A stretch of 64,000 nucleotides of DNA from Micromonospora zamorensis (GTDB taxonomy: Bacteria > Actinomycetota > Actinomycetes > Mycobacteriales > Micromonosporaceae), in contig NZ_LT607755.1 of NCBI RefSeq assembly GCF_900090275.1, positions 5,332,001-5,396,000 on the forward strand. The letters run 5' to 3'. The translations under genes were made by a program, and so were the position numbers. Positions 1 to 64,000 of the stretch are shown one piece after another. Below the pieces are notes generated by a model. The model ran no database searches and had not been told where the DNA came from. It saw only the letters and a list, made by a program, of their open reading frames with translations. Within the stretch, counting starts at the first letter, position 1; every line of letters starts with the position of its first letter.

Positions 1-75
1 AGGGCACTGTTCCAGGAACGCGTCGTAGTCGCGTTTGGCCTGCTCACGACGTTGCTCCGCACTCGTCGTCGCCAT
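1..75 (-). CDS. HxlR-type regulator, N-terminal fragment (runs off the left edge)
   Basis: Only the first 25 codons lie in the window. The peptide begins MATTSAEQRREQAKRDYD and continues to an EQCP segment. In actinobacterial HxlR regulators a charged leader of this kind precedes the Cys-containing start of the winged helix, so the family is inferred from the leader and from context rather than from a visible DNA-binding domain. The gene is divergent from an NADP-dependent oxidoreductase, a common arrangement for redox or electrophile-sensing HxlR proteins, and the shared 106-bp gap carries an inverted repeat that could be its operator. Confidence 0.55.
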   Translation of the reverse strand, partial: MATTSAEQRREQAKRDYDAFLEQCP

Positions 76-97
76 GCCGCCTCCTCCGGGTGCCCTA

Positions 98-130
98 GGC
101 ACTTCACGGTACCTACTTACTGACAGTGCC
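98..130. promoter_or_regulatory. Putative HxlR operator between divergent genes
   Basis: A perfect inverted repeat, GGCACT (98-103) and AGTGCC (125-130), encloses GGTACCTACTTACTGAC. The core octamer TACTTACT (114-121) recurs upstream of the second HxlR gene of the window (32657-32664). Binding by the divergent HxlR protein is inferred. Confidence 0.4.
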
Positions 131-181
131 GATGATTCGTACGGTCGTGGTGATCAAAGAGGTCCCACGAAGGAGACGACA

Positions 182-1084
182 ATGCGCGCAGTCAGCTATG
201 CAGAGTTCGGAGGGCCGGAGGTCCTGCACGTGGCCGAGGTGCCGGTGCCCGAGCCCGGGCCGGGGCAGGTCCGCGTACGGGTCGCGGCGTCGGTCGTCCA
301 TCCGGTCGATCTGATGGTCCGCTCCGGTCGGTTCCCAGCCCCGTTGCCGACCGGTCTGCCGTACACGCCCGGCTGGGACGTTGCCGGCAGCGTCGACACG
401 GTCGGCCCGTCGGTCGAGGAGTTCAGGATCGGCGACGAGGTCATCGGCTTCTCGCCGTGGCTGCAGACCACTGTCGGCGCCCACGCGGAGTACGTACTCC
501 TCGACCCCGCCTGGCTGACCTCCGCGCCCGCCGGCGTCCCCGCGACCGAATCGGCGACCCTACCGACCAATGGCCTCGCCGCCGCCCAGGCCCTCGACCT
601 GCTCGCGCTCCCCGCGGGTTCGACAGTGCTCGTCACCGGTGCCGCCGGGCAGGTCGGTGGGTTCGTCCTGGCGCTGGCCCGGGCGACCGGCCTGCACGCC
701 ACGGGACTCGCCGGACCCGACGACCGCGAGTTCGTCGAGTCGCTGGGCGCGGCGTTCCTGTCGCGCGAAGACGATCCGACGGGGACGTTCGACGCGGTCG
801 TCGACCTGGCGGTGATCGGCTCCTCGCTGCTGGACCTCGTCCGGGACGGCGGCGGCTATGTGGCCGCGTCACCCCCGCTTCGCCCGGAGCCGGTGCGGGA
901 AATCCGGACCTTGGCGCTGGAGGTGCTACCGGACGGATCCCGGCTGGGCGAGCTGGTCAAACTCGTGGTCAGCGGCGACATCCCGCTCCGAGTCGCTGGC
1001 GTGTACCCCTTCGCCGACGCGGCGGCCGCCCATGACCGGCTGGCCAGAGGCGGCGTACGCGGCGGCGTGGTGCTCGTCCCCTGA
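182..1084 (+). CDS. NADP-dependent quinone/zinc-free alcohol dehydrogenase family oxidoreductase
   Basis: The 300-residue protein has the medium-chain reductase layout: an N-terminal GroES-like half (GGPEVLHVAEVPVPEP, then TPGWDVAGSV near 62-71) and a Rossmann half with the nucleotide loop VTGAAGQVGG at 151-160. No zinc-ligand cysteines are visible, so it belongs with the quinone oxidoreductases that reduce quinones or enones with NADPH in the cytoplasm. The start is the ATG behind GAAGGAG; the upstream in-frame extension has no ribosome site and reads through the putative operator. Divergence from an HxlR regulator suggests induction by quinones or other electrophiles. The true substrate is unknown. 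Confidence 0.88.
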   Translation: MRAVSYAEFGGPEVLHVAEVPVPEPGPGQVRVRVAASVVHPVDLMVRSGRFPAPLPTGLPYTPGWDVAGSVDTVGPSVEEFRIGDEVIGFSPWLQTTVGAHAEYVLLDPAWLTSAPAGVPATESATLPTNGLAAAQALDLLALPAGSTVLVTGAAGQVGGFVLALARATGLHATGLAGPDDREFVESLGAAFLSREDDPTGTFDAVVDLAVIGSSLLDLVRDGGGYVAASPPLRPEPVREIRTLALEVLPDGSRLGELVKLVVSGDIPLRVAGVYPFADAAAAHDRLARGGVRGGVVLVP

Positions 1085-1115
1085 TTGGCGCGATGCCGCA
1101 GGTTAACCGCCCTTT

Positions 1116-2291
1116 TCACAGCACCCCGAGGCCGATGGCGAGCTGGGTGATCGTCGGTGGGGCGTCCGGGTCGCGGGCGACCTGGGCAACCACGTCCCGG
1201 GCGCCTGGCCGGTCATGGATCTCGGCGGGTGCGATGCGTTCGGCACGCAACAGGACCCGGGCCGCGTTGGCGGGGTCGTCCGTCTGGAGGTAGGCGCGCG
1301 CCGCGTCGATCAGGTGCGCGGCGCGGTGCTCGACCGGCAGCCCTCGCCACCCGTCCCACCCGATCGCCTTCTCGTGGCGGGCGACCGCCTGCGGTCCGTC
1401 ACCCACCTCCACCGCGGCGGCGACCCGCGCCAGCTCGACGGCCGTCGGACCGAACGCCGTCCGGTGATGGTCGTGGCCGTCACCCACCTGAGCGGCCAAC
1501 TCGGCGGCCTCGTCCAGCAGCTCACCGACCACCCTGTCGTCACCGGCCCTGCCCGCGATCAGAGCGGCCTGCACGAGCAGCGATCCGCGCAGCGACATCT
1601 CTTCCGGCGTGCCAGAGGCGATCTGGGAAGCGGCGGCGAGCATCACCGGCCCTGCCCGCGCCGACGCGCGCAGCACCTGACCCAACTGCACCGCTGCACA
1701 GGCCAGCAGCACCGGGTCACCGGCAGCGGCGGACATCGCCCGATCAGCAGCCAACCAGGCGAGGCTCCCCTCGTCCAGCTTGACCAGCAGCGCAGCCGTC
1801 ACCCGATATGCCTCCACCACCACTGCCGCCCGCCCGACCTCCGCGTTCAGCGCGTGGGCGCGATGAACCTCGGTCACCAATGTGGGCAGCAGCTCGACCA
1901 GACGCGGGTAACGGGCGTGCTGGAAGGTCATCCACGCGTGCCGCACCTCCCGAGCCAACCAAACGGGCGACACCACCTCCCGGTCCATCGGGCGACCAAA
2001 AGCCATTTCGTACGCCGACAGCGCCGCCCCAATCCGGGCGACGCCCTCGCGCTGCTCGGCCAACCCAACAGGCTGGACATCACGACCGAGCAGCGCAGAG
2101 ACGTCGACCCTCAGCACCGCCGCGATGTCCCGAATGGTCGACACCCGTTCCAGGGAACGGACCCCACGCTCGACCTTGTCCACCCAGCTCTTCGACTTGC
2201 CCAACCGATCCGCGAACGACTGCTGCGACAACCTTCGCCGCACCCGTAGGTAGGCCACGCGTCGACCGATCGGAACCGGGTCACCGCCCAT
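1116..2291 (-). CDS. Xre-family regulator with TPR-like C-terminal region
   Basis: This 391-residue protein starts with an Xre helix-turn-helix (about residues 8-65; LSQQSFADRLGKSKSWVDKVE fits helices 2 and 3). A long Ala/Leu-rich helical region follows (about 80-390) that looks like degenerate TPR repeats. Such proteins are abundant in Micromonosporaceae and Streptomyces and usually act as ligand- or partner-responsive repressors; the target here is unknown. The ATG overlaps the 3' end of the upstream small ORF by 11 bp, so the two are probably co-transcribed and translationally coupled. A second protein with the same architecture lies just upstream on the same strand. Confidence 0.8.
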   Translation of the reverse strand: MGGDPVPIGRRVAYLRVRRRLSQQSFADRLGKSKSWVDKVERGVRSLERVSTIRDIAAVLRVDVSALLGRDVQPVGLAEQREGVARIGAALSAYEMAFGRPMDREVVSPVWLAREVRHAWMTFQHARYPRLVELLPTLVTEVHRAHALNAEVGRAAVVVEAYRVTAALLVKLDEGSLAWLAADRAMSAAAGDPVLLACAAVQLGQVLRASARAGPVMLAAASQIASGTPEEMSLRGSLLVQAALIAGRAGDDRVVGELLDEAAELAAQVGDGHDHHRTAFGPTAVELARVAAAVEVGDGPQAVARHEKAIGWDGWRGLPVEHRAAHLIDAARAYLQTDDPANAARVLLRAERIAPAEIHDRPGARDVVAQVARDPDAPPTITQLAIGLGVL

Positions 2292-2448
2292 CGCGCCACC
2301 GCCGATCCGGCAGCGCCCGAGTCGTCTCCTGCGCCGGTATCCGCTCCGCCTCGGCCTGCGCGAGCAACCGGCGCTTGGCTTTCTCCCGTTCGGCGGCGTC
2401 GATCTGCTCGCCCGTGTTCGGCGTACCGGTGTCGTCGTTGCCGCTCAT
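2281..2448 (-). CDS. Small charged hypothetical protein upstream of Xre regulator
   Basis: A 55-residue, very hydrophilic protein: MSGNDDTGTPNTGEQIDAAE, then a Lys/Arg/Glu-rich predicted helix (EREKAKRRLLAQAEAERIP). The ATG is chosen because GGAGGTGGGA stands directly in front of it; an upstream in-frame ATG has no such site. Its end overlaps the start of the Xre gene. No recognised domain, signal peptide or membrane segment is present. The coupling to the regulator suggests a partner or antagonist, but that is only inference from position. Confidence 0.6.
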   Translation of the reverse strand: MSGNDDTGTPNTGEQIDAAEREKAKRRLLAQAEAERIPAQETTRALPDRRWRDGR

Positions 2449-2584
2449 TCCCACCTCCGCTGGCAGGGGCAGGTGGTCTCGCTTTGGCGACCTGTTCGTA
2501 CTGATCCCGCCCTCACTCACAGCATCGGGTGAACATGCGGTGACGGAAAGCTAGCGGGTGTCCGCTGGTCGCGCGTGCCGTCCG

Positions 2585-3754
2585 CTATCGAGTTGCGGGC
2601 CGGTACGCCTCGTACACCTCGCGAAACGCCGCTGCTTCCGCTGTCCCGGTGTGCTCGACCTTCCGGAGCACTTCCCGCACCCGCCACCAGTTCGAGGACA
2701 CCACTCGTCCCGACCGGACCGCGTCGGCGGCGACGACGCTGGCTTCGTCCGGCTGATCGGCGGCCAACAGCGCCATGGCGAGATCCAGACGGGCGGAAGC
2801 CGAGCGCCGTGGCCGCTCACCACCGTCGCCGCGCGGGTCCAATTCCGCCAAGGCGGTCCGCGCCATCTGCTCGGCGGCCGGGTCGCCCGCCCACGACAGC
2901 GTGGTCGCCGTGTACGCCAACGCCTTCGTGGGGTCGTACCGGTAGTGGTGCTCGGCCCGTTCCGGCAACGGCAAGTTGACTGTCAACTGATCCAGACGAT
3001 CCAGCGCATCACGCGTCCGCCGCACGTCAGCGAATCGCGCCCACACCCGCGCCTCCTGGGCAGTGGCTTGGATGTACGCCGAACTTCCCCGAGGTGCCAC
3101 CCGCTGCGCCTGAAGCGACAGGTCCATCGCCCGCCGGCAGTCGCCCTGGGTGAGCCAGTTCCACGCCTGCGTCTCCAGACACCATGCCTGGATCTCCGGA
3201 TGCTCAGCATGCTCGGCAAGAGCCATGGCCGTGCGCAGATGAGCGCCCGCGGCGGGCTGTTGCAGCAGATCGATGTGGACCGTCGCCCGCAGCACGGTCA
3301 GCCAACCACCGGCAACGACGAGCCGTCGACGCTGCGCCAACGTCCCGCGACCATCGAGCAGGCGCCCCACGTAGGCCAACTGGCGACGCACCAGCGGCAG
3401 CAGATCAACCGACCGCACAAGCGCGTACGCGCTCGCCAGGTCGTCCACACCCGCCTCGATCCGAGCGAGCGTCTCGGCGCTGACATCGCTGACCCGCACC
3501 CGAGCCAGCAACTCCCCGGCCTCGGTGTCGTGGTCGACGGGCTCATTCACTAGGCGGACGAGTGTCCCGTCGGCTCGCAGCACCTCGTCGAGGTGCCTCG
3601 CCGTCTCGGGAGTGGGAGCCTTGGCCCCGGTCTCCAGATCGTGCAGGTGGCTCTTCCCGCGGTGCGCGAGCTGGCCGAGCGCCCGCAGAGACAGCCCTTT
3701 ACTGGTGTGTAACGCGCGAAGTTGGGCACCGAAGCGCGGATCGACCTGCGACAC
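2585..3754 (-). CDS. Xre-family regulator with TPR-like C-terminal region, contains a TTA codon
   Basis: The 389-residue protein has an N-terminal helix-turn-helix (about residues 9-62; LSLRALGQLAHRGKSHLHDLE), followed by about 300 residues of helical, TPR-like sequence rich in Ala, Leu and Arg. The layout matches the regulator at 1116-2291, so the pair are probably paralogues. Residue 15 is encoded by TTA (+ strand 3710-3712). This codon is rare in high-GC actinomycetes and often marks genes dependent on the bldA leucyl-tRNA. It stands alone on its strand, separated by about 136 bp from the next gene, and is divergent from another HTH protein. The target is unknown. Confidence 0.8.
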   Translation of the reverse strand: MSQVDPRFGAQLRALHTSKGLSLRALGQLAHRGKSHLHDLETGAKAPTPETARHLDEVLRADGTLVRLVNEPVDHDTEAGELLARVRVSDVSAETLARIEAGVDDLASAYALVRSVDLLPLVRRQLAYVGRLLDGRGTLAQRRRLVVAGGWLTVLRATVHIDLLQQPAAGAHLRTAMALAEHAEHPEIQAWCLETQAWNWLTQGDCRRAMDLSLQAQRVAPRGSSAYIQATAQEARVWARFADVRRTRDALDRLDQLTVNLPLPERAEHHYRYDPTKALAYTATTLSWAGDPAAEQMARTALAELDPRGDGGERPRRSASARLDLAMALLAADQPDEASVVAADAVRSGRVVSSNWWRVREVLRKVEHTGTAEAAAFREVYEAYRPATR

Positions 3755-3971
3755 GACGACGCCCCCAATCGAAAAGCAGGACAGTCAGACTGGGTCGGCG
3801 GACCACTGCTACGGACAGTACATCGAGCAAACACAGCGTCATGCTGATTGGACGCTCGTTGGCGCCGCCGCAAGTACGGTCGTCATGGCTTCTCGCCACT
3901 TGCGGCACCGGTGTAGCACCTTAGATTCACCCATGGCGACATCAGAGTGACACAACGCTATCGTGGCTGAT

Positions 3972-4715
3972 ATGAACGCCCCGAACACCGCTCTGCGCGC
4001 GGTCCACACGGGGAGCCGCATGAGCCGGGACGACTTCGCCCGCGCGCTCCAAGCCGCCGGCCGCCGCGTCGGCGAGCCCAACGATGCCAACAAGAGACTC
4101 GTCCAACGCTGGGAATCCGGCGCGATCGCCGCACCGCGGCCGGTGTACGCCCGCGCCCTGGAGGTCGTCACCGGTCTGCCGGTCTCGCTGCTCGGCTTCG
4201 CCGCGATACCCAATGGCCAGGTCGTCGATGACCAACACGGCGGGCACGACCTGGCCTCACCCATGTCCAGCCTGGCCACGCCAACGCCCAAGCCACTCGC
4301 TGTTCAGGGGTCGTACGAGGGCGTCTGGCTCAGCAGATACCAATTCCACTCCAGCGGCCGGGGAGATTCGTTCGCCGGGCAGCACTTCGTGGTCGTACTC
4401 CAGCACGGTGACCGGCTGACTGTGCGCAGCCTGCCCGGCTCGGCGGCATCGTCGCTGTCGATGGATCTAACCCTGGACGGTGCCGTGGTCACCGGCACGT
4501 GGGTGGAGCAGACCGATCCCGCCGGCTACTACCGGGGAGCCCGATACCACGGCGCAATCCAACTACTTGTCGAACCCACCGGCCGACGGATGGCCGGGAA
4601 GTGGGTCGGGTTCGGCAAGGACATGGACGTCAACACCGGCCCCTGGGAGCTGACCTTCCGGGATGCCTCCACGTCCAAGGCGACGCTCGACCACTACAAC
4701 AGGTCGCCCGAATAG
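3972..4715 (+). CDS. Xre-like N-terminal domain fused to a beta-rich C-terminal domain
   Basis: A 247-residue protein. Residues about 1-75 (MSRDDFARAL ... NKRLVQRWESG) resemble an Xre-type helix-turn-helix. Residues about 105-245 form a beta-rich segment with alternating hydrophobics (GSYEGVWLSRYQF, FVVVLQHGDRLTV, MAGKWVGFGKD) suggestive of a lipocalin-like barrel. The call of a sensor plus DNA-binding domain is inference. The start could be the GTG three codons upstream; neither has a convincing ribosome site, so the message may be leaderless. It is divergent from the TTA-containing regulator across a 217-bp gap. Confidence 0.65.
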   Translation: MNAPNTALRAVHTGSRMSRDDFARALQAAGRRVGEPNDANKRLVQRWESGAIAAPRPVYARALEVVTGLPVSLLGFAAIPNGQVVDDQHGGHDLASPMSSLATPTPKPLAVQGSYEGVWLSRYQFHSSGRGDSFAGQHFVVVLQHGDRLTVRSLPGSAASSLSMDLTLDGAVVTGTWVEQTDPAGYYRGARYHGAIQLLVEPTGRRMAGKWVGFGKDMDVNTGPWELTFRDASTSKATLDHYNRSPE

Positions 4716-4803
4716 GACAAGGCGCTACCCCGCCTGCAGCGCCTGCTGGGACGTCGATGCGCACGCTGATGGCGCTGATGCGCGGACGTCGGCTGAGGAT
4801 CGG

Positions 4804-6042
<1,239 letters not shown>

Positions 6043-6106
6043 GCCGGTCCTGCCGTTCGGGTGCCCTCCCGGTCTGCCGCCGTCGGGCCATGCTGGACGC
6101 GGCTGG

Positions 6107-6478
6107 TCATGCCACGAAGTCCTCACCCATGATCGGCCGGATCTCCATCGGCTCGCCGAGAACATCGACCATCCGCGAGACGATCTCGACAGCGCGCTCC
6201 TGGCTGCTCACGTCGATCACCGCGAAGCTGGCCAGGACCTCCTTGAGCTCAACGAACGGGCCATCGGTGGCCACCACGCCGGTCGGGGTCCTGCGGATCG
6301 TGGTGCTGACCGCCGGGTGGCCGAGCCCTTCGCTGCTGACGAACTCGCCGGTCTCGAACAGCTCCTGTTCGAACCGCTGGTACGCGGCGAAAGCGGCCAG
6401 CGCCTCCTCGGACGGGGTGCCGGCGGTCGCGGCGTCCCAGGCGGCGGCCGGCGTGTAGCCGAGCAGCAGGTACTTCAT
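6107..6478 (-). CDS. YCII-domain (DGPF) protein, partner of the ECF sigma factor
   Basis: A 123-residue YCII-related protein: it starts MKYLLLGYTPAAAW, contains TPTGVVATDGPFVELKE (the DGPF signature) and ends GEPMEIRPIMGEDFVA, all typical of the family. The start is the ATG preceded by GAGGATGACC; an ATG two codons earlier overlaps that site. It lies upstream of, and in the same direction as, the ECF42-type sigma gene, the standard pairing. The biochemical role of these proteins is not settled; they are usually described as small ferredoxin-fold enzymes or sensors. Confidence 0.88.
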   Translation of the reverse strand: MKYLLLGYTPAAAWDAATAGTPSEEALAAFAAYQRFEQELFETGEFVSSEGLGHPAVSTTIRRTPTGVVATDGPFVELKEVLASFAVIDVSSQERAVEIVSRMVDVLGEPMEIRPIMGEDFVA

Positions 6479-6511
6479 GGTCATCCTCGTGCTCGCGGGG
6501 TTCGGGTCACG

Positions 6512-7159
6512 CTACGCCGACCAGCTCGAACGGCGCAGGGAGAGGGCGACGACCGTCGTCCAGGTGAAGGCGACCAGGCCGTTCACGGCGATCTGGATGC
6601 TCATGTGGCTCGGCGACATCGGCATCAGCAGGATGAGTGCGGCGAGGCCGTTCAGCACCGCCAGCAGGGCGGCCCGACGGCGGATGTGACGGATGGCGAG
6701 CACGATGGCGGCGATGGCCAGCGCGGTGAAGGCGGCGGCGGCCGCCGCCGAGTGCGCGATGCTGTGCCAGGACATCTCGTCGACCGGCCCGGCCGGGGTC
6801 CCTACCGGGAAGCCGTACTCCGGATCCATTGTGAACACCCCGGCCGCGACGAGCCCGGCACCGAAGATCCCGACGAAGATTGGCAGCGCACGCCGACCGG
6901 TGCCCTCGGTGAGGGCACGCCGGAGACCGACAGCGAGGGCGATCGCGCCGAGGCCGGCGAGCACGAACGTGGTGATCTGGATCCAGCCGAGAGGCCCGGT
7001 GGCCAACTGGCTGATCGGGTGCCGCGTGATGTCGTAACCCTCCCGGGTGAGCATCTGGGTCACGGCCGAGGCGAAGAAGACCGGTCCGGCGAGGGTGCCG
7101 GCGAGGAGCAGGCGCTCGGACGAGCGGCGGCGGGTGGGAACGGTGGAGATGGTGGCCAT
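6512..7159 (-). CDS. DUF998 integral membrane protein
   Basis: A 215-residue protein with about six predicted membrane segments (roughly 18-38, 60-82, 93-113, 135-158, 162-182 and 190-208) and the motif GYDITRHPISQLATGPLGW in the first loop, typical of DUF998. The function of the family is unknown. It is just upstream of the YCII and sigma genes on the same strand with a 33-bp gap, so it may be part of the same transcript. The ATG is followed by a basic N-terminus (PTRRRSSERL), consistent with the positive-inside rule. Confidence 0.82.
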   Translation of the reverse strand: MATISTVPTRRRSSERLLLAGTLAGPVFFASAVTQMLTREGYDITRHPISQLATGPLGWIQITTFVLAGLGAIALAVGLRRALTEGTGRRALPIFVGIFGAGLVAAGVFTMDPEYGFPVGTPAGPVDEMSWHSIAHSAAAAAAFTALAIAAIVLAIRHIRRRAALLAVLNGLAALILLMPMSPSHMSIQIAVNGLVAFTWTTVVALSLRRSSWSA

Positions 7160-7309
7160 GAGTTCCTCCGTGGTGGGTACCTGCCGCTACCTCGCGGCCG
7201 CACCGCGAACCTTGACGCCCAGGTGGAGTGACCTGAGTCACATGGCGTCGATGTCAAAGCCCGAGCGCCGCCTTCGAGGTACGGACAAGCACCCACCGAG
7301 GAGGATCCG

Positions 7310-7735
7310 ATGTCTGAGCACACCCAGCCGAGCCCCGAACTCACCGCCCTGGACCGTCTGGTCGGCACCTGGTCGGTGACCGGCGGCGCAGAGGGCACTG
7401 TGCGGTACGAGTGGATGGCCGGCCGGTTCTTCCTGCTTCAGCAGGTCGAGCTGAATCAGTTCGGCCAGTCCGTCACCGGGCTGGAAGTCATCGGCAACCT
7501 GCGCCCGTTCGGCGAGCCGGTCGGCGTGGACGTGGTGTCGCGGTTCTACGACGCGACCGGCAACACCTTTGACTACGTATACGAACTCGTCGACGACAAG
7601 CTGATCATCTGGGCCGGCGCGAAAGGCAGCCCGGCGTACTACGAGGGCACGTTCAGCGCCGACGACACCACGGTCACCGGCGAGTGGACCTACCCCGGCG
7701 GAGGTGGCTACGCCTCCACCATGACCCGGACCTGA
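7310..7735 (+). CDS. DUF1579-like small beta-barrel protein
   Basis: A 141-residue soluble protein. It opens with the segment LTALDRLVGTWSVTGG and continues with repeated beta-hairpin-like stretches (GTVRYEWMAGRFFLLQQVE, YYEGTFSADDTTVTGEW), resembling DUF1579 proteins of likely lipocalin-like fold. A strong GAGGAGGATCC site precedes the ATG. It is divergent from the DUF998 gene across 150 bp. No catalytic motif is visible and the function is unknown. Confidence 0.75.
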   Translation: MSEHTQPSPELTALDRLVGTWSVTGGAEGTVRYEWMAGRFFLLQQVELNQFGQSVTGLEVIGNLRPFGEPVGVDVVSRFYDATGNTFDYVYELVDDKLIIWAGAKGSPAYYEGTFSADDTTVTGEWTYPGGGGYASTMTRT

Positions 7736-7756
7736 GATCGGAAAACCGATGCGGCG

Positions 7757-7984
7757 TCAGCCGCGCCTGCGACGATCGCTCGCGCCCTGCGGGATGGCCG
7801 CGACGACGGCTGCCACCGCTGACAGGAGCGTGAGCAGCAGCGCCGGCGCCACGACACCTGTGATGTCTTCGCCGGTTCCCCGCGCCAGCACCATGACCGT
7901 GGCGATCCCCGCCACCATCAGGACACCGATGGCCAGCGCGAGGCACTTGACGATCCTGAAGACGGTGGTTGCGTTCCTGGCCAT
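7757..7984 (-). CDS. Small two-helix membrane protein
   Basis: A 75-residue hypothetical protein with two predicted membrane helices (about 9-32, VFRIVKCLALAIGVLMVAG, and 45-66, VVAPALLLTLLSAVAAVVAA) and a basic tail (DRRRRG). The ATG is chosen because GAGGTTGACC precedes it; the annotated alternative two codons upstream overlaps that site. It is convergent with the DUF1579-like gene, with only 21 bp between them. No family is recognised. Confidence 0.6.
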   Translation of the reverse strand: MARNATTVFRIVKCLALAIGVLMVAGIATVMVLARGTGEDITGVVAPALLLTLLSAVAAVVAAIPQGASDRRRRG

Positions 7985-8128
7985 GGTCAACCTCGCAAGG
8001 TCTGTCGCGCGCTCCCGGATGATGCCTGCGAACGTGTCGGTGAAGATCCAGAGGATGAAGGCGAGATCTCCACGACGCCCGCCGGCCCGCTCACGGCAGA
8101 GGTCGGCGAACGTCTGCTCCTCGAACAG

Positions 8129-8168
8129 AAGGGTCCCCTCCCGACGGCGTTGTCGGGAGGAGACCCTT
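8129..8168 (-). terminator. Hairpin terminator downstream of the peptide-binding gene
   Basis: Seventeen-base arms (8129-8145 and 8152-8168) pair with a single mismatch around the 6-base loop GGCGTT, just 18 bp past the stop of the importer operon. The minus strand continues CCCTTCTGTTC, a weak T-rich tail. Confidence 0.7.
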
Positions 8169-8186
8169 ACCTGTCTGCGGTGTGAG

Positions 8187-9929
8187 TTACGGCTTGACGT
8201 GCGCGTTCACGAACGACGGGTAGCCGAAGACGCTGGAGATGAAGATCCCGCCGGCCTTGGACCCGTGCACGTTGTAGGCCACGTCGACGTAGAACGGCAC
8301 CACCGGCGCGTGCTCCTTCATGATCCGCTCGTCGAGCTTGGCCCACTCCGGTCCCTGGTCGGCCGGGGGCAGGGCCAGGATGCGGTCCATCTCGGCGTTG
8401 ATCGCCGGGTCGTTGAAGTAGGACTGGTTGCTGTTGCCCTCGGCCTTGATGGTGCGGCCGTCGTAGAGCACCGGCAGGATCGACGCCCCGCTGGGCCAGT
8501 CCGCCGCCCAGTTACCGATGTACAGGTCCCAGGGGTTGTTCTTCTTCTTGATCTCGTCGAGCTTCGCGTCGTCCGAGATGTTCCGGACGGTGATCTTGAA
8601 GCCGGCCCGCTCCAGGTTGGCCTTGAGCTGGGCACCCTGCTGCTGCTCGGTCGAGTTGTCGGCGACACCGAGAACCAGCTCCGGCGTCTTGCCGCCGAGC
8701 AGCTCCTTGACCTTTTCCACGTTGCCGTTGGCGCCCGCCGGGTACGCGTCGTACGCCTTGTAGCCGATGGTGGCCGGCGGCATCAGCGTGGTCAGCGGCG
8801 CGGCGACGGTCTGACCGCCGAGCGCCTTGATCATGCCTTCGCGATCGATGGCGTAGTTGAGCGCCTGACGCACCTTCAGGTCGGTGACCCGCTGGTTGTT
8901 GATGACGAGCTGGTTGGCGCTCGGAGTCGGCGAGAGGAGCGTCCGCGACTTGAGCGACGCGTCCCCGGCGACCTTGGCGACCAGCGAGGCGGGCACGGTG
9001 TTGAAGGCGAGCGCGCTCTGGTCGGCGCCGTTGTCGGCGATCACCCGGTTGTTGGCGGCGTCCGCGGTCGGGCCGAAGCTCCAGACGAACTGGTCCGGGT
9101 ACTGGTGGCGGACCGGGTCGGTGTTCGGGTCCCAGTTGGGGTTGCGGTCCAGGGTGATCTGCACGCCGACCTGGTTCTTGGCGACCTTGTACGGCCCGGA
9201 CGAGAACGGCTGCTTGTCCAGGTCGACGCCGGTGTCCTTGTCGGCGGGCAGCGGCGCGGTGGTCGGCAGCGAGACCGCGAACGGCAGGTCACAGCGGGGC
9301 TTGGCGAACTCGAAGCGCAGGGTCTTCGCGTCCGGCGTGCTCAGGCCGGGCGGCAGCGACGTCTTGTTCTTCTTGAAGTCCCACTTGGTGTCGAACTGCG
9401 GGGTGTCGGCCAGCCACTCCTGGATGTAGGTCGGGCCGCCGGAGAGGTCCGGGTCGAAGGAGCGGGCGATGCCGTACGCGATCTCCTTGGAGGTGATCGG
9501 CCGACCGTCCTCGAACTTCACCCCGTCCTTGACGGTGAATTCCCAGACCTTGCAGTCGTTGTTGACGTTCTTGCCCGGCGTCTCGGCCAGGTCGCCCACC
9601 AGGACCAGGCCGCCCTTGCCGTCGTCCTTCCAGGTGGTCAGGTAGCGGGACCAGAGGGGGTTCGCCATCAGACCGGCGAACGAGTACGTCCGCTGCGGGT
9701 CGAGGTGGGAGATCGGCGACTCCCGGATGACGCTGAAGACGCCGCCCTTCGCAGCGCCGCTCACCTCGGCCGCCGGCCCCTGCGAGTCCTTGGGGTCGGT
9801 CGCGATGACCCCGGTCTGCTTCCGGTCAGTGTTCACCGTGGTGCCCTCGCCCGTGTTCTCCGAGCACGCACCCAATGCCACAACCAGAGCGATCGCGCCG
9901 CCTGCGGCAGCCACCACGCGTGGTCTCAT
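8187..9929 (-). CDS. Peptide ABC transporter substrate-binding lipoprotein (family 5)
   Basis: The 580-residue protein has a lipoprotein signal peptide ending in LGAC, with Cys22 as the lipidation site. The SBP family-5 body follows (SPISHLDPQRTYSFAGLMANPLW; VWEFTVKDGVKFEDGRPITSKE). It should capture oligopeptides outside the membrane for the two permeases and two ATPases encoded upstream on the same strand. It is the last gene of the run, after a 147-bp AT-rich gap that probably contains its own promoter, which would allow the binding protein to be made in excess of the membrane parts. A terminator hairpin follows the stop. Confidence 0.93.
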   Translation of the reverse strand: MRPRVVAAAGGAIALVVALGACSENTGEGTTVNTDRKQTGVIATDPKDSQGPAAEVSGAAKGGVFSVIRESPISHLDPQRTYSFAGLMANPLWSRYLTTWKDDGKGGLVLVGDLAETPGKNVNNDCKVWEFTVKDGVKFEDGRPITSKEIAYGIARSFDPDLSGGPTYIQEWLADTPQFDTKWDFKKNKTSLPPGLSTPDAKTLRFEFAKPRCDLPFAVSLPTTAPLPADKDTGVDLDKQPFSSGPYKVAKNQVGVQITLDRNPNWDPNTDPVRHQYPDQFVWSFGPTADAANNRVIADNGADQSALAFNTVPASLVAKVAGDASLKSRTLLSPTPSANQLVINNQRVTDLKVRQALNYAIDREGMIKALGGQTVAAPLTTLMPPATIGYKAYDAYPAGANGNVEKVKELLGGKTPELVLGVADNSTEQQQGAQLKANLERAGFKITVRNISDDAKLDEIKKKNNPWDLYIGNWAADWPSGASILPVLYDGRTIKAEGNSNQSYFNDPAINAEMDRILALPPADQGPEWAKLDERIMKEHAPVVPFYVDVAYNVHGSKAGGIFISSVFGYPSFVNAHVKP

Positions 9930-9989
9930 GAAGTACCCCCTTCACCCATGTGCCGTGCGGTTTCGTCGGGGCGAGAACCGCCGACGTCC

Positions 9990-10050
9990 CGAGGATCGTA
10001 AGGAAGAAAACCTACGAGTTGTGTAACAGTTGTCGATAAATTTCGCCATC
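9990..10050 (-). promoter_or_regulatory. AT-rich gap, likely extra promoter for the binding-protein gene
   Basis: This stretch is markedly AT-rich for the window (GTAAGGAAGAAAACC, then GATAAATTTCG). On the minus strand it carries the direct repeat ACAACT GTTAC ACAACT. Its position between the permease stop and the lipoprotein start suggests a promoter, but no confident -35/-10 pair was identified. Confidence 0.3.
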
Positions 10051-10076
10051 GGTGGGGCGTGGCGGACACCCGGCCG

Positions 10077-11063
10077 TCAGCGCAAACGCACCCGTGGGTC
10101 GATGGCCGCGTAGAGCAGGTCCACCAGCACGTTCGCCAGCACCACGAAGACGGCCGCGATCAGCACCGTTGCCATGATCGTGGGCAGGTCACCCGAGCGC
10201 ACCGCGTCCACCGCCGTACGCCCCAACCCCTGGATGCCGAACGTCGTCTCGGTGATCACCGTGCCGCCCAGCGCCCCGCCCACGTCCAGCCCGGCGATGG
10301 TCACCACCGGGGTGATCGCCGCGCGCAGCGCGTGTCTCCCGTACACCTTGGGTTTGGCCAGGCCCTTGGCCCGCGCGGTCCGGACGAAGTCCTCGGACAG
10401 CGTCTCCAACATCTGCGCGCGGGACAGCCGGGCGTAGATCGCCGAGAAGAGGAAGGCCAGCGCCACCCAGGCGAGCACCAGCCCACTGGCCCACTTCGCC
10501 GGATTGTCGAAGAGGGACGTGTAGCTCGGCACCGGCAGCAGCCGCAGGTTGTAGACGAAGACCAGCAGCAGCACCGCGCCCACGAAGTAGAGCTGCAACG
10601 AGGCCCCGGTCAGCGAGAAGCCGATGGCCAGGCGGTCCAGCCAGGTGCCCCGCCGCAACGCGGAGACCATGCCAAGGCCGACCCCGAGCAGCAACCACAG
10701 GATCGCCGCCGGGATCACGATGCTCAGCGTCACCGGCAGCACCCGGGCGATGGTGTCCGAGACGGCCTCGTTGGTGACGTACGACCAGCCCAGGCAGGGC
10801 GCGTCACACCGGCCACCCTGGGCGCTGCCCAGGTCGCGACCGGTGACGATGCCCTTCATGTAGCCGGCGTACTGGCTGACCAGGGGGTCGTTCAGGCCCA
10901 GGTCGTCGCGGACCCGCTCCAGCCGCTCCGGGTTGCAGTTCTTCGAGCAGATGCTGCTGACCGGGTCGCGCGGCAGGGCGAAGAACATCAGGAAGGTCAA
11001 CACGCTCACCGCGAAGAGGGTCAGCGTGGCGGAGAAGAGTCGCTTGAGCAGAAATCGCGCCAT
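10077..11063 (-). CDS. Peptide ABC transporter permease (DppB/OppB type)
   Basis: A 328-residue inner-membrane permease with the family start MARFLLKRLFSATLTLFAVS and the conserved cytoplasmic EAA-type loop (DFVRTARAKGLAKPKVYGRH). It ends with the typical AAIDPRVRLR. The extracytoplasmic loop between helices 1 and 2 contains four cysteines (39, 43, 86 and 90), enough for two disulfides. It pairs with the second permease, encoded 11 bp upstream, to form the translocation pore for oligopeptides. Confidence 0.93.
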   Translation of the reverse strand: MARFLLKRLFSATLTLFAVSVLTFLMFFALPRDPVSSICSKNCNPERLERVRDDLGLNDPLVSQYAGYMKGIVTGRDLGSAQGGRCDAPCLGWSYVTNEAVSDTIARVLPVTLSIVIPAAILWLLLGVGLGMVSALRRGTWLDRLAIGFSLTGASLQLYFVGAVLLLVFVYNLRLLPVPSYTSLFDNPAKWASGLVLAWVALAFLFSAIYARLSRAQMLETLSEDFVRTARAKGLAKPKVYGRHALRAAITPVVTIAGLDVGGALGGTVITETTFGIQGLGRTAVDAVRSGDLPTIMATVLIAAVFVVLANVLVDLLYAAIDPRVRLR

Positions 11064-11074
11064 GATTTTGACCC

Positions 11075-12082
11075 CTACCGGGACGACTTCGGGTCGAGCG
11101 CGTCACGCAACGCGTCGCCGAAGAGGTTGAAGGCGAACACCAGCGCGAAGATCATGATGCCCGGGAAGAACACGTACGCCGGGTCGGTCTGGAGGAAGTC
11201 CAGACTGTCGTAGATCATCCGGCCGAAGCTCGGGGTCTCGTCGCTGAGACCGACACCGATGAACGACAGCGCGGCCTCGCTGGTGATGAACTGCGGCACC
11301 GCCAGGGAGAACGACACCAGGATCGGCGCCCAGATGTTGGGCAGCAGCTGCCGGAAGAGCATGTGCCCCAGCCCAGCCCCGCTGGCCCTGGCCGCCTCCA
11401 CGAACTCCCGCTCGCGCAGCGCGATCACCTGCCCGCGAACCAGCCGGGCCGTGCTGGTCCAGCCGAAGATGGCGAAGACGGCGATCAGCACGCCCACCCC
11501 GAAGGCGGACGACACCTGCCCCCGCTCACCGTAGAAGCGCAGCGTGACGGTGGGGGTGAGCGCCAGCGCGATGATCAGGAAGGGCATGGCCAGGGTCAGG
11601 TCGGTGATCCAGTTGATCACGGCGTCGAGCCAGCCGCCGAGGTAGCCGGCGAGCGCGCCCAGCACGACCCCGATCGTCGCGGTGATCAGCGCCGCCGCGA
11701 ACGCGACGAACAGCGACGTCCGCAACCCGTAGATCAACCGGATGAAGATGTCCCGACCCAGGTTCGGCTCCAGGCCGAACCAGTGGTCCCCGGTGACACC
11801 GCCGACATAGCCCAGTGGCATGCCGAAACCGTCCAGCAGGTTCTGGAACTGCTCCCGCGGCCCGATCCCGTAGGCCATCTCGATCAGCGGGGCGGCCAAC
11901 CCCAACACCAGAAAGAAGACCAGGAGTACGCCGCTGACCACGGCCGTCCGGTCGCGTCGCAGTCGCATCCAGGCCAGCTGACCGGGTGAGCGGCCGACGA
12001 CGCCCTTCGCGGCGGGCGTGGTCGCGTCCGGGTCGGACTCGATCTCGGCCAGCGCCAGACCCTCCACCGGGGACAGGCTCAC
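11075..12082 (-). CDS. Peptide ABC transporter permease (DppC/OppC type)
   Basis: A 335-residue permease. It carries the family's cytoplasmic N-terminal stretch ([18 protein letters not shown]), the loop [20 protein letters not shown] and the end [12 protein letters not shown]. The GTG start is chosen because GGAGGTGCCGTC precedes it and because it overlaps the upstream ATPase stop as GTGA, implying translational coupling. It is the second half of the membrane pore. A 10-residue longer ORF start inside the ATPase gene is unlikely. Confidence 0.92.
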
Positions 12083-13080
12083 GACGGCACCTCCTCGAAG
12101 ATCGGAGCCGCCACCTCGGGGAAGTGGCACGCGGTGGCCTGCCGACCACCGTCGCGCGGCACCAGCGCCGGCTCCTCGGCGGCGCAGACGTCCTGCGCCT
12201 TCCAGCAGCGGGTGCGGAACCGGCAGCCCGACGGCGGGTTGAGCGGGGTCGGCACATCACCGGTCAGCCGGATCCGGCCCGCCGGGCCGAGCTGGGTGAC
12301 GTCCGGGATCGCCGAGAGCAGCGCCCGGGTGTACGGGTGCTGGGGTCGTTCATAGATGTCCGCCCGGTCGCCGATCTCCACGATCCGACCCAGGTACATG
12401 ACCGCGACCCGCTGGCTGAAGTGCCGGATCACCGCCAGGTCGTGCGCGATGAACACGAACGCCAGGCCCAGCTCCCGTTGCAGGTTGCGCAGCAGGTTGA
12501 CCACCTGCGCCTGGATCGAGACGTCCAGCGCGGAGACCGGCTCGTCGGCGACGATCAGCTTGGGCCGCAGGGCCAGCGCGCGGGCGATGCCGATGCGCTG
12601 ACGTTGACCGCCGGAGAACTCGTGCGGGTACCGGTTGTAGTGCTCCGGGTTCAACCCGACCAGCTCCAGCAACTCCTGCACCCGGGCCTTCACGCCACCC
12701 GGCGGCTTGATCCCGTTGACCTGCAACGGCATCGCCACGATCCGGCCCACGGTGTGGCGGGGGTTCAACGAGGCGTACGGGTCCTGGAAGATGATCTGGA
12801 GTTCCTGACGCAGCGGACGCAGCTCCCGCCGGCCGGCGTGCGTGATGTCCCGCCCGTCGAACTCGATGCTGCCGCTCGTCGGCTCCAGCAGCCGCACCAG
12901 CATCCGACCGGTGGTCGTCTTGCCGCAGCCCGACTCCCCCACCAACCCGAGCGTCTCGCCGGGTCGCACGTCGAAGTCGAGGCCGTCCACCGCCCGCACC
13001 AGGCCAGTGGCGCGCAGCCCCTGGCGTACCGGGAAGTGCTTGGTCAGCCCGCGCACCCGCAACAGTGGTTCGTCGGTCAT
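12079..13080 (-). CDS. Oligopeptide ABC transporter ATP-binding protein (OppF/DppF type)
   Basis: The 333-residue ATPase has Walker A GESGCGKT at 48-55, Q-loop [13 protein letters not shown], signature SGGQRQR at 156-162 and Walker B LIVADEP at 175-181. It ends with the OppD/F C-terminal Cys motif ([19 protein letters not shown]), which in this family can bind an iron-sulfur cluster. The start overlaps the stop of the first ATPase gene as ATGA. It drives peptide uptake together with that partner. Confidence 0.95.
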
Positions 13081-14183
13081 CGGGCCACCCCCACGGATGC
13101 GACGTCCTCGGCGTAGAACGCGGCCCGCTCCTCCGCGCTCAGGTGGCAGGCGACCAGGTGGCCGTCCGCCCCGGCCGCTCGCAGCTCGGGCACCTCGCTG
13201 CGGGAGCGGCTGCCGGCGCGGTCCGCGTACCGGCAGCGGGGGTGGAACGCGCAGCCGGACGGCAGGTTGATCAGGCTGGGCGGGTTGCCGGGGATCGGCA
13301 CCAGGTCCGCGTCCGCGTCGCCGTGCAGCGACGGCACGCTGGATAGCAACCCCCAGGTGTACGGGTGCTGCGGCGAGCGGAGCACCTGCTCGACGGTGCC
13401 CCGCTCGATGGCGCGACCCCCGTACATGACCAGCACGTCGTCGGCGACCTGGCCGACCACGCCAAGGTCGTGGGTGATCAGGATGATCGCGGAGTGGAAC
13501 TCGGCCTGGAGGTCGGCGAGCAGGTCCAGGATCTGCGCCTGCACGGTGACGTCCAGTGCGGTGGTCGGCTCGTCGGCGATCAGCAGCGCCGGATCGTTGA
13601 CCAGGGACATCGCGATCATCGCCCGCTGGCGCATGCCACCGGAGAACTCGTGCGGGTACTGGTCGAAGCGGCGCGCCGGCTGCGGGATGCCCACCCGGTC
13701 CAGCATGTCGACCGCCCGCTGGCGGGCCTCGCGCCGGTTGGCCTTCGGGTGGTGCACCCGGTACGCCTCGGCGATCTGCCGACCCACCGTGTAGTACGGG
13801 TGCAGCGCCGACAGGGGATCCTGGAAGATCATCGCCATGTCCCGGCCGCGCAGCCGGCGTACCTCCTCGTCGCCGAGGCCGACCACCTGACGGCCACCGA
13901 CGGAGATCTCCCCGGTGATGGTGGTCCGCTTGGCGTCGTGCAGGCCCAGGATGGCCAGCGAGGTGACGCTCTTGCCGGAACCGGACTCACCCACGATGCC
14001 GAGGGTGCGGCCCCGCTCGACGGCGAACGACACGCCGTCGACCGCGCGCACCACGCCGTCCTCGGTGTCGAACCGGACCCGCAGGTCACGCACCCGCAGG
14101 TAGGCATCCTCGTCGGAGCGCTGTGCCGGCACGGCGGGACGGTCGTCCGGATCGCCGGACGGCAACGGTTCCGAGCTGTCCAC
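13077..14183 (-). CDS. Oligopeptide ABC transporter ATP-binding protein (OppD/DppD type)
   Basis: The 368-residue ATPase has Walker A GESGSGKS at 65-72, the Q-loop [15 protein letters not shown], signature SGGMRQR at 181-187 and Walker B LLIADEPT at 200-207. The C-terminal OppD/F segment ([15 protein letters not shown]) is present but its later cysteines are partly missing compared with the partner ATPase. The start is the GTG behind GGGAGGTGGCC; the longer ORF would read through a likely promoter. It is the first gene of the five-gene importer operon. Confidence 0.93.
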
Positions 14184-14245
14184 GGCCACCTCCCTCAGTG
14201 ACGAAGGGAACTTACATGAAAGTCCCGAGGGTGAAAATAAGCTAC
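14184..14245 (-). promoter_or_regulatory. Leader and likely promoter of the peptide importer operon
   Basis: An AT-rich segment (on the minus strand CTTTGTAGCTTATTTTCACC) directly precedes the first importer gene and its strong GGGAGG ribosome site. It contrasts sharply with the GC-rich surroundings. A TTGTAG-like -35 is visible, but the -10 is not certain. Confidence 0.35.
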
Positions 14246-14362
14246 AAAGTCGGCACGTGTCAGCGGGCCCGAGCGTAACGAGTCGGCATCGGCCACGCAC
14301 CCCCCTCACCTCGCCATCCACGCCCATTCATGCCGCGATCGCATCTCGGGTGCGCCGTCAAC

Positions 14363-14423
14363 GCGCCCCGCGCCCCGCGCCCCGCGCCCCGCGCCCCGCG
14401 CCCCGCGCCCCGCGCCCCGCGCC
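14363..14423. repeat. 7-bp tandem repeat (GCGCCCC), about 8.6 copies
   Basis: An almost pure run of the heptamer GCGCCCC from 14363 to 14423. The unit is not a multiple of three and lies in non-coding DNA between the divergent importer and tldD genes. Copy number is likely to vary between strains or be misassembled. Confidence 0.9.
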
Positions 14424-14502
14424 AAGATCCTCACAACATCCCCGAAGTTGCTGCCTCAGGCGCGGCGGAGGCAGCAACATCCCTGATACTGCGCGAATCT
14501 TG
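14423..14502. repeat. Nested palindromic element in the 470-bp importer/tldD gap
   Basis: A perfect 11-bp inverted repeat, GTTGCTGCCTC (14447-14457) and GAGGCAGCAAC (14468-14478), surrounds a 10-bp loop. It is enclosed by a 6-bp outer pair, CAAGAT (14423-14428) and ATCTTG (14497-14502). The phrase CAACATCCC occurs twice, once on each side. It looks like a REP-type non-coding repeat. No ORF is convincing in the rest of the 14184-14653 gap. Confidence 0.7.
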
Positions 14503-14653
14503 ACGACGAACACCGCCCCGACAGACCGGAAGCGGAGTTGGGCCCTCTGCCGCCAAGGTCGCGGGCCGGAGCGGGAGCGGGCGACGGAGTCCCATTCGGC
14601 CGGAGGACCTCGTCCCCTGACGGGTGTCGGTCGGCTGGCCTAGGGTCGGTCGC

Positions 14654-16090
14654 ATGACCGAATTCGACGCGGCCAGTGCCGCCGTCCAGGCCGCCCTCGA
14701 CGCGGGCGCCCGGTACGCCGACGCGCGGGTGATGCACCGCCGCTACGAGTCGATGACCGCGCGCAACGGCGACGTGGAGGAGCTGACCCAGGACGAGAGC
14801 ATCGGCATCGGTGTCCGGGCACTTGTCGGTGCGAGTTGGGGCTTCTACGCCGTACCCGATCTATCCGACGCCGCCGCCCGCGACGCCGGCCGGCGCGCGA
14901 CGCGGACGGCCATGGCGAGCGCGCGGGTGCCGGGCCCACCTGTCGACCTGGTTCCGGCCGAGGCGGTCACCGCGAGCTGGTCCTCCGGCTGCCAGATCGA
15001 CCCGCTCGGGGTGCCCCTGTCGGACAAGGGTGACCTGCTGGTCGGCGCGACCCGCACGATGGCCGAGCACGGCGCCGACCTGGCCGAGGGCCTCTACCAG
15101 GTCTGGGACACCGCGAAGTGGTTCGTCTCCAGTGAGGGCCACCGGATCGACCAGCGGATCCGCGAGTGCGGCGGCGGCATCTCCGCCACCTCCATCGGTG
15201 ACGGCGAGACGCAGCGCCGGTCCTGGCCGAGCTATCGGGGGCAGTACGGCACCACGGGATGGGAGCTGGTCGAGTCGCTCGACCTGGCCGCGCACGCCGC
15301 GCAGATCGCCGAGGAGTCCCGGGCGCTGCTGACCGCGCCGCTCTGCCCCGCGGGCGAGACCGATCTGATCCTCGGCGGCGAGCAGTTGGCCCTTCAGATC
15401 CACGAGTCGGTCGGGCACGCCATCGAGTTGGACCGGATCCTCGGCTGGGAGGCGGCGTTCGCCGGCACGTCCTGGCTGGACCTGGCGCAGCTCGGCTCGC
15501 TGCGCTACGGCTCCGAGCTGATGAACATCACCATCGATCCCACGATCCCCGGCGCGTTGGGCAGCTTCGGCTTCGACGACGAGGGTTCCCCGGCGGTCAA
15601 GCGGGACGCGGTGCGCGACGGTCGCTGGGTGGGGGTGCTCGCCGGCCGGGACTCCGCCGCCATGGCCAGCCTCGACTACGGCGGCAGCGTACGGGCCGAC
15701 GGGTGGGCCCGACTGCCGATGGTGCGGATGACCAACGTCGGTCTGGAACCGGGCCCGCACACCCTGGAGGAGATCATCGCGGCCACCGACGACGGCGTGC
15801 TGATGGACCTCAACCGGTCCTGGTCGATCGACGACAAGCGGCTCAACTTCCAGTTCGGCTGCGAGGTCGGCTGGGAGATCAAGAAGGGGCGGCGGGGGCG
15901 GATGCTGCGCAATCCCACGTACACCGGGATCGGCCCGCTCTTCTGGCGCTCGATGGACATGCTGTCCAGCGAGACGGTCTCCTGGGGCACGCCCAACTGC
16001 GGCAAGGGCCAGCCCGGCCAGATCGGCCACACCGGTCACCCGGCCGCGCCGGCCCGGTTCCGCAACGTCCGGGTGGGGGTTTCAGCATGA
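14654..16090 (+). CDS. tldD: TldD metalloprotease subunit
   Basis: This 478-residue TldD/PmbA-family protein carries the zinc-binding HExxxH motif (HESVGH at 250-255), which marks it as the catalytic TldD subunit. TldD and its partner (TldE/PmbA) form a heterodimeric protease that cleaves unfolded peptides, trims modified-peptide leaders and degrades antitoxin CcdA in other bacteria. The ATG is chosen over an upstream in-frame ATG because conserved sequence (MTEFDAASAAVQAAL) begins here. The stop overlaps the pmbA start as ATGA. Many actinobacteria carry several tldD/pmbA pairs, and no RiPP precursor is visible nearby. Confidence 0.93.
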   Translation: MTEFDAASAAVQAALDAGARYADARVMHRRYESMTARNGDVEELTQDESIGIGVRALVGASWGFYAVPDLSDAAARDAGRRATRTAMASARVPGPPVDLVPAEAVTASWSSGCQIDPLGVPLSDKGDLLVGATRTMAEHGADLAEGLYQVWDTAKWFVSSEGHRIDQRIRECGGGISATSIGDGETQRRSWPSYRGQYGTTGWELVESLDLAAHAAQIAEESRALLTAPLCPAGETDLILGGEQLALQIHESVGHAIELDRILGWEAAFAGTSWLDLAQLGSLRYGSELMNITIDPTIPGALGSFGFDDEGSPAVKRDAVRDGRWVGVLAGRDSAAMASLDYGGSVRADGWARLPMVRMTNVGLEPGPHTLEEIIAATDDGVLMDLNRSWSIDDKRLNFQFGCEVGWEIKKGRRGRMLRNPTYTGIGPLFWRSMDMLSSETVSWGTPNCGKGQPGQIGHTGHPAAPARFRNVRVGVSA

Positions 16091-17484
16091 CCGAGTTGGA
16101 GCTGGCCGGGCAGGTCGTCGAGCTGGTTCGGCGTCTCGGCGGTCCGGCCGCGCAGGCCGATGCGGTGGTGACCCGGGCGGACCTGGCGCTGACCCGGTTC
16201 GCCAACTCGGCCATCCACCAGAACGTCGCGGAGTCGACAGTCGGGGTCCGGCTGCGGCTGCACATCGACGGTCGGACCGCCGCCGGCAGCGGCAGCGTGG
16301 TCACCGCCGACGGGCTGCACGCGCTCGTGGAGCGCACCCTGGCGGCGGCGCGCCTCTGCCCGCCGGACCCGGGCTGGCCGGGGCTGGTCGCACCGACGCC
16401 CGTGCCGGCCGCGCCGCCCGTGGACGAGGCGACCGCGTACGCCGAGCCGGACCAGCGGGCCGACCGGGTTGGCGCCTTCGTGGCCGCCGCCGGTGGCCTC
16501 AGCACCGCCGGCTACTGCCGCACCGCGCACCGCTCGTCGGCGTTCGCCAACTCGGCCGGGCACACGGCGTCCGGCCGATCGGCGGAGGCGGCGATGGACG
16601 GCATCGCGCGTAGCGACGGCGCGGACGGGGTGGCCCGGTTCGCCAGCGACCGGCTCTCCGACCTCGACGGTGCCGAGCTGGGCGCGCACGCCGCGGCGAA
16701 GGCGCAGGCGGCGGCCGACCCGGTGGAGCTGCCGCCGGGGCGTTACGAGGTGGTGTTCGAGCCGGCCGCCGTGGCGGACCTGTTGCAGAACCTGTCCTGG
16801 TATGGCTTCAACGGCAAGCGGTACGCCGAGCGGCAGTCCTTCGCCGAGCCGGGGGCGGCCCAGTTCGACCGGGCGGTGACCCTGGTGGACGACCCGCTGG
16901 GCGCGTCCGGCCTGCCGTTCGACGCGGAGGGCACCGCGCGAGGGGCGCTGACCCTGGTCGAGGCGGGCACCACCCGGGCGGTCGCCCACGATCGGCGGAC
17001 GGCGGCCGAGGCGGGTGCGCGGTCCACCGGGCACGCGGTCGCGGGTGGCGCCACCTGGGGCCCGATGGCCCGCAACCTGCGACTGTCCGGCGCGACGGCT
17101 GGCCCGGCCAGCGCGACCGGTCGGAGCACCACCGGCGCGGCGGCCGGGGCGGTCGTCGACGCGGACACCGCCGCGCTCGTCGCCGGCGTACGCCGTGGGC
17201 TGCTGGTCAGCGACCTCTGGTACACCCGGGTGCTGGACCCGAAGAGCCTCGTCGTCACCGGGTTGACCCGCAACGGTGTCTGGCTCATCGAGGACGGCAC
17301 TGTGGTGCGGGCGGTCCGCGACCTGCGGTTCACCGAGTCGTACCCGCGGGCGCTGGGGCCCGGGGCCGTGCTCGGGCTGGGAGCGCGGGCGGTGCGCCAA
17401 CCGGACCGGGTGGACGGTGCATGGTGGTCGGCGCCCTCGGTGCGACTGGCGTCCTGGCACTTCACCGGGGGCGCCTCGGGCTGA
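16087..17484 (+). CDS. pmbA: TldE/PmbA metalloprotease partner subunit
   Basis: The 465-residue protein aligns in style with TldE/PmbA: N-terminal ADAVVTRADLALTRFANSAIHQN, central GRYEVVFEPAAVADLLQNLSWYGFN, and C-terminal KSLVVTGLTRNGVWLIEDG. It lacks HExxxH, as expected for the non-catalytic subunit. The 4-base ATGA overlap with tldD supports equimolar synthesis of the heterodimer. The long in-frame extension upstream of this ATG overlaps tldD completely and is not real. Confidence 0.92.
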   Translation: MTELELAGQVVELVRRLGGPAAQADAVVTRADLALTRFANSAIHQNVAESTVGVRLRLHIDGRTAAGSGSVVTADGLHALVERTLAAARLCPPDPGWPGLVAPTPVPAAPPVDEATAYAEPDQRADRVGAFVAAAGGLSTAGYCRTAHRSSAFANSAGHTASGRSAEAAMDGIARSDGADGVARFASDRLSDLDGAELGAHAAAKAQAAADPVELPPGRYEVVFEPAAVADLLQNLSWYGFNGKRYAERQSFAEPGAAQFDRAVTLVDDPLGASGLPFDAEGTARGALTLVEAGTTRAVAHDRRTAAEAGARSTGHAVAGGATWGPMARNLRLSGATAGPASATGRSTTGAAAGAVVDADTAALVAGVRRGLLVSDLWYTRVLDPKSLVVTGLTRNGVWLIEDGTVVRAVRDLRFTESYPRALGPGAVLGLGARAVRQPDRVDGAWWSAPSVRLASWHFTGGASG

Positions 17485-17737
17485 GCGCGGCGATGTGCAC
17501 GACGATCCGCCGCGGACCGCCGTGTCGGGGTATTTCCGCAGGCCAGACACTCGGGACACTCCCTTGCGCGGACGGCTCGCAGAGATCGGCGTAACGTGTG
17601 TCACTTAGCTGCGTCGGTCGATCCGGCGTGGTCGTTGGTGTGCGCATGACGTGGCAGCGGGTGCGGGTTCGCCGGTCCGCGTGCCGACCGGAGAAAGATC
17701 CGCCCGCCCGTACGGGCCCGTCGAGGAGACGACTCGA

Positions 17738-18544
17738 ATGACTTCAACGGCAACGAGGCCGCGGGGAGCGCGGGCGCGCGCCGCGATCGCGGCGAAGACG
17801 TTGCGTACCGACCGCTGGTGGTTCGCCCCGCTGATCACCGTGATCGGGCTGAGCGCCTGGGTCGCGTACGCGACGGTCCGGGTCTTCATGCACGACTTCT
17901 ACTGGGTCGCGGATTACCACTACCTGACCCCGTTCTACTCGCCCTGCGTAACCGAGCGGTGCATCGAGGGCGCCTCGCACTTCGGCCGGTTCCTGCCCGG
18001 CTGGTGGATCATTCCGGACGCGGCGCTGACCCTGCCGTTCCTGCTGCTGTTCCGGCTGACCTGCTACTACTACCGCAAGGCCTACTACCGGTCGTTCTGG
18101 CTGTCGCCGCCGGCCTGCGCCGTCCCGGACGGCCACAAGGAGTACGGCGGTGAGACCCGCTTCCCGCTGCTCGGGCAGAACCTGCACCGCTACTTCTTCT
18201 ACGCCGCCGCGATCATCTCGCTGATCAACACCTGGGACGCGATCCTCGCCTTCCACTCGCCCAAGGGCTTCGGCTTCGGGCTGGGCAACATCATCCTGCT
18301 GCTCAACGTGGTGATGCTCTGGGCGTACACGATCTCCTGCCACTCCTGCCGGCACATCATCGGCGGCCGGCTCAAGCACTTCTCCAAGCACCCGGTGCGC
18401 TACAAGGCCTGGACGTTCGTCTCGGCCCTGAACGTCCGCCACATGCAGCTCGCCTGGATCACCCTCGGCACCCTGGCGCTGGCCGACTTCTACATCATGG
18501 CGCTCGCGGCCGGCTGGTTCTCCGACCTGCGGTTCATCAACTAA
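17738..18544 (+). CDS. sdhC: Succinate dehydrogenase membrane anchor, cytochrome b subunit (Sdh1 type)
   Basis: A 268-residue membrane protein with about five predicted helices and histidines in hydrophobic or interfacial positions (LGQNLHRYFFYAAAII, ISCHSCRHIIGG, LNVRHMQLAW) that could ligate haem. It matches the single large anchor of actinobacterial Sdh1 enzymes rather than the SdhC/SdhD pair. The ATG behind GAGGAGACGACTCGA begins the conserved part; the upstream in-frame ATG gives an unconserved leader. It is the first gene of sdhCAB and carries electrons to the quinone pool. The preceding 250-bp gap should hold the operon promoter. Confidence 0.9.
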   Translation: MTSTATRPRGARARAAIAAKTLRTDRWWFAPLITVIGLSAWVAYATVRVFMHDFYWVADYHYLTPFYSPCVTERCIEGASHFGRFLPGWWIIPDAALTLPFLLLFRLTCYYYRKAYYRSFWLSPPACAVPDGHKEYGGETRFPLLGQNLHRYFFYAAAIISLINTWDAILAFHSPKGFGFGLGNIILLLNVVMLWAYTISCHSCRHIIGGRLKHFSKHPVRYKAWTFVSALNVRHMQLAWITLGTLALADFYIMALAAGWFSDLRFIN

Positions 18545-18556
18545 AGGGCCCCTGAC

Positions 18557-20485
18557 ATGACCACAACCACTCGCATCGAACGACACCACTACGACGTCGT
18601 CGTCATCGGGGCCGGCGGCGCCGGTCTGCGCGCGGCGATCGAGGCCCGGCTGGCCGGCAAGAAGACCGCGATCATCTCCAAGTCGCTCTTCGGCAAGGCG
18701 CACACGGTGATGGCCGAGGGCGGCGCGGCCGCCGCGATGGGCAACGTGAACAGCCGGGACAACTGGCAGGTGCACTTCCGCGACACCATGCGCGGCGGCA
18801 AGTTCCTGAACAACTTCCGGATGGCCGAGCTGCACGCGAAGGAGTCGCCGCAGCGGATCTGGGAGCTGGAGACGTACGGTGCGCTCTTCGACCGCACCAA
18901 GGACGGCAAGATCTCGCAGCGCAACTTCGGTGGCCACGAGTACCCGCGCCTGGCGCACGTGGGCGACCGGACCGGCCTGGAGCTGATCCGCACCCTCCAG
19001 CAGAAAATCGTGTCGCTCCAGCAGGAGGACCAACGGGAGTTCGGCTCGTACGACGCCCGGATCAAGGTGTTCTCCGAGACCACCATCACCGAGCTGCTGC
19101 TCGACGGTGACCGGGTGGCCGGCGCGTTCGGCTACTACCGCGAGTCGGGCGAGTTCATCCTCTTCGAGGCGCCGGCCGTCGTGCTGGCCACCGGCGGCGT
19201 CGGTCGCTCCTACAAGGTCACCTCGAACTCCTGGGAGTACACCGGGGACGGGCACGCGTTGGCGCTGCGCGCCGGGGCGACGCTGATCAACATGGAGTTC
19301 CTCCAGTTCCACCCGACCGGCATGGTCTGGCCGCCGTCGGTGAAGGGCATCCTGGTCACCGAGTCGGTGCGTGGTGACGGTGGCGTCCTGAAGAACTCCG
19401 ACGGCAAGCGGTTCATGTTCGACTACGTCCCCGACGTCTTCCGCAAGCAGTACGCGGAGACCGAGGAGGAGGCGGACCGCTGGTACACCGACCCGGACAA
19501 CAACCGGCGTCCGCCGGAGCTGCTGCCCCGTGACGAGGTGGCCCGCGCGATCAACAGCGAGGTCAAGGCCGGTCGGGGCTCCCCCGCCGGTGGCGTCTTC
19601 CTGGACATCGCGAGCCGGCGTTCGGCCGAGGAGATCCGCCGGCGGCTGCCGTCGATGTACCACCAGTTCAAGGAGCTTGCCGACGTCGACATCACCGCCG
19701 AGGCGATGGAGGTCGGGCCGACCTGCCACTACGTGATGGGCGGCGTCGAGGTCGACCCGGATTCGGGTGCCGCCTTCGGCCACGTACGCGGGCTGTTCGC
19801 CGCCGGTGAGGTCTCCGGCGGCATGCACGGTTCCAACCGACTGGGCGGCAACTCCCTGTCCGACCTGCTGGTGTTCGGTAAGCGGGCGGGCGGGCACGCG
19901 GCCAGCTACGCCGACGGGCTCGCCGCTCGGCCGAAGGTGGCCGTGGACGCTGTCGAGGCGGCCGTGGAGACCGCACTCGCCCCGCTCCAGCGCGACACCG
20001 GCGAGAACCCGTACACCCTTCAGCAGGACCTCCAGGCGGTCATGGGCGACCTGGTCGGAATCATCCGGCGCGAGGGCGAGCTGGCCGACGCGCTGGTGCG
20101 ACTGGCCGAGCTGCGCGAGCGGGTCGCCAAGGTGAGCGCGTTCGGCGGCCGGCGCTACAACCCGGGCTGGCACCTGGCCCTGGACCTGCGCAACATGCTG
20201 GTGGTCTCGGAGTGCACCGCGAAGGCGGCGCTGGAGCGGCAGGAGTCGCGCGGCGGGCACACCCGGGAGGACTACCCGGCGATGGAGCCGAAGTGGCGGC
20301 AGGTCAACCTGGTCTGCTCGCTGGACGGCGACAGCGTACGGCTGACGCGTAAGCCGCTGCCGAAGATGCGGCCGGAGCTGATCGGCCTCTTCGACCGTGC
20401 GGAGCTTTCCAAGTACCTCACCGACGAGGAGCTGGCCGACTTCGACGCCCTCGTCGTCGACGCTGGAGAGGCGGACAACCGATGA
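18557..20485 (+). CDS. sdhA: Succinate dehydrogenase/fumarate reductase flavoprotein subunit
   Basis: This 642-residue flavoprotein has the dinucleotide motif GAGGAG at 18-23 and the covalent-FAD histidine region KAHTVMAEGGA (His49). The substrate-site sequences are LQFHPTG and SVRGDGGVLKN, with HGSNRLGGNSLSDLLVFG late in the capping/FAD region. It oxidises succinate to fumarate on the cytoplasmic face and passes electrons to SdhB. It starts 12 bp after sdhC and overlaps sdhB by 4 bp. The length of about 640 residues matches the mycobacterial Sdh1 flavoprotein. Confidence 0.96.
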   Translation: MTTTTRIERHHYDVVVIGAGGAGLRAAIEARLAGKKTAIISKSLFGKAHTVMAEGGAAAAMGNVNSRDNWQVHFRDTMRGGKFLNNFRMAELHAKESPQRIWELETYGALFDRTKDGKISQRNFGGHEYPRLAHVGDRTGLELIRTLQQKIVSLQQEDQREFGSYDARIKVFSETTITELLLDGDRVAGAFGYYRESGEFILFEAPAVVLATGGVGRSYKVTSNSWEYTGDGHALALRAGATLINMEFLQFHPTGMVWPPSVKGILVTESVRGDGGVLKNSDGKRFMFDYVPDVFRKQYAETEEEADRWYTDPDNNRRPPELLPRDEVARAINSEVKAGRGSPAGGVFLDIASRRSAEEIRRRLPSMYHQFKELADVDITAEAMEVGPTCHYVMGGVEVDPDSGAAFGHVRGLFAAGEVSGGMHGSNRLGGNSLSDLLVFGKRAGGHAASYADGLAARPKVAVDAVEAAVETALAPLQRDTGENPYTLQQDLQAVMGDLVGIIRREGELADALVRLAELRERVAKVSAFGGRRYNPGWHLALDLRNMLVVSECTAKAALERQESRGGHTREDYPAMEPKWRQVNLVCSLDGDSVRLTRKPLPKMRPELIGLFDRAELSKYLTDEELADFDALVVDAGEADNR

Positions 20486-21546
20486 GCGCGAAGCGTCAGT
20501 TCCGGATCTGGCGGGGCGACGAGACCGGCGGGGACCTGCAGGACTACATGGTGGAGGTGAACGAGGGCGAGGTGGTCCTCGACGTCATCCACCGCTTGCA
20601 GGCCACCGACGCTCCCGACCTGGCCTGCCGGTGGAACTGCAAGGCCGGCAAGTGCGGCTCCTGCTCCATGGAGATCAACGGCAAGCCGCGACTGGGCTGC
20701 ATGACCCGGATGTCGACCTTCGGCGACGAGGAGACGGTCACGGTCACCCCGCTGCGTACCTTCCCGGTCATCCGGGACCTGGTCACCGACGTCTCGTTCA
20801 ACTACGAGAAGGCACGGGAGACGCCGGCGTTCGCCCCACCGGCGGACGTCGCCCCGGGTGACTACCGGATGCAGCAGGTCGACGTCGAGCGCTCGCAGGA
20901 GTTCCGCAAGTGCATCGAGTGCTTCCTGTGCCAGACGGTCTGCCACGTGATCCGCGACCACGAGGAGAACAAGCAGGCGTTCTCCGGCCCGCGGTACTTC
21001 ATTCGGGCGGCCGAGCTCGACATGCACCCGCTGGACGCCCGGACGGACCGCAAGGAGTACGCACAGGCCGAACAGGGCCTCGGTTTCTGCAACATCACCA
21101 AGTGCTGCACCGAGGTCTGCCCCGAGCACATCAAGATCACTGACAACGGGATCATCCCCATGAAGGAACGGGTCGTCGACCGCAGGTACGATCCCCTTGT
21201 GTGGCTTGGTAGCAAGATCTTCCGTCGGGGCGAGACGCCCCAGACCAGCGTGACCACCGCCCGTCAGGGCTCGCCGACGCCGGGCTCAGCCCGTGGTGGG
21301 CTGCACTCGCATGCGGGTGGCTCCCACGACTCGCAGGCTGAGGCGCAGGCGCAGAGCGGCGTCAACTGGCACCGGGAGGTGCCCCACCCGACCGCTCCGG
21401 CGGTGGACGACCGGGGCAAGCTTCCGCTGACCGAGCTCACCTTCGACCGGGCTGCCGCGCCGTCGCCGTTCGGTGACGACGTGACCTTCCCGCTGCCTCC
21501 GGAGCACCTGAACTTCGCGCACCCGGACCAGGACAACAAGCACTAG
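20482..21546 (+). CDS. sdhB: Succinate dehydrogenase iron-sulfur subunit with C-terminal extension
   Basis: The 354-residue protein has plant-type [2Fe-2S] ligands (Cys53, 58, 61 and 73). Two bacterial-ferredoxin-type cysteine clusters follow (Cys144, 147, 150, 154 and Cys203, 208/209, 213) for the [4Fe-4S] and [3Fe-4S] centres. The conserved protein ends near residue 250; about 100 further residues are hydrophilic and His/Gln/Pro-rich (GLHSHAGGSHDSQAEAQAQ), roughly 40 percent longer than the usual 240-250. The start overlaps sdhA as ATGA. A strong terminator follows the stop. Confidence 0.94.
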   Translation: MSAKRQFRIWRGDETGGDLQDYMVEVNEGEVVLDVIHRLQATDAPDLACRWNCKAGKCGSCSMEINGKPRLGCMTRMSTFGDEETVTVTPLRTFPVIRDLVTDVSFNYEKARETPAFAPPADVAPGDYRMQQVDVERSQEFRKCIECFLCQTVCHVIRDHEENKQAFSGPRYFIRAAELDMHPLDARTDRKEYAQAEQGLGFCNITKCCTEVCPEHIKITDNGIIPMKERVVDRRYDPLVWLGSKIFRRGETPQTSVTTARQGSPTPGSARGGLHSHAGGSHDSQAEAQAQSGVNWHREVPHPTAPAVDDRGKLPLTELTFDRAAAPSPFGDDVTFPLPPEHLNFAHPDQDNKH

Positions 21547-21559
21547 AAACCTCAACGAA

Positions 21560-21593
21560 GACGGGGGCCGCGGCGGCAGCCGCGGCCCCCGTC
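21560..21593. terminator. Strong hairpin terminator after sdhCAB
   Basis: Perfect 14-bp arms (GACGGGGGCCGCGG and its complement) enclose the 6-base loop CGGCAG, beginning 13 bp after the sdhB stop. There is no T-tract, as is common in actinobacteria. Confidence 0.8.
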
Positions 21594-21644
21594 CGCATAC
21601 CCCCACCCCACCCACCCCGGCCCCGGCCCCGCCCCACCGCGGTC

Positions 21645-21699
21645 GATCATGAAGTTATTGCCAGCTCAATCGGCGTGTCGCGGCAATAACTTCATGATC
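21645..21699. repeat. Palindromic element, TGATCA family, copy 1 (convergent sdhB/Nudix)
   Basis: Two perfect 18-bp arms, GATCATGAAGTTATTGCC (21645-21662) and its complement (21682-21699), flank a 19-bp spacer. The outer edge reads TGATCA on the right and supplies the stop codon of the convergent Nudix gene. It shares the edge GATCA(T/A)GA(A/G)GTT with the elements at 39572 and 58696. Confidence 0.85.
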
Positions 21700-22147
21700 A
21701 ACGGGAGCTGGGGGGCCGCAGGAGGGGGCGGAGGGCGGCGACGATGGGGGCGTCGGCGGGGAGCCAGGTGACCGAGTCCAGTTCGTCGGCCGTGAGCCAG
21801 CGCAGCGCCTCGTGTTCCAACGCCTGGGGCTCCTCGCCGTCGAGCAGGCGGGCCGCGTACACCTTGAGCACCGAACGGCCGTGCGCCATCCGTACGTCAC
21901 GGCCGACCCGGTCGCCGATCTCGACGCGTACGGCCAGCTCCTCGACGCACTCCCGGATCAGCGCGTCGATCTCCGCCTCGCCCGGCTCGACCTTTCCGCC
22001 CGGAAACTCCCACATTCCTGCCACTTCGGGTGGGGCGGAACGCGCGCAGGCGAGCACCCGCCCGTCCCGGATTATCGCCGCGCCGACGATCACCTTCAGG
22101 TCCCGTCGTTCGACCTGCCCGCCACCATTCGCCCGTTCGGTCCGCAC
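21698..22147 (-). CDS. Nudix hydrolase (MutT-like)
   Basis: This 149-residue protein carries the Nudix box G-x5-E-x7-RE-x-x-EE (Gly51 to Glu70; GKVEPGEAEIDALIRECVEEL). The preceding WEFPGG is typical of 8-oxo-dGTP pyrophosphatases of the MutT group. It should hydrolyse oxidised or other nucleoside diphosphate derivatives in the cytoplasm. Its TGA stop lies in the outer edge of the palindromic element, so the final codons abut a repeat. It is convergent with sdhB. Confidence 0.9.
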   Translation of the reverse strand: MRTERANGGGQVERRDLKVIVGAAIIRDGRVLACARSAPPEVAGMWEFPGGKVEPGEAEIDALIRECVEELAVRVEIGDRVGRDVRMAHGRSVLKVYAARLLDGEEPQALEHEALRWLTADELDSVTWLPADAPIVAALRPLLRPPSSR

Positions 22148-22330
22148 GGGCGTCCAGGGTGCCAGATCAATCGGCGGTTTGGGTACCGTAGCCGTCCGCT
22201 AGGCCAACAGAACACGGAAGTGTGGGCGTGGACACCCCCTCCGCGCGGCGAGAGACTAGAGGACACCGACAAGACACGGGATGGCGACGATTTGGCCACA
22301 AGCCGGCAACGGCGCTTGGGGGGTGCGGTG

Positions 22331-22639
22331 ATGCGCGTGCTGTTCAACAGCAGGGCCAAGCACGACTACCTTGCCGACGCGTTGACCTTGCTGTCTGGTT
22401 GGACACGCGAGGGGGAGCAGATCCGACGGACGCTCGCGATCGACGATACCCAACACGCGGCACTAACTGAACGGGTCAAGGTGGTCGCAGATGCGCTGCA
22501 CCTTCGCCCGGAGATCAGCCGGCAGTCCGACAGCACCCAGATCCGGGTCGGGCACGGCAACGGTGAACCGCTGACCGAGGGCGAGGTCCTGTTGGCCGCC
22601 CGCATCGAGGACGCCTACCGGGCGGTCACCGAGGCCTGA
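22331..22639 (+). CDS. Pterin-4a-carbinolamine dehydratase-like protein, degenerate active site
   Basis: A 102-residue protein with the PCD fold pattern: LTLLSGWTREGEQIRRTL, a long helix, then IRVGHGNGEPLTEGEVLLAARIEDAY, where the usual sequence is (T/S)H-xxGLTxxDxxxAxxID. His75 matches the second conserved histidine. The paired HHP of active dehydratases is replaced by LRP (58-60, preceded by His57). It may therefore be a non-catalytic or divergent member; DcoH-type proteins also act as dimerisation cofactors. The start may be the GTG one codon earlier. The family call rests on pattern resemblance only. Confidence 0.6.
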   Translation: MRVLFNSRAKHDYLADALTLLSGWTREGEQIRRTLAIDDTQHAALTERVKVVADALHLRPEISRQSDSTQIRVGHGNGEPLTEGEVLLAARIEDAYRAVTEA

Positions 22640-22668
22640 GCTTCTACTGGTTGGTAAGTCTGAGGTTT

Positions 22669-22756
22669 TCCTGAAAAGCACTGGGGTACCAGTTCCACGC
22701 GGGAGTTGACAAAGCTCTCGCGAAGGACCGAACTACTCAAACAGTGCTTTTCAGGA
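22669..22756 (+). promoter_or_regulatory. Long inverted repeat covering the ribosome-binding site of the next gene
   Basis: TCCTGAAAAGCACT (22669-22682) is perfectly complementary to AGTGCTTTTCAGGA (22743-22756). The right arm includes the AGGA ribosome site of the ATG at 22763. A second short pair, ACTGGT near 22647 and ACCAGT near 22689, lies outside and inside the left arm. If transcription starts upstream of 22669, the arms could sequester the ribosome site. TTGACA at 22706 is an alternative promoter that would leave out the left arm. Confidence 0.5.
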
Positions 22757-22762
22757 GCTGAC

Positions 22763-23086
22763 ATGACCACCCCCACGCAGAACCGCGCCAACGACCACGT
22801 CGAGCACGCCGGCCAGCACGACGTCCGCCGCGTGAACCGCCGCGGCGACGAGACGAAGCCGTCCTGGAAGACCAGCGAGCTGGCGATCTACGTGCTCGCC
22901 GTCATCGGTGTGCTGATCGCCTCGAACGCCGTCGGCGACGGCGCCGCGAACGACGGCGGCGACTACTTCGCCGCCGACAAGGCCTGGTGGTACATCACCC
23001 TGCTCACCATCGGCTACCTGGTGAGCCGGGGTCTGGCCAAGGCCGGCAGCCGCAGCACGGACCACGACCCGCGCAGCGACCACTGA
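22763..23086 (+). CDS. Small two-helix membrane protein behind an inverted repeat
   Basis: A 107-residue protein with a charged, His/Arg-rich N-terminus (about residues 1-38) and two membrane helices (about 42-60, LAIYVLAVIGVLIASNAVG, and 76-95, WYITLLTIGYLVSRGLAKAG). The loop between them is rich in Gly and Asp and the tail is acidic and basic (STDHDPRSDH). The ATG is preceded by CAGGAGCTGAC, part of the long inverted repeat. No family is recognised. The same two-helix plan occurs in the small proteins at 25965 and 26363. Confidence 0.7.
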   Translation: MTTPTQNRANDHVEHAGQHDVRRVNRRGDETKPSWKTSELAIYVLAVIGVLIASNAVGDGAANDGGDYFAADKAWWYITLLTIGYLVSRGLAKAGSRSTDHDPRSDH

Positions 23087-23095
23087 CCTGTCGCC

Positions 23096-23140
23096 GAAGC
23101 CCCGCGCCCGCCCGTCTCTGACAGGCAGGCGCGGGGCTTC
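23096..23140. terminator. Bidirectional hairpin terminator
   Basis: Perfect 13-bp arms, GAAGCCCCGCGCC and its complement, lie between a + strand gene and the convergent VOC gene, 10 bp after the stop of the former. Confidence 0.75.
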
Positions 23141-23165
23141 CGCATGTCCGTCAGGCAGCTGGGGC

Positions 23166-23594
23166 TCACCGGTCGGCTACGGCGTCCTGCGGGTACCAGC
23201 GCAGCTCCACCGAGTTTCCGTCCGGGTCCTGCACGTAGATGGAGGTCGCCGAACCACGGGCACCGAACCGGTCCACCGGCCCGGTCAGCACCGTGAAGAC
23301 CCCTGATCCGGTTACTTCGGCCCAGTCCAGCGGTGCCACCACCAGGCAGAAGTGGTCGACGTTCGTGCCCTGCCGCTCGCCACGGACCAGGTCGATGATG
23401 CTGTCGCGGCTGATCCGCACGGACGGGAACGGGACGGTGCCCGCGCGCCACTCATCGACCCGCACCGACTCCAGGCCGAGTCGGCCGCAGTAGAAGCCCA
23501 GTGCCCGTTCCACGTCGGCGACGGTCAGCACCAGGTGGTCGAAGCCGGTTACCCGTACCGCGCTGACGTCCGCCCGCTGTTCGTGGATGCTCAT
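23166..23594 (-). CDS. VOC (glyoxalase/bleomycin-resistance) family protein
   Basis: A 142-residue VOC protein with two beta-alpha-beta-beta-beta modules: FDHLVLTVADVERALGFYCGRLGL opens the first and VDHFCLVVAPLDW the second. It ends in YVQDPDGNSVELRW, the usual metal-ligand region (Glu). Likely metal ligands are the two His of the FDH and VDH motifs and the C-terminal Glu. Members include glyoxalases, dioxygenases and antibiotic-binding proteins; the substrate cannot be told. It is divergent from a LysR gene, which probably regulates it. Confidence 0.85.
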   Translation of the reverse strand: MSIHEQRADVSAVRVTGFDHLVLTVADVERALGFYCGRLGLESVRVDEWRAGTVPFPSVRISRDSIIDLVRGERQGTNVDHFCLVVAPLDWAEVTGSGVFTVLTGPVDRFGARGSATSIYVQDPDGNSVELRWYPQDAVADR

Positions 23595-23677
23595 GTCGCA
23601 GCCTTTCGCTCGGTGTTTCCTGCCGCGTTCACGATCCCCGGACGGGAGACGCCGACCAAGAGCCGATATCGCTACGA

Positions 23678-23688
23678 TTGTTGCCCAC
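23678..23688. promoter_or_regulatory. Possible LysR-type operator
   Basis: The small palindrome ATCG-CTA-CGAT lies 10 bp upstream of the LysR start in the 103-bp divergent gap. It is short and its spacing is T-N9-A rather than the classic T-N11-A, so the call is tentative. Confidence 0.25.
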
Positions 23689-23697
23689 AGGTCAACG

Positions 23698-24612
23698 ATG
23701 GGGGCGGACGTGCTGGAGCGGTACGAGGTCGAGACGTTCCTGACCCTCGCCGAGGAGCTGCACTTCGGCCGCACCGCCGAGCGACTGACCGTCAGCACCG
23801 GCCGGGTCAGCCACGTGATCAAGAAGCTGGAGCGTCGGATCGGCGCACCGCTGTTCGCCCGCACCAGCCGGGTCGTCCGGCTCACCCCGATCGGCCGGCA
23901 ACTCGCCGACGAGCTGGCCCCACTGGTTGCCGGGATGGAGGAGGCCGTCCTCCGGGCCGTCGACGCCGGCCGGGGCGTCACCGGGACCCTACGGGTGGCG
24001 TTCCTCGGCGAGTGGACCGCACCGGTGCTGCTGCGGGCCGTGGCCCTGTTCAGCGAGCGGCATCCCGACTGCCAGGTCGAGGTGCGGGAGGCGCAGCTGG
24101 CCAACACGCGGTCCGGCCTCCTGGACGGCTCCACCGACGTACTCATCGCCTCGTTTCCCTTCGACGGGATGGCCACCGGCCCGGCGCTGCTCTCCGAGGA
24201 CCGGGCGCTGGCGGTCGCGGCGGGTCACCCGCTCACCCGGGAACGCTCGGTGTCGCTGGAGGTCCTCGCCGACCACCCGGTGGTGCAGTACCCGGCAGTG
24301 ACCTCGGTGGAGTTCAAACGGGACCGCACCCCGGAGCGCACCCCGGCCGGCCGGCCGGTGCCGAAGGGACCCGCCGGGAACACCTTCTCCGAGATGCTGT
24401 CCCTGGTCGCACTGGGCCGGGGCGTCCTGCCGGTGGGTGAGCACACGAGGCGCTACTACCCCCGCCCCGACGTGGCGTACGTGCCCATCCACGACGCGCC
24501 ACCGATCGAGCGAGGGCCGGTCTGGCTGCCCAGCAACACCACCACCCGGGTACGCGAGTTCGTCCGCGCCGCGACCGACGCGAACGCCGGCACGTTGGCA
24601 CCGGTTTTCTAG
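23698..24612 (+). CDS. LysR-family transcriptional regulator
   Basis: This 304-residue protein has the LysR helix-turn-helix (about residues 6-64; VETFLTLAEELHFGRTAERLTVS, KKLERRIGAPLFAR). A substrate-binding-type effector domain follows from about residue 95 (GTLRVAFLGEWTAPVLLRAVALFSERHPDCQVEV). A GTG four codons downstream, behind GGGGGCG, would begin directly at VLERYEVETF and is an equally good start. It is divergent from the VOC gene, its most likely target. Confidence 0.88.
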   Translation: MGADVLERYEVETFLTLAEELHFGRTAERLTVSTGRVSHVIKKLERRIGAPLFARTSRVVRLTPIGRQLADELAPLVAGMEEAVLRAVDAGRGVTGTLRVAFLGEWTAPVLLRAVALFSERHPDCQVEVREAQLANTRSGLLDGSTDVLIASFPFDGMATGPALLSEDRALAVAAGHPLTRERSVSLEVLADHPVVQYPAVTSVEFKRDRTPERTPAGRPVPKGPAGNTFSEMLSLVALGRGVLPVGEHTRRYYPRPDVAYVPIHDAPPIERGPVWLPSNTTTRVREFVRAATDANAGTLAPVF

Positions 24613-24622
24613 CCTGGATCTC

Positions 24623-24985
24623 ATGGCGAACATCGCGTACGACCGCAAAGAGCAGGTCCAGCAGATCGAGAGTGGCCTTCTCGAGGGTGAGCAGATCATC
24701 GCCGTCTACGACGCGGTCGGCACCGGCACCGGGTTCATCGGGCTGACCGACCGCCGGGTGATCATCCAGGACCGTTCCTTCGTCGGGAAGCGGTTCGCGA
24801 TCACCAGCATCCCGTACTCGAAGATCACCAGCGTGAGTGTGGTCAGCAACAAGTCCTGGGGTGGCTCGTTCTTCTCCACCGGGGCGATCGCGATCCACGT
24901 CGGCACGCACACCTACGAGGTGGAGTTCCGTGGCGCGCAGAAGAGCCACCACGTGCACAACGTGATCCTGCACCACATCTCCTGA
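24623..24985 (+). CDS. Bacterial PH-domain protein
   Basis: A 120-residue soluble protein with the bacterial PH-like pattern: GEQIIAVYDAVGTGTGFIGLTDRRVIIQD, then YSKITSVSVVSNKSWGGSFFSTGAIAIHVG, ending in an amphipathic helix (KSHHVHNVILHHIS). These proteins form seven-stranded barrels and often occur at membranes or as oligomers; the ligand is unknown. It begins 10 bp after the LysR stop, so it may be co-transcribed. Confidence 0.8.
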   Translation: MANIAYDRKEQVQQIESGLLEGEQIIAVYDAVGTGTGFIGLTDRRVIIQDRSFVGKRFAITSIPYSKITSVSVVSNKSWGGSFFSTGAIAIHVGTHTYEVEFRGAQKSHHVHNVILHHIS

Positions 24986-25085
24986 CCGCACGTCCCGTCC
25001 TGGGCCCGGCTGGCGTAATTGCCTTGCCGGGCCTGCGGCGTCTCTGGTGTCCTCGGTCGACAGCCGTGCGAAGGGAGCAGCCACC

Positions 25086-25127
25086 ATGCCAGACACGACG
25101 AGGTCCCACGAACCCACCGTCATCTGA
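25086..25127 (+). CDS. Possible 13-codon leader peptide
   Basis: A minimal ORF encoding MPDTTRSHEPTVI behind GAAGGGAGCAGCCACC, 78 bp before the methyltransferase start. It has a plausible ribosome site and nothing else competes in this 220-bp gap. It resembles neither a known attenuator peptide nor a RiPP precursor and may be chance. Confidence 0.25.
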   Translation: MPDTTRSHEPTVI

Positions 25128-25205
25128 CCTGAGGAATCGAGGCTTCGTGAGCACTACCGCTCCCCTGGCGCTGAGCGCCACTGAACCCAACCCCGGAGGC
25201 CGCTG

Positions 25206-25937
25206 ATGTCGGTCTTCGACGATCCCGGCCTCTTCGGCCGGCTCTGGGCCGCCGACTATGACGGCCCCGGCAACCCCGACCCGGCGCCAGCGGTGGACTT
25301 CCTGGCCGATCTGGCCGACGGGGGGCCGGTTCTCGAACTGGCGATCGGCACCGGCCGGGTCGCACTTCCGCTGGCCGAGCGCGGTCTCACCGTGCACGGT
25401 GTCGAGGCGTCCGAGGAGATGGTGGCGCAGTTGCGGGCCAAGCCCGGCGGCGACCAGATCCCGGTCGTCGTCGCCGACATGGCGGACGTGCCGGTGAAGG
25501 GTGAGTTCCGGCTCGCGTACCTGGTCTTCAACACGCTGTTCAACCTGGTGGACGCCGAGCGGCAGGCGGACTGCTTCCGCAACGTCGCCCGCGTGCTGTC
25601 GCCCGGCGGCGCGTTCGTCATCGAGACGTTCGTGCCCGACCCGCGCGACTTCGACTCGGACGAGCAGGTGCAGGTGCGGTCCGTGACCGAAGACTCCGCG
25701 ACGATCCGGCTGCACAAGTACGACCGGCCGGCGCAGCGGTTCATCCGGCAGACCATCACCTTCGACGCCGAGGGTGTGCACCTGTTGCCGTTCGCCATGC
25801 GGTACGCCTGGCCACACCAGATCGACGAGATGGCGCAGCAGGCGGGGCTCCGGCTCACCGAACGGTACGCCGACTGGCAGCGGCGACCGTTCCACGCCGA
25901 CAGCCCGTCGCACATCTCCGTCTACCGGGCGGAGTAA
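25206..25937 (+). CDS. Class I SAM-dependent methyltransferase
   Basis: The 243-residue protein has motif I VLELAIGTGRVALPLAERG (from about residue 42), an acidic post-I loop (VHGVEASEEMV), VVADMADVP for motif II, and RVLSPGGAFVIETF for motif III. This is a standard Rossmann methyltransferase of the small-molecule type. The acceptor is not predictable. GGAGGCCGCTG precedes the ATG. Similar stand-alone methyltransferases are common in actinobacteria. Confidence 0.87.
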   Translation: MSVFDDPGLFGRLWAADYDGPGNPDPAPAVDFLADLADGGPVLELAIGTGRVALPLAERGLTVHGVEASEEMVAQLRAKPGGDQIPVVVADMADVPVKGEFRLAYLVFNTLFNLVDAERQADCFRNVARVLSPGGAFVIETFVPDPRDFDSDEQVQVRSVTEDSATIRLHKYDRPAQRFIRQTITFDAEGVHLLPFAMRYAWPHQIDEMAQQAGLRLTERYADWQRRPFHADSPSHISVYRAE

Positions 25938-25964
25938 CGGTTCGGTCGAAAGTGAGGTGCCGCC

Positions 25965-26165
25965 ATGAGCAAACGAGCCATCCAGGCAGTCCTGGCCCTG
26001 TCGGTCGTCCTGATGGCCACCGGCATCATCCTCAAAGTGACCGGCGACGGCGGCGCCGACACCGCCGGCACGGTGGCGGTGTCGCTCGCCTCGGTGGGTT
26101 CGATCGTGGCCGCCATCGGCTCGTCCTTCCGCGCTGCCCGCGAGGACGACAGCCCGCACCGGTGA
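25965..26165 (+). CDS. Two-helix membrane miniprotein, paralogue A
   Basis: A 66-residue protein that starts MSKRAIQAVLALSVVLMATG. It has helices at about 5-25 and 35-54, a Gly/Asp loop between them, and a charged tail (RAAREDDSPHR). GTGAGGTG lies in front of the ATG. The architecture and several positions match the next small protein (26363), so the pair look like tandem paralogues. The function is unknown. Confidence 0.6.
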   Translation: MSKRAIQAVLALSVVLMATGIILKVTGDGGADTAGTVAVSLASVGSIVAAIGSSFRAAREDDSPHR

Positions 26166-26362
26166 TCCGGCTGTCGCGCTGCCCGATCAGACGGATCCCA
26201 GCGGCAACGAGCTGCGCGTCCGGGCCGATGAGGACAGCGCGGTCAGCTCAGCGGTAGATGGATTTCGGTCCACAAGGGCACGGGCGTGGATGTGTCACTG
26301 TGGGTACGACGCCCCGCCACCGAGGGGACGGGGTCGATCTCCGCCAGCGGAAGCGACTGCCC

Positions 26363-26647
26363 ATGATGTTCAAACGAGCCGATCTGGCCGTCCTGACGCT
26401 GGCGCTCGGCCTGCTGATCGTCGGCTACATCCTGCGGGACGACGTGCACGGCACGGCCGCAACGGTCGGCCGGGTGCTGGTGCCGCTCGGCTACATCTGC
26501 GGCATGATCGCCGGTATCGGCCCCGCTCGCCGCGCCAGGCGCGAGAACAACCGATTACGAGCGGTACTGCTCGGCGGCGACACCGCACCCGTTGCAGACG
26601 AGCGCCCGGGCCAGCCTCGCGCCGAGGACACCCACCCGGACCGGTAG
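26363..26647 (+). CDS. Two-helix membrane miniprotein, paralogue B, contains a TTA codon
   Basis: A 94-residue protein: MMFKRADLAVLTLALGLLIVG, a short loop (DDVHGTAATVG), a second helix (VLVPLGYICGMIAGIGPA) and a basic, hydrophilic tail. It resembles paralogue A over the helices. Leu65 is encoded by TTA (26555-26557), so translation may depend on the bldA tRNA. The start is uncertain: a much longer in-frame ORF extends upstream, but conserved-looking sequence begins at the double ATG. Confidence 0.55.
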   Translation: MMFKRADLAVLTLALGLLIVGYILRDDVHGTAATVGRVLVPLGYICGMIAGIGPARRARRENNRLRAVLLGGDTAPVADERPGQPRAEDTHPDR

Positions 26648-26728
26648 TTCGAACGTTTCGCGCTCGGCTGATTCTGCTGCCAGCAGCCTTTCTTGAATCG
26701 TCGGGCCCGCGCCGGGTGAGCTGGCAGC

Positions 26729-28009
26729 ATGCCAACAGACGCCGCCCGTTTCCCACGCTCCTCGCCGTACTGGCCGGTGGTCAGTCACCCACAACTCCGG
26801 CGCGTCCTGCCCGGGCTAGCCGTGTCCGCGTTGGGCGACGGCATGGCGGTGGTCGCGGTGCCGTGGCTCGCCATCCAACTCGCCCCGCACGGTCAGCGCG
26901 GCCTCTGGATCGCGGTGGCCATGGCGGCGTACACAGTGCCCAGCGCGGCCGGGACGGTCGTCTTCGGGCGGTTGCTGCGTGGGCGCGGTGGCGCGCAGCT
27001 CGCCGGGTGGGACGCGATCCTGCGGGCCTCCGCCCTCGCGGCGATCCCTCTCGCCCACCTCGCCGGCGTGCTCACCATCGGGCTGTACGTGGCCCTGCTG
27101 GCCGCGTCGGCGCTGCTGCACTCGTGGGGCTCCGCCGGCCGGTTCACCCTGATCGCCGAACTGCTGCCGCAGCGGCACCATCTGCCGGCCAATGCCGTGC
27201 TCAGCACCATCGGAGGGTTCGCCACCATCGTCGGCCCGCCACTGGCGGGCATCCTGATCGGCTGGGTGGGGCCGGTCTGGGTCATCGCCATCGACGCCGC
27301 CACCTTCGCCGCGCTGGCCCTCACGTACCGTCTCGCCCTTCCCGCCAACGACGGACCCGCACGGTCCGAGAGCGGCGCTTCGCGAACGGCCGGCTTCGCT
27401 GTCATCCGCCAGAACCCGGCCCTGCTGGGCCTGCTCGTGCTGAGCCTCGGGTTCTTCTTCCTCTTCGGACCGGTGTACGTGGCGATGCCGATCCACATCA
27501 CCGACGACCTGCACGCCACCGCGATGCTGCTCGGGGCCTACTACACCGCGTTCGGCGTCGGCGGCCTCACTGGAGGTCTGGTCGCCGGTTACCTCCGCCG
27601 CTGGCCACTGCGAGCCACCACCATCGGCATCGTCGTCGCGTTCGGCGTCGCCATGCTGCCGCTCGGCCTGGGCGCACCGGTCGGTGTGTCGTTGCCGGCG
27701 TTCGCCCTGGCGGGCTTCATCTGGGCGCCGTACATGTCCACGTCGATGGCGCTGTTCCAGCGCAGCACGTCGACCGCCCAGCTGCCCGCGGTGCTCGCCG
27801 CGAACGGTGCCATCCTCGTGCTGGCGGTGCCGCTGGGCACCATGCTGGGCGGGCCGCTGGTGGGTGCCATCGGCCCCCGACCGACGCTGCTGGTCTGCGC
27901 CGTGGCGATCGTGGCCCTCGGCCTGATCGCCGGGGCAATCGCTATCCCCAGGCGGAGCTCGCGATTGCCCGGCGATGCAGCCGTCACCGAGGTCAGTGCC
28001 AGTCGCTGA
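26729..28009 (+). CDS. MFS transporter
   Basis: A 426-residue integral membrane protein with about 12 predicted helices and an early LRRVLPGLAVSALGDGMAVVAVPWLAIQL helix typical of macrolide/tetracycline-type efflux MFS members. The middle loop (about 208-222) is hydrophilic. The likely role is proton-driven export of a small molecule; the substrate is unknown. Its 3' end overlaps the convergent SRPBCC gene by 17 bp. Confidence 0.88.
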   Translation: MPTDAARFPRSSPYWPVVSHPQLRRVLPGLAVSALGDGMAVVAVPWLAIQLAPHGQRGLWIAVAMAAYTVPSAAGTVVFGRLLRGRGGAQLAGWDAILRASALAAIPLAHLAGVLTIGLYVALLAASALLHSWGSAGRFTLIAELLPQRHHLPANAVLSTIGGFATIVGPPLAGILIGWVGPVWVIAIDAATFAALALTYRLALPANDGPARSESGASRTAGFAVIRQNPALLGLLVLSLGFFFLFGPVYVAMPIHITDDLHATAMLLGAYYTAFGVGGLTGGLVAGYLRRWPLRATTIGIVVAFGVAMLPLGLGAPVGVSLPAFALAGFIWAPYMSTSMALFQRSTSTAQLPAVLAANGAILVLAVPLGTMLGGPLVGAIGPRPTLLVCAVAIVALGLIAGAIAIPRRSSRLPGDAAVTEVSASR

Positions 28010-28436
28010 TCCGGACGTCGTCCGGGGCCGGTCGGCCGTGGCCGGTCTCGACCTGCTCCTTGAGGCTCATCAGGAACAGCGCCCACTTGGTGCTGCAGTG
28101 GTGCATGAACTCGACCGGCTCGCGCCAGCCCTGGTGCGCGAACTGGACGATCGTGTACTCGCCGCGCTGGTCGAGACGCCAGTCGACCTCGGTGCCGACC
28201 CACTCCTCGGGGCCGTCGACGACGCGCCACCGCACCCGCCCGGCGGGGTTCAGCTCCAGGACCTCCATGTCGAAGCCGCCGGCATCGCCGAACCGGAAGG
28301 CCAGCTTTCCACCGACTTCGCTCTTGCCCACCGTGTCGGTGGTCCACCAGGCGGCGAGGCCCTCCGGCGTTGCCACCGCTCGGTAGACGTCGTCGAGCGG
28401 TGCGACGACGCCGACCCGGTGCAGGATGTCGACCAT
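27993..28436 (-). CDS. SRPBCC/AHSA1-like protein
   Basis: A 147-residue START-like protein: VDILHRVGVVAPLDDVYRAVATPEGLAAWWT at the N-terminus, ending with a C-terminal helix (STKWALFLMSLKEQVETG). Such small cavity proteins bind hydrophobic ligands. The ATG at 28436 is chosen because AAGGAG lies 7 bp upstream; an ATG two codons earlier overlaps that site. It is the third gene of the AHSA1-ArsR-AHSA1 operon and overlaps the convergent MFS gene. Confidence 0.85.
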   Translation of the reverse strand: MVDILHRVGVVAPLDDVYRAVATPEGLAAWWTTDTVGKSEVGGKLAFRFGDAGGFDMEVLELNPAGRVRWRVVDGPEEWVGTEVDWRLDQRGEYTIVQFAHQGWREPVEFMHHCSTKWALFLMSLKEQVETGHGRPAPDDVRISDWH

Positions 28437-28438
28437 TC

Positions 28439-28789
28439 TCATTCTCCTTCGTCGTTGGTGCGGGTGCGTTCGATCGCCTCGGCGATCCGCTTGATCCGGC
28501 GGAGTCGGACGTCCCAGGTGGAGCCCACAGCCGACAGCTGCGCGACGGCGCGGGCGAGCTGTGCCTCGTCGACCTGGTAGTGACGCTCGCGACCGGCCGA
28601 CTCGGCGTGGATCAGCCCGACCCGGTCCAGGACGGCCAGGTGCTTCGAGACGGCCTGGCGGGTGACGGGTAGCCGCCTGCTCAACGAAGTGGCCGTGCCC
28701 GGCCCGTCAGCGAGAAGAAGATCGATCATCGTACGCCGAATCGGGTCGCCGATCGCCGACCACAACTCGTCGTCGACCGCCGTACTCAT
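28439..28789 (-). CDS. ArsR-family winged-helix regulator
   Basis: This 116-residue protein has the ArsR pattern: LWSAIGDPIRRTMIDLLLADGPGTATSLSRRLPVTRQAVSKHLAVL with the recognition helix near 45-60, then a wing (HAESAGRERHYQVDEAQL). No metal-binding ELCVC-type motif is present. This fits the ArsR/SRPBCC group, which senses something other than metals. It overlaps the preceding AHSA1 gene as ATGA and precedes the second AHSA1-like gene. Confidence 0.9.
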   Translation of the reverse strand: MSTAVDDELWSAIGDPIRRTMIDLLLADGPGTATSLSRRLPVTRQAVSKHLAVLDRVGLIHAESAGRERHYQVDEAQLARAVAQLSAVGSTWDVRLRRIKRIAEAIERTRTNDEGE

Positions 28790-29244
28790 GGGGTGGAGAC
28801 CAGCCGCGCGACGTACGCGCCCAGCCGGGGCATGTAGTGGTCCCACCCGTTCTCGTGGTCCTGGTACTGCGCCTCCAGAACGGCGATCTCCCAGCCCATC
28901 TCGCGGAACCCGGTCTCGGTCATCCGGATCTGCGTCCCCGTGCCGTCGGGGATCAGGTCGAAGGTGACGAGCAGCGCCTGCCCACTGCGGCCCGGCTCGG
29001 TGAAGCACCACCGGAAGGAGAATCGCTTCGGCGGGTCGACCTCGACGACCGCGAGCGCGACGGTCTTCGTCTCACCGGTGTCAGTGTCGCGCCACACCAG
29101 CTCGCCGGGCGCGCCCGCGACCGACTCGAACCGCGCGTCGTCGGGCCACCACTCCCGCATGTGCTCGGGCTGACTGACCACCTCGAAGACCACCTCGGGT
29201 GACGCGTCGACGTGGATGTCGCGTTCGATGGTTCCCTGCTCCAT
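28786..29244 (-). CDS. AHSA1/SRPBCC-domain protein
   Basis: This 152-residue protein matches the AHSA1 pattern: ERDIHVDASPEVVFEVVSQPEHMREWWPDDARFE, then FSFRWCFTEPG, with a C-terminal helix ending YVARLVSTP. The ATG lies just downstream of the operator region, and the upstream in-frame extension would run through the operators. It is the first gene of the operon. Its role is probably ligand binding or stress response; the ligand is unknown. Confidence 0.88.
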   Translation of the reverse strand: MEQGTIERDIHVDASPEVVFEVVSQPEHMREWWPDDARFESVAGAPGELVWRDTDTGETKTVALAVVEVDPPKRFSFRWCFTEPGRSGQALLVTFDLIPDGTGTQIRMTETGFREMGWEIAVLEAQYQDHENGWDHYMPRLGAYVARLVSTP

Positions 29245-29259
29245 GAGCCTCAACCTTTC

Positions 29260-29319
29260 GCAACCTTTGGTTGCACTCAACCTACGACAGCTCAACGCCC
29301 TCGCGCAACCTTTAGTTGC
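29260..29319. promoter_or_regulatory. Paired ArsR-type operators
   Basis: Two near-identical palindromes, GCAAC-CTTTG-GTTGC (29260-29274) and GCAAC-CTTTA-GTTGC (29305-29319), start 45 bp apart in the 107-bp gap between the AHSA1 operon and a divergent VOC gene. Each has perfect 5-bp arms. They are well placed for autoregulation by the ArsR protein of the operon and possibly for control of both directions. Confidence 0.7.
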
Positions 29320-29351
29320 ATGTTGCGGTCGCGTCGTACCCGGGGAGCACA

Positions 29352-29735
29352 ATGCCGTGCATGTCTGAGCCATCGCCGCACCGGCACCACGCCATCGACT
29401 ACGTCGAGTTCACGGTGACCAACCTCGCCGAGGCCAAGCGCTTCTACGCCGACGCGTTCGGCTGGGAGTTCAACGACTACGGGCCGGCGTACGCCGGCAT
29501 CCGCAGCCCGCACGGCGACTCCGCGGCGGAGGTCGGCGGTCTCCGCGAGGATCAGGCCGTCCAGGCGGGCGGCCCGCTGGTGCTGCTCTACTCGGCTAAC
29601 CTCGACCGCTCCGTCCAAGCCGTGAAGGAGGCCGGCGGGCAGGTGGTGAACGGGCCGTACGAGTTCCCCGGTGGCCGCCGGTTCCACTTCACCGACCCCA
29701 GCGGCAACGAGCTGGGCGTCTGGGCCGAGCGGTAG
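29352..29735 (+). CDS. VOC-family protein
   Basis: A 127-residue VOC protein: HHAIDYVEFTVTNLAEAKRFYADAFGWEF opens module one, and FPGGRRFHFTDPSGNELGVW closes module two. The substrate is unknown. The ATG behind GGGGAGCACA is used; an internal ATG three codons later is the main alternative. It is divergent from the ArsR/AHSA1 operon and shares its operator region, so it may be co-regulated. Confidence 0.85.
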   Translation: MPCMSEPSPHRHHAIDYVEFTVTNLAEAKRFYADAFGWEFNDYGPAYAGIRSPHGDSAAEVGGLREDQAVQAGGPLVLLYSANLDRSVQAVKEAGGQVVNGPYEFPGGRRFHFTDPSGNELGVWAER

Positions 29736-29747
29736 GGACGCGCACCC

Positions 29748-30350
29748 GTGCACACCCTGCTGGTAGCCGTGCACCCGGAGCCCGGGTCCCTCACGCACCA
29801 CACAGTTCGGCAGCTCGCGGCGGCGCTGCGCCCGGGCTCGGTCGAGATCGCCGACCTGGCGGACGAGGACTTCGACCCGAGGTTCGGTGTGGCCGACCGT
29901 CGGGCATACCAGCAGCGTGGCGAGCCCCCGCCCGACGTGCGCCGCGAGCAGCAGCGCCTCGACCGCGCCACCGACCTCGTGCTGGTCTTCCCGGTCTACT
30001 GGTGGTCGATGCCGGCCCTGCTCAAGGGATGGATCGACCGTGTCTTCATCAACGGCTGGGCCTTCGACTACGCCCCCTCCACCGGCATCCAACCGAGGCT
30101 GCAACGGCTCACCACCCACCTGCTCCCCATAGCCGGTGACGACGCGGGGCTCTACGAGCGCCACGGGTATGGGCAGGCCCTGCGGACGCAGATCGAACAC
30201 GGGATCGTGGACTACTGCGGCAGCCGCCGTGGCGTCACCGCATTCGTGCACGAGTCCGAGCAGGACGACTCCTCCGCCATAGCGCAGGAGGTCGACCGAG
30301 CTGTGGCCATGATCCGGGACGCCATCTCCGTACCACTCGACGCCCGTTAA
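29748..30350 (+). CDS. NAD(P)H-dependent oxidoreductase, flavodoxin-like fold
   Basis: This 200-residue flavodoxin_2 (KefF/YwrO/NQO-type) protein begins HTLLVAVHPEPGSLTHHTVRQ, the FMN/FAD phosphate-binding region. It contains LVFPVYWWSMPALLKGWIDRVF, the hallmark substrate/cofactor segment. It should transfer two electrons from NAD(P)H to quinones or similar acceptors. It begins at a GTG 13 bp after the VOC gene, suggesting co-transcription. Confidence 0.9.
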   Translation: MHTLLVAVHPEPGSLTHHTVRQLAAALRPGSVEIADLADEDFDPRFGVADRRAYQQRGEPPPDVRREQQRLDRATDLVLVFPVYWWSMPALLKGWIDRVFINGWAFDYAPSTGIQPRLQRLTTHLLPIAGDDAGLYERHGYGQALRTQIEHGIVDYCGSRRGVTAFVHESEQDDSSAIAQEVDRAVAMIRDAISVPLDAR

Positions 30351-30368
30351 CCGGTTCGCGGAGATCGG

Positions 30369-31196
30369 GTGCTCCGGCAGAGTGGTCGCGTGACCGGAAG
30401 AGGACTGCGCGTCGACGGATCGATTGCCCGCGAAGGGGCCCTGAGTCAGGTGCCCGGCGCATTCGCCGATGTTGTCGACGCCGCACGCGATCGGATAGCC
30501 AGGCGTTTCGGCGACGGTCGGCTGCACAGCGCCTACATCTACGGCAGCATCCCGCGCGGCACCGCCAAGCTCGGGATCTCCGATCTCGACCTGCTGCTCG
30601 CTCTGCACGCCGAACCGACCGAGGGCGACCGGCTGGATGCGGCGAGGATCGAGCAGGCCCTCGACCAGTCCTTCGACCAGATCGACGGCGTGGGGATCCT
30701 GCTGTTCAGCACACGCACCCTGCTCAGCGAGCTTGCACGCCACGATCTCGGCTTCTTCGTCGCCTGCCTGTGCACTCCACTGCTCGGCGACGACCTCGCC
30801 GAGGAACTTCCCCGTTACCGGCCCACTGCCCTGCTCGCCCGGGAGACGAACGGCGACCTGTCATCGGCGCTGCCGGAATGGGGCAGGCAGGCAGCCAGGG
30901 CGACCACTGACAACCAACGTAGGGGCCTCAGCAGGCTCGTCGCTCGTCGCATCGTCAGGACCGGATTCACTCTGGTCATGCCTCGTTGGGGAGGTTGGAC
31001 GAGCGACCTCACCGAGTCCGCCGAGGCGTTTGGCACCTACTACCCGGCACGTGCCGAGCAGATGCTCGGGGCTGCCAGGATCGGCCGTGCACCGTCGGCG
31101 GATCCGGCTGTCCTACGCCAGCTCATCGACGACCTGGGGCCATGGCTCGCAGCGGAGTACGCCGCCGTACATGGCGAGAAGGCCATCCGTCCCTGA
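30369..31196 (+). CDS. Nucleotidyltransferase-domain protein
   Basis: A 275-residue protein with a pol-beta-type nucleotidyltransferase core: YIYGSIPRGTAKLGISDLDLLL at about 57-77, giving GS-x2-RG and the catalytic SDxD (Asp72, Asp74). The rest is helical and resembles the C-terminal region of aminoglycoside adenylyltransferase-like or MNT-type proteins. No HEPN partner gene is adjacent. A GTG seven codons downstream is an alternative start, but GGAG precedes this one. The substrate (drug, RNA or protein) is unknown. Confidence 0.78.
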   Translation: MLRQSGRVTGRGLRVDGSIAREGALSQVPGAFADVVDAARDRIARRFGDGRLHSAYIYGSIPRGTAKLGISDLDLLLALHAEPTEGDRLDAARIEQALDQSFDQIDGVGILLFSTRTLLSELARHDLGFFVACLCTPLLGDDLAEELPRYRPTALLARETNGDLSSALPEWGRQAARATTDNQRRGLSRLVARRIVRTGFTLVMPRWGGWTSDLTESAEAFGTYYPARAEQMLGAARIGRAPSADPAVLRQLIDDLGPWLAAEYAAVHGEKAIRP

Positions 31197-31243
31197 CCGC
31201 GCCTGCCGGTGTGAAAGCACGACGAGGCCGACGTCCGGACGTC

Positions 31244-32074
31244 TCAGGGGCGGTCGTGCAGGAACCAGGCGTCGCTACGGGTCAACGCGAGCGCGAGCTC
31301 CCAGGGGTTCGATTCGAGATTGCTGGCTAGCGCCAGGATCTGGAGGGCAAGCTGCCACGCCTGCTCACCCAGAGCCGGCTGCCTGTTGACCACGAATTGC
31401 AGCATCGTCCCCCAGGACGCCACGAGTTCGGCGCCCCACTGCTGCTCCCATTGGCGGAGTGCGGCCGCCAGTCCCTCCGGCCCCTGTGGTCTGAGGGCTC
31501 CGAAGTAATTGAGCCAGGCGGGGGCCAACCACTGCCTCGGGGTTGGCAACAGCACGAGCTGCACCCCTTCGGGGGGCGTGAACCAGTACCGGGTGCCGAC
31601 AAAATTCGCCGCTGCCCGCCAACCCCGCTCGACCGCGGCAGGGTCGGTTAACAGTCTCTCCCAGGTCAGACGTTCGACCGCCAAGAGTGTCGTCGGCAGA
31701 GTCACGTCTCGCCCCACCTGCTGGGCGAAGTCCTCACCGAGTTGGTGGGGCAGCCACAGGTGCACCTCTTCGCGGTCGAGCGGCGAGTTCGTGCCCCACC
31801 AGCGAAAGACCGTCCAGGGGTCGACTGTTCGAGACTCCTGGTCGAGGGCTTCAATCTCTTCGGCCGTCGCGTCGTGCCATTCCTCGTTCACACCAGTGAG
31901 AACGGGCCACCGGCCGGTCTCGGAAACCGCCGCTCGAGCCGCGCGCCAGGCGGAGAGAAGCTGGCTCTGCTCGATGCCGGTGACCACCCACGTCTCGCCC
32001 AGGCCCTCCTCAATCGGAAGCCCATCCAGCACCGTCCCCCGGAGCGCGGCGGCGATCTCATCTGGGTCCTCCAT
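31244..32074 (-). CDS. DUF4253-like protein, contains a TTA codon
   Basis: A roughly 276-residue protein whose C-terminal part (APAWLNYFGALRPQ, then LRQWEQQWGAELVASWG ... WFLHDRP) follows the DUF4253 pattern. The family is of unknown function and is frequent next to polymorphic-toxin immunity genes. One leucine is encoded by TTA (+ strand 31649-31651), in frame. The start is uncertain: ATG 32074 is used, with GTG codons 3 and 12 bases upstream; none has a clear ribosome site. Confidence 0.65.
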   Translation of the reverse strand: MEDPDEIAAALRGTVLDGLPIEEGLGETWVVTGIEQSQLLSAWRAARAAVSETGRWPVLTGVNEEWHDATAEEIEALDQESRTVDPWTVFRWWGTNSPLDREEVHLWLPHQLGEDFAQQVGRDVTLPTTLLAVERLTWERLLTDPAAVERGWRAAANFVGTRYWFTPPEGVQLVLLPTPRQWLAPAWLNYFGALRPQGPEGLAAALRQWEQQWGAELVASWGTMLQFVVNRQPALGEQAWQLALQILALASNLESNPWELALALTRSDAWFLHDRP

Positions 32075-32207
32075 CACCCGCGTCACGCCACGACCGTAGA
32101 CCACACCGCCGACACCGTCCGTCCGAGTAATACAGGAGATCCGCGCGGACCGTGGCCCGCCGTGACGGGCGGTTACCCCGGCCCTCGGAGCCGCAACCAC
32201 CCGCGGG

Positions 32208-32585
32208 TCAGTGCTCGCGCAGGTCGTAGGTGTGCTGATTGCGCTCGATGTCGGCGTTGTGTTCGACAGCCCACTCGGCGAGGGTCACCGCCGGCTCGAT
32301 CAGGGTGCGGCCGGTGTCGGTGAGCTGGTACTCGACGCGCGGAGGCACCTCGGCGAAGACGTGCCGGGAGACGAGGCCGTCGCGTTCCAGGTGCCGAAGG
32401 GTCCGGGTCAGCATGCGCTGAGAAACCCCCGGAATGCGCTGCTGCAACTCGCTGAAGCGCATGCGTTCGCCGTCGAGGGTCGCCACGACCAGCAGGCTCC
32501 ACTTGTCCCCGATCCGGTTGAGGATGCCGCGAATGGCACGGCCGCCGTCGCCACGGATCAGACACGACTTCCCGTACTTCGACAT
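32208..32585 (-). CDS. HxlR-family transcriptional regulator
   Basis: This 125-residue protein has a clear HxlR winged helix: SCLIRGDGGRAIRGILNRIGDKWSLLVVATL, then FSELQQRIPGVSQRMLTRTLRHLERDGLVSR and a wing (PPRVEYQLTDTGRTL). The N-terminal Cys (residue 7) sits where redox-sensing members carry their reactive cysteine. The ATG behind GAGGGGTC is used instead of the longer ORF. It is divergent from a DoxX-family gene, its likely target. Confidence 0.92.
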   Translation of the reverse strand: MSKYGKSCLIRGDGGRAIRGILNRIGDKWSLLVVATLDGERMRFSELQQRIPGVSQRMLTRTLRHLERDGLVSRHVFAEVPPRVEYQLTDTGRTLIEPAVTLAEWAVEHNADIERNQHTYDLREH

Positions 32586-32653
32586 GACCCCTCGATGTGG
32601 GTAGGGCACAGGGATGTGCCTTTTGTAGAGCCCTCGATCATGCCCGAGGATCT

Positions 32654-32674
32654 GGTTACTTACTACTCGTGACC
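32654..32674. promoter_or_regulatory. Putative HxlR operator upstream of doxX-like gene
   Basis: GGTTAC...GTGACC forms an imperfect palindrome (5 of 6 pairs) around TTACTACTC. The octamer TACTTACT (32657-32664) is identical to that in the 98-130 element in front of the other HxlR gene. It lies 12 bp before the DoxX start, where a repressor could block transcription or translation. Confidence 0.5.
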
Positions 32675-32685
32675 ACGGGGGACTG

Positions 32686-33051
32686 ATGGAGATCGCGTAC
32701 TGGATCGTCAGCGGGCTGCTCGCGCTGTTCTACCTGTACTCGGGCGGCATGAAGATGGTCCGGAGCCAGGCACAGCTCGCACCGATGATGGCGTGGGCAG
32801 GCACCGCGGTCCCGATGGCCGGCGTACGCGCCATCGGCCTGGCAGAGGTGCTCGGCGCCCTCGGCCTCATCCTGCCGCCGCTCACGGGAATCGCACCCGT
32901 CCTCGCAGTCGCGGCAGCCGCCGGGCTGACGATCCTGCAGGTCCTCGGGGCCGGATTCCACCTCTCCCGAGGCGAACGGAAGGACGTGTGGCTGAACCTG
33001 GTTCTGGCCGCGGTCGCCGCGATCGTCACCTGGCTCGCCGTCGCCCTCTGA
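32686..33051 (+). CDS. DoxX-family membrane protein
   Basis: A 121-residue protein with four predicted helices: EIAYWIVSGLLALFYLYSGGMKM; a second around APMMAWAGTAVPMAGVRAIGLAEVLGALGLI; a third (GIAPVLAVAAAAGLTILQ); and a fourth at the C-terminus. The pattern is that of DoxX-like quinol-associated or SURF4-like proteins. It is a typical HxlR-controlled partner, possibly in redox stress. GGGGGACTG precedes the ATG. Confidence 0.85.
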   Translation: MEIAYWIVSGLLALFYLYSGGMKMVRSQAQLAPMMAWAGTAVPMAGVRAIGLAEVLGALGLILPPLTGIAPVLAVAAAAGLTILQVLGAGFHLSRGERKDVWLNLVLAAVAAIVTWLAVAL

Positions 33052-33110
33052 GCGCCCGACGTCCGCGTGTCAGCCAGACCTGCCCGGCTGGACGGCTTGA
33101 ACCACAGGGG

Positions 33111-34196
<1,086 letters not shown>

Positions 34197-34290
34197 GACC
34201 GGCCAGCTTACGCGGGTGCCGACCGGACCGGTCCAGGCGGCTCGGTTTCCGACGGCACGGCCCCCGGCGAGGGGCGGCGCTGACCGGTCG

Positions 34291-35025
34291 TCAGCCGAGC
34301 AGGCGTGGGGCGATGACCGCCTCGCGGACGCTGCCGTCCGCGCCACGGCTGACCTCGTACGCCGAGACGCCCTCGCGGTCCGCGATTGCCTCGACCAGGC
34401 GGATGCCCCGGTAGACCAGACCGACCCCGTCGTCGGTGCAGTGGCTGGTCGGGAGCGTCCCGTTGCCCACCAGCTCGTGCATCAGCGGGCGGCGCTGGCC
34501 CTCGCTGTCGTAGTGCACCCCGTTGCCGTACGGCAACCAGGCCAACCCCTCGGTGAAGCCGCGCAGCCGGGGACCGAAGCTGTCGGTGGCACCGCCGACG
34601 TGCCAGCAGATCGAGCCGGCGGAGACACCGGCCAGCACCACACCGGCCTGCCAGCACTCGTGCAGGATGTCGTCGAGCCCGTGCACCCGCCAGACGGCGA
34701 CCAGGTTGGCCACGCTGCCGCCACCGACCCAGATCACGTCCTGGGCGAGCAGGTGGGCGCGGACGTCCTCGACGTTCGGCATGGGGAAGAGGGCGAGGTG
34801 CGACAGCCGGAACCGGGTGTCGGCGAACGCGCCGTAGACGGCGGTCAGCGAGGTGGGCTGGTCACCGACGGCCTGCCCGAGGTAGCAGATGCGTGGCTGC
34901 GGACCAGCCTCGGCGAGCTCCGCCGCCAGCTCGAAGACCGGGCTGGGGCGCATGTCGTACGGCCCTCGGTCGCCCCGGGAGAAGCCCATGCTGGTGGCGA
35001 TGATGGTCGGTTCGCTGGCGGGCAT
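34291..35025 (-). CDS. pepE: Peptidase E (family S51)
   Basis: This 244-residue protein has the S51 nucleophile-elbow motif AGVSAGSICW, with Ser135 as the likely nucleophile, plus VIWVGGGSVANLVAVWR and the downstream HYDSEGQRRP segment. These enzymes are alpha-aspartyl dipeptidases or, in related groups, cyanophycin hydrolases. GGAAGGACGCCCCG precedes the ATG. It lies 94 bp upstream of ychF on the same strand. Confidence 0.87.
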   Translation of the reverse strand: MPASEPTIIATSMGFSRGDRGPYDMRPSPVFELAAELAEAGPQPRICYLGQAVGDQPTSLTAVYGAFADTRFRLSHLALFPMPNVEDVRAHLLAQDVIWVGGGSVANLVAVWRVHGLDDILHECWQAGVVLAGVSAGSICWHVGGATDSFGPRLRGFTEGLAWLPYGNGVHYDSEGQRRPLMHELVGNGTLPTSHCTDDGVGLVYRGIRLVEAIADREGVSAYEVSRGADGSVREAVIAPRLLG

Positions 35026-35086
35026 CGGGGCGTCCTTCCGTCCGGGCGGTGCGGCGTCCATCCTGCCGCAGCCACGAGGCAGCCGG

Positions 35087-35593
35087 TTACCCGCCCGCGT
35101 GCCGGCCGCGGCGCTGGCGGGGCACCTCGACCTCGGGCCAGTGTGCCTCGGGCGGCCGGTCGGCCGGGGGCAGTTGCGCCGCGGCTGCGCGGGGCAGGGT
35201 GAACCGGTCGGCGGCGGCCGGGCCTGCCGAGAACGACTCGCGCAGCATCCAGCGCACCTCGTCGGCCGTCCAGCCCAAGCCGGCTCGCGCGGCGATCTCG
35301 CGCACCAACCGCCGGCCGACGCGGGTGTCGTCGTCGTAGAAGCGCATGCACCAGTGGTGGGTCCACATCCCGAGTGCCCGCAGGCCCGCGTCGTCGAGTG
35401 AGCCGACCAACCGGCCGCAGGCGGTGTCGGAGAAGGCCTGATCGGGGTCGGCCGCCCGGTCCCGTTCGATGGCGCCGACGGCAGCCGGTGCGACGGCCCG
35501 CATCCGCCGGTAGAAGGACTGCGCCACCGCGCGGGGCAGCGCCGGGAACGCGCCCGGTGTCGACGCCGCCGCCCAACCCGCCACGCTCGTCAT
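35087..35593 (-). CDS. Hypothetical protein
   Basis: A 168-residue soluble, largely helical protein with no family recognised. Visible features are an Ala-rich N-terminus, a central aromatic and Cys-containing stretch (LGMWTHHWCMRFYDDD) and a proline-rich tail. GAAGGGGTGCGGGAC precedes the ATG. It is divergent from the SigE-type sigma factor, across a 140-bp gap, and co-directional with the peptidase gene. Confidence 0.6.
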   Translation of the reverse strand: MTSVAGWAAASTPGAFPALPRAVAQSFYRRMRAVAPAAVGAIERDRAADPDQAFSDTACGRLVGSLDDAGLRALGMWTHHWCMRFYDDDTRVGRRLVREIAARAGLGWTADEVRWMLRESFSAGPAAADRFTLPRAAAAQLPPADRPPEAHWPEVEVPRQRRGRHAGG

Positions 35594-35733
35594 GTCCCGC
35601 ACCCCTTCTTCAGTTGGTTGCCGGACGGTACCCGTCACGACCGACACTTCCGGACCGAAAAAACACCCCGGATCGCGGATAGCGACGATGACCTGGGGCG
35701 TCTGTATGGGTGACAACGAAACGGGGGTGGTGG

Positions 35734-36243
35734 GTGGACGAGGACGAACGCGCTCGGCTGGCCGAGTTCGTCGGCAGCCGGACACCGGCGCTGATGCGGG
35801 TCGCGTACCTGCTGACCGGGGACCGCAACGCCGCCGAGGACCTGTTCCAGTCGGCGTTGGCGCGAACCATCCCGAAGTGGGAGACCATCCGGCACGCCGA
35901 TCCCGAGGGGTATCTCCGCGTGGTGATGTACCGCGAGCAGATCAGCTGGTGGCGGCGACTTCGCCGACGGCGGGAGACGCCGCTCAAGCCGGCCGACGAG
36001 CCCGTTGGCGCCGACCCGAGCGGTGGCTCCGACGTACGGCTGGCGATGCGTGCCGCGCTGCGCCACCTGCCACCGGCGCAGCGGGCGGTGGTGGTCCTGC
36101 GCTACTACGAGGACCTGCCCGAAGCCCGGGTGGCCGAACTGCTCGGCTGCTCGGTGGGCACCGTCCGCAGCCGTACGCACCGGGCGGTCAAGCGCCTGCG
36201 CGACCTGCTGCCGGAGATCGAGTTGCTGGAGGTACGGCGATGA
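35734..36243 (+). CDS. SigE-family ECF RNA polymerase sigma factor
   Basis: A 169-residue sigma factor: region 2 LMRVAYLLTGDRNAAEDLFQSALAR and YLRVVMYREQISWWRR; region 4 LRHLPPAQRAVVVLRYYEDLPEARVAELLGCSVGTVRSRTHRAVKRLR. The size and motifs fit the actinobacterial SigE/SigM-like group. The GTG beginning VDEDERARLAEFV matches the family start; an earlier GTG adds eight residues without a ribosome site. It is coupled (ATGA) to a membrane protein likely to be its anti-sigma factor. Confidence 0.9.
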   Translation: MDEDERARLAEFVGSRTPALMRVAYLLTGDRNAAEDLFQSALARTIPKWETIRHADPEGYLRVVMYREQISWWRRLRRRRETPLKPADEPVGADPSGGSDVRLAMRAALRHLPPAQRAVVVLRYYEDLPEARVAELLGCSVGTVRSRTHRAVKRLRDLLPEIELLEVRR

Positions 36244-36755
36244 TCGATCCCTTCGAGAGCCTCATCCGCTCCACCCTCACCGACCTGGCCGAGGAGGCAC
36301 CGATCGTGCATGACCAGTTGAACCGAGCGGAACGGCGGGTTCGCAACAGACGCCGCGCCACGGTGGCCATGGGGGCGGTGGGCACTCTCGCGGCGATCCT
36401 GATCGCGACGCCGATCGCCTTGGCCGCGACCGGATCGGACGGGCCTCCGCCAGCCGTGCCGAGCCCGGCGGGTCCGGCAGCCGTCCCCGTCCCGTCCGGG
36501 CCGCCGCCCGGCGTGCCGATCGTCACACCAAGCCCCGCCGACCCCACAGCGGTGCCGAGCCCGCCCGGCGTGCCGGGCCGACCGACGGTCACGCCGGTTC
36601 CGGGAGGCCCACCCGGCGTGCCGGGCCGGCCCACTGTCACCCCGGTTCCGGGAGGCCCACCCGGCGTACCGGACCGGCCCACTGTCACCCCGGTTCCGGG
36701 AGGCGCACCCGGCGTACCGGGCCGACCCACTGTCAGTCCGACCCCGTCCAGATGA
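36240..36755 (+). CDS. Proline-rich repeat membrane protein, likely anti-sigma partner
   Basis: A 171-residue protein. Residues 1-40 form a charged cytoplasmic part, 41-63 a single membrane helix (TVAMGAVGTLAAILIATPIALAA), and 65-171 an extracytoplasmic Pro/Gly/Val domain. The last 62 residues are four 16-residue repeats of the type GVPGRPTVTPVPGGPP. The start overlaps the sigma gene as ATGA. Anti-sigma function is inferred from coupling and topology; no zinc-binding (ZAS) motif is visible. Confidence 0.75.
   Translation: MIDPFESLIRSTLTDLAEEAPIVHDQLNRAERRVRNRRRATVAMGAVGTLAAILIATPIALAATGSDGPPPAVPSPAGPAAVPVPSGPPPGVPIVTPSPADPTAVPSPPGVPGRPTVTPVPGGPPGVPGRPTVTPVPGGPPGVPDRPTVTPVPGGAPGVPGRPTVSPTPSR
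36567..36752 (+). repeat. 48-bp tandem repeat encoding GVPGRPTVTPVPGGPP
   Basis: Three full copies and one 14-codon terminal copy of a 48-bp unit lie at the 3' end of the sigma-linked membrane gene. The unit keeps the reading frame and third positions differ between copies, so the repeat is not freshly duplicated. Confidence 0.88.
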
Positions 36756-37037
36756 GCAGGACCGGTCAGGCCGGCGGCGTCCCGGCACCGGTCTGACCGG
36801 CCGCCCCACGGTCATCTCCGGCCCCGGCGGTGCCACGACGCAATTGACCTCCGTGAGCCGCAGGGCAGGGAGTCGGTCGGAGATCCCGGTCACCATCGCG
36901 CGGCGCTCCCCGTACCGGCGAGCGCCGCGCGTGCCGGCGAACACGACGCATCGGACCACCGAGTTTGTCGAGGCCGGCATGCCCGCTCATCCTGGGGCCA
37001 TGACCGACCACGACGGCCGAGCGGCTCAGGGGCAGCG

Positions 37038-38462
37038 ATGACCACCGCCATGGCCCGGGTGCCCGACTCCCTCCGGGGGCAGTTCGTCACACCCGGCGAC
37101 CGCCGGTACGCGCAACTGCGCTCGACGTACACCACGTCGGCGTCGCCGGCCGCCGTCCTGCTGCCGAAGACCACCGCGCAGGTGGTCGACGCGCTCCGGT
37201 ACGCGCGGGAACAGCGGCTGCCCATCGCCGTCCGCAGCGGCGGGCACGGCTTCTCCGGGGCGTCGTCCAACAACGGTGGCGTGGTCATCGACCTGTCCAT
37301 GCTCAACCGGGTGCAGGTCCTCGACGAGCGGGCCGGGCTGGTTCGGATCGAGGCCGGTGCCCGCTGGGCGAACGTCGCGAAGGCGCTGGCCCCGTACGGC
37401 CTGGTGGTCAGCTCGGGTGACTACGGCGGCGTGGGCGTCGGCGGCCTGGCCACCGGCGGCGGTGTGGGGTGGCTGGTCCGTGCCCACGGCCTCACCATCG
37501 ACCGCGTCCGCGCGGTCGAGGTGGTGCTCGCCGACGGGACGCTGGTACGCGCCGACGCCGCGCACGAGCCGGAGCTGTTCTGGCTGGTCCGGGGCGCCGG
37601 AGCAGGCGCGGGGATCGTGGTGGCCTTCGAGATCGAGGCGGCCGAGCAGCGCAACGTCGGCGTGGCGCAACTGGTCGTCGAGGCGCACCCGGACGGTCGC
37701 ACCATCCGGGAGTGGACGAGTTACCTCGCGCAGGCCCCACGGGAGCTGTCCGCGGCCGCCGTGGTGTACGCCGAGGGTCGCTCGGTCCTCATGTCCATCA
37801 CCGCCGTGGTGGCCGCCGAGAGCCTGCGCCGGGCCCGACCGGCGGTGGAGCCACTGCTCGCCATCGGCAAGGTGCTCGAACACCGGACCGACCTGCTGCC
37901 CTACCCGACGCTGGTGCCGACCGCGCACCTGCACCCGAACGTCGGGCAGCAGCGGGGCACGACCACCAACGGTCTGTTCACCGGGCTGGACGACGCCGGC
38001 GCGCGGGCCGTGACGCGCGCGGTGACCGGGCCGGGGCGGGCGGTGGTCCAACTCCGCTCGTTGGGTGGGGCGGTCAACGACGTCGCGCCCGACGCGACCG
38101 CGTACTCCCATCGCCACCAGAACACGATGGTGGTCGCCTCGGTTTTCCCGCCGCAGGGCGCCGGGGCGTTGGACGCGGCCTGGCGGGCCGTCGGTGCCCG
38201 CGCCGACGGCGCGTACGTCAACTTCGAGAGCCGACCGGACCCGGCCGCGTTCGCCCGGATCTACCCGGGCGAGACCGGGGCCCGGGTGCGGCGGCTGTGG
38301 AAGCGCTACGACCCGGACGGCGTGTTCCGGTCGGCCCTGCTGACCGGCCAACCCAACCGGTCCGGCCAGTCCACCCGCGCAGGCCAGCCGGCCCGCTCCG
38401 GCCAGCCCAACCGCGCCGGGCAGTCCGCCCGGTCCGGCCAGCCTCACCGGCGTCGCCGCTGA
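37038..38462 (+). CDS. FAD-binding oxidoreductase, BBE-like, with repeat tail
   Basis: The 474-residue PCMH-type flavoprotein contains RSGGHGFSG, whose His matches the 8-alpha-histidyl FAD linkage. Where berberine-bridge enzymes have a second, cysteinyl linkage, this has SSGDYGGVGVGGL, so a single covalent bond is likely. The C-terminal BBE segment (YVNFESRPDPAAFARIYPG ... RLWKRYDPDGVF) is present. A 35-residue tail of six hexapeptide-type repeats (SGQxxR) follows. No signal peptide is visible. Such enzymes oxidise alcohols or sugars or form rings in natural products; the substrate is unknown. Confidence 0.88.
   Translation: MTTAMARVPDSLRGQFVTPGDRRYAQLRSTYTTSASPAAVLLPKTTAQVVDALRYAREQRLPIAVRSGGHGFSGASSNNGGVVIDLSMLNRVQVLDERAGLVRIEAGARWANVAKALAPYGLVVSSGDYGGVGVGGLATGGGVGWLVRAHGLTIDRVRAVEVVLADGTLVRADAAHEPELFWLVRGAGAGAGIVVAFEIEAAEQRNVGVAQLVVEAHPDGRTIREWTSYLAQAPRELSAAAVVYAEGRSVLMSITAVVAAESLRRARPAVEPLLAIGKVLEHRTDLLPYPTLVPTAHLHPNVGQQRGTTTNGLFTGLDDAGARAVTRAVTGPGRAVVQLRSLGGAVNDVAPDATAYSHRHQNTMVVASVFPPQGAGALDAAWRAVGARADGAYVNFESRPDPAAFARIYPGETGARVRRLWKRYDPDGVFRSALLTGQPNRSGQSTRAGQPARSGQPNRAGQSARSGQPHRRRR
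38346..38450 (+). repeat. 18-bp tandem repeat encoding (S/A)GQ(P/S)xR
   Basis: Six in-frame copies encode GQPNR, SGQSTR, AGQPAR, SGQPNR, AGQSAR and SGQPHR, ending in a poly-Arg tip. They add a strongly basic, flexible tail to the flavoprotein. Confidence 0.85.
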
Positions 38463-38534
38463 CCACGCCGGGGCGTACGCCGAGGTCCGATTCCCGCCAG
38501 CCGACAACGCACCGAGCGGGGCATCATCGGTGAC

Positions 38535-40025
38535 ATGGAGATGGACTTCGAGCGGTGTTACCGGGCTGTGGACAGCCGTGACCAGCGGTTCGACGGCTGG
38601 TTCTACACCGGCGTGACGTCCACCGGCATCTACTGCCGGCCGTCCTGTCCGGCGATCACGCCGAAGCGGAAGAACGTCCGGTTCTTCCCGTCCGCCGCCG
38701 CGGCGCAGGGTGCCGGACTGCGCGCCTGTCGCCGCTGCCGGCCCGACGCCGCGCCCGGCTCGCCGCAGTGGGACATCCGCGCCGACGTGGTCGGCCGGGC
38801 GATGCGGTTGATCGCGGACGGGGTGATCGACCGGGATGGCGTACCGGGGTTGGCCTCCCGTCTGGGCTACACCGAACGGCACCTGCACCGGATGCTGAGC
38901 GCCGAAATGGGCGCCGGGCCGCTGGCGCTGGCCCGGGCCCAGCGAGCGCAGACCGCCCGGATCCTGATCGAGACGACCGACCTCGGGATGGCCGAGATCG
39001 CGTTCGCCGCGGGCTTCGGCAGCGTGCGACAGTTCAACGACACGCTCCGCGAGGTGTACGCGAGCGCCCCGTCCGACCTGCGCGCGGCCCGTGGGCGCCA
39101 GCAGGCGGCGGTCGGGGCGGGGACCATCGCGCTCCGGCTGGCGTACCGCCCGCCGCTGCACGCCCGGGCGCTGCTGGACTTCCTCACGGTGCGGGCGTTG
39201 CCCGGTGTGGAGGAGGTTCGCGACGGGACGTACCACCGGGGTCTGCGGTTGCCACACGGCACCGGCGAGGTGGCGCTGACCCCGGCGGACGGGCACGTGG
39301 CGGCGACGCTGCGGCTGACCGACCTGCGCGACCTGGCACCCGCTGTGGCCCGCTGTCGCCGGCTGCTCGACCTGGACGCGGACCCGGTGGCGATCGACGG
39401 CACGCTCGCGGCGGACCCGGCGCTGGCGCCGGCGGTCGCCGCCGAGCCCGGCATTCGGGTGCCCCGCGCGGTGGACGGCTTCGAAATGGCCGTCCGCGCC
39501 GTCGTCGGCCAACAGATCTCGGTAACCGCAGCCCAAAAGATCCTGACCCGTCTCCTGGCCGCCCATGACCCCGTTGATCATGAGGTTGACGAAGCCGATG
39601 GAGATCGAACTCCAGGCCAACCTCATGATCAACGCGGCGAGGGCGGGCTGCGGGGGTTTTTGAGCGCGGACGAGCTGCTGCGCGTGCCGGACTCCGGGTT
39701 CGGGATGCCGGTGGGGCGGCGGGAGACGTTGCGAGGGCTGGCGCGGGCCGTCACCGACGGGACGGTCGACCTGGCGCCTGGGGTGGATCGGGAGGAAGCC
39801 GTGCGGCGGCTGCTCGCCCTGCCCGGCATCGGCCCGTGGACCGCCAATTACCTGGCCATGCGCGCCTTCGGCGACCCCGACATCCTGCTCAGCACCGACC
39901 TCGCGGTCCGGCGCGGCGCCGCCGCGCTCGGCCTGCCCGACACCCAACAAACCCTCGACGGGTACGCCGACCGTTGGCGTCCCTGGCGGTCCTACGCCAC
40001 GATCAGACTCTGGAGAGCGGCATGA
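38535..40025 (+). CDS. Ada-type methyl-sensor fused to AlkA 3-methyladenine DNA glycosylase
   Basis: A 496-residue fusion. Residues 1-75 form the Ada zinc domain, with Cys34, 38, 65 and 68 as ligands and methyl-phosphotriester acceptor. Residues 80-185 are an AraC-type helix-turn-helix (LASRLGYTERHLHRMLSAEMG). Residues 195-496 are the AlkA N-domain and HhH-GPD glycosylase (VDGFEMAVRAVVGQQISV; ALPGIGPWTANYLAMRAFGDPDILLSTDLAVRR). It senses alkylation damage, activates repair genes and excises alkylated bases. Residues 346-367 are encoded by a palindromic element inserted in frame (39572-39634). The gene overlaps the following alkyltransferase. Confidence 0.92.
   Translation: MEMDFERCYRAVDSRDQRFDGWFYTGVTSTGIYCRPSCPAITPKRKNVRFFPSAAAAQGAGLRACRRCRPDAAPGSPQWDIRADVVGRAMRLIADGVIDRDGVPGLASRLGYTERHLHRMLSAEMGAGPLALARAQRAQTARILIETTDLGMAEIAFAAGFGSVRQFNDTLREVYASAPSDLRAARGRQQAAVGAGTIALRLAYRPPLHARALLDFLTVRALPGVEEVRDGTYHRGLRLPHGTGEVALTPADGHVAATLRLTDLRDLAPAVARCRRLLDLDADPVAIDGTLAADPALAPAVAAEPGIRVPRAVDGFEMAVRAVVGQQISVTAAQKILTRLLAAHDPVDHEVDEADGDRTPGQPHDQRGEGGLRGFLSADELLRVPDSGFGMPVGRRETLRGLARAVTDGTVDLAPGVDREEAVRRLLALPGIGPWTANYLAMRAFGDPDILLSTDLAVRRGAAALGLPDTQQTLDGYADRWRPWRSYATIRLWRAA
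39572..39634. repeat. Palindromic element, TGATCA family, copy 2 (inside alkA domain)
   Basis: Perfect 17-bp arms, CGTTGATCATGAGGTTG (39572-39588) and its complement (39618-39634), surround a 29-bp spacer with its own small hairpin (TGGAG/CTCCA). The element is 63 bp, exactly 21 codons, and keeps the Ada-AlkA frame open. It shares its edge with the copies at 21645 and 58696. Confidence 0.85.
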
Positions 40026-40531
40026 GCATCGACAGCACCGTCCTGAGCACACCGACCGGCCCGCTGAGCATCCTCATCGGCCCGGACGGCGACGTACGGG
40101 CGGCCGGCTTCACCCCGGACCCGGCGGCGCTGCTGCCCCTGGTCCACCCCACCCTGCGGGCGCCACTGCGACAGCTGGCCGACCTCGGCCCGGTGAGCAC
40201 GGCAGTCCGGTCCTACCTGGACGGCGACCTCGCCGCCATCGACACGGTGCCGGTCCGTCAGCTCACCGGCGGAGAGTTCATGGCGCACGCCTGGCAGGTG
40301 CTGCGTGAGGTGCCGCCGGGCACCCCGGTCACCTACACCGGGTACGCGGCACTGGCCGGCCGGCCGCCGGCGGTGCGGGCCGCCGCAGCCGCCTGCGCCC
40401 GGAACGCGGCGGCACTGTTCGTGCCCTGCCACCGGGTGCTCCGCACCGACGGGACGCTCGGCGGTTACCGCTGGGGGCTGGACGTGAAGAAGTGGCTTCT
40501 CGGTCATGAGCGGCGCTTGACAGCAAGCTGA
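40022..40531 (+). CDS. ogt: Methylated-DNA-protein-cysteine S-methyltransferase
   Basis: This 169-residue protein carries the acceptor motif VPCHRVLRTDGTLGGYRWG, with Cys as the suicidal methyl acceptor, and the DNA-binding helix region PPGTPVTYTGYAALAGRPPAVRAAAAACARN. It removes O6-alkyl groups from guanine. The ATG overlaps the Ada-AlkA stop by 4 bp, so the two form an adaptive-response operon. The upstream in-frame extension lies inside alkA and is not real. Confidence 0.95.
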   Translation: MSIDSTVLSTPTGPLSILIGPDGDVRAAGFTPDPAALLPLVHPTLRAPLRQLADLGPVSTAVRSYLDGDLAAIDTVPVRQLTGGEFMAHAWQVLREVPPGTPVTYTGYAALAGRPPAVRAAAAACARNAAALFVPCHRVLRTDGTLGGYRWGLDVKKWLLGHERRLTAS

Positions 40532-40569
40532 CAGAGGCATCGACACCTGTTAGACGCTACCGTCTGGTA
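40528..40569 (+). promoter_or_regulatory. Possible promoter of the ABC exporter operon
   Basis: CTGACA (40528-40533) and TAGACG (40551-40556) are 17 bp apart, just before the GTG start. The GTG has no ribosome site, so the message would be near-leaderless. A CTACC/GGTAG hairpin lies between. The call is tentative because the motif starts inside the end of ogt. Confidence 0.3.
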
Positions 40570-42447
40570 GTGCCTGTGGAGAGCGACGGCGACCCGGCCG
40601 CCCGGGTCGCCGCGGGCAGCCACCCCGTGCACAACCTCTGGCGGCTGCGCCCCTACCTGCGCCCGTACGCGGCCGAGTTCGCCTGGTTGCTCCTCGCGGG
40701 GCTCGCCGGCACGGCGGCCGGGATCGCCGTACCGCTGGTCGTGCAGCGGGTGGTGGACGGGCCGGTGGCCCGCCACGAACCTGCCGGGCTGCTCCAGCTC
40801 GGGGGCCTGGCGCTGCTGCTCGGCGTGGCCGAGGCGGTGCTCATCTTCATCCGCCGGTGGGTGCAGTCCTCCTCGGCGGTGGGCATGGAGGCGGCGCTGC
40901 GCGCCGACGTCTACGCCCACCTGCAACGGTTGCCGACGAGTTTCCACGACCGGTGGCAGTCCGGGCAGTTGCTCTCCCGGATCACCAGCGACCTGTCGGT
41001 GATCCGCCGGTTCCTCTCCTTCGGCGTGTTCTTCCTGGTGCTCAACCTGACCACCTACGTGGTCGTGGTGGTGCTGCTGATCAACCTGCACGCGGCACTC
41101 GGGGTGCTGGTGGCGGCCAGCGCGGTGCCACTGCTGCTGATCAGCCGCCGGTTCGGGCGGCACTACCACGCCGCGTCCCGACGGATGCAGGACCAGCAGG
41201 GCGACGTGGCGACCCTGGTCGAGGAGACCGCGCAGGGCCTGCGCACCATGAAGGCGTACGGCCGGGGGCCCGAACTGGCCGCCCGCTTCGCCGGTGGGGC
41301 CCGAAGGCTGCACGACACGGGCGTCGGCAAGGGTCGGCTGCTGGCCAACACCTCGGCGTTGCTCGACCTGGTGCCGAACGTGACCCTGGGCGTGGTGCTG
41401 GTGGCCGGGGCGGCCGCCGCCGCCAGAGGCGCGCTCACCATCGGCGAGCTGGTCGCGTTCGTCAGCCTCCAACTGATGCTCATCTGGCCGGTGCAGTCGC
41501 TGGGTTGGATCATCGCCAACGGCCAGGAGGCCTCCACCGCCGCCGACCGGATCCAGGAGGTGCTGGACACCCCACCCCGGATCGTGGACTCCCCCGGCGC
41601 GCTCGCACTCCCCCGCGACGCGGTCCACGGGCGGCTCCGCTTCGAGCGCGTCGCGTTCAGCTACCCGGGTGCCGCCGCGCCGGTGCTGCACGAGATCGAC
41701 CTGACCATCGAGCCGGGTGAGACGCTGGCCCTGGTCGGGGCCACCGGGTCCGGCAAGAGCACCCTGCTGTCCCTGGTGCCCCGGCTGCACGACGTCACCG
41801 CCGGTCGGATCACCCTGGACGGGCACGACCTGCGCGAGCTGCGACTGGCCTCGCTGCGCCGGCTGGTCGGGGTGGCGTTCGAGGAACCCACGCTGTTCTC
41901 CATGTCGGTCCGCGAGAACCTCACCCTGGGTCACCCGGACGCCGGCGACGACGACGTACGCGCCGCTCTCGCGCTGGCTCAGGCCGACTTCGCGTACGAC
42001 CTGCCGTGGGGGTTGGCCACCCGCGTGGGTGAGCAGGGGCTGTCCCTCTCCGGCGGGCAACGGCAGCGGCTCGCGTTGGCGCGCGCCGTGCTCGGCCGGC
42101 CCCCGGTGCTGGTGTTGGACGACCCGCTGTCCGCGCTCGACGTGCACACCGAGGCACTGGTCGAAGCGGCGCTGCGTCGGGTCCTGCGCGACAGCACCGC
42201 GCTGTTGGTCGTGCACCGGCCGTCGACGATCGCGCTGGCCGACCGGGTGGCGCTGCTCCAGGACGGCCGGATCACCGCGATCGGCCGGCACTCCGAGCTG
42301 CTCGCCACCACGCCGGCCTACCGGGCGCTGCTCGCCGCCGAACCGCCACCCAGGACCGGCGGGCCGCCCGCCGGGCACCCGCCGTCGTCCGGAGCCACCG
42401 GGTCGAGCCCGTCCGCCTCGGACGGCTGGGGGCTGGTGCACTCGTGA
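40570..42447 (+). CDS. ABC exporter half-transporter, degenerate Walker B subunit
   Basis: The 625-residue protein has an exporter-type membrane domain (about residues 30-330, six helices) and an ATPase domain. Walker A is GATGSGKST at 390-398, the signature LSGGQ at 493-497, and Walker B ends LDD (517-518), with Asp518 where the catalytic Glu belongs. Together with the next gene it forms a heterodimeric exporter with one impaired site. The substrate may be a lipid, drug or peptide. The tail after about 600 is Pro/Gly-rich. It is translationally coupled (GTGA) to its partner. Confidence 0.92.
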   Translation: MPVESDGDPAARVAAGSHPVHNLWRLRPYLRPYAAEFAWLLLAGLAGTAAGIAVPLVVQRVVDGPVARHEPAGLLQLGGLALLLGVAEAVLIFIRRWVQSSSAVGMEAALRADVYAHLQRLPTSFHDRWQSGQLLSRITSDLSVIRRFLSFGVFFLVLNLTTYVVVVVLLINLHAALGVLVAASAVPLLLISRRFGRHYHAASRRMQDQQGDVATLVEETAQGLRTMKAYGRGPELAARFAGGARRLHDTGVGKGRLLANTSALLDLVPNVTLGVVLVAGAAAAARGALTIGELVAFVSLQLMLIWPVQSLGWIIANGQEASTAADRIQEVLDTPPRIVDSPGALALPRDAVHGRLRFERVAFSYPGAAAPVLHEIDLTIEPGETLALVGATGSGKSTLLSLVPRLHDVTAGRITLDGHDLRELRLASLRRLVGVAFEEPTLFSMSVRENLTLGHPDAGDDDVRAALALAQADFAYDLPWGLATRVGEQGLSLSGGQRQRLALARAVLGRPPVLVLDDPLSALDVHTEALVEAALRRVLRDSTALLVVHRPSTIALADRVALLQDGRITAIGRHSELLATTPAYRALLAAEPPPRTGGPPAGHPPSSGATGSSPSASDGWGLVHS

Positions 42448-44324
42448 CCGTCCCGAAGCAGGCCGACCCACCGCCCGAGGAGGAGCCCGAACTCACCCGC
42501 TGGCGCGGAACCGCCACCGACCCGGCGGCCGACCGGAGCCGGGCCGAGGACACCGCGCCCGAGGCGGTAACCCGGCTACGCCGGCTCAGCCGGGTCCTGC
42601 TGGCCGACCTGCTGCGCCCGCACCGGGGGCGACTCGCCGTCGCGGTCGGCCTCCTGCTGGCCCAGAACGCCGCGGCGATGGCCGGCCCGTACCTGGTCAT
42701 GATCGGCATCGACCGGGCCATCCCGCCGCTGCGGGCCGGCGACCCCGGCCCGCTGGTCGCCGTCGCCGGGGCGTTCGCGGCGGCCTCGGTGACCGAGTAC
42801 GTGGCCCGTCGCGGATTCCTCACCCTCTCCGCGCGCATCGGCCAGGCCGTCCTGCTGGACCTGCGGCAGAAGGTGTTCGGGCACTTCCTGCGGCTGTCGG
42901 TGGGTTTCCACGAGCGCTACACCTCCGGCCGGATGGTTTCCCGGCTCACCAGTGACCTGGACTCGATCGCCGAACTGGTCGACGGCGGGATCGACAGCCT
43001 GGTGCTGGCCGGGCTGTCCATCCTGTCGGTGGCCGCCATCCTGCTCTGGCTGGACCTGCCGCTGGCCGCCGTGACGCTGCTCGCCTTCCCGTTCCTGTTC
43101 TGGCTCTCCCGCTGGTTCGCCCGGTCCTCGGCCAGCGCCTACCGACGGACCCGGGACGCTGTCGCGCTGGTCATCGTGCATTTCGTCGAGTCGATGCGGG
43201 GCATCCGGGCGGTGCAGGCGTTCCGCCGGGAGCCGCGCAACCAACGGATCTTCGTGGCGCTCGGCGACGACTACCGCCGCACCAGCCTGCACGCGTTCCG
43301 GCTGATCGCCACGTACTCGCCCGCGATCAAGCTGATCGGCAACGTCACAGTGGCGGTGGTGCTCTGCTACGGCGGCTGGCGGGTGCTCGGCGGGCAGACC
43401 GAGGTTGGAGTGCTCGCCGCGTTCCTGCTCTACCTGCGCCGCTTCTTCGAGCCGATGCAGGAGCTGAGCCAGTTCTACAACTCGCTCCAGTCGGCCACCG
43501 CGGCTCTGGAGAAGCTGGCCGGGGTGCTCGACGAACGACCGGCCGTCGCCGAGCCGGCCCGACCCACCCCGCTGCCGACCGGCCCCGGCCGCGGCGAGCT
43601 GACCTTCCGGGCGGTCTCCTTCGGCTACCGCCCGGACACCCCGATCCTCGCCGAGCTGGAGCTGACCGTGCCGGCCGGGCAGACCGTGGCGCTGATCGGG
43701 CCGACCGGCGCGGGCAAGTCGACCATCGCCAAGCTGGTCGCCCGGTTCCACGACCCGGACACCGGGACGGTACGGCTGGACGGGGTCGACCTGCGCGACG
43801 TGCGCGACGCCGACCTGCGCCGGGCGGTGGTGCTGGTGACGCAGGAGAACCACCTGTTCAGTGGGACCGTCGCGGAGAACATCCGGTTCGGTCGCCCGGG
43901 CGCGGACGACGCCGAGGTCCAGGCCGCCGCGCGGGCGATCGGCGCGCACAGCTTCATCTCGGCGCTGCCCGAGGGGTACGCCACCCAGGTGCACCGGCGC
44001 GGCGGCCGACTCTCCGCCGGGCAACGGCAGCTCGTCGCGTTCGCCCGGGCCTTCCTGGCCGACCCGGCAGTGCTGATCCTGGACGAGGCCACGTCGTCGC
44101 TGGACGTGCCGACCGAGCGGCTTGTGCAGCGGGCCCTCGGCACCATCCTGCGCGACCGCACCGCCCTGGTGATCGCGCACCGGCTCTCCACTGTGGAAAC
44201 CGCCGACCGGGTGTTGGTCCTCGACGACGGCAAGGTCGTCGAGGACGGCCCGCCCGCCGTGCTGGCCGAGGCCGACGGCCGGTACGCGGACCTGCACCGG
44301 CAGTGGCGCGACTCGCTGATCTGA
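42444..44324 (+). CDS. ABC exporter half-transporter, catalytic subunit
   Basis: A 626-residue exporter: residues 1-45 are acidic and hydrophilic, about 50-350 form six membrane helices, and the rest is the ATPase. Walker A is GPTGAGKST at 419-427, the signature is LSAGQ at 523-527 (not LSGGQ), and Walker B is LILDEA with Glu548 intact. Paired with the preceding subunit, the two altered motifs fall in the same composite ATP site. That is the known design of TM287/288- and BmrCD-type heterodimers. It starts at a GTG overlapping the previous stop. Confidence 0.93.
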   Translation: MTVPKQADPPPEEEPELTRWRGTATDPAADRSRAEDTAPEAVTRLRRLSRVLLADLLRPHRGRLAVAVGLLLAQNAAAMAGPYLVMIGIDRAIPPLRAGDPGPLVAVAGAFAAASVTEYVARRGFLTLSARIGQAVLLDLRQKVFGHFLRLSVGFHERYTSGRMVSRLTSDLDSIAELVDGGIDSLVLAGLSILSVAAILLWLDLPLAAVTLLAFPFLFWLSRWFARSSASAYRRTRDAVALVIVHFVESMRGIRAVQAFRREPRNQRIFVALGDDYRRTSLHAFRLIATYSPAIKLIGNVTVAVVLCYGGWRVLGGQTEVGVLAAFLLYLRRFFEPMQELSQFYNSLQSATAALEKLAGVLDERPAVAEPARPTPLPTGPGRGELTFRAVSFGYRPDTPILAELELTVPAGQTVALIGPTGAGKSTIAKLVARFHDPDTGTVRLDGVDLRDVRDADLRRAVVLVTQENHLFSGTVAENIRFGRPGADDAEVQAAARAIGAHSFISALPEGYATQVHRRGGRLSAGQRQLVAFARAFLADPAVLILDEATSSLDVPTERLVQRALGTILRDRTALVIAHRLSTVETADRVLVLDDGKVVEDGPPAVLAEADGRYADLHRQWRDSLI

Positions 44325-44416
44325 CTGCCTGTCCCCGGTCGATGCCCGCCCGTCTGCCCGCCGGTGTGTTCGGCGGCAACTACGTGGCCGGGCACCCGGG
44401 AGGTGCCTACGATCGC

Positions 44417-46987
44417 ATGATGACCGAAACGGCGAGGACGGCCCGCGCCGGCGTTCCCGAGCGTCCGACCCTGGACGGGCTCGAGGAGAGCTGGGCACGC
44501 CGCTGGCAGGAGGAGGGCACGTACGCGTTCGACCGCTCGAAGAAAGAGCGTAAGGACGTGTACGCCATCGACACCCCACCGCCGACCGTATCGGGCGAGT
44601 TGCACATGGGGCACGTCTTCTCGTACACGCACACCGACACCGTCGCGCGCTACCAGCGGATGCGCGGCAAGGCAGTCTTCTACCCGATGGGCTGGGACGA
44701 CAACGGCCTGCCCACCGAGCGGCGCGTGCAGAACGTGTACGGGGTGCGCTGCGATCCGGCGCTGGCGTACGACCCGGTGTGGCGGCCACCGGCGGCCCCG
44801 GTCGACGACGCGGCCCGCCGTGACCCCACCCCGATCTCCCGACGCAACTTCATCGAGCTGTGCGAACGACTGACGGTCACCGACGAGCAGGTGTTCGAGG
44901 CGTTGTGGCGGCGGCTCGGGCTCTCGGTGGACTGGTCGTTGACCTACACGACGATCGGCCGGGTCGCCCGGGCCACCAGTCAGCGGGCTTTCGTGCGCAA
45001 CCTGCTGCGGGGCGAGGCGTACCAGTCGGAGGCACCGACGCTCTGGGACGTCGGCTTCGCCACCGCGGTCGCCCAGGCGGAGTTGGAGGACCGGGAGCGC
45101 CCCGGCGCGTACCACCGGCTGCGGTTCGCCACGCCCGACGGGCGGGAGGTGCTCATCGACACCACCCGACCCGAGCTGCTGCCGGCCTGTGTGGCGCTGG
45201 TCTGTCACCCCGACGACGAGCGGTACGCCGACCTGGTGGGCGGCACGGTGCGCAGCCCGTTGTTCGCCGTCGAGGTGCCGGTGTATGCCCACCCCCTCGC
45301 CGACCCCGCCAAGGGCACCGGCGTCGCGATGGTCTGCACGTTCGGTGACCTGACCGACGTGACCTGGTGGCGTGAGCTGCGACTGGACACCCGGGTGGTG
45401 ATCGGCCGGGACGGCCGGCTGCTGCCCGAGCCGCCGGCCGGGGTGCCGGCCCAGCCGTACGCGGCGCTGGCCGGGCAGACCGTCAACGGCGCCCGCCGGG
45501 AGATCGTCGGGATGCTGGCCGACGCGGGTGACCTGATCGGTGAGCCGCGCCCGATCACCCACCCGGTCAAGTTCTACGAACGCGGCGACCGGCCACTGGA
45601 GATCGTCTCGACTCGACAGTGGTATCTGCGCAACGGCGGCCGGGATACCGAGCTGCGGGCGACGCTGCTGGCTCGGGGCGAGGAGCTGCACTGGGTGCCG
45701 GGGCACATGAAGCACCGCTACGACAACTGGGTGGGTGGCCTGACCGGGGACTGGCTGGTCAGTCGCCAGCGCTTCTTCGGGGTGCCGGTGCCGGTCTGGT
45801 ACCGGCTCGACGACACTGGCGAGCCGGACTGGTCCCACCCTCTCACGCCGGACGAGTCCGCGCTGCCAGTCGATCCATCCAGCGATCCGGCGCCCGGCTA
45901 CGACGAGTCGCAGCGCGGCCGTCCGGGTGGCTTCATCGGCGACCCGGACGTGTTGGACACCTGGGCCACCTCGTCGTTGACCCCGCAGATCGTCGGTGGC
46001 TGGGAGACCGACCCGGACCTGTTCGCCACGGTCTTCCCGATGGACCTCCGCCCCCAGGGGCAGGAGATCATCCGGACCTGGCTCTTCGACACCGTGGTTC
46101 GCTCGCACTTCGAGCACGGGGTGCTGCCCTGGCGGGACACCGTGCTCTCCGGCTGGATCCTCGACCCGGACCACAAGAAGATGGCCAAGTCCAAGGGCAA
46201 CGTGGTCACCCCGCTGGCGCTGTTGGAGCAGCACGGCTCGGACGCGGTGCGCTACTGGGCGGCCAGCGGCAAGCCCGGCATGGACCTGGCCTACGACCCG
46301 GCACAGATCAAGATCGGCCGGCGGCTGGCAACCAAGCTGCTCAACGCGTCCAAGTTCGCGCTCGGGCTGGGTGCGGCGGACGCGTTACGCGCACCGGCGA
46401 CCACTGCACTGGACCGGGCCATGCTCGCCGAGCTGGCCACCGTGGTCACCGCCGCCAGCACCGCCTTCGACTCGTACGACCACACGGCGGCGTTGCAGGC
46501 CACCGAGGCGTTCTTCTGGCGGTTCTGCGACGACTACATCGAGCTGGTCAAGGAACGCGCCTATGGCACCGGTGCGGGGGCCGACTCGGCGCGGGCGGCG
46601 CTGGCCTCGGCGCTGTCGGTGCAGCTGCGACTGTTCGCCCCGTTCCTGCCGTACGTGACCGAGGAGGTCTGGTCGTGGTGGCGGTACGGCTCGGTGCACC
46701 GTGCGCCGTGGCCCACCACCTACGAGGTGGCCCGGACGATCGAGGGGTCGGGTGACCCGGCGCTGCTGCGCCTCGCCGGCGACGCGTTGAGCCAGGTGCG
46801 GCGGGCCAAGTCGGAGCGGAAGCTGTCGATGAGGGCGGAGGTGCCGCTGGCCGAGGCGCTCGGCCCGGCGGCGCTCCTGGAACAGCTCACCCTGGTCGCC
46901 GACGACCTGCGGGCAGCCGGCCGGATCGGCAAACTCGACCTGCTCCCCGACCGCACCCCGGAGCTCGTGATCGCCTGCGCCTTCTGA
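44417..46987 (+). CDS. valS: Valyl-tRNA synthetase
   Basis: A class I aminoacyl-tRNA synthetase of 856 residues with HMGH at 63-66 (the HIGH motif) and KMAKS at 588-592 (the KMSKS motif). The editing (CP1) region contains the expected DTTRPELLPACVAL sequence. The C-terminal anticodon-binding helices are present, but the long coiled-coil end of E. coli ValS is short or absent. It charges tRNA-Val. A double ATG is used as the start (ATG at 44417 or 44420). Some actinobacteria carry two valS genes, and whether this is the only copy cannot be told here. Confidence 0.95.
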   Translation: MMTETARTARAGVPERPTLDGLEESWARRWQEEGTYAFDRSKKERKDVYAIDTPPPTVSGELHMGHVFSYTHTDTVARYQRMRGKAVFYPMGWDDNGLPTERRVQNVYGVRCDPALAYDPVWRPPAAPVDDAARRDPTPISRRNFIELCERLTVTDEQVFEALWRRLGLSVDWSLTYTTIGRVARATSQRAFVRNLLRGEAYQSEAPTLWDVGFATAVAQAELEDRERPGAYHRLRFATPDGREVLIDTTRPELLPACVALVCHPDDERYADLVGGTVRSPLFAVEVPVYAHPLADPAKGTGVAMVCTFGDLTDVTWWRELRLDTRVVIGRDGRLLPEPPAGVPAQPYAALAGQTVNGARREIVGMLADAGDLIGEPRPITHPVKFYERGDRPLEIVSTRQWYLRNGGRDTELRATLLARGEELHWVPGHMKHRYDNWVGGLTGDWLVSRQRFFGVPVPVWYRLDDTGEPDWSHPLTPDESALPVDPSSDPAPGYDESQRGRPGGFIGDPDVLDTWATSSLTPQIVGGWETDPDLFATVFPMDLRPQGQEIIRTWLFDTVVRSHFEHGVLPWRDTVLSGWILDPDHKKMAKSKGNVVTPLALLEQHGSDAVRYWAASGKPGMDLAYDPAQIKIGRRLATKLLNASKFALGLGAADALRAPATTALDRAMLAELATVVTAASTAFDSYDHTAALQATEAFFWRFCDDYIELVKERAYGTGAGADSARAALASALSVQLRLFAPFLPYVTEEVWSWWRYGSVHRAPWPTTYEVARTIEGSGDPALLRLAGDALSQVRRAKSERKLSMRAEVPLAEALGPAALLEQLTLVADDLRAAGRIGKLDLLPDRTPELVIACAF

Positions 46988-47067
46988 CCCGGTACGTGTG
47001 CTGGACGGTCACGCTGACCGATGCGATGATCACTGGTCATCATCCAGCACAGTGAATACGGGGATTC

Positions 47068-47997
47068 ATGCGCATTCGTACACTCGTCGCCGGGCTCACG
47101 GCCGGGCTGCTCGTCGCCGTCGGCCTGGCCGGACCCGCCCAGGCGGCGACGGTCACCGCCACCTACACCAGTTGGACGTGGAACGTCGCCGGCTGGACCA
47201 TCCACCGAGGCGCCACCAACGACGGCCTCATCCCGGCCCTCTCGGACTCCATCCGGAACCGGGCCGCCAACTTCGCCGCCCTCAACGAGCTCTGTTGGAG
47301 CCAGTACAAGGCCGTACAGGCGAACCTGCTCGGATCCGGTTGGCCGCAGGACGACTCCAACTTCTCCCGGTTCGAGGCGCACAGCGAGACCGCGTGTGGC
47401 GGTGAACCGTTCGGGGTGGCCCTCTTCAGCCGGGCACCCCTCGGGGCAGCCAACCGCTACGCGTTGGCCGCGGACGGCACCAGCGAGCGGCGCAAGCTGC
47501 TCTGCGCGCCGCTCGAAACGCGCCCGCACCTGCGGTTCTGCACCACCCACATCACACCGTCGAATGCGGTGATCAACGGCAAGAACATCAACGTGACCCA
47601 GTTGGACGAGGTACGCAGCAGGATCGACAGTTTCGCCGCCAGCGGCGACACCGTCCTGATCGCGGGTGACTTCAACGCCCAGCCGCACTACGGACGGCTC
47701 GACTCCTGGTATTCGGCCAGTCTGAACACGCCGAACAACGGCGCCAACACCGGCGCCTACCGGGAACTGGACGACACCGACAGCCGCTGTCCCGGGTACG
47801 GCGAGACCACCGTCTACGACGGCAACACCGAGGGCCTCTGCGGCCAGGGCAAGAAGATCGACCTGATCTTCGTTCGCAATGACCGGATCGCCGGGTCGTA
47901 CAGCGGCGACTCACTCGCCATCGCGACCACCTGCGGTGGTCCCTGTTCGGATCACCGGATCGTCATCGGCACGGTCACCGTCTCCGTGACCACCTGA
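47068..47997 (+). CDS. Secreted endonuclease/exonuclease/phosphatase-family protein
   Basis: The 309-residue protein has an N-terminal signal peptide (MRIRTLVAGLTAGLLVAVGL, cut near Ala26). A DNase I-like fold follows, with NVAGW, a metal-site Glu in LNELCW, the THITPS region, GDFNAQPH, KKIDLIFVRND and the terminal SDHRIV. Catalysis would be metal-dependent phosphodiester or phosphomonoester cleavage outside the cell (nuclease, sphingomyelinase-like or similar). Six cysteines could form disulfides. It has its own ribosome site (GGGG) and is followed by a terminator. Confidence 0.88.
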   Translation: MRIRTLVAGLTAGLLVAVGLAGPAQAATVTATYTSWTWNVAGWTIHRGATNDGLIPALSDSIRNRAANFAALNELCWSQYKAVQANLLGSGWPQDDSNFSRFEAHSETACGGEPFGVALFSRAPLGAANRYALAADGTSERRKLLCAPLETRPHLRFCTTHITPSNAVINGKNINVTQLDEVRSRIDSFAASGDTVLIAGDFNAQPHYGRLDSWYSASLNTPNNGANTGAYRELDDTDSRCPGYGETTVYDGNTEGLCGQGKKIDLIFVRNDRIAGSYSGDSLAIATTCGGPCSDHRIVIGTVTVSVTT

Positions 47998-48003
47998 CCA
48001 GGC

Positions 48004-48032
48004 GGCCCGGTGTGCCGACAGCACACCGGGCC
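48004..48032. terminator. Hairpin terminator
   Basis: Perfect 12-bp arms, GGCCCGGTGTGC and its complement, flank the loop CGACA. It lies 7 bp after the secreted nuclease stop and 24 bp before the end of the convergent membrane gene, so it may serve both. Confidence 0.8.
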
Positions 48033-48055
48033 AACCGGGGCGGAACGGCCGTCGG

Positions 48056-48706
48056 TCACCAACCACGCAGGAAGCGCAGCCCGAGCAGGAACGCAACCAC
48101 CGCGGGCCCCACCAGCAGGGTGATCGCCTGGAGGCGGTACGGCATCCGGTGCCGGGTCAGCTCGCCCGCGTTGCCCAGCACGATGGCCCCGGCCAGCATC
48201 AGGAACGCACCCCACCAGCCGGTCTCCAGGTCGATCAGGTCCACCCGGATCAGTTGCAGCGTCAGACCGAGCAGGGCGCCGGTCAGCGCGAGCAGGGCCA
48301 CCGCCCGGTGCAGGCCACGGGCCAGCGGGTGGGCCGCCCGCCAGTAGTAGGTGCCGGCGACCGCAAGACAGGGCAACACCACCAGCAGGGGCCAACCCCG
48401 CCCCATCACGCCGAACATCAGCAGCGCGCCCACCGCGAACACCAAGGTGCCGATGCAGGCGAGCATGTAACCGGCGAACGCCCGGCCACCACCCCGGGCC
48501 AGCAACGGCCCGCCGCTGGCCGCGATCAGGGCGGCCGGGATCAGGATGAACACGGCCCACCAGTGGAACTGGCCGGTGCCCTGAGCGGCCGTGGCGACCG
48601 TGGCGCAGGCCAGCCCGGCGACGGCCAGACTGGTCAGCCAGGGCCGGCTGCTCCGGGAGTACGGCTCAGCCAACGACGTCTGCTCCGCTTCGACGCTCAC
48701 GCCCAT
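48056..48706 (-). CDS. Multi-pass membrane protein linked to ABC-2 cluster
   Basis: A 216-residue protein with about six hydrophobic helices, short loops and a basic end (LGLRFLRGW). No family motif is recognised. It is the last gene of a minus-strand run of two ABC-2-type ATPase/permease pairs, with an 87-bp gap to the preceding permease. It could be a third membrane component or an unrelated neighbour. Confidence 0.65.
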   Translation of the reverse strand: MGVSVEAEQTSLAEPYSRSSRPWLTSLAVAGLACATVATAAQGTGQFHWWAVFILIPAALIAASGGPLLARGGGRAFAGYMLACIGTLVFAVGALLMFGVMGRGWPLLVVLPCLAVAGTYYWRAAHPLARGLHRAVALLALTGALLGLTLQLIRVDLIDLETGWWGAFLMLAGAIVLGNAGELTRHRMPYRLQAITLLVGPAVVAFLLGLRFLRGW

Positions 48707-48793
48707 CAGCCTGGCCTGAGGTGGCCTGACCGGTCCATCCGGCCAGCCCTACCGCCAGGCGGGGGCTGGCCGGAACAGCGCTTCGCACCGGTG

Positions 48794-49504
48794 TCAGCTC
48801 GTCTCGCCGGCCACGCTGAACGAGCGCAGACGGTCGATGGCCAGCACTGTGAAACCGACGCTGACCAGAGCGGTCATCACCGACGCCACCGGCACCGACA
48901 CGGTGGTCTCCAGCAGCCCGGTGGGGGCGAGCCGGTCGGCGAGGGCGATCACGTACTGCTGGATGGACAGCACCTTGGTGCCGCTGACGAAGTTGCCCAG
49001 CAGCCCCTCCCAGATCAGCACGTAGACCAGGCCGAGCAGCACCGGCCGCCTGGTGACCAGGCTGAGCGCGAGGAACAACGCCGAGTACGCCAGCGCGCCG
49101 AGCGCCGCAGCGACCGCCAGTGCCAGTCCGAGGCGTACCGAAGCGGCCAGCACGCCCGCGACGTAGAGCGGCACCACCACGGTGGCCGCGGTGACCCCGG
49201 CGGCCACCGCGAGCTTCGGCAGCACGATCTGCCAGCGCGGCAGCGGCTTGGTCAGGATGTGCACCACAGTGCCGTCGTCGATCTCGGCGCCCAGCACGCC
49301 GGTGCCGATGATCAGCGCGACCACCGGCAACACCACGGCCAGCCCGAGGCCGACCAGCACCGGAGGCCCCCACTCGCCCGGGTCCACCCCCAGCGACCGG
49401 CAGAGCACTGCCAGCCCGAGCAGCACCAACGGCAACGGGAGCAGCAGCAGGAACCGACGCCGGCCGAACAGCCCGCGCGCGGTGATCCAGGTAATGGTCG
49501 ACAT
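48794..49504 (-). CDS. ABC-2 type transporter permease
   Basis: A 236-residue membrane protein with six predicted helices and the ABC-2 loop LGAEIDDGTVVHILTKPLPRWQIVLPKL after helix 2, typical of NosY/CcmB-like permeases. It should work with the ATPase encoded 67 bp upstream. The gap between them contains the short motif CTCGCTGCGCTC. The substrate is unknown. Confidence 0.85.
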   Translation of the reverse strand: MSTITWITARGLFGRRRFLLLLPLPLVLLGLAVLCRSLGVDPGEWGPPVLVGLGLAVVLPVVALIIGTGVLGAEIDDGTVVHILTKPLPRWQIVLPKLAVAAGVTAATVVVPLYVAGVLAASVRLGLALAVAAALGALAYSALFLALSLVTRRPVLLGLVYVLIWEGLLGNFVSGTKVLSIQQYVIALADRLAPTGLLETTVSVPVASVMTALVSVGFTVLAIDRLRSFSVAGETS

Positions 49505-49571
49505 GTCAGCTTCTTTCGTTCGTGACTGCGGGGCTCACTCGCTGCGCTCGTTCACTCCTCGCACTCACTGG

Positions 49572-50483
49572 TCAGGCCTCCACGAGGTAGGAGAAGACGC
49601 TCTCCAGAGACTCGTCGGACGGCACCAGCTGGCGCACCCGGATGCCTTGCTTGAGCGCGATCCGGGGTAGCGCCCGGGTGAAGGCGCCATAGTCACCGGC
49701 GCGCACGGTCAGGCCCGTCGGGTCCAGCTCGACTCCGCTCACCGACGGCTCGGCGATCAGCGCGACGGCCAGCGCCCTGTCGTTCGTCGACCGCACCGCG
49801 AACACGTGCGGGCGATTGGTCATCAACCGACGGATGGTCCGGAAGTCGCCGGAGGCCGCCAACCGCCCGGCCACCATCACCTGCACCGTCCCGGAGACCT
49901 GCTCGACCTCCTCCAGGATGTGCGAGCTGAACAGGATCGTCCGGCCGGCGTCGCCCAGGCTGTGCAGCAACTCCATCATGTGCAGCCGCTGGCGCGGGTC
50001 CATCCCGTTGAACGGCTCGTCGAGCAACAGCACCTGTGGGTCGTGCACCATCGCGGCGGCCACCCGGGCCCGCTGTCGCATGCCCTTGGAGTACGTGCCG
50101 ATCCGGCGGTCCTGTGCCGACTCCAGCTCCACCAGGTCGATCGCCCGCCGGGCCGCTGCCGCCGGGTCGGGCAGCCGGTGCAGCTTCGCGCTGGCATGCA
50201 CGAATTCGTACGCGGTGAGGAAGCCCTGCACCGCCTCCCGCTCGCTGACCAGCCCCAGCCGCCGGTAGACGTCGGGGTTGCGCCAGGTCGGCTCGTCGTC
50301 GAGCGTGACCGTGCCGCGTGACGGGGACAGGAAACCGGCCATCATGTGCAGCAGAGTGGTCTTGCCAGCGCCGTTCGGGCCGAGCAGCCCGGTAACGCCC
50401 GGCCCCAGGGCCATGCTGATGTCGTTGACCGCGACCACGTTGCCGTACCACCGGGACACCCCGGTCAGGCTCAGCGTGCTCAT
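49572..50483 (-). CDS. ABC-2 type ATP-binding protein
   Basis: A 303-residue ATPase: Walker A GPNGAGKTT (about 35-43), signature YSKGMRQR, Walker B LLLDEPFNGMD, and a switch histidine in FSSHILEEVEQV. It has the C-terminal regulatory strand-rich region usual for NodI/CcmA-type proteins. It pairs with the permease downstream and sits next to the upstream permease, whose stop overlaps its ATG (TGATG). Confidence 0.92.
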   Translation of the reverse strand: MSTLSLTGVSRWYGNVVAVNDISMALGPGVTGLLGPNGAGKTTLLHMMAGFLSPSRGTVTLDDEPTWRNPDVYRRLGLVSEREAVQGFLTAYEFVHASAKLHRLPDPAAAARRAIDLVELESAQDRRIGTYSKGMRQRARVAAAMVHDPQVLLLDEPFNGMDPRQRLHMMELLHSLGDAGRTILFSSHILEEVEQVSGTVQVMVAGRLAASGDFRTIRRLMTNRPHVFAVRSTNDRALAVALIAEPSVSGVELDPTGLTVRAGDYGAFTRALPRIALKQGIRVRQLVPSDESLESVFSYLVEA

Positions 50484-51388
50484 CAGGAGGCGACCTTCCG
50501 GTAGCGAGCCAGCAGGAGGGCGGTCGCGCCCGCGACCAACAGCACCGCGGCCAGGGCATAGACCGGGCCGAACCCGCCGATCATCATCTCGCCCGGATCG
50601 CCCTCGACCAGCAGGTCACCCAGCGACCAGATGCCCACCCCCTGCACCAGCGTGGAGGGCGAGGCCAGCCCGGCCAGCTCGTTGGCGGCGCGCGACGGCA
50701 GGATGCTCAGCACCCCGACGATCGGGGTGGTCATCAGGAAGACCGCCACCACCCCACCGGCGGCGAAGGCGCGCTTGCCGGTCAGCGAGGCGACCAGCAG
50801 CCCGACCGAGGCGAAGACCACCGCCCACAGCCCGGCGTAGAGCAGCCCGGGCAGCAGGTCGAGCAGCTCGTTCCACACCCCGCGCATGCCCTGCTTGGTG
50901 GTGAAGGCTGCACCCAGGAACATCAGCAGCTGTGGCCCGCCGAGCAGCAGCCAGAGGGCGGTGACCAGCGCCAGCAGCTTCGCCAGCGCGTAGTCGCTGC
51001 GCGGCAGCGGCCGGGAGAAGTACAGCGGCAGCACACCGCTGCGCAGGTCCCGAGAGACCAGCTCCGGAGCGACGACCGCGACGAAGAAGATGACAAGCCA
51101 GCTCATCGCGTCGGCGAACTGGGCGTACGTGGCGACCGGCTCGCCGATCTGGCTGCGTACCGCGGCCAGGGCCACCGCGACCAGGGAGACGATGCCGACC
51201 ACCAGCCACGGGAAGATCTTGGCCTTGGCGCTGCGCCCGAACCCGAACGCGGTGCGCAGCCCGTGCAGGTAGAGGGCGCCGAAGACCTGCCGGCGGCCCA
51301 GCCTCGGGCCCTCGTAGCGCTGGTAGCCGATGTCGTGGATGACGCCCGTCGGCGCGGGGCGCACGGCGGAGGCGGTCGGCTCAGGCAT
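50483..51388 (-). CDS. ABC-2 type transporter permease
   Basis: A 301-residue membrane protein with a roughly 40-residue hydrophilic start (IGYQRYEGPRLGRRQVFGAL) and six helices. The loop ELVSRDLRSGVLPLYFSRPLPRSDYALAKLLA is the hallmark of ABC-2 permeases with a cytoplasmic coupling helix. It overlaps the ATG of the second ATPase gene and, by 8 bp, the end of the first ATPase gene, so the cluster is tightly coupled. Confidence 0.88.
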   Translation of the reverse strand: MPEPTASAVRPAPTGVIHDIGYQRYEGPRLGRRQVFGALYLHGLRTAFGFGRSAKAKIFPWLVVGIVSLVAVALAAVRSQIGEPVATYAQFADAMSWLVIFFVAVVAPELVSRDLRSGVLPLYFSRPLPRSDYALAKLLALVTALWLLLGGPQLLMFLGAAFTTKQGMRGVWNELLDLLPGLLYAGLWAVVFASVGLLVASLTGKRAFAAGGVVAVFLMTTPIVGVLSILPSRAANELAGLASPSTLVQGVGIWSLGDLLVEGDPGEMMIGGFGPVYALAAVLLVAGATALLLARYRKVAS

Positions 51389-52295
51389 GGGAGAGCTCCC
51401 TCGTGGCGAAGAGTTCGGCCACCCGGTGCCGGCGCTGGTCCAGTCGGTGCAGTGGCAGGTCCAGTTCGGCGACCGCGCCGAGGATCAGGTCGTAGGTGCC
51501 GTCGTCGGCGAGTGGCACGAGGAGCAGTCGCCCGTCCCGCGCCACCGGCAGTTTGAGTTCGGCGAGCCGGGCGGCGAGCTCCTCGGTGCCCTCGCTCACC
51601 TCGACGGCGAGCACGTCGGTGGCCGAGGTCATCGCGGAGATGTGGTCGGCGCGCAGCAGTTTGCCGCCGTCGATGGCGATCAACGTGTCGCAGATCCGCT
51701 CCACCTCCCCGAGCAGGTGCGAGCAGACCAGCACGGAGATGCCGAACTCGGTGCCGATCCGGTGCACCAGGGCCAGCATGGCGTCGCGGCCGGCCGGGTC
51801 AAGGCCGTTGGTCGGCTCGTCGAGCAGCAGCAGGTCGGGGTCGTGCACCAGCGCCTGGGCCAGCTTGACCCGCTGCTTCATGCCGGTCGAGTAGCCACCG
51901 ACCGGGCGGTAGCGCTCCTCATAGAGCCCCACGTGCCGCAGCGCCTCCGAGGCCCGCTCGCGAGCCGCGGTGCGGGGCAGGCCGCTCATCCGGCCAAGAT
52001 GGGTGACCAGTTCGGCGGCGGACAGGTCCGGTGGGAGGCAGTCGTGCTCCGGCATGTAGCCGACCCGGTTGCGGACAGCCGCCGGGTCTGCGGTCGGGTC
52101 GATGCCGAGCACCGAGACCTGACCGCTGGTTGGTGCGATCAGGCCGAGCAGAATCTTGATCAAGGTGGATTTACCGGCGCCGTTCGCGCCCACCAGGCCG
52201 ATGATCCCGGGCTCGACGGCGACGGTGAGGTCGGCGAGCGCGGTGACCCGACCTCCGTACGTCTTGGTGAGCGACTGGGTCGCGATCAGTGTCAC
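51381..52295 (-). CDS. ABC-2 type ATP-binding protein
   Basis: A 304-residue ATPase: Walker A GANGAGKST (about 34-42), signature YSTGMKQR, Walker B LLLLDEPTNGLD, switch SHLLGEVERI. It begins the minus-strand ABC-2 cluster and has its own GTG start; the longer ORF runs into the sulfurylase gene's leader and is not likely. It energises the permease encoded next to it. No substrate can be named. Confidence 0.92.
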   Translation of the reverse strand: MTLIATQSLTKTYGGRVTALADLTVAVEPGIIGLVGANGAGKSTLIKILLGLIAPTSGQVSVLGIDPTADPAAVRNRVGYMPEHDCLPPDLSAAELVTHLGRMSGLPRTAARERASEALRHVGLYEERYRPVGGYSTGMKQRVKLAQALVHDPDLLLLDEPTNGLDPAGRDAMLALVHRIGTEFGISVLVCSHLLGEVERICDTLIAIDGGKLLRADHISAMTSATDVLAVEVSEGTEELAARLAELKLPVARDGRLLLVPLADDGTYDLILGAVAELDLPLHRLDQRRHRVAELFATRELSHA

Positions 52296-52632
52296 GGTGC
52301 CCAGCGTAGGGAGTGCGGGCCTGCCTGAGACACCGGCGCGCCCCCGGCGCTTCCCTGATCCTTGGCGTAGCGGACCCCTAAGGTCCCCCTGCCCTGCTGC
52401 TGGGGAGGTGTTTCCGCAGTCCGGCGCCCGGCGCCACCCCACCTCGGAAAAAGCCCATCGGGGGTGGGACGATTCACGTTCCGTTCAACGGGCAGTAATC
52501 GGGCAGTCGTCAGTGAGGGCTGGCGGATCCGATCCGGCGGTGCTCCCGCCCGTCGAGGTCGTGGAGTGGCGCCCTCGACCGATCGGCGGTCGGCTGCGAA
52601 ACTGTGTGCCGGTCAGCGAGTGGGGGGTGTGG
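52296..52632. other. 337-bp divergent gap with no gene
   Basis: This gap separates the ABC-2 cluster (minus) from the APS kinase fusion (plus). It contains a small palindrome GGACC-CCTAA-GGTCC, a repeat of CGGGCAGT (two copies near 52480-52505) and the GGGGGGTGTGG ribosome site of the next gene. No ORF with coding character was found. It should hold both promoters. Confidence 0.5.
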
Positions 52633-54162
52633 ATGAGCAACGGCTGGGTGCTGCCCGACGAGGTGCTGCGGGACGCACCGGCGTACACGCCGCGTCCGGG
52701 TGAGCTCGCGGATCTGGAGCTGCTGCTGACTGGCGCGTACGCCCCTCTGAACGGCTTCATGACCCGCGCTGACCTGGTCTCGGTGAGCCGACGCGGCCGG
52801 CTGGCCGACGGCTCGCCGTGGCAGGTCGCGGTGACCCTCCAGGTGCCGGCCGCCCTGGCGCAGAGTTTCGATCCGCGCGACCCGGCCCGTCGGGCGCTGG
52901 TGCTCACCGACGGCGAGGGCGCCCCGACGGCTGCCCTGGACGTGGCGGACGTCTGGCCGGTCCGCGAAGGCGTGGCGGGGGTCGGCGGCCAGGTCCGGCG
53001 ACTGGGCGACGGTGGTCACGGCCCGTTCCAACGGCTGCGCCGCAGCCCGGAAGAGGTCCGCGCGCTGCTGCCCCCGGGCCGGGTGCTCGGCGTCATCGCC
53101 GATCGGCCGCTGCATCGTCCGCAGCTCGCCCAGATCGCCCATGCCGCCCGCACCCTGGCCGCGCACCTGCTCGTGATGATCCCGGTCGGTGAGGGTGGCG
53201 TCGGCGGACTCCCGCCGGAGGCGCTGGTACGCGCCGTCTTCGCCGCCCGCGACCGGATGCCGCCCGCCACCCTGGTCGCGGTGCCGTTGTCGCACCGACA
53301 GGAGGAGATCAGCGACGCGCTGCTGCGCGCCCGGGTCTCCGCCTCGTACGGGGTCACCCACCTGCTCTCCACCGGCGAGATGCTCTCCGGTGCCGGGCTG
53401 CGGGTGCTGGTGCCGCGCGAGCTGGCGTACGACAACCGGGACGGGCAGTGGCGCTGGCGGGAGGACATCCCACCGCGCAACCGTCGGCTCGCGTTGACCC
53501 AGCAGGAGATCGACGACCTGCTCGACCGGGGTTTCCCGTTGCCGGAGTGGCACACCCCGCCAGCCGTGGCGAGGGAGCTGGCCCGGGCCCGGCCGCCGCG
53601 CCGGCACCGGGGGCTGGTGGTCTTCATGACCGGCCTCTCCGGTTCCGGCAAGTCGACGATCGCCCGAGGGTTGGCGGACGCGTTGCGCGAGAGCGGCGAC
53701 CGGACGGTGACACTGCTCGACGGGGACGTGGTGCGGCGGGAACTCTCCGCCGGGCTGGGCTTCAGCAAGGCCGACCGGGATCTCAACGTCCGACGGATCG
53801 GCTGGGTGGCCGCCGAGGTCGCCCGGCACCACGGGGTGGGCATCTGCTGCCCGATCGCCCCGTACGCGGCCGCCCGCGCCACTGCCCGTGAGATGGCCCT
53901 GGCCGCCGGTGCGGGTTTCGTGCTGGTGCACGTCGCCACCCCGCTGGAGGTGTGCGAGCGGCGGGACCGCAAGGGCCTGTACGCGCGGGCACGGGCGGGC
54001 CTGCTCACCGGGATGACCGGCATCGACGACCCGTACGAGGAGCCGACCGACGCCGACCTGGTGCTCGACACCACCGACCTGAGCGTCCCGGACGCGGTGC
54101 AGGCGGTGCTGCACCACCTGACCGAGACCGGCTGGGTGGAGCTGAAGATCGCCTCCGCCTGA
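52633..54162 (+). CDS. APS kinase fused to a degenerate ATP-sulfurylase-like domain
   Basis: The 509-residue protein starts behind GGGGGGTGTGG. The C-terminal domain is a full APS kinase: P-loop GLSGSGKST at 334-342, DGDVVRRELSAGLGFSKADRDLNVRRIG, PYAAARA, and lid KGLYARARAGLLTGMTGIDDPYE. The N-terminal half (about 1-300) is ATP-sulfurylase-like (LLTGAYAPLNGFMTRADL; LSTGEMLSGAGLRVL) but the catalytic QxRN/HxxH motif is replaced by RPLHRPQL (158-165). It should make PAPS from APS and ATP; sulfurylase activity is doubtful, so the first half may be regulatory. No cysD/cysN or transporter is adjacent. Confidence 0.88.
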   Translation: MSNGWVLPDEVLRDAPAYTPRPGELADLELLLTGAYAPLNGFMTRADLVSVSRRGRLADGSPWQVAVTLQVPAALAQSFDPRDPARRALVLTDGEGAPTAALDVADVWPVREGVAGVGGQVRRLGDGGHGPFQRLRRSPEEVRALLPPGRVLGVIADRPLHRPQLAQIAHAARTLAAHLLVMIPVGEGGVGGLPPEALVRAVFAARDRMPPATLVAVPLSHRQEEISDALLRARVSASYGVTHLLSTGEMLSGAGLRVLVPRELAYDNRDGQWRWREDIPPRNRRLALTQQEIDDLLDRGFPLPEWHTPPAVARELARARPPRRHRGLVVFMTGLSGSGKSTIARGLADALRESGDRTVTLLDGDVVRRELSAGLGFSKADRDLNVRRIGWVAAEVARHHGVGICCPIAPYAAARATAREMALAAGAGFVLVHVATPLEVCERRDRKGLYARARAGLLTGMTGIDDPYEEPTDADLVLDTTDLSVPDAVQAVLHHLTETGWVELKIASA

Positions 54163-54209
54163 GGCGTCGCCGTGCCCCCGTTCCTTCCACAGCTGCCCGC
54201 CACGCGCTA

Positions 54210-54231
54210 GTGTTCATCTTTGTTGGAACAC
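54210..54231. promoter_or_regulatory. Putative DeoR operator upstream of the regulator gene
   Basis: GTGTTC and GAACAC, perfect 6-bp arms 10 bp apart, lie 44 bp before the DeoR ATG. DeoR-family regulators typically autoregulate from such sites. Binding is inferred. Confidence 0.45.
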
Positions 54232-54274
54232 GTTTGACCGCGTGAGAGTACGGGGACCCCCGGGAGGCACGGCA

Positions 54275-55099
54275 ATGCTCGCTCAGCAGCGGCAGGTGGC
54301 CATCCTGGAGCGGGTCCGGTCGACCGGCGGCGTCCGGGTGAGCGAGCTGGCCACCGAGTTCGGTGTCTCCGACATGACCATCCGCCGTGACCTGGAGGCG
54401 TTGCACGAGCGCGGCCTGCTGGCCAAGGTGCACGGCGGCGCCACCACAGCCGGGCCGGGGTCCACCGACGAGCCGGGCTTCCACGCCAAGTCGGTCCGCC
54501 AACTGCCGGAGAAGGCCGCCATCGCGGACCGGGCCGCCCAGCTCGTCCGGCCGGGCGCGGCGGTCGCCCTCTCCGCCGGCACCACCACCGCCGAGCTGGC
54601 CCGGAGGTTGGTGGACGTGCCCGGCCTGACAGTGGTGACCAACTCGCTGCCGGTGGCCGAGATCCTGCACGCCGGAGGTCGACCGGACCAGACGGTGGTG
54701 CTCACCGGGGGCGTACGCACACCGTCGGACGCGTTGGTCGGCCCACTCGCGGTCGGTGCGGTCCGGTCGCTGCACCTGGATCTGCTCTTCCTGGGCGTGC
54801 ACGGCATCACCGAGCGGGCCGGCTTCACCACCCCGAACCTCATGGAGGCGGAGACCGACCGGGCGCTCGTGGCCGCGGCGGACCGGTTGGTGGTGCTCGC
54901 CGACCACACCAAGTGGGGCACGGTGGGCATCTCCTCGATCGTCGAGCTGGCCGCCGCACACGTACTGGTCAGCGACGACCGGTTGCCTCCGCCCGCTCGA
55001 CGGGTACTCGGCGAACACGTGGGCGAATTGATCATGGTGAAGGCAACAGGGGCGGGCCGCGCGACGCGCACGCCGATGAGTGAGGGGACGGCGCCGTGA
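54275..55099 (+). CDS. DeoR-family transcriptional regulator of sugar metabolism
   Basis: This 274-residue protein has the DeoR helix-turn-helix (about residues 5-55; GGVRVSELATEFGVSDMTIRRDLEALHERGLLAKVHGGA) and a DeoRC sugar-phosphate-binding domain (VALSAGTTTAELARRL, VVTNSLPVAEIL). GGGAGGCACGGCA precedes the ATG. It overlaps galT by 4 bp, so the likely signal is a galactose-pathway phosphate. An upstream GTG gives an unconserved leader. Confidence 0.9.
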   Translation: MLAQQRQVAILERVRSTGGVRVSELATEFGVSDMTIRRDLEALHERGLLAKVHGGATTAGPGSTDEPGFHAKSVRQLPEKAAIADRAAQLVRPGAAVALSAGTTTAELARRLVDVPGLTVVTNSLPVAEILHAGGRPDQTVVLTGGVRTPSDALVGPLAVGAVRSLHLDLLFLGVHGITERAGFTTPNLMEAETDRALVAAADRLVVLADHTKWGTVGISSIVELAAAHVLVSDDRLPPPARRVLGEHVGELIMVKATGAGRATRTPMSEGTAP

Positions 55100-56172
55100 A
55101 GCGCACCGCGATCGACCTGGCCGACGGCCGGGAGCTGATCTACTTCGACGAGCGCGACGACGCCGTCCGCGACCAGCCGGACCGCCGCGACCTGCCGCCG
55201 CCGCCTCCCGCGTCCCAACTGCGTTACGACCCGCTGACCGACGAGTGGGTGGCGGTCGCCGTGCACCGGCAGACCCGCATCTTCCTCCCGCCGGCGAACG
55301 AGTGCCCGCTCGACCCGTCGGTGGGCGACCGGCTGACCGAGATCCCCGCGCCCGACTACGACGTGGTGGTCTTCGAGAACCGGTTCCCGTCGCTGAGCGG
55401 CCGGGTCGCCGACGAGCCCGGGGAGATCACCCCGTTCACGTCGGTCCGGCCGGGCCTCGGGCGGTGCGAGGTGGTCTGCTTCACCTCGGACCACAACGCG
55501 TCCTTCGCCAGCCTGCCCCCGCGCCGGGTCCGCACGGTGCTGGACGCGCTCGCCGACCGCACCGAGGTGCTCGGTGACCTGCCCGGCGTGGAGCAGGTCT
55601 TCTGCTTCGAGAACCGGGGCGTCGAAATCGGCGTCACACTGCACCACCCGCACGGGCAGATCTACGCGTACCCCTTCGTAACGCCGCGCACCCGCGCGCT
55701 GCTGGCCGCGGCCCGCCGGCACGCCGAGCGGACCGGCGGGGGCAACCTGTACGCGGACGTGCTGGCCGCCGAGCGCGCCACCGGCGACCGGGTGGTCACC
55801 GAGAACGAACACTGGACGGCGTTCGTCCCGGCGGCGGCCCGTTGGCCGTTCGAGGTGCACGTCGCGCCGCGCCGGGTGGTGCCGGACATCCCGGCGCTCA
55901 GCGACAGCGAGCGGGACGCCTTCGGGCCGCTCTACCTGGATCTGCTGCGCCGCTTCGACGGCCTGTTCGACATGCCGATGCCGTACATCTCGGCCTGGCA
56001 CCAGGCGCCGGTGCGCATCGACCGGGAGCTCGGCCACCTGCACCTTCAGCTGTTCAGCATCCGGCGCGCCAAGGACAAGCTGAAGTATCTGGCGGGCTCC
56101 GAGTCCGGGATGGGTGTCTTCATCAACGACATCTCCCCGGAACGCGCCGCCGAGCTGCTGCGCGCCGCCTGA
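55096..56172 (+). CDS. galT: Galactose-1-phosphate uridylyltransferase
   Basis: A 358-residue HIT-superfamily enzyme with the catalytic HPHGQ motif at 184-188 (His186 is the uridylylated residue) and the C-terminal histidine pair LGHLHLQLF. It exchanges UMP between UDP-glucose and galactose-1-phosphate in the Leloir pathway. The start is a GTG overlapping the DeoR stop. No galK follows; the next sequence is a terminator and a gene remnant, so galactokinase must be elsewhere. Confidence 0.95.
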   Translation: MKRTAIDLADGRELIYFDERDDAVRDQPDRRDLPPPPPASQLRYDPLTDEWVAVAVHRQTRIFLPPANECPLDPSVGDRLTEIPAPDYDVVVFENRFPSLSGRVADEPGEITPFTSVRPGLGRCEVVCFTSDHNASFASLPPRRVRTVLDALADRTEVLGDLPGVEQVFCFENRGVEIGVTLHHPHGQIYAYPFVTPRTRALLAAARRHAERTGGGNLYADVLAAERATGDRVVTENEHWTAFVPAAARWPFEVHVAPRRVVPDIPALSDSERDAFGPLYLDLLRRFDGLFDMPMPYISAWHQAPVRIDRELGHLHLQLFSIRRAKDKLKYLAGSESGMGVFINDISPERAAELLRAA

Positions 56173-56239
56173 GCCGAGCTGCTTTCCCGCCCTGCGGTGA
56201 GCGCTGCGAAACCCCGCGCTGAGCGCTGCGAAACAGGGC

Positions 56240-56267
56240 GCGGGGGGCCCGGGACAGGGCCCCCCGC
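56240..56267 (+). terminator. Hairpin terminator after galT
   Basis: Perfect 11-bp arms, GCGGGGGGCCC and its complement, flank the loop GGGACA. Just upstream the 14-mer GAGCGCTGCGAAAC occurs twice in tandem (about 56202 and 56221). Confidence 0.7.
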
Positions 56268-56344
56268 AGGGAAGGGACGGCTGGCTGTGCACGGCACAGC
56301 CGGGAAGGCTGGCTGATCGGCGCACGGGTGCCGCGGGTCGACCG

Positions 56345-56413
56345 AGGTCAACCTTCCTGGACGCGACTGGCATCTCGTCCATCCTGGTCAACGAGGCGCG
56401 CCGACGGCGGTGA
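56345..56413 (+). pseudogene. Remnant of a STAS-domain (anti-anti-sigma) gene
   Basis: In one frame the sequence reads RSTFLDATGISSILVNEA and then RRRR-stop, matching the core STAS phosphorylation-site motif (F-L-D-s/a-t/s-G-I-x-x-L). No start codon, ribosome site or N-terminal half remains, so this is a decayed fragment between galT and icd. It may be the end of a deleted gene. The STAS assignment rests on one motif. Confidence 0.5.
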
Positions 56414-56446
56414 CGACCCTCGGCGCGTCAGCCCCGGACACGCCGA

Positions 56447-56474
56447 AGCCCGCCGGCTGAGACGCCGGCGGGCT
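56447..56474. terminator. Hairpin terminator downstream of icd
   Basis: Eleven-base arms, AGCCCGCCGGC and its complement, around the loop TGAGAC, lie 22 bp beyond the end of icd on the minus strand. Confidence 0.75.
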
Positions 56475-56496
56475 CCGATGATGCGGTACGCCTGGA

Positions 56497-57714
56497 TCAG
56501 GCGGCGATCTTACGGGCCAGGTTCTCGTCGAGCGCGTTCATGAACTCGTCGGTGGTCAGCCACGGGGCGTCCCGCGAGATGAGCAGCGAGAGGTCCTTGG
56601 TCATCTGGCCGCCTTCGACGGTGTCGACGATGACCTGCTCCAGGGTGTTGGCGAACTCGGTGACCGCCGGGGTGCCGTCCAGCTTGCCCCGGTGGGCCAG
56701 GCCCCGGGTCCAGGCGTAGATCGACGCGATCGGGTTGGTCGACGTCTTCTCACCCTTCTGGTACTGCCGGTAGTGCCGGGTGACAGTGCCGTGGGCGGCC
56801 TCGGCCTCGACGGTACGACCGTCCGGGGAGAGCAGGACGGAGGTCATCAGACCCAGCGAGCCGAAGCCCTGCGCGACGGTGTCGGACTGCACGTCACCGT
56901 CGTAGTTCTTGCAGGCCCAGACGTAGCCGCCCTCCCACTTGAGCGCGGCGGCGACCATGTCGTCGATCAGCCGGTGCTCGTAGGTGATGCCGGCGGCGTC
57001 GAACTCGGCCTTGAACTCGGCCTCGAACACCTCGGCGAAGAGGTCCTTGAACCGACCGTCGTACGCCTTGAGGATGGTGTTCTTGGTGGACAGGTAGACC
57101 GGGTAGTTGCGGTCCAGCCCGTAGCGGAACGACGCCCGGGCGAAGTCCCGGATCGACTCGTCGTAGTTGTACATGCCCATGGCGATGCCGCCGCCGGAGA
57201 AGTTGGCGACCTCCATCTCCATCGGCGCGCCACCGTCGGCGGGGGTGTAGGTGATGGTCACCGTGCCCGGGCCGGGGACGACGAAGTCGGTGGCCTTGTA
57301 CTGGTCACCGTGCGCGTGCCGGCCGATGATGATCGGCTTGGTCCAGCCGGGGACGAGCCGCGGCACGTTGGACATGATGATCGGCTCACGGAAGACGACG
57401 CCGCCGAGGATGTTGCGGATGGTGCCGTTGGGCGACCGCCACATCTTCTTCAGGCCGAACTCCTCGACCCGGGCCTCGTCCGGGGTGATGGTCGCGCACT
57501 TGACGCCGACGCCGTGCTCCTTGATGGCGTTGGCGGCGTCGATCGTGACCTGGTCGTCGGTCTCGTCGCGGTGCTGGATCGACAGGTCGTAGTAGTGCAG
57601 GTCGACGTCGAGGTAGGGCAGGATCAGCTGCTCCCGGATCTGCTTCCAGATGATCCGGGTCATCTCGTCGCCGTCGAGTTCAACGACCGGGTTGTTTACC
57701 TTGATCTTCGCCAT
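56497..57714 (-). CDS. icd: NADP-dependent isocitrate dehydrogenase
   Basis: This 405-residue enzyme has the eukaryote-like, dimeric NADP-IDH layout: [22 protein letters not shown] at the N-terminus, [17 protein letters not shown], and [13 protein letters not shown] near the C-terminus. It oxidatively decarboxylates isocitrate to 2-oxoglutarate. It has its own start behind GAGAGGAGCGCC and is divergent from the MBL gene. The length is typical of the dimeric form rather than the 740-residue monomeric form. Confidence 0.96.
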
Positions 57715-57852
57715 CGACCGGCGCTCCTCTCGGGGGACACGTGCTCAAGCAGTACGAGCGTACTGCAATTGGGCCGGCAGCCCCCAGCCGGCCTCGACCG
57801 ACCGGCGGAAACCGGGCTGCGCGGAACAGGAATGCCCTGGAATCATCGCCCG

Positions 57853-58698
57853 ATGCCACTGAACCGCACCCTTGGGTCTATCACGGTCACCGCACTCACC
57901 GACGGTGAGGGTGCCTTCTTCCAGCCCCGCGCGGAGGCGTTCCCGCAGGCCACGGCGGCGCACTGGGCGGAGGCCGACCGGCGCGACCCAGGCTCGGTGA
58001 CCGCCGACGGGCAGTGGTGGCTGCCGTTCCGCAGTTTTGCGATCCGCTCCGGCGACGGGCCGGTCACCCTGGTCGACGCCGGCATCGGGCCCGTCGACGC
58101 GCTGGCCGCGAGCTGGGCGCCCGTGCCCGGCCGGATGCCCGCCGAGCTGGCCGCGGCGGGCATCGACCCGGCCGACGTCGACACTGTCGTGCTGACCCAC
58201 CTGCACAGCGACCACATCGGTTGGGCCGTCACCGGCACGCCGGGCCGGCCGTACTTCCCGAACGCCAGCTATCTGGTGCAGCGCGCCGAGCTGGACGCGG
58301 CGGAGACGCTCAACCCCGGACTGCCGGCCGGCCTGATCGCACCCCTGCGCGCCGCCGGCCAGCTCCGGGTGGTCGACGGCGAGACCACTGTCACCCCGGC
58401 GGTACGCCTGCTGCCCACCCCCGGCCACACCCCGGGCCACCAGTCGGTGCTCCTGACCTCGGCTGACGAACGGATGCTGGTCACCGGCGACCTGCTGGTG
58501 CACGCCGTGCAACTCGTCGACCCCGACCTGGCGTACGCCCACGAGGTGGACCCGGACCTGGCCCGCACCTCCCGGCGGGCCACCCTGCGCACCCACTCCC
58601 CCACCGTCCTGGCCACCCCCCACCTGGCCACCCCCTTCACCCCGCTTCCCCACCCCACTCCCCGTGATCACCGGCCGGTCCCACCCCCACCCGGGTGA
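57853..58698 (+). CDS. MBL-fold metallo-hydrolase
   Basis: A 281-residue metallo-beta-lactamase-fold enzyme: metal motif HLHSDH, later His (PTPGHTPGHQS) and Asp (VTGDLLVH) ligands. It resembles lactonase/glyoxalase-type hydrolases of the AHL-lactonase group, but the substrate is unknown. The last 40 residues or so are Pro/His/Thr-rich and look recruited from non-coding sequence. The TGA stop is the first three bases of a palindromic element. It is divergent from icd and convergent with mdh. Confidence 0.87.
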   Translation: MPLNRTLGSITVTALTDGEGAFFQPRAEAFPQATAAHWAEADRRDPGSVTADGQWWLPFRSFAIRSGDGPVTLVDAGIGPVDALAASWAPVPGRMPAELAAAGIDPADVDTVVLTHLHSDHIGWAVTGTPGRPYFPNASYLVQRAELDAAETLNPGLPAGLIAPLRAAGQLRVVDGETTVTPAVRLLPTPGHTPGHQSVLLTSADERMLVTGDLLVHAVQLVDPDLAYAHEVDPDLARTSRRATLRTHSPTVLATPHLATPFTPLPHPTPRDHRPVPPPPG

Positions 58699-58751
58699 TC
58701 AAGAGGTTTGCGTCAGGAATCGCGGTCGCGGTGACGCAAACCTCTTGATCA
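58696..58751. repeat. Palindromic element, TGATCA family, copy 3 (convergent MBL/mdh)
   Basis: Perfect 20-bp arms, TGATCAAGAGGTTTGCGTCA (58696-58715) and its complement (58732-58751), flank a 16-bp spacer. The left edge TGA is the stop codon of the MBL gene. It shares GATCA(T/A)GA(A/G)GTT with the copies at 21645 and 39572. Confidence 0.88.
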
Positions 58752-58786
58752 ATCAGGCGGGGGTGGGAGCCCCGGGGGACGGGGAA

Positions 58787-58812
58787 GGGCCCGCCGGTTT
58801 GCCGGCGGGCCC
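58787..58812. terminator. Hairpin terminator after mdh
   Basis: Eleven-base arms, GGGCCCGCCGG and its complement, around the loop TTTG, lie 25 bp past the mdh stop on the minus strand. Confidence 0.78.
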
Positions 58813-58836
58813 CTCGGGTGGTTCTGGTTCGGGGAA

Positions 58837-59787
58837 CTACATGCTGGAGATGTCGCCCTGCTTGGCGCGGACGGCTTCGGCCGCCTCCAGGAGGCTGGCG
58901 CGCTCGTCGGCGTCCAGGTCGGTCTCGACGACCCGCTTGACGCCCTCGGCGCCGATCTCGGCCTCGACACCCAGGTAGACACCGGAGATGCCGTACTCGC
59001 CGTCGACCCAGGCGCAGACCGGCATGACCTCGCCCGAGTCCTCCGCGACGGCCTTCGCCATCCGAGCCGCGGCGGCGGACGGGGCGTAGTAGGCCGAACC
59101 GGTCTTGAGCAGCGCGACCACCTCAGCGCCACCGTTGCGGGTCTTGACGACCAGCTCCTCGATCTGCTCGGCCGGCATCGCGTCACGCAGCGGCTTGCCG
59201 TTGACGGTGCTCTTCGAGGGCACCGGGACCATGGTGTCCCCGTGCGAGCCCAGGGTCAGAGTGCGTACCGACGCCACCGGCACGTTCAGCGCCTCGGCGA
59301 CGAAGTTGCTGAACCGGGCGGTGTCGAGCATGCCGGCCTGGCCGAGCACCCGGTTCTTCGGGAACTGGGTGGCGAGCTGCGCCAGCGCGGTCATCTCGTC
59401 CAGCGGGTTGGAGACCACGATGACGACGGCGTTCGGGGCGTACTTGGCGACGTTCTCGGCGACCTGGCGGACGATCTTGGCGTTGGTCTCCAGCAGGTCC
59501 ATCCGGCTCATGCCGGGCTTACGCGGCAGACCAGCGGTGATCACGACGACGTCGGAGCCCTCGATCTGCTCGTAGCCCTCACCGTTGGGGCCGGTGGTGA
59601 CACCGACCACCTTGGTCTCGAAGCCCTCGATGGCCCGGGACTGGTTGAGGTCGAGCGCGAGGCCCGCGGGCTTGCCCTCCACGATGTCGGTGATCACTAC
59701 GGTGTCGAAGACGTCGTACTCGGCCAGGCGCTGTGCGGTGGTGGAGCCGTAGAAGCCAGCCCCGACGACAGTGACCTTCTTACCCAT
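58837..59787 (-). CDS. mdh: Malate dehydrogenase (LDH-like)
   Basis: The 316-residue protein starts GKKVTVVGAGFYGSTTAQ, the NAD-binding Rossmann loop. The active-site loop GLPRKPGMSRMDLL places Arg in the substrate-specificity position expected for malate, and GSHGDTMVP carries the catalytic His. It interconverts malate and oxaloacetate with NAD. It is the tetrameric, LDH-like type rather than the longer dimeric type of many actinobacteria. It has its own promoter in the gap to folD. Confidence 0.94.
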   Translation of the reverse strand: MGKKVTVVGAGFYGSTTAQRLAEYDVFDTVVITDIVEGKPAGLALDLNQSRAIEGFETKVVGVTTGPNGEGYEQIEGSDVVVITAGLPRKPGMSRMDLLETNAKIVRQVAENVAKYAPNAVVIVVSNPLDEMTALAQLATQFPKNRVLGQAGMLDTARFSNFVAEALNVPVASVRTLTLGSHGDTMVPVPSKSTVNGKPLRDAMPAEQIEELVVKTRNGGAEVVALLKTGSAYYAPSAAAARMAKAVAEDSGEVMPVCAWVDGEYGISGVYLGVEAEIGAEGVKRVVETDLDADERASLLEAAEAVRAKQGDISSM

Positions 59788-59927
59788 GGTCGTCCCACTC
59801 CCTGATACCAGTCGGTTTTCCGGACCGTATCAGTCATCCTGGCACCGATCAGGCCAGGGGCGGCGGCCATCGCCGGGATGGGGCGAACGTCACCGCCGTC
59901 CTGGTTCGGCGCTACCGGCGCGCGGGC

Positions 59928-60788
59928 TCAGCCGCGCTCGGCGCGCTCGACGACGTTGGTGAGCAGCATGGCCCGGGTCATCGGCCCGACTCCACCGGGC
60001 ATGGGGACCAGGGCGCCGGCCGTCTCGGCCACCTCCGGGTCGACGTCGCCGGTGTAGCGGCCCTTGCCGTCCGCGCCGATCACGCGCGTGATGCCGACGT
60101 CCACCACGACCGCACCGGGGTTGATCATGTCGGCGGTGAGCAGGCCCGGCACGCCGGCCGCGACGATGACGATGTCGGCGGCCCGGGTGTGCGAGGCGAG
60201 GTCGAGGGTGCCGGTGTGGCAGAGGGTGACGGTGGCGTTCTCGGAGCGGCGGGTGAGCAGCAGGCCGAGCGGTCGGCCGACGGTGTTGCCCCGACCGACC
60301 ACTGCGACGGTCGCGCCGCGCAGCGCCACGTCGTGCCGGCGCAGCAGCTCCACGATGCCGCGCGGGGTGCAGGGCAGCGGGCCGTCGTAGCCGAGGACGA
60401 GCCGGCCCAGGTTGACCGGGTGCAGGCCGTCGGCGTCCTTGTCCGGGTCGATCAGCTCCAGCACCCGCTGGGTGTCGAGATGGGCCGGCAAGGGCAGCTG
60501 GACGATGTAGCCGTGGCACGCCGGGTCGGCGTTCAGCTCGGCCAGCACGTCGTCGACCTGCTGCTGGGTGGCGTCGGCCGGCAACTCCCGGCGGATCGAG
60601 GCGATGCCCACCTCGGCGCAGTCGCGGTGTTTTCCGTTGACGTACGCCTGGCTGCCCGGGTCCGCCCCGACCAGCACCGTGCCCAGTCCGGGGGTGATGC
60701 CGCGTTCCGCGAGTGCCTTCACCCGGATTCGCAGCTCGTCCTTGATCTCCGCCGCGGTTGCCTTGCCGTCCAGAAGCGTCGCCGTCAC
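59928..60788 (-). CDS. folD: Bifunctional methylenetetrahydrofolate dehydrogenase/cyclohydrolase
   Basis: This 286-residue FolD protein has the catalytic Y-x3-K (Tyr49, Lys53; [14 protein letters not shown]) and the region [11 protein letters not shown]. The NADP-binding segment is [19 protein letters not shown], and the family end is [19 protein letters not shown]. It interconverts 5,10-methylene- and 10-formyl-THF for purine and formyl-Met synthesis. It begins at a GTG. The gene is 140 bp upstream of mdh on the same strand. Confidence 0.96.
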
Positions 60789-61236
60789 GTCCAGATCGTC
60801 TCACGGCCACCGGCCGCAGTTCCGACGGACCTCGCCCGCGCGGCTCGTCGCCACCTCGGCCGCCACCGTTGCACATGACCGTAAGTAACGTGTTGCACGT
60901 CACTCTCAGTCACTTTCTGTTCATTCGGTCACCGTCGAACCAGACAGGCGGGCCGAGCACGACGGAGATCGGATGGCCCGCCCAGAGAGCCCCATCCCGC
61001 CTCAGACCGGCACTGCCGCCCCCACGAAAGGCAAGACTTTTGCAGGCTGGCGAGGTTTACGGCGGTTTTCGCTAGCAGGCGGATCCGCCTTCGACAAGGG
61101 GACCACCCCCGGACCGTTACCCACCCGCAACCGCGTCGTTGTCAAAGGCCCATTCCCGACCTACCGTTGCCGCTTGTTGCGCAGCGTAACCCAGCGTCGG
61201 GCCTGACTGCGCAGCGTGAGGAGATGAGGAGGCTCA
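60789..61236. promoter_or_regulatory. 448-bp divergent regulatory gap between folD and the second importer
   Basis: No gene is supported here. Direct repeats of GTTGCAC (60868-60874 and 60892-60898, 24 bp apart) lie near the folD side, with GTAAGTAACG between them. TGCGCAGCGT is repeated (61178-61187 and 61208-61217, 30 bp apart) near the importer side. CCCGAC (61155-61160) and GTCGGG (61196-61201) form an inverted repeat. GAGGAGGCTCA is the ribosome site of the lipoprotein gene. Confidence 0.5.
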
Positions 61237-62838
61237 ATGCGAGTTCGTAGACTCGCCGCCTGGACCGCCCTCCCGCTCGCGGTGACGCTGGGCCTCGCGG
61301 CCTGCGGCAGCGGCGGAGACGGTGGATCCAGCGGCAACGGCAATTCGGCGGTCAGCATCCAGATCGGCGAGCCGAAGCACCTGGTTCCCACCAACACCAC
61401 CGAGACGTCCGGCTCGCAGGTGATCGCCGGCCTGTTCAGCCCGCTCGTCGACTACGACGCCCAGAACAAGCCTTACGAGGTCGCTGCCCAGTCGGTGACC
61501 TCGTCGGACAACAAGGTCTGGACGATCAAGCTCAAGGACGGCTTCACCTTCCACAACGGTGAGAAGGTCACGTCCGAGGACTACGTCAACGCCTGGAACT
61601 ACGGCGCGTACGCCCCCAACGGTCAGGACAGCAACTACTTCTTCGAGAAGATCGCTGGCTACGACGACCTCCAGGGCAAGGCGCCGAAGGCCAAGGAGAT
61701 GTCCGGTCTGAAGAAGGTCGACGACCTCACCTTCACCGTGACGCTCTCCGAGCCGTACATCGACTTCAAGACGGTGCTCGGCTACAACGCGTTCTACCCG
61801 ATGCCGGACGCCGCGTTCTCGGCCCCGGGCGTGCTCAAGGACTCCTACGAGCAGGCGCCGATCGGGCAGGGCCCCTTCAAGATGAAGGGCACGTGGCAGC
61901 ACGACAGCAAGATCGAGGTCGAGCGCTACGACGCGTACCCGGGTGAGAAGCCCAAGGTCAAGAACGTTGAGTTCCGGATCTACCAGCAGCTGACCGCGGC
62001 CTACGCGGACGTCCTGGCGGACAACCTGGACGTGCTGCCGACGATCCCGACCGAGAGCCTGAGCACCGCGCCGAGCGACCTGGGCGACCGGTACCAGACC
62101 AGCCCGATGTCGTCGTTCCAGTTCCTCGCGTTCCCGACGTTCGACAAGGACTACAGCAACCCGGACGTGCGTAAGGCCATCTCGATGGCGATCGACCGTG
62201 ACGAGATCACCAAGTCGGTCTTCAAGGGCTCTCAGCAGTCGGCGCGCTCCTTCGTCTCGCCGGTCCTGCCGGGCTACCGGGAGAACACCGCGGGCACCGC
62301 CGGCGAGTTCAACCCGACCGAGGCCAAGAAGCTCTATCAGGCCGCGGGTGGTCCGTCGAAGATCGTCATCTCGTACAACGGCGACGGCGGCCACAAGGAC
62401 TGGGTCGACGCCACTGTCAACCAGCTCAAGGCCAACCTGGGTGTCGACGCCGTCGGCTCGGCCGAGCCGAAGTTCGCCGACCTGCTGACCAAGGTCGAGA
62501 AGAAGACGCCGGTGGGTGCGTTCCGGATGGGCTGGGTCATGGACTACCCGACCATGGAGGACTACCTCGGCCCGCTGTACAGCACGAACGGCTCGTCGAA
62601 CTACTACGGCTACAGCAACCCGGAGTTCGACAAGCTGGTCAAGGAGGGTTCCGCCGCCAAGACGCAGGACGAGGCGATCGCCAAGTACCAGCAGGCGGAG
62701 GACATCCTGGCCAAGGACATGCCGGTGATCCCGCTCCGCTTCGGCGAGAACGTGTTCGGCCACTCGTCCAAGGTCAAGAACGTGCAGATGGACCTGTTCC
62801 AGCGGGTCAACCTCGTCAAGATCGAAGCGGCCAGCTGA
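61237..62838 (+). CDS. Peptide ABC transporter substrate-binding lipoprotein (family 5)
   Basis: A 533-residue lipoprotein with lipobox LAAC (Cys23) and an OppA/DppA-type body: VWTIKLKDGFTFHNGEKVTSEDYVNAWNY, then VRKAISMAIDRDEITKSVF. Its closest stylistic relatives are oligopeptide-binding proteins. GAGGAGGCTCA precedes the ATG. It is followed by a hairpin and then a permease gene on the same strand, so it heads a second peptide importer. It is only loosely similar to the binding protein at 8187. Confidence 0.93.
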   Translation: MRVRRLAAWTALPLAVTLGLAACGSGGDGGSSGNGNSAVSIQIGEPKHLVPTNTTETSGSQVIAGLFSPLVDYDAQNKPYEVAAQSVTSSDNKVWTIKLKDGFTFHNGEKVTSEDYVNAWNYGAYAPNGQDSNYFFEKIAGYDDLQGKAPKAKEMSGLKKVDDLTFTVTLSEPYIDFKTVLGYNAFYPMPDAAFSAPGVLKDSYEQAPIGQGPFKMKGTWQHDSKIEVERYDAYPGEKPKVKNVEFRIYQQLTAAYADVLADNLDVLPTIPTESLSTAPSDLGDRYQTSPMSSFQFLAFPTFDKDYSNPDVRKAISMAIDRDEITKSVFKGSQQSARSFVSPVLPGYRENTAGTAGEFNPTEAKKLYQAAGGPSKIVISYNGDGGHKDWVDATVNQLKANLGVDAVGSAEPKFADLLTKVEKKTPVGAFRMGWVMDYPTMEDYLGPLYSTNGSSNYYGYSNPEFDKLVKEGSAAKTQDEAIAKYQQAEDILAKDMPVIPLRFGENVFGHSSKVKNVQMDLFQRVNLVKIEAAS

Positions 62839-62852
62839 GCTGACCACGGTGC

Positions 62853-62884
62853 GGGCCACCCGGGCGACGACGCCCGGGTGGCCC
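62853..62884 (+). terminator. Intercistronic hairpin between binding protein and permease
   Basis: Perfect 14-bp arms, GGGCCACCCGGGCG and its complement, flank the loop ACGA. Placed after the first gene of an operon, it probably acts as a partial terminator or mRNA-stabilising hairpin so that the binding protein exceeds the permease. Confidence 0.7.
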
Positions 62885-63035
62885 AAATCGCGCCACCGGA
62901 GCCGGGCCGCAGCAGCGGACCCGGCGTCGGTGGTGCCGGCTCCCCCGGGCCTGACGGCACGTCTCGGATATTTCGGGTACGACCAGAGATGCCGTCCTGC
63001 GACCCTTTCGCACATTTCCGGAGAGACTGCTAAGC

Positions 63036-63974
63036 ATGTTCCGCTACATCTTGCGGCGCCTACTGCAGATGGTCCTGGCGTTCTTCGGGACCACCCTGAT
63101 CGTCTACGCGCTGACATTCGCCGGACAGGGCGACCCGATCCAGGCGCTCGCCGGTGAGCGGCCGGTGACGCCAGCCCAACGGGCCTACCTGACCGAGAAG
63201 TACAACCTGGATCAGACGGGCGTCGGCGGCTTCTTCTACCGCTACTTCGACTACGTGAAGGACCTGCTCCAGGGCAACCTGGGCGAGTCGCTCACCGGTC
63301 GGAGCATCGGTGACATCCTCCAGCAGGCCTGGCCGGTCACCGTGCGGCTCGCGCTCATCGCCCTCGCCGTGGCGATCATCTTCGGAGTCAGCGCGGGCGT
63401 GATCGCCGGTATCCGCCGAGCCAGCATCTTCGACAACTCGACGCTGGTGCTGACCCTGCTGGTGCTGGGCATCCCGACGATCGTGCTGGCGCCGCTGGCG
63501 CAGTATTTCCTGGGCGTCAAGTGGCAGCTGTTCCCGCCCACCGCCGGCTCGGACCCGACGTTCTACGCGCTCCTGCTGCCGGGCATCGTGCTCGGCTCGC
63601 TGTCGCTGGCCACCGCGCTGCGGCTCACCCGGGCCTCGGTGGCGGAGAACCTGCGCGCGGACTACGTCCGGACCGCCCGGTCCAAGGGCCTGGTCAAGCG
63701 CCGCATCGTCATCGTCCACGTGCTGCGCAACTCACTGATCCCGGTGGTCACCTTCCTCGGTGTGGAGCTGGGCAACCTGATGAGCGGCGCGATCATCACC
63801 GAGGGCGTCTTCAACATCCCCGGCGTCGGCTTCAACCTCTTCCGCGGCATCCGCACCGAGGACGGCCCCCTCGTGGTGGGCATCGTCAGCGTGCTCGTCG
63901 TGGTCTACCTGGTCTCGAACCTGGTGGTGGACGTCCTGTACGCCGTACTCGACCCGAGGATCCGCTATGAGTGA
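63036..63974 (+). CDS. Peptide ABC transporter permease (DppB/OppB type)
   Basis: A 312-residue permease with the family start MFRYILRRLLQMVLAFFGTT, the cytoplasmic loop ADYVRTARSKGLVKRRIVIVH and the end YAVLDPRIRYE. It has about six membrane helices. It pairs with a DppC-type permease that should begin at 63992. It lies 197 bp after the binding-protein gene, past the intercistronic hairpin. Confidence 0.93.
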   Translation: MFRYILRRLLQMVLAFFGTTLIVYALTFAGQGDPIQALAGERPVTPAQRAYLTEKYNLDQTGVGGFFYRYFDYVKDLLQGNLGESLTGRSIGDILQQAWPVTVRLALIALAVAIIFGVSAGVIAGIRRASIFDNSTLVLTLLVLGIPTIVLAPLAQYFLGVKWQLFPPTAGSDPTFYALLLPGIVLGSLSLATALRLTRASVAENLRADYVRTARSKGLVKRRIVIVHVLRNSLIPVVTFLGVELGNLMSGAIITEGVFNIPGVGFNLFRGIRTEDGPLVVGIVSVLVVVYLVSNLVVDVLYAVLDPRIRYE

Positions 63975-63991
63975 GCGCAGCGAGGTGCCGC

Positions 63992-64000
63992 ATGAGTGAC
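63992..64000 (+). CDS. Start of next importer gene (truncated by the window edge)
   Basis: An ATG beginning MSD lies behind GAGGTGCCGC, 17 bp after the permease stop. Only three codons are visible, so the product cannot be read; a DppC-type permease is expected from operon order. An earlier ATG at 63967 yields only a 10-codon ORF. Confidence 0.45.

Follow-up and report, generated by a model that had tools for sequence, protein, structure and literature searches.

The window analysed here is a stretch of 64,000 nucleotides from the genome of Micromonospora zamorensis (G000), and it contains three palindromes, here called elements 1-3. With the proteins next to elements 1 and 3 assigned by Pfam, the features are the following.

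21644..21700: element 1, a 57-bp C-type copy whose loop contains CGGCGTGTCG; its neighbours are convergent genes for a 2Fe-2S/4Fe-4S domain protein (plus strand) and a NUDIX protein (minus strand)
21698..22147, minus strand: NUDIX gene; the element 1 right foot provides its TGA stop codon with its first three bases
38535..40025, plus strand: ada-alkA gene (Ada_Zn_binding, HTH_18, AlkA_N), containing element 2
39575..39631: element 2, a 57-bp G-type copy equal to 19 codons, lying in frame within ada-alkA
58696..58751: element 3, a 56-bp K-type copy with 20 perfect pairs; its neighbours are convergent genes for a metallo-beta-lactamase fold protein (plus strand) and a member of the lactate/malate dehydrogenase family (minus strand)
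58696..58698, plus strand: stop codon of the upstream metallo-beta-lactamase fold open reading frame, from the element 3 left foot TGATCA

All three palindromes with related edges that had been proposed in the initial annotation were found in the window. The left foot of element 1 reads CGATCA, which breaks its outermost base pair. In element 2 the pairing runs on by CGT/ACG, to 39572-39634, and the translated part is VDHEVDEADGDRTPGQPHDQ. RNA folding compared with shuffled sequences gave z values of -7.3, -8.8 and -8.4 for elements 1, 2 and 3, respectively. A family copy is 56-57 bp long: two arms of 19-20 bp that have GKTGATCAWGARGTT as their foot enclose a variable loop, which is 16-19 bp long. 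The remark of the same annotation that both arms had changed together was correct.

Genome-wide, the strict paired-arm pattern gave 29 exact copies in G000 (none in the reversed control) and the looser GATCANGA...TCNTGATC pattern gave 58 matches (none in the control), of which those at 440748 and 1385391 fell outside the family when checked by eye. A structural finder recovered at least 53 copies from sampled G000 DNA. The expectation of many copies per genome was thus borne out, and the family is genus-wide: exact copies were present in 131 of 151 sampled Micromonospora genomes, in numbers from 1 to 77 (66 in G008 and 60 in G012), while 20 genomes had no strict copy. In the window, TGATCAWGARGTT with up to 2 mismatches occurred 8 times against 0.85 expected, a count reached by none of 100 shuffles; two of these matches, at 6471 and 23816, lie outside any palindrome. 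The motif G[T/G]TGATCA was found at both ends, and among the 53 G000 copies a G occupied position -2 on the left side in 50 and on the right side in 51. Several types were found side by side within each genome. The loops within one genome are mostly unique, and some copies of the same genome have common loops, for example a G008 pair 2.4 kb apart. The loop is probably not always random: K-type loops seem to have a weak common consensus.

No Rfam family matched the window at the gathering score. One element compared with a plasmid collection and one with a phage collection gave no match; with one type searched in each, this disfavours spread by plasmids or phages weakly. No account of a Micromonospora palindrome family was found in the open-licence PMC literature, and the name Micromonospora is absent from the accessible part of PMC12306157.

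The copies sit at a median of 28-36 bp from stop codons, and of the 49 intergenic copies that were classed, 26 are flanked by convergent genes, whereas the spaces between convergent genes make up 19% of intergenic bases (p ~1e-7, with genes called by a home-made caller). These places, with a median distance of 36 bp to the stop codon and strong hairpins, would suit bidirectional transcription terminators between convergent genes. However, no T-run follows the arms of elements 1-3 (read from the sequence; the terminator scan takes loops of 3-8 only), and separate GC-rich hairpins adjoin elements 1 and 3. Two of the 53 G000 copies were called inside genes, both in frame, the second of them in the gene at 2596790 with the reading frame VDHEV, the same as in alkA; the in-frame alkA copies persist across many species, which also speaks against terminators. 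A terminator role for the family is thus very improbable.

The relative G002 was used for a place-by-place comparison. Of the 53 places in G000, 34 had a copy in G002, 3 had no family copy, 1 had another palindrome and 15 were not assignable; the occupied fraction is biased upward, because the G002 DNA was partly picked for carrying copies. Within a contiguous 464 kb of G000, for which the G002 DNA was not chosen for copies, 9 of 9 places were matched. Places that are empty in relatives, as looked for in the initial annotation, do occur: the empty places in G002 include 1604784 and 5605579, and the element 1 site was empty in 11 of 17 relatives' sequences. The arm type differed in 17 of the 34 matched pairs (more than 4 arm positions). 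Among these switched pairs, 14 differed in the foot type CAAGA/CATGA, all 14 in one direction, and in 16 the loops were unrelated by the threshold used; in the 17 like-arm pairs, loops were above the threshold in only 8. Mean flank identity was 91.9% for 16 switched pairs versus 91.6% for 16 unswitched pairs (32 of 34 pairs covered). The comparison showed that the positions of the palindromes are largely inherited, and that a given position often comes to carry a different type of the family with the flanks unchanged.

The CAAGA type accounts for 29 of 53 copies in G000 versus 3 of 46 in G002, and this skew, together with the one-way change of foot type, is as predicted by homogenisation within lineages. 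At place 2731230 both arms changed and the loop was kept. A palindrome of another kind was found in G002 at 4158609, and in G000 opposite G002 position 6688860; such cases also fit a general hotspot. At the element 3 site, the loops of G034 and G054 matched the G000 loop in 13 of 16 positions when reversed, and in 4 and 3 in the forward direction. By these counts the loop appears to be inverted at this site, with unrelated loops of that type reaching 12 matches.

The initial annotation had suggested mobilisation by a RAYT/TnpA transposase and a search for a RAYT/Y1 gene. We rejected RAYT/Y1 as the mobiliser in G000, as this genome had no match to Y1_Tnp (PF01797); G008 and G012 had none either. 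Y1_Tnp was present in 44 of 151 genomes, 6 of the 20 without and 38 of the 131 with strict copies, thus its presence does not track that of strict copies. Alternatively, some other transposase might excise and insert the palindromes, with old places, perhaps the foot itself, being preferred, so that a new type takes over. The resemblance of the arms to terminal inverted repeats, the spread of copy number from 0 to 77 among the 151 genomes, the places without a copy in relatives and the involvement of mostly the whole element in the type change (16 of 17) are all in line with this. Against it, besides the missing Y1_Tnp, stand place 2731230, with its new arms and old loop, and the fact that no partner gene between matching ends was seen in the ~3.6 Mb examined (overlaps counted), where 7 solo arms were found, never two per locus. 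The sequences around filled and empty places are too diverged for a target duplication to be read. We regard transposition of this kind as possible and rather doubtful.

Neighbouring copies, or doublets, with exact feet and spacers of 13-74 bp were found in 10 of 160 genomes and not in G000. Their spacing follows steps of 10.3 bp across unrelated spacers (G012 spacers: n=17, R 0.96), and, among the comparisons listed, the orthologous doublets L399, L410 and L355 keep spacers of 26-27 bp despite divergence of the spacer sequence. That neighbouring copies keep the helical phase suggests a protein bound at the feet. Such a protein complex would also be compatible with transposition, as would the doublets at the element 3 site of G012 and the element 1 site of G003, where relatives have a single copy. 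An arm followed by 2 nt and a full element (L281, L303, L306 and L347, and L257 with 20 instead of 22) was considered as a replacement intermediate and set aside, as tandem duplication of one arm explains it.

The same helical spacing and the conserved spacer lengths could also mean that the palindromes serve a DNA-binding protein as operator- or anchor-like sites and are held by selection, with type changes that track changes of the protein. The copies at 4195020 and 5314314, with loop and inner arms identical in G000 and G002, agree with this. However, each genome contains several types, two copies are found within genes, and strict copies are absent from 20 of the 151 genomes; moreover, the wholesale replacement of about ten bases in two arms, which recurs at many places, is not explained by selection alone. 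We therefore consider selected sites unlikely.

The alkA site provided a record of type changes at a single place. Among 117 parsed proteins, 112 were typed, with 59 G and 53 C inserts, and proteins labelled M. zamorensis have both types (P0002 is G and P0004 is C). On an alkA tree built without the insert we counted 30 type changes, at least 9 of them forced by well-supported branches, with 54 of the 111 inner branches being weak. The types are slightly clustered on this tree (6 and 9 of 500 shuffles were as low as observed). Ordinary interspecies recombination of alkA would likewise raise the number of type changes.

On balance we favour, with some reserve, REP/MITE-like elements whose positions are inherited and whose sequences are overwritten when copies exchange with each other. 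Once filled by a palindrome, a place, typically ~30 bp beyond a stop codon, would be inherited for a long time, and the replacement would be a non-allelic exchange between copies, by gene conversion or hairpin-helped template switching. Mismatched arms could be re-matched by template switching within the hairpin, which would account for joint changes of the two arms with no need for each base pair to be selected. Template switching between inverted repeats is described as homogenising arms and inverting spacers (PMC8604942). Less certainly, the helical phase of the neighbours suggests that a protein may bind the feet. Against exchange, none of the switched places was traced back to a donor copy, and the types have only ~13 bp in common per edge, which is little for homologous recombination. 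More speculatively, the exchange may be homing-like but without a mobile gene, with a dedicated protein promoting copying between fixed places, holding neighbours helically in phase and homogenising dozens of scattered sites, some of them within genes.

Transposition plus decay is the usual explanation for repeats of this size, whereas here position and sequence are uncoupled: the place is inherited while its content is overwritten, even within a protein gene. Compensated arm changes, which might be misread as a sign that a folded RNA is under selection, get a simple account under exchange between copies. The old proposal that REP elements evolve by gene conversion, reportedly made by Higgins in 1988, becomes testable with closely related genomes, and the helical spacing points to a protein, which could now be looked for.

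Among known systems, the likeness to REP/REPIN elements with RAYT lies in dispersed extragenic hairpin repeats that number tens or more and often follow genes, and in doublets as possible units (parts of PMC3116915 and PMC3733652). However, the Micromonospora palindromes lack the unpaired GTAG/CGTC tag at one end, and their arms of 19-20 bp exceed the REP stems of 5-13 bp (GTAG) or 8-9 bp (CGTC) given in Table 1 of PMC3733652. In contrast to RAYT-driven REPs, G000 has no Y1 transposase; in contrast to REPINs, the doublet is not the main unit; and here the position is kept while the sequence switches, with spacers in helical steps. Integron attC sites have as their hallmark R'/R'' boxes and a folded bottom strand.

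MITEs have inverted-repeat ends, are non-coding and occasionally form in-frame fusions, according to the accessible text of PMC10969869; the terminal inverted repeats are present here as well, although the Micromonospora element is palindromic over nearly its whole length, apart from a loop of 16-19 bp. The same portion of that paper describes the Rickettsia palindromic elements, which likewise lie in frame within protein genes, but these are ~150 bp long, and only 2 of the 53 copies here were called in genes. Yeast mitochondrial GC clusters are palindromic repeats of ~42 bp with merger and shuffling, and non-allelic recombination is named as a possible cause of their low divergence (PMC4478555, in part); they differ in being mitochondrial, and the available portion of that paper contains no wholesale type replacement at orthologous places. 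Quasipalindrome template-switch mutation matches arms and inverts spacers (PMC8604942, partial text), but it acts within one inverted repeat and alone imports no arms and loop of another copy. In being dispersed, non-coding and hairpin-forming, the Micromonospora palindromes behave like REP elements or MITEs.

The three palindromes of the initial annotation are present in the window, at the following positions:

21644-21700: element 1, C type; the foot's TGA is the stop codon of a NUDIX gene, and the other neighbour encodes a 2Fe-2S/4Fe-4S protein
39575-39631: element 2, G type; within ada-alkA and in frame, 3' of the AlkA_N domain
58696-58751: element 3, K type; the foot's TGA is the stop codon of a metallo-beta-lactamase fold gene, and the other neighbour encodes a lactate/malate dehydrogenase family protein

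The expectation of many copies per genome was also borne out. In the genome of the window (G000, one contig of 7,095,932 bp, with the window at 5332001-5396000), a genome-wide search with the pattern TGATCAWGARGTTN{14,44}AACYTCWTGATCA gave 29 strict matches and a looser pattern gave 58, with no match in the reversed control of the former or in the control of the latter. From DNA fetched around pattern matches we listed 53 copies with their lengths, flanks and neighbours; only five of them lie between about 1.75 and 4.05 Mb, a third of the chromosome. At least one strict copy was found in 131 of 151 sampled genomes of the genus Micromonospora (maximum 77), and a family-wide sample had one in 40 of 200 genomes and 6 of 44 genera. 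The exact K-type pattern occurred in at least 120 stretches of named genomes, and all 80 listed were titled Micromonospora. Some copies in draft genomes lie less than 100 bp from contig ends (G327:C26:2-57, L270 39-94, and others), thus draft-based counts may be too low.

The copies share the layout G[T/G]TGATCA[A/T]GA[A/G]GTT - inner arm - loop - inner arm' - AAC[C/T]TC[T/A]TGATCA[A/C]C, with a flanking G at -2 of 50 copies on the left and 51 on the right, out of 53 in G000. The main types are K (CAAGAGGTTTGCGTCA, usually 56 bp), C (CATGAAGTTATTGCC, loop with GACACGCCG) and G (CATGAGGTTGACGGG, loops GAGATCAA-like), and hybrids were found besides them. CAAGA feet occur in 29 of the 53 copies in G000 versus 3 of the 46 examined in the compared relative, G002, and a few copies (7/53 and 2/46, respectively) combine two distinct recurrent words as their inner arms. 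Some loops in G031, G115 and G149 contain GAGCGCTC or GTAAGCGCTTAC, which we take to resemble LacI-type operators. We also noticed "one and a half" elements, in which an arm is repeated beside a complete copy as a 22-bp unit (L281 3841, L303 773, L306 1960, L347 6086; 20 bp in L257 7409), probably as a result of slippage at the palindrome.

Gene context, assigned with a home-made gene caller, was convergent for 26, co-directional for 20 and divergent for 3 of the G000 copies, with 2 inside genes and 2 unclassed; the corresponding numbers for G002 were 21, 17, 2, 2 and 4. In 464 kb of G000, 19% of intergenic bases fall in convergent gaps, and against this background, borrowed for G002 as well, the convergent excess had a binomial p of about 1e-7 (G000) and 3e-6 (G002). 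Stop codons were at a median distance of 36 bp (G000) and 28 bp (G002), and the TGA of the foot was called as the neighbour's stop codon in 6/53 and 5/46 copies. The second in-frame G000 copy lies in the gene at 2596790, which by eye looks like a helix-turn-helix regulator, and is read in the same frame as in ada-alkA (VDHEV).

Places are inherited. An orthologous G002 place with a family copy was found for 34 of the 53 G000 copies, a fraction that is not unbiased because G002 loci were partly chosen for carrying copies; of the others, one faces a palindrome of another kind, three face no family copy and 15 were not assignable. In a contiguous region where G002 DNA was not chosen by its copies, all nine G000 copies were matched (two outside the first G002 stretch, matched separately), and in the reverse view seven of nine G002 copies were matched, one faced an empty place and one another palindrome. 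Further families of palindromes whose feet contain GATC (AAGATC..GCGCAA..AGGGAAAGTGCTGCC; GATCATGGAGTTATGGTGG; GATCCAGGATGTAGTGGCC) were noticed in G000 opposite G002 6688860, in G002 opposite G000 4158609, and in G012 and G054; they sometimes occupy a place where a relative has the studied family. A longer palindrome family (about 77 bp; feet TGATC[A/G]ACTCGG) is represented at about 5427.7 kb of G000 and at the G002 counterpart, close to an element in each case.

The type at an inherited place is often replaced with the flanks unchanged. Half of the 34 pairs (17) had at most four arm differences and 17 had more; of the latter, 14 also differed in foot type, all being K in G000, and 16 had unrelated loops (threshold: the 95th percentile of non-orthologous pairs). 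Among like-armed pairs, 8 of 17 had loops above this threshold, and at 4195020 and 5314314 inner arms and loop showed no difference at all. Flank identity was 91.9% for switched and 91.6% for unswitched pairs (16 each). Once, at place 2731230, both arms changed around a kept loop.

Single sites were followed across further genomes. At the alkA site, by eye, at least one recognisable foot was kept in 32 of 35 genomes (exceptions G006, G009 and G018), the types including C, G and CAAGA-footed forms (G008, G012, G025). Of 120 listed AlkA homologues, 117 were parsed and typed by amino-acid words (59 G, 53 C, 5 decayed). A tree built without the insert required 30 type changes, versus an average of 37 for shuffles; at least nine were forced by well-supported branches, about half of the inner branches being weak. 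Since only 6 and 9 of 500 shuffles were as low, alkA type is weakly clustered. The whole linker varies in length, and in the AlkA proteins P0083 and P0090 the residues encoded by the element are followed immediately by GGVGP-like repeats in tandem.

At the element 3 site, the right flank was readable in 31 of 34 genomes (counts by eye): 24 had a copy or remnant (12 K-footed, 12 CATG-footed) and seven none, three of these being cut by a contig end. The G034 and G054 loops match that of G000 at 13/16 positions when reversed, versus 4 and 3 forward; 22 unrelated K loops reach 12 at most. Loop inversion at this site is probable. Among 17 sequences of the element 1 site, five had a copy or remnant, one another palindrome and 11 none, and the G002 loop is of the same kind as that of G000 but reversed, and otherwise different. 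At site 2596790, where orthology is less sure because the gene has paralogues, 15 of 30 loci had a copy or remnant (three CAAGA-footed), 13 none and two a partial one. The main rival explanation is that a transposase other than the Y1 enzyme of the initial annotation moves the palindromes. We infer instead that copies may exchange sequence by conversion or template switching, and that the arms would then be re-matched inside the hairpin. Some loops are common to copies within one genome, and PMC8604942 describes template switching between inverted repeats as leading to arm homogenisation and spacer inversion.

Neighbouring copies keep helical phase. A search for pairs of copies separated by 13-43 or 44-74 bp gave 80 doublets; they came from 10 of the 160 genomes, and G000 had none. 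The spacer of 71 of 79 measurable doublets was within 1.3 bp of 16.5, 26.75, 37, 47.25 or 57.5 bp (21% expected for uniform lengths; the centres were picked after the data were seen). The best period was 10.28 bp. When each similarity cluster was represented by a single spacer (40 clusters, and four more known by length only), the resultant was 0.76, a value that none of 2000 uniform sets reached at any of the periods between 5 and 15. Single-genome resultants were 0.96 in G012 (17 spacers), 0.93 in G037 (8), 0.87 in G115 (18), 0.83 in G008 (12), 0.78 in G049 (13) and 0.77 in G003 (6). Among the comparisons listed, L399, L410 and L355 are orthologous doublets between species with diverged spacers, hence not all are independent; in L426 and L422 both members have a common loop, so some doublets were made by local duplication. 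The simplest reason for equal phase in unrelated spacers would be a protein that occupies a single helical face.

An account of this family was not found in the open-licence PMC literature, with foot sequences included as queries. In the relevant passages of PMC3733652, GTAG repeats are assigned to Proteobacteria, Cyanobacteria, Chloroflexi and the PVC group. For CGTC repeats five phyla are given, without Actinobacteria. Among known kinds, REP/REPIN elements, MITEs, Rickettsia palindromic elements and the GC clusters of yeast mitochondria come closest; the Micromonospora palindromes depart from REPs in tag, stem length and RAYT presence.
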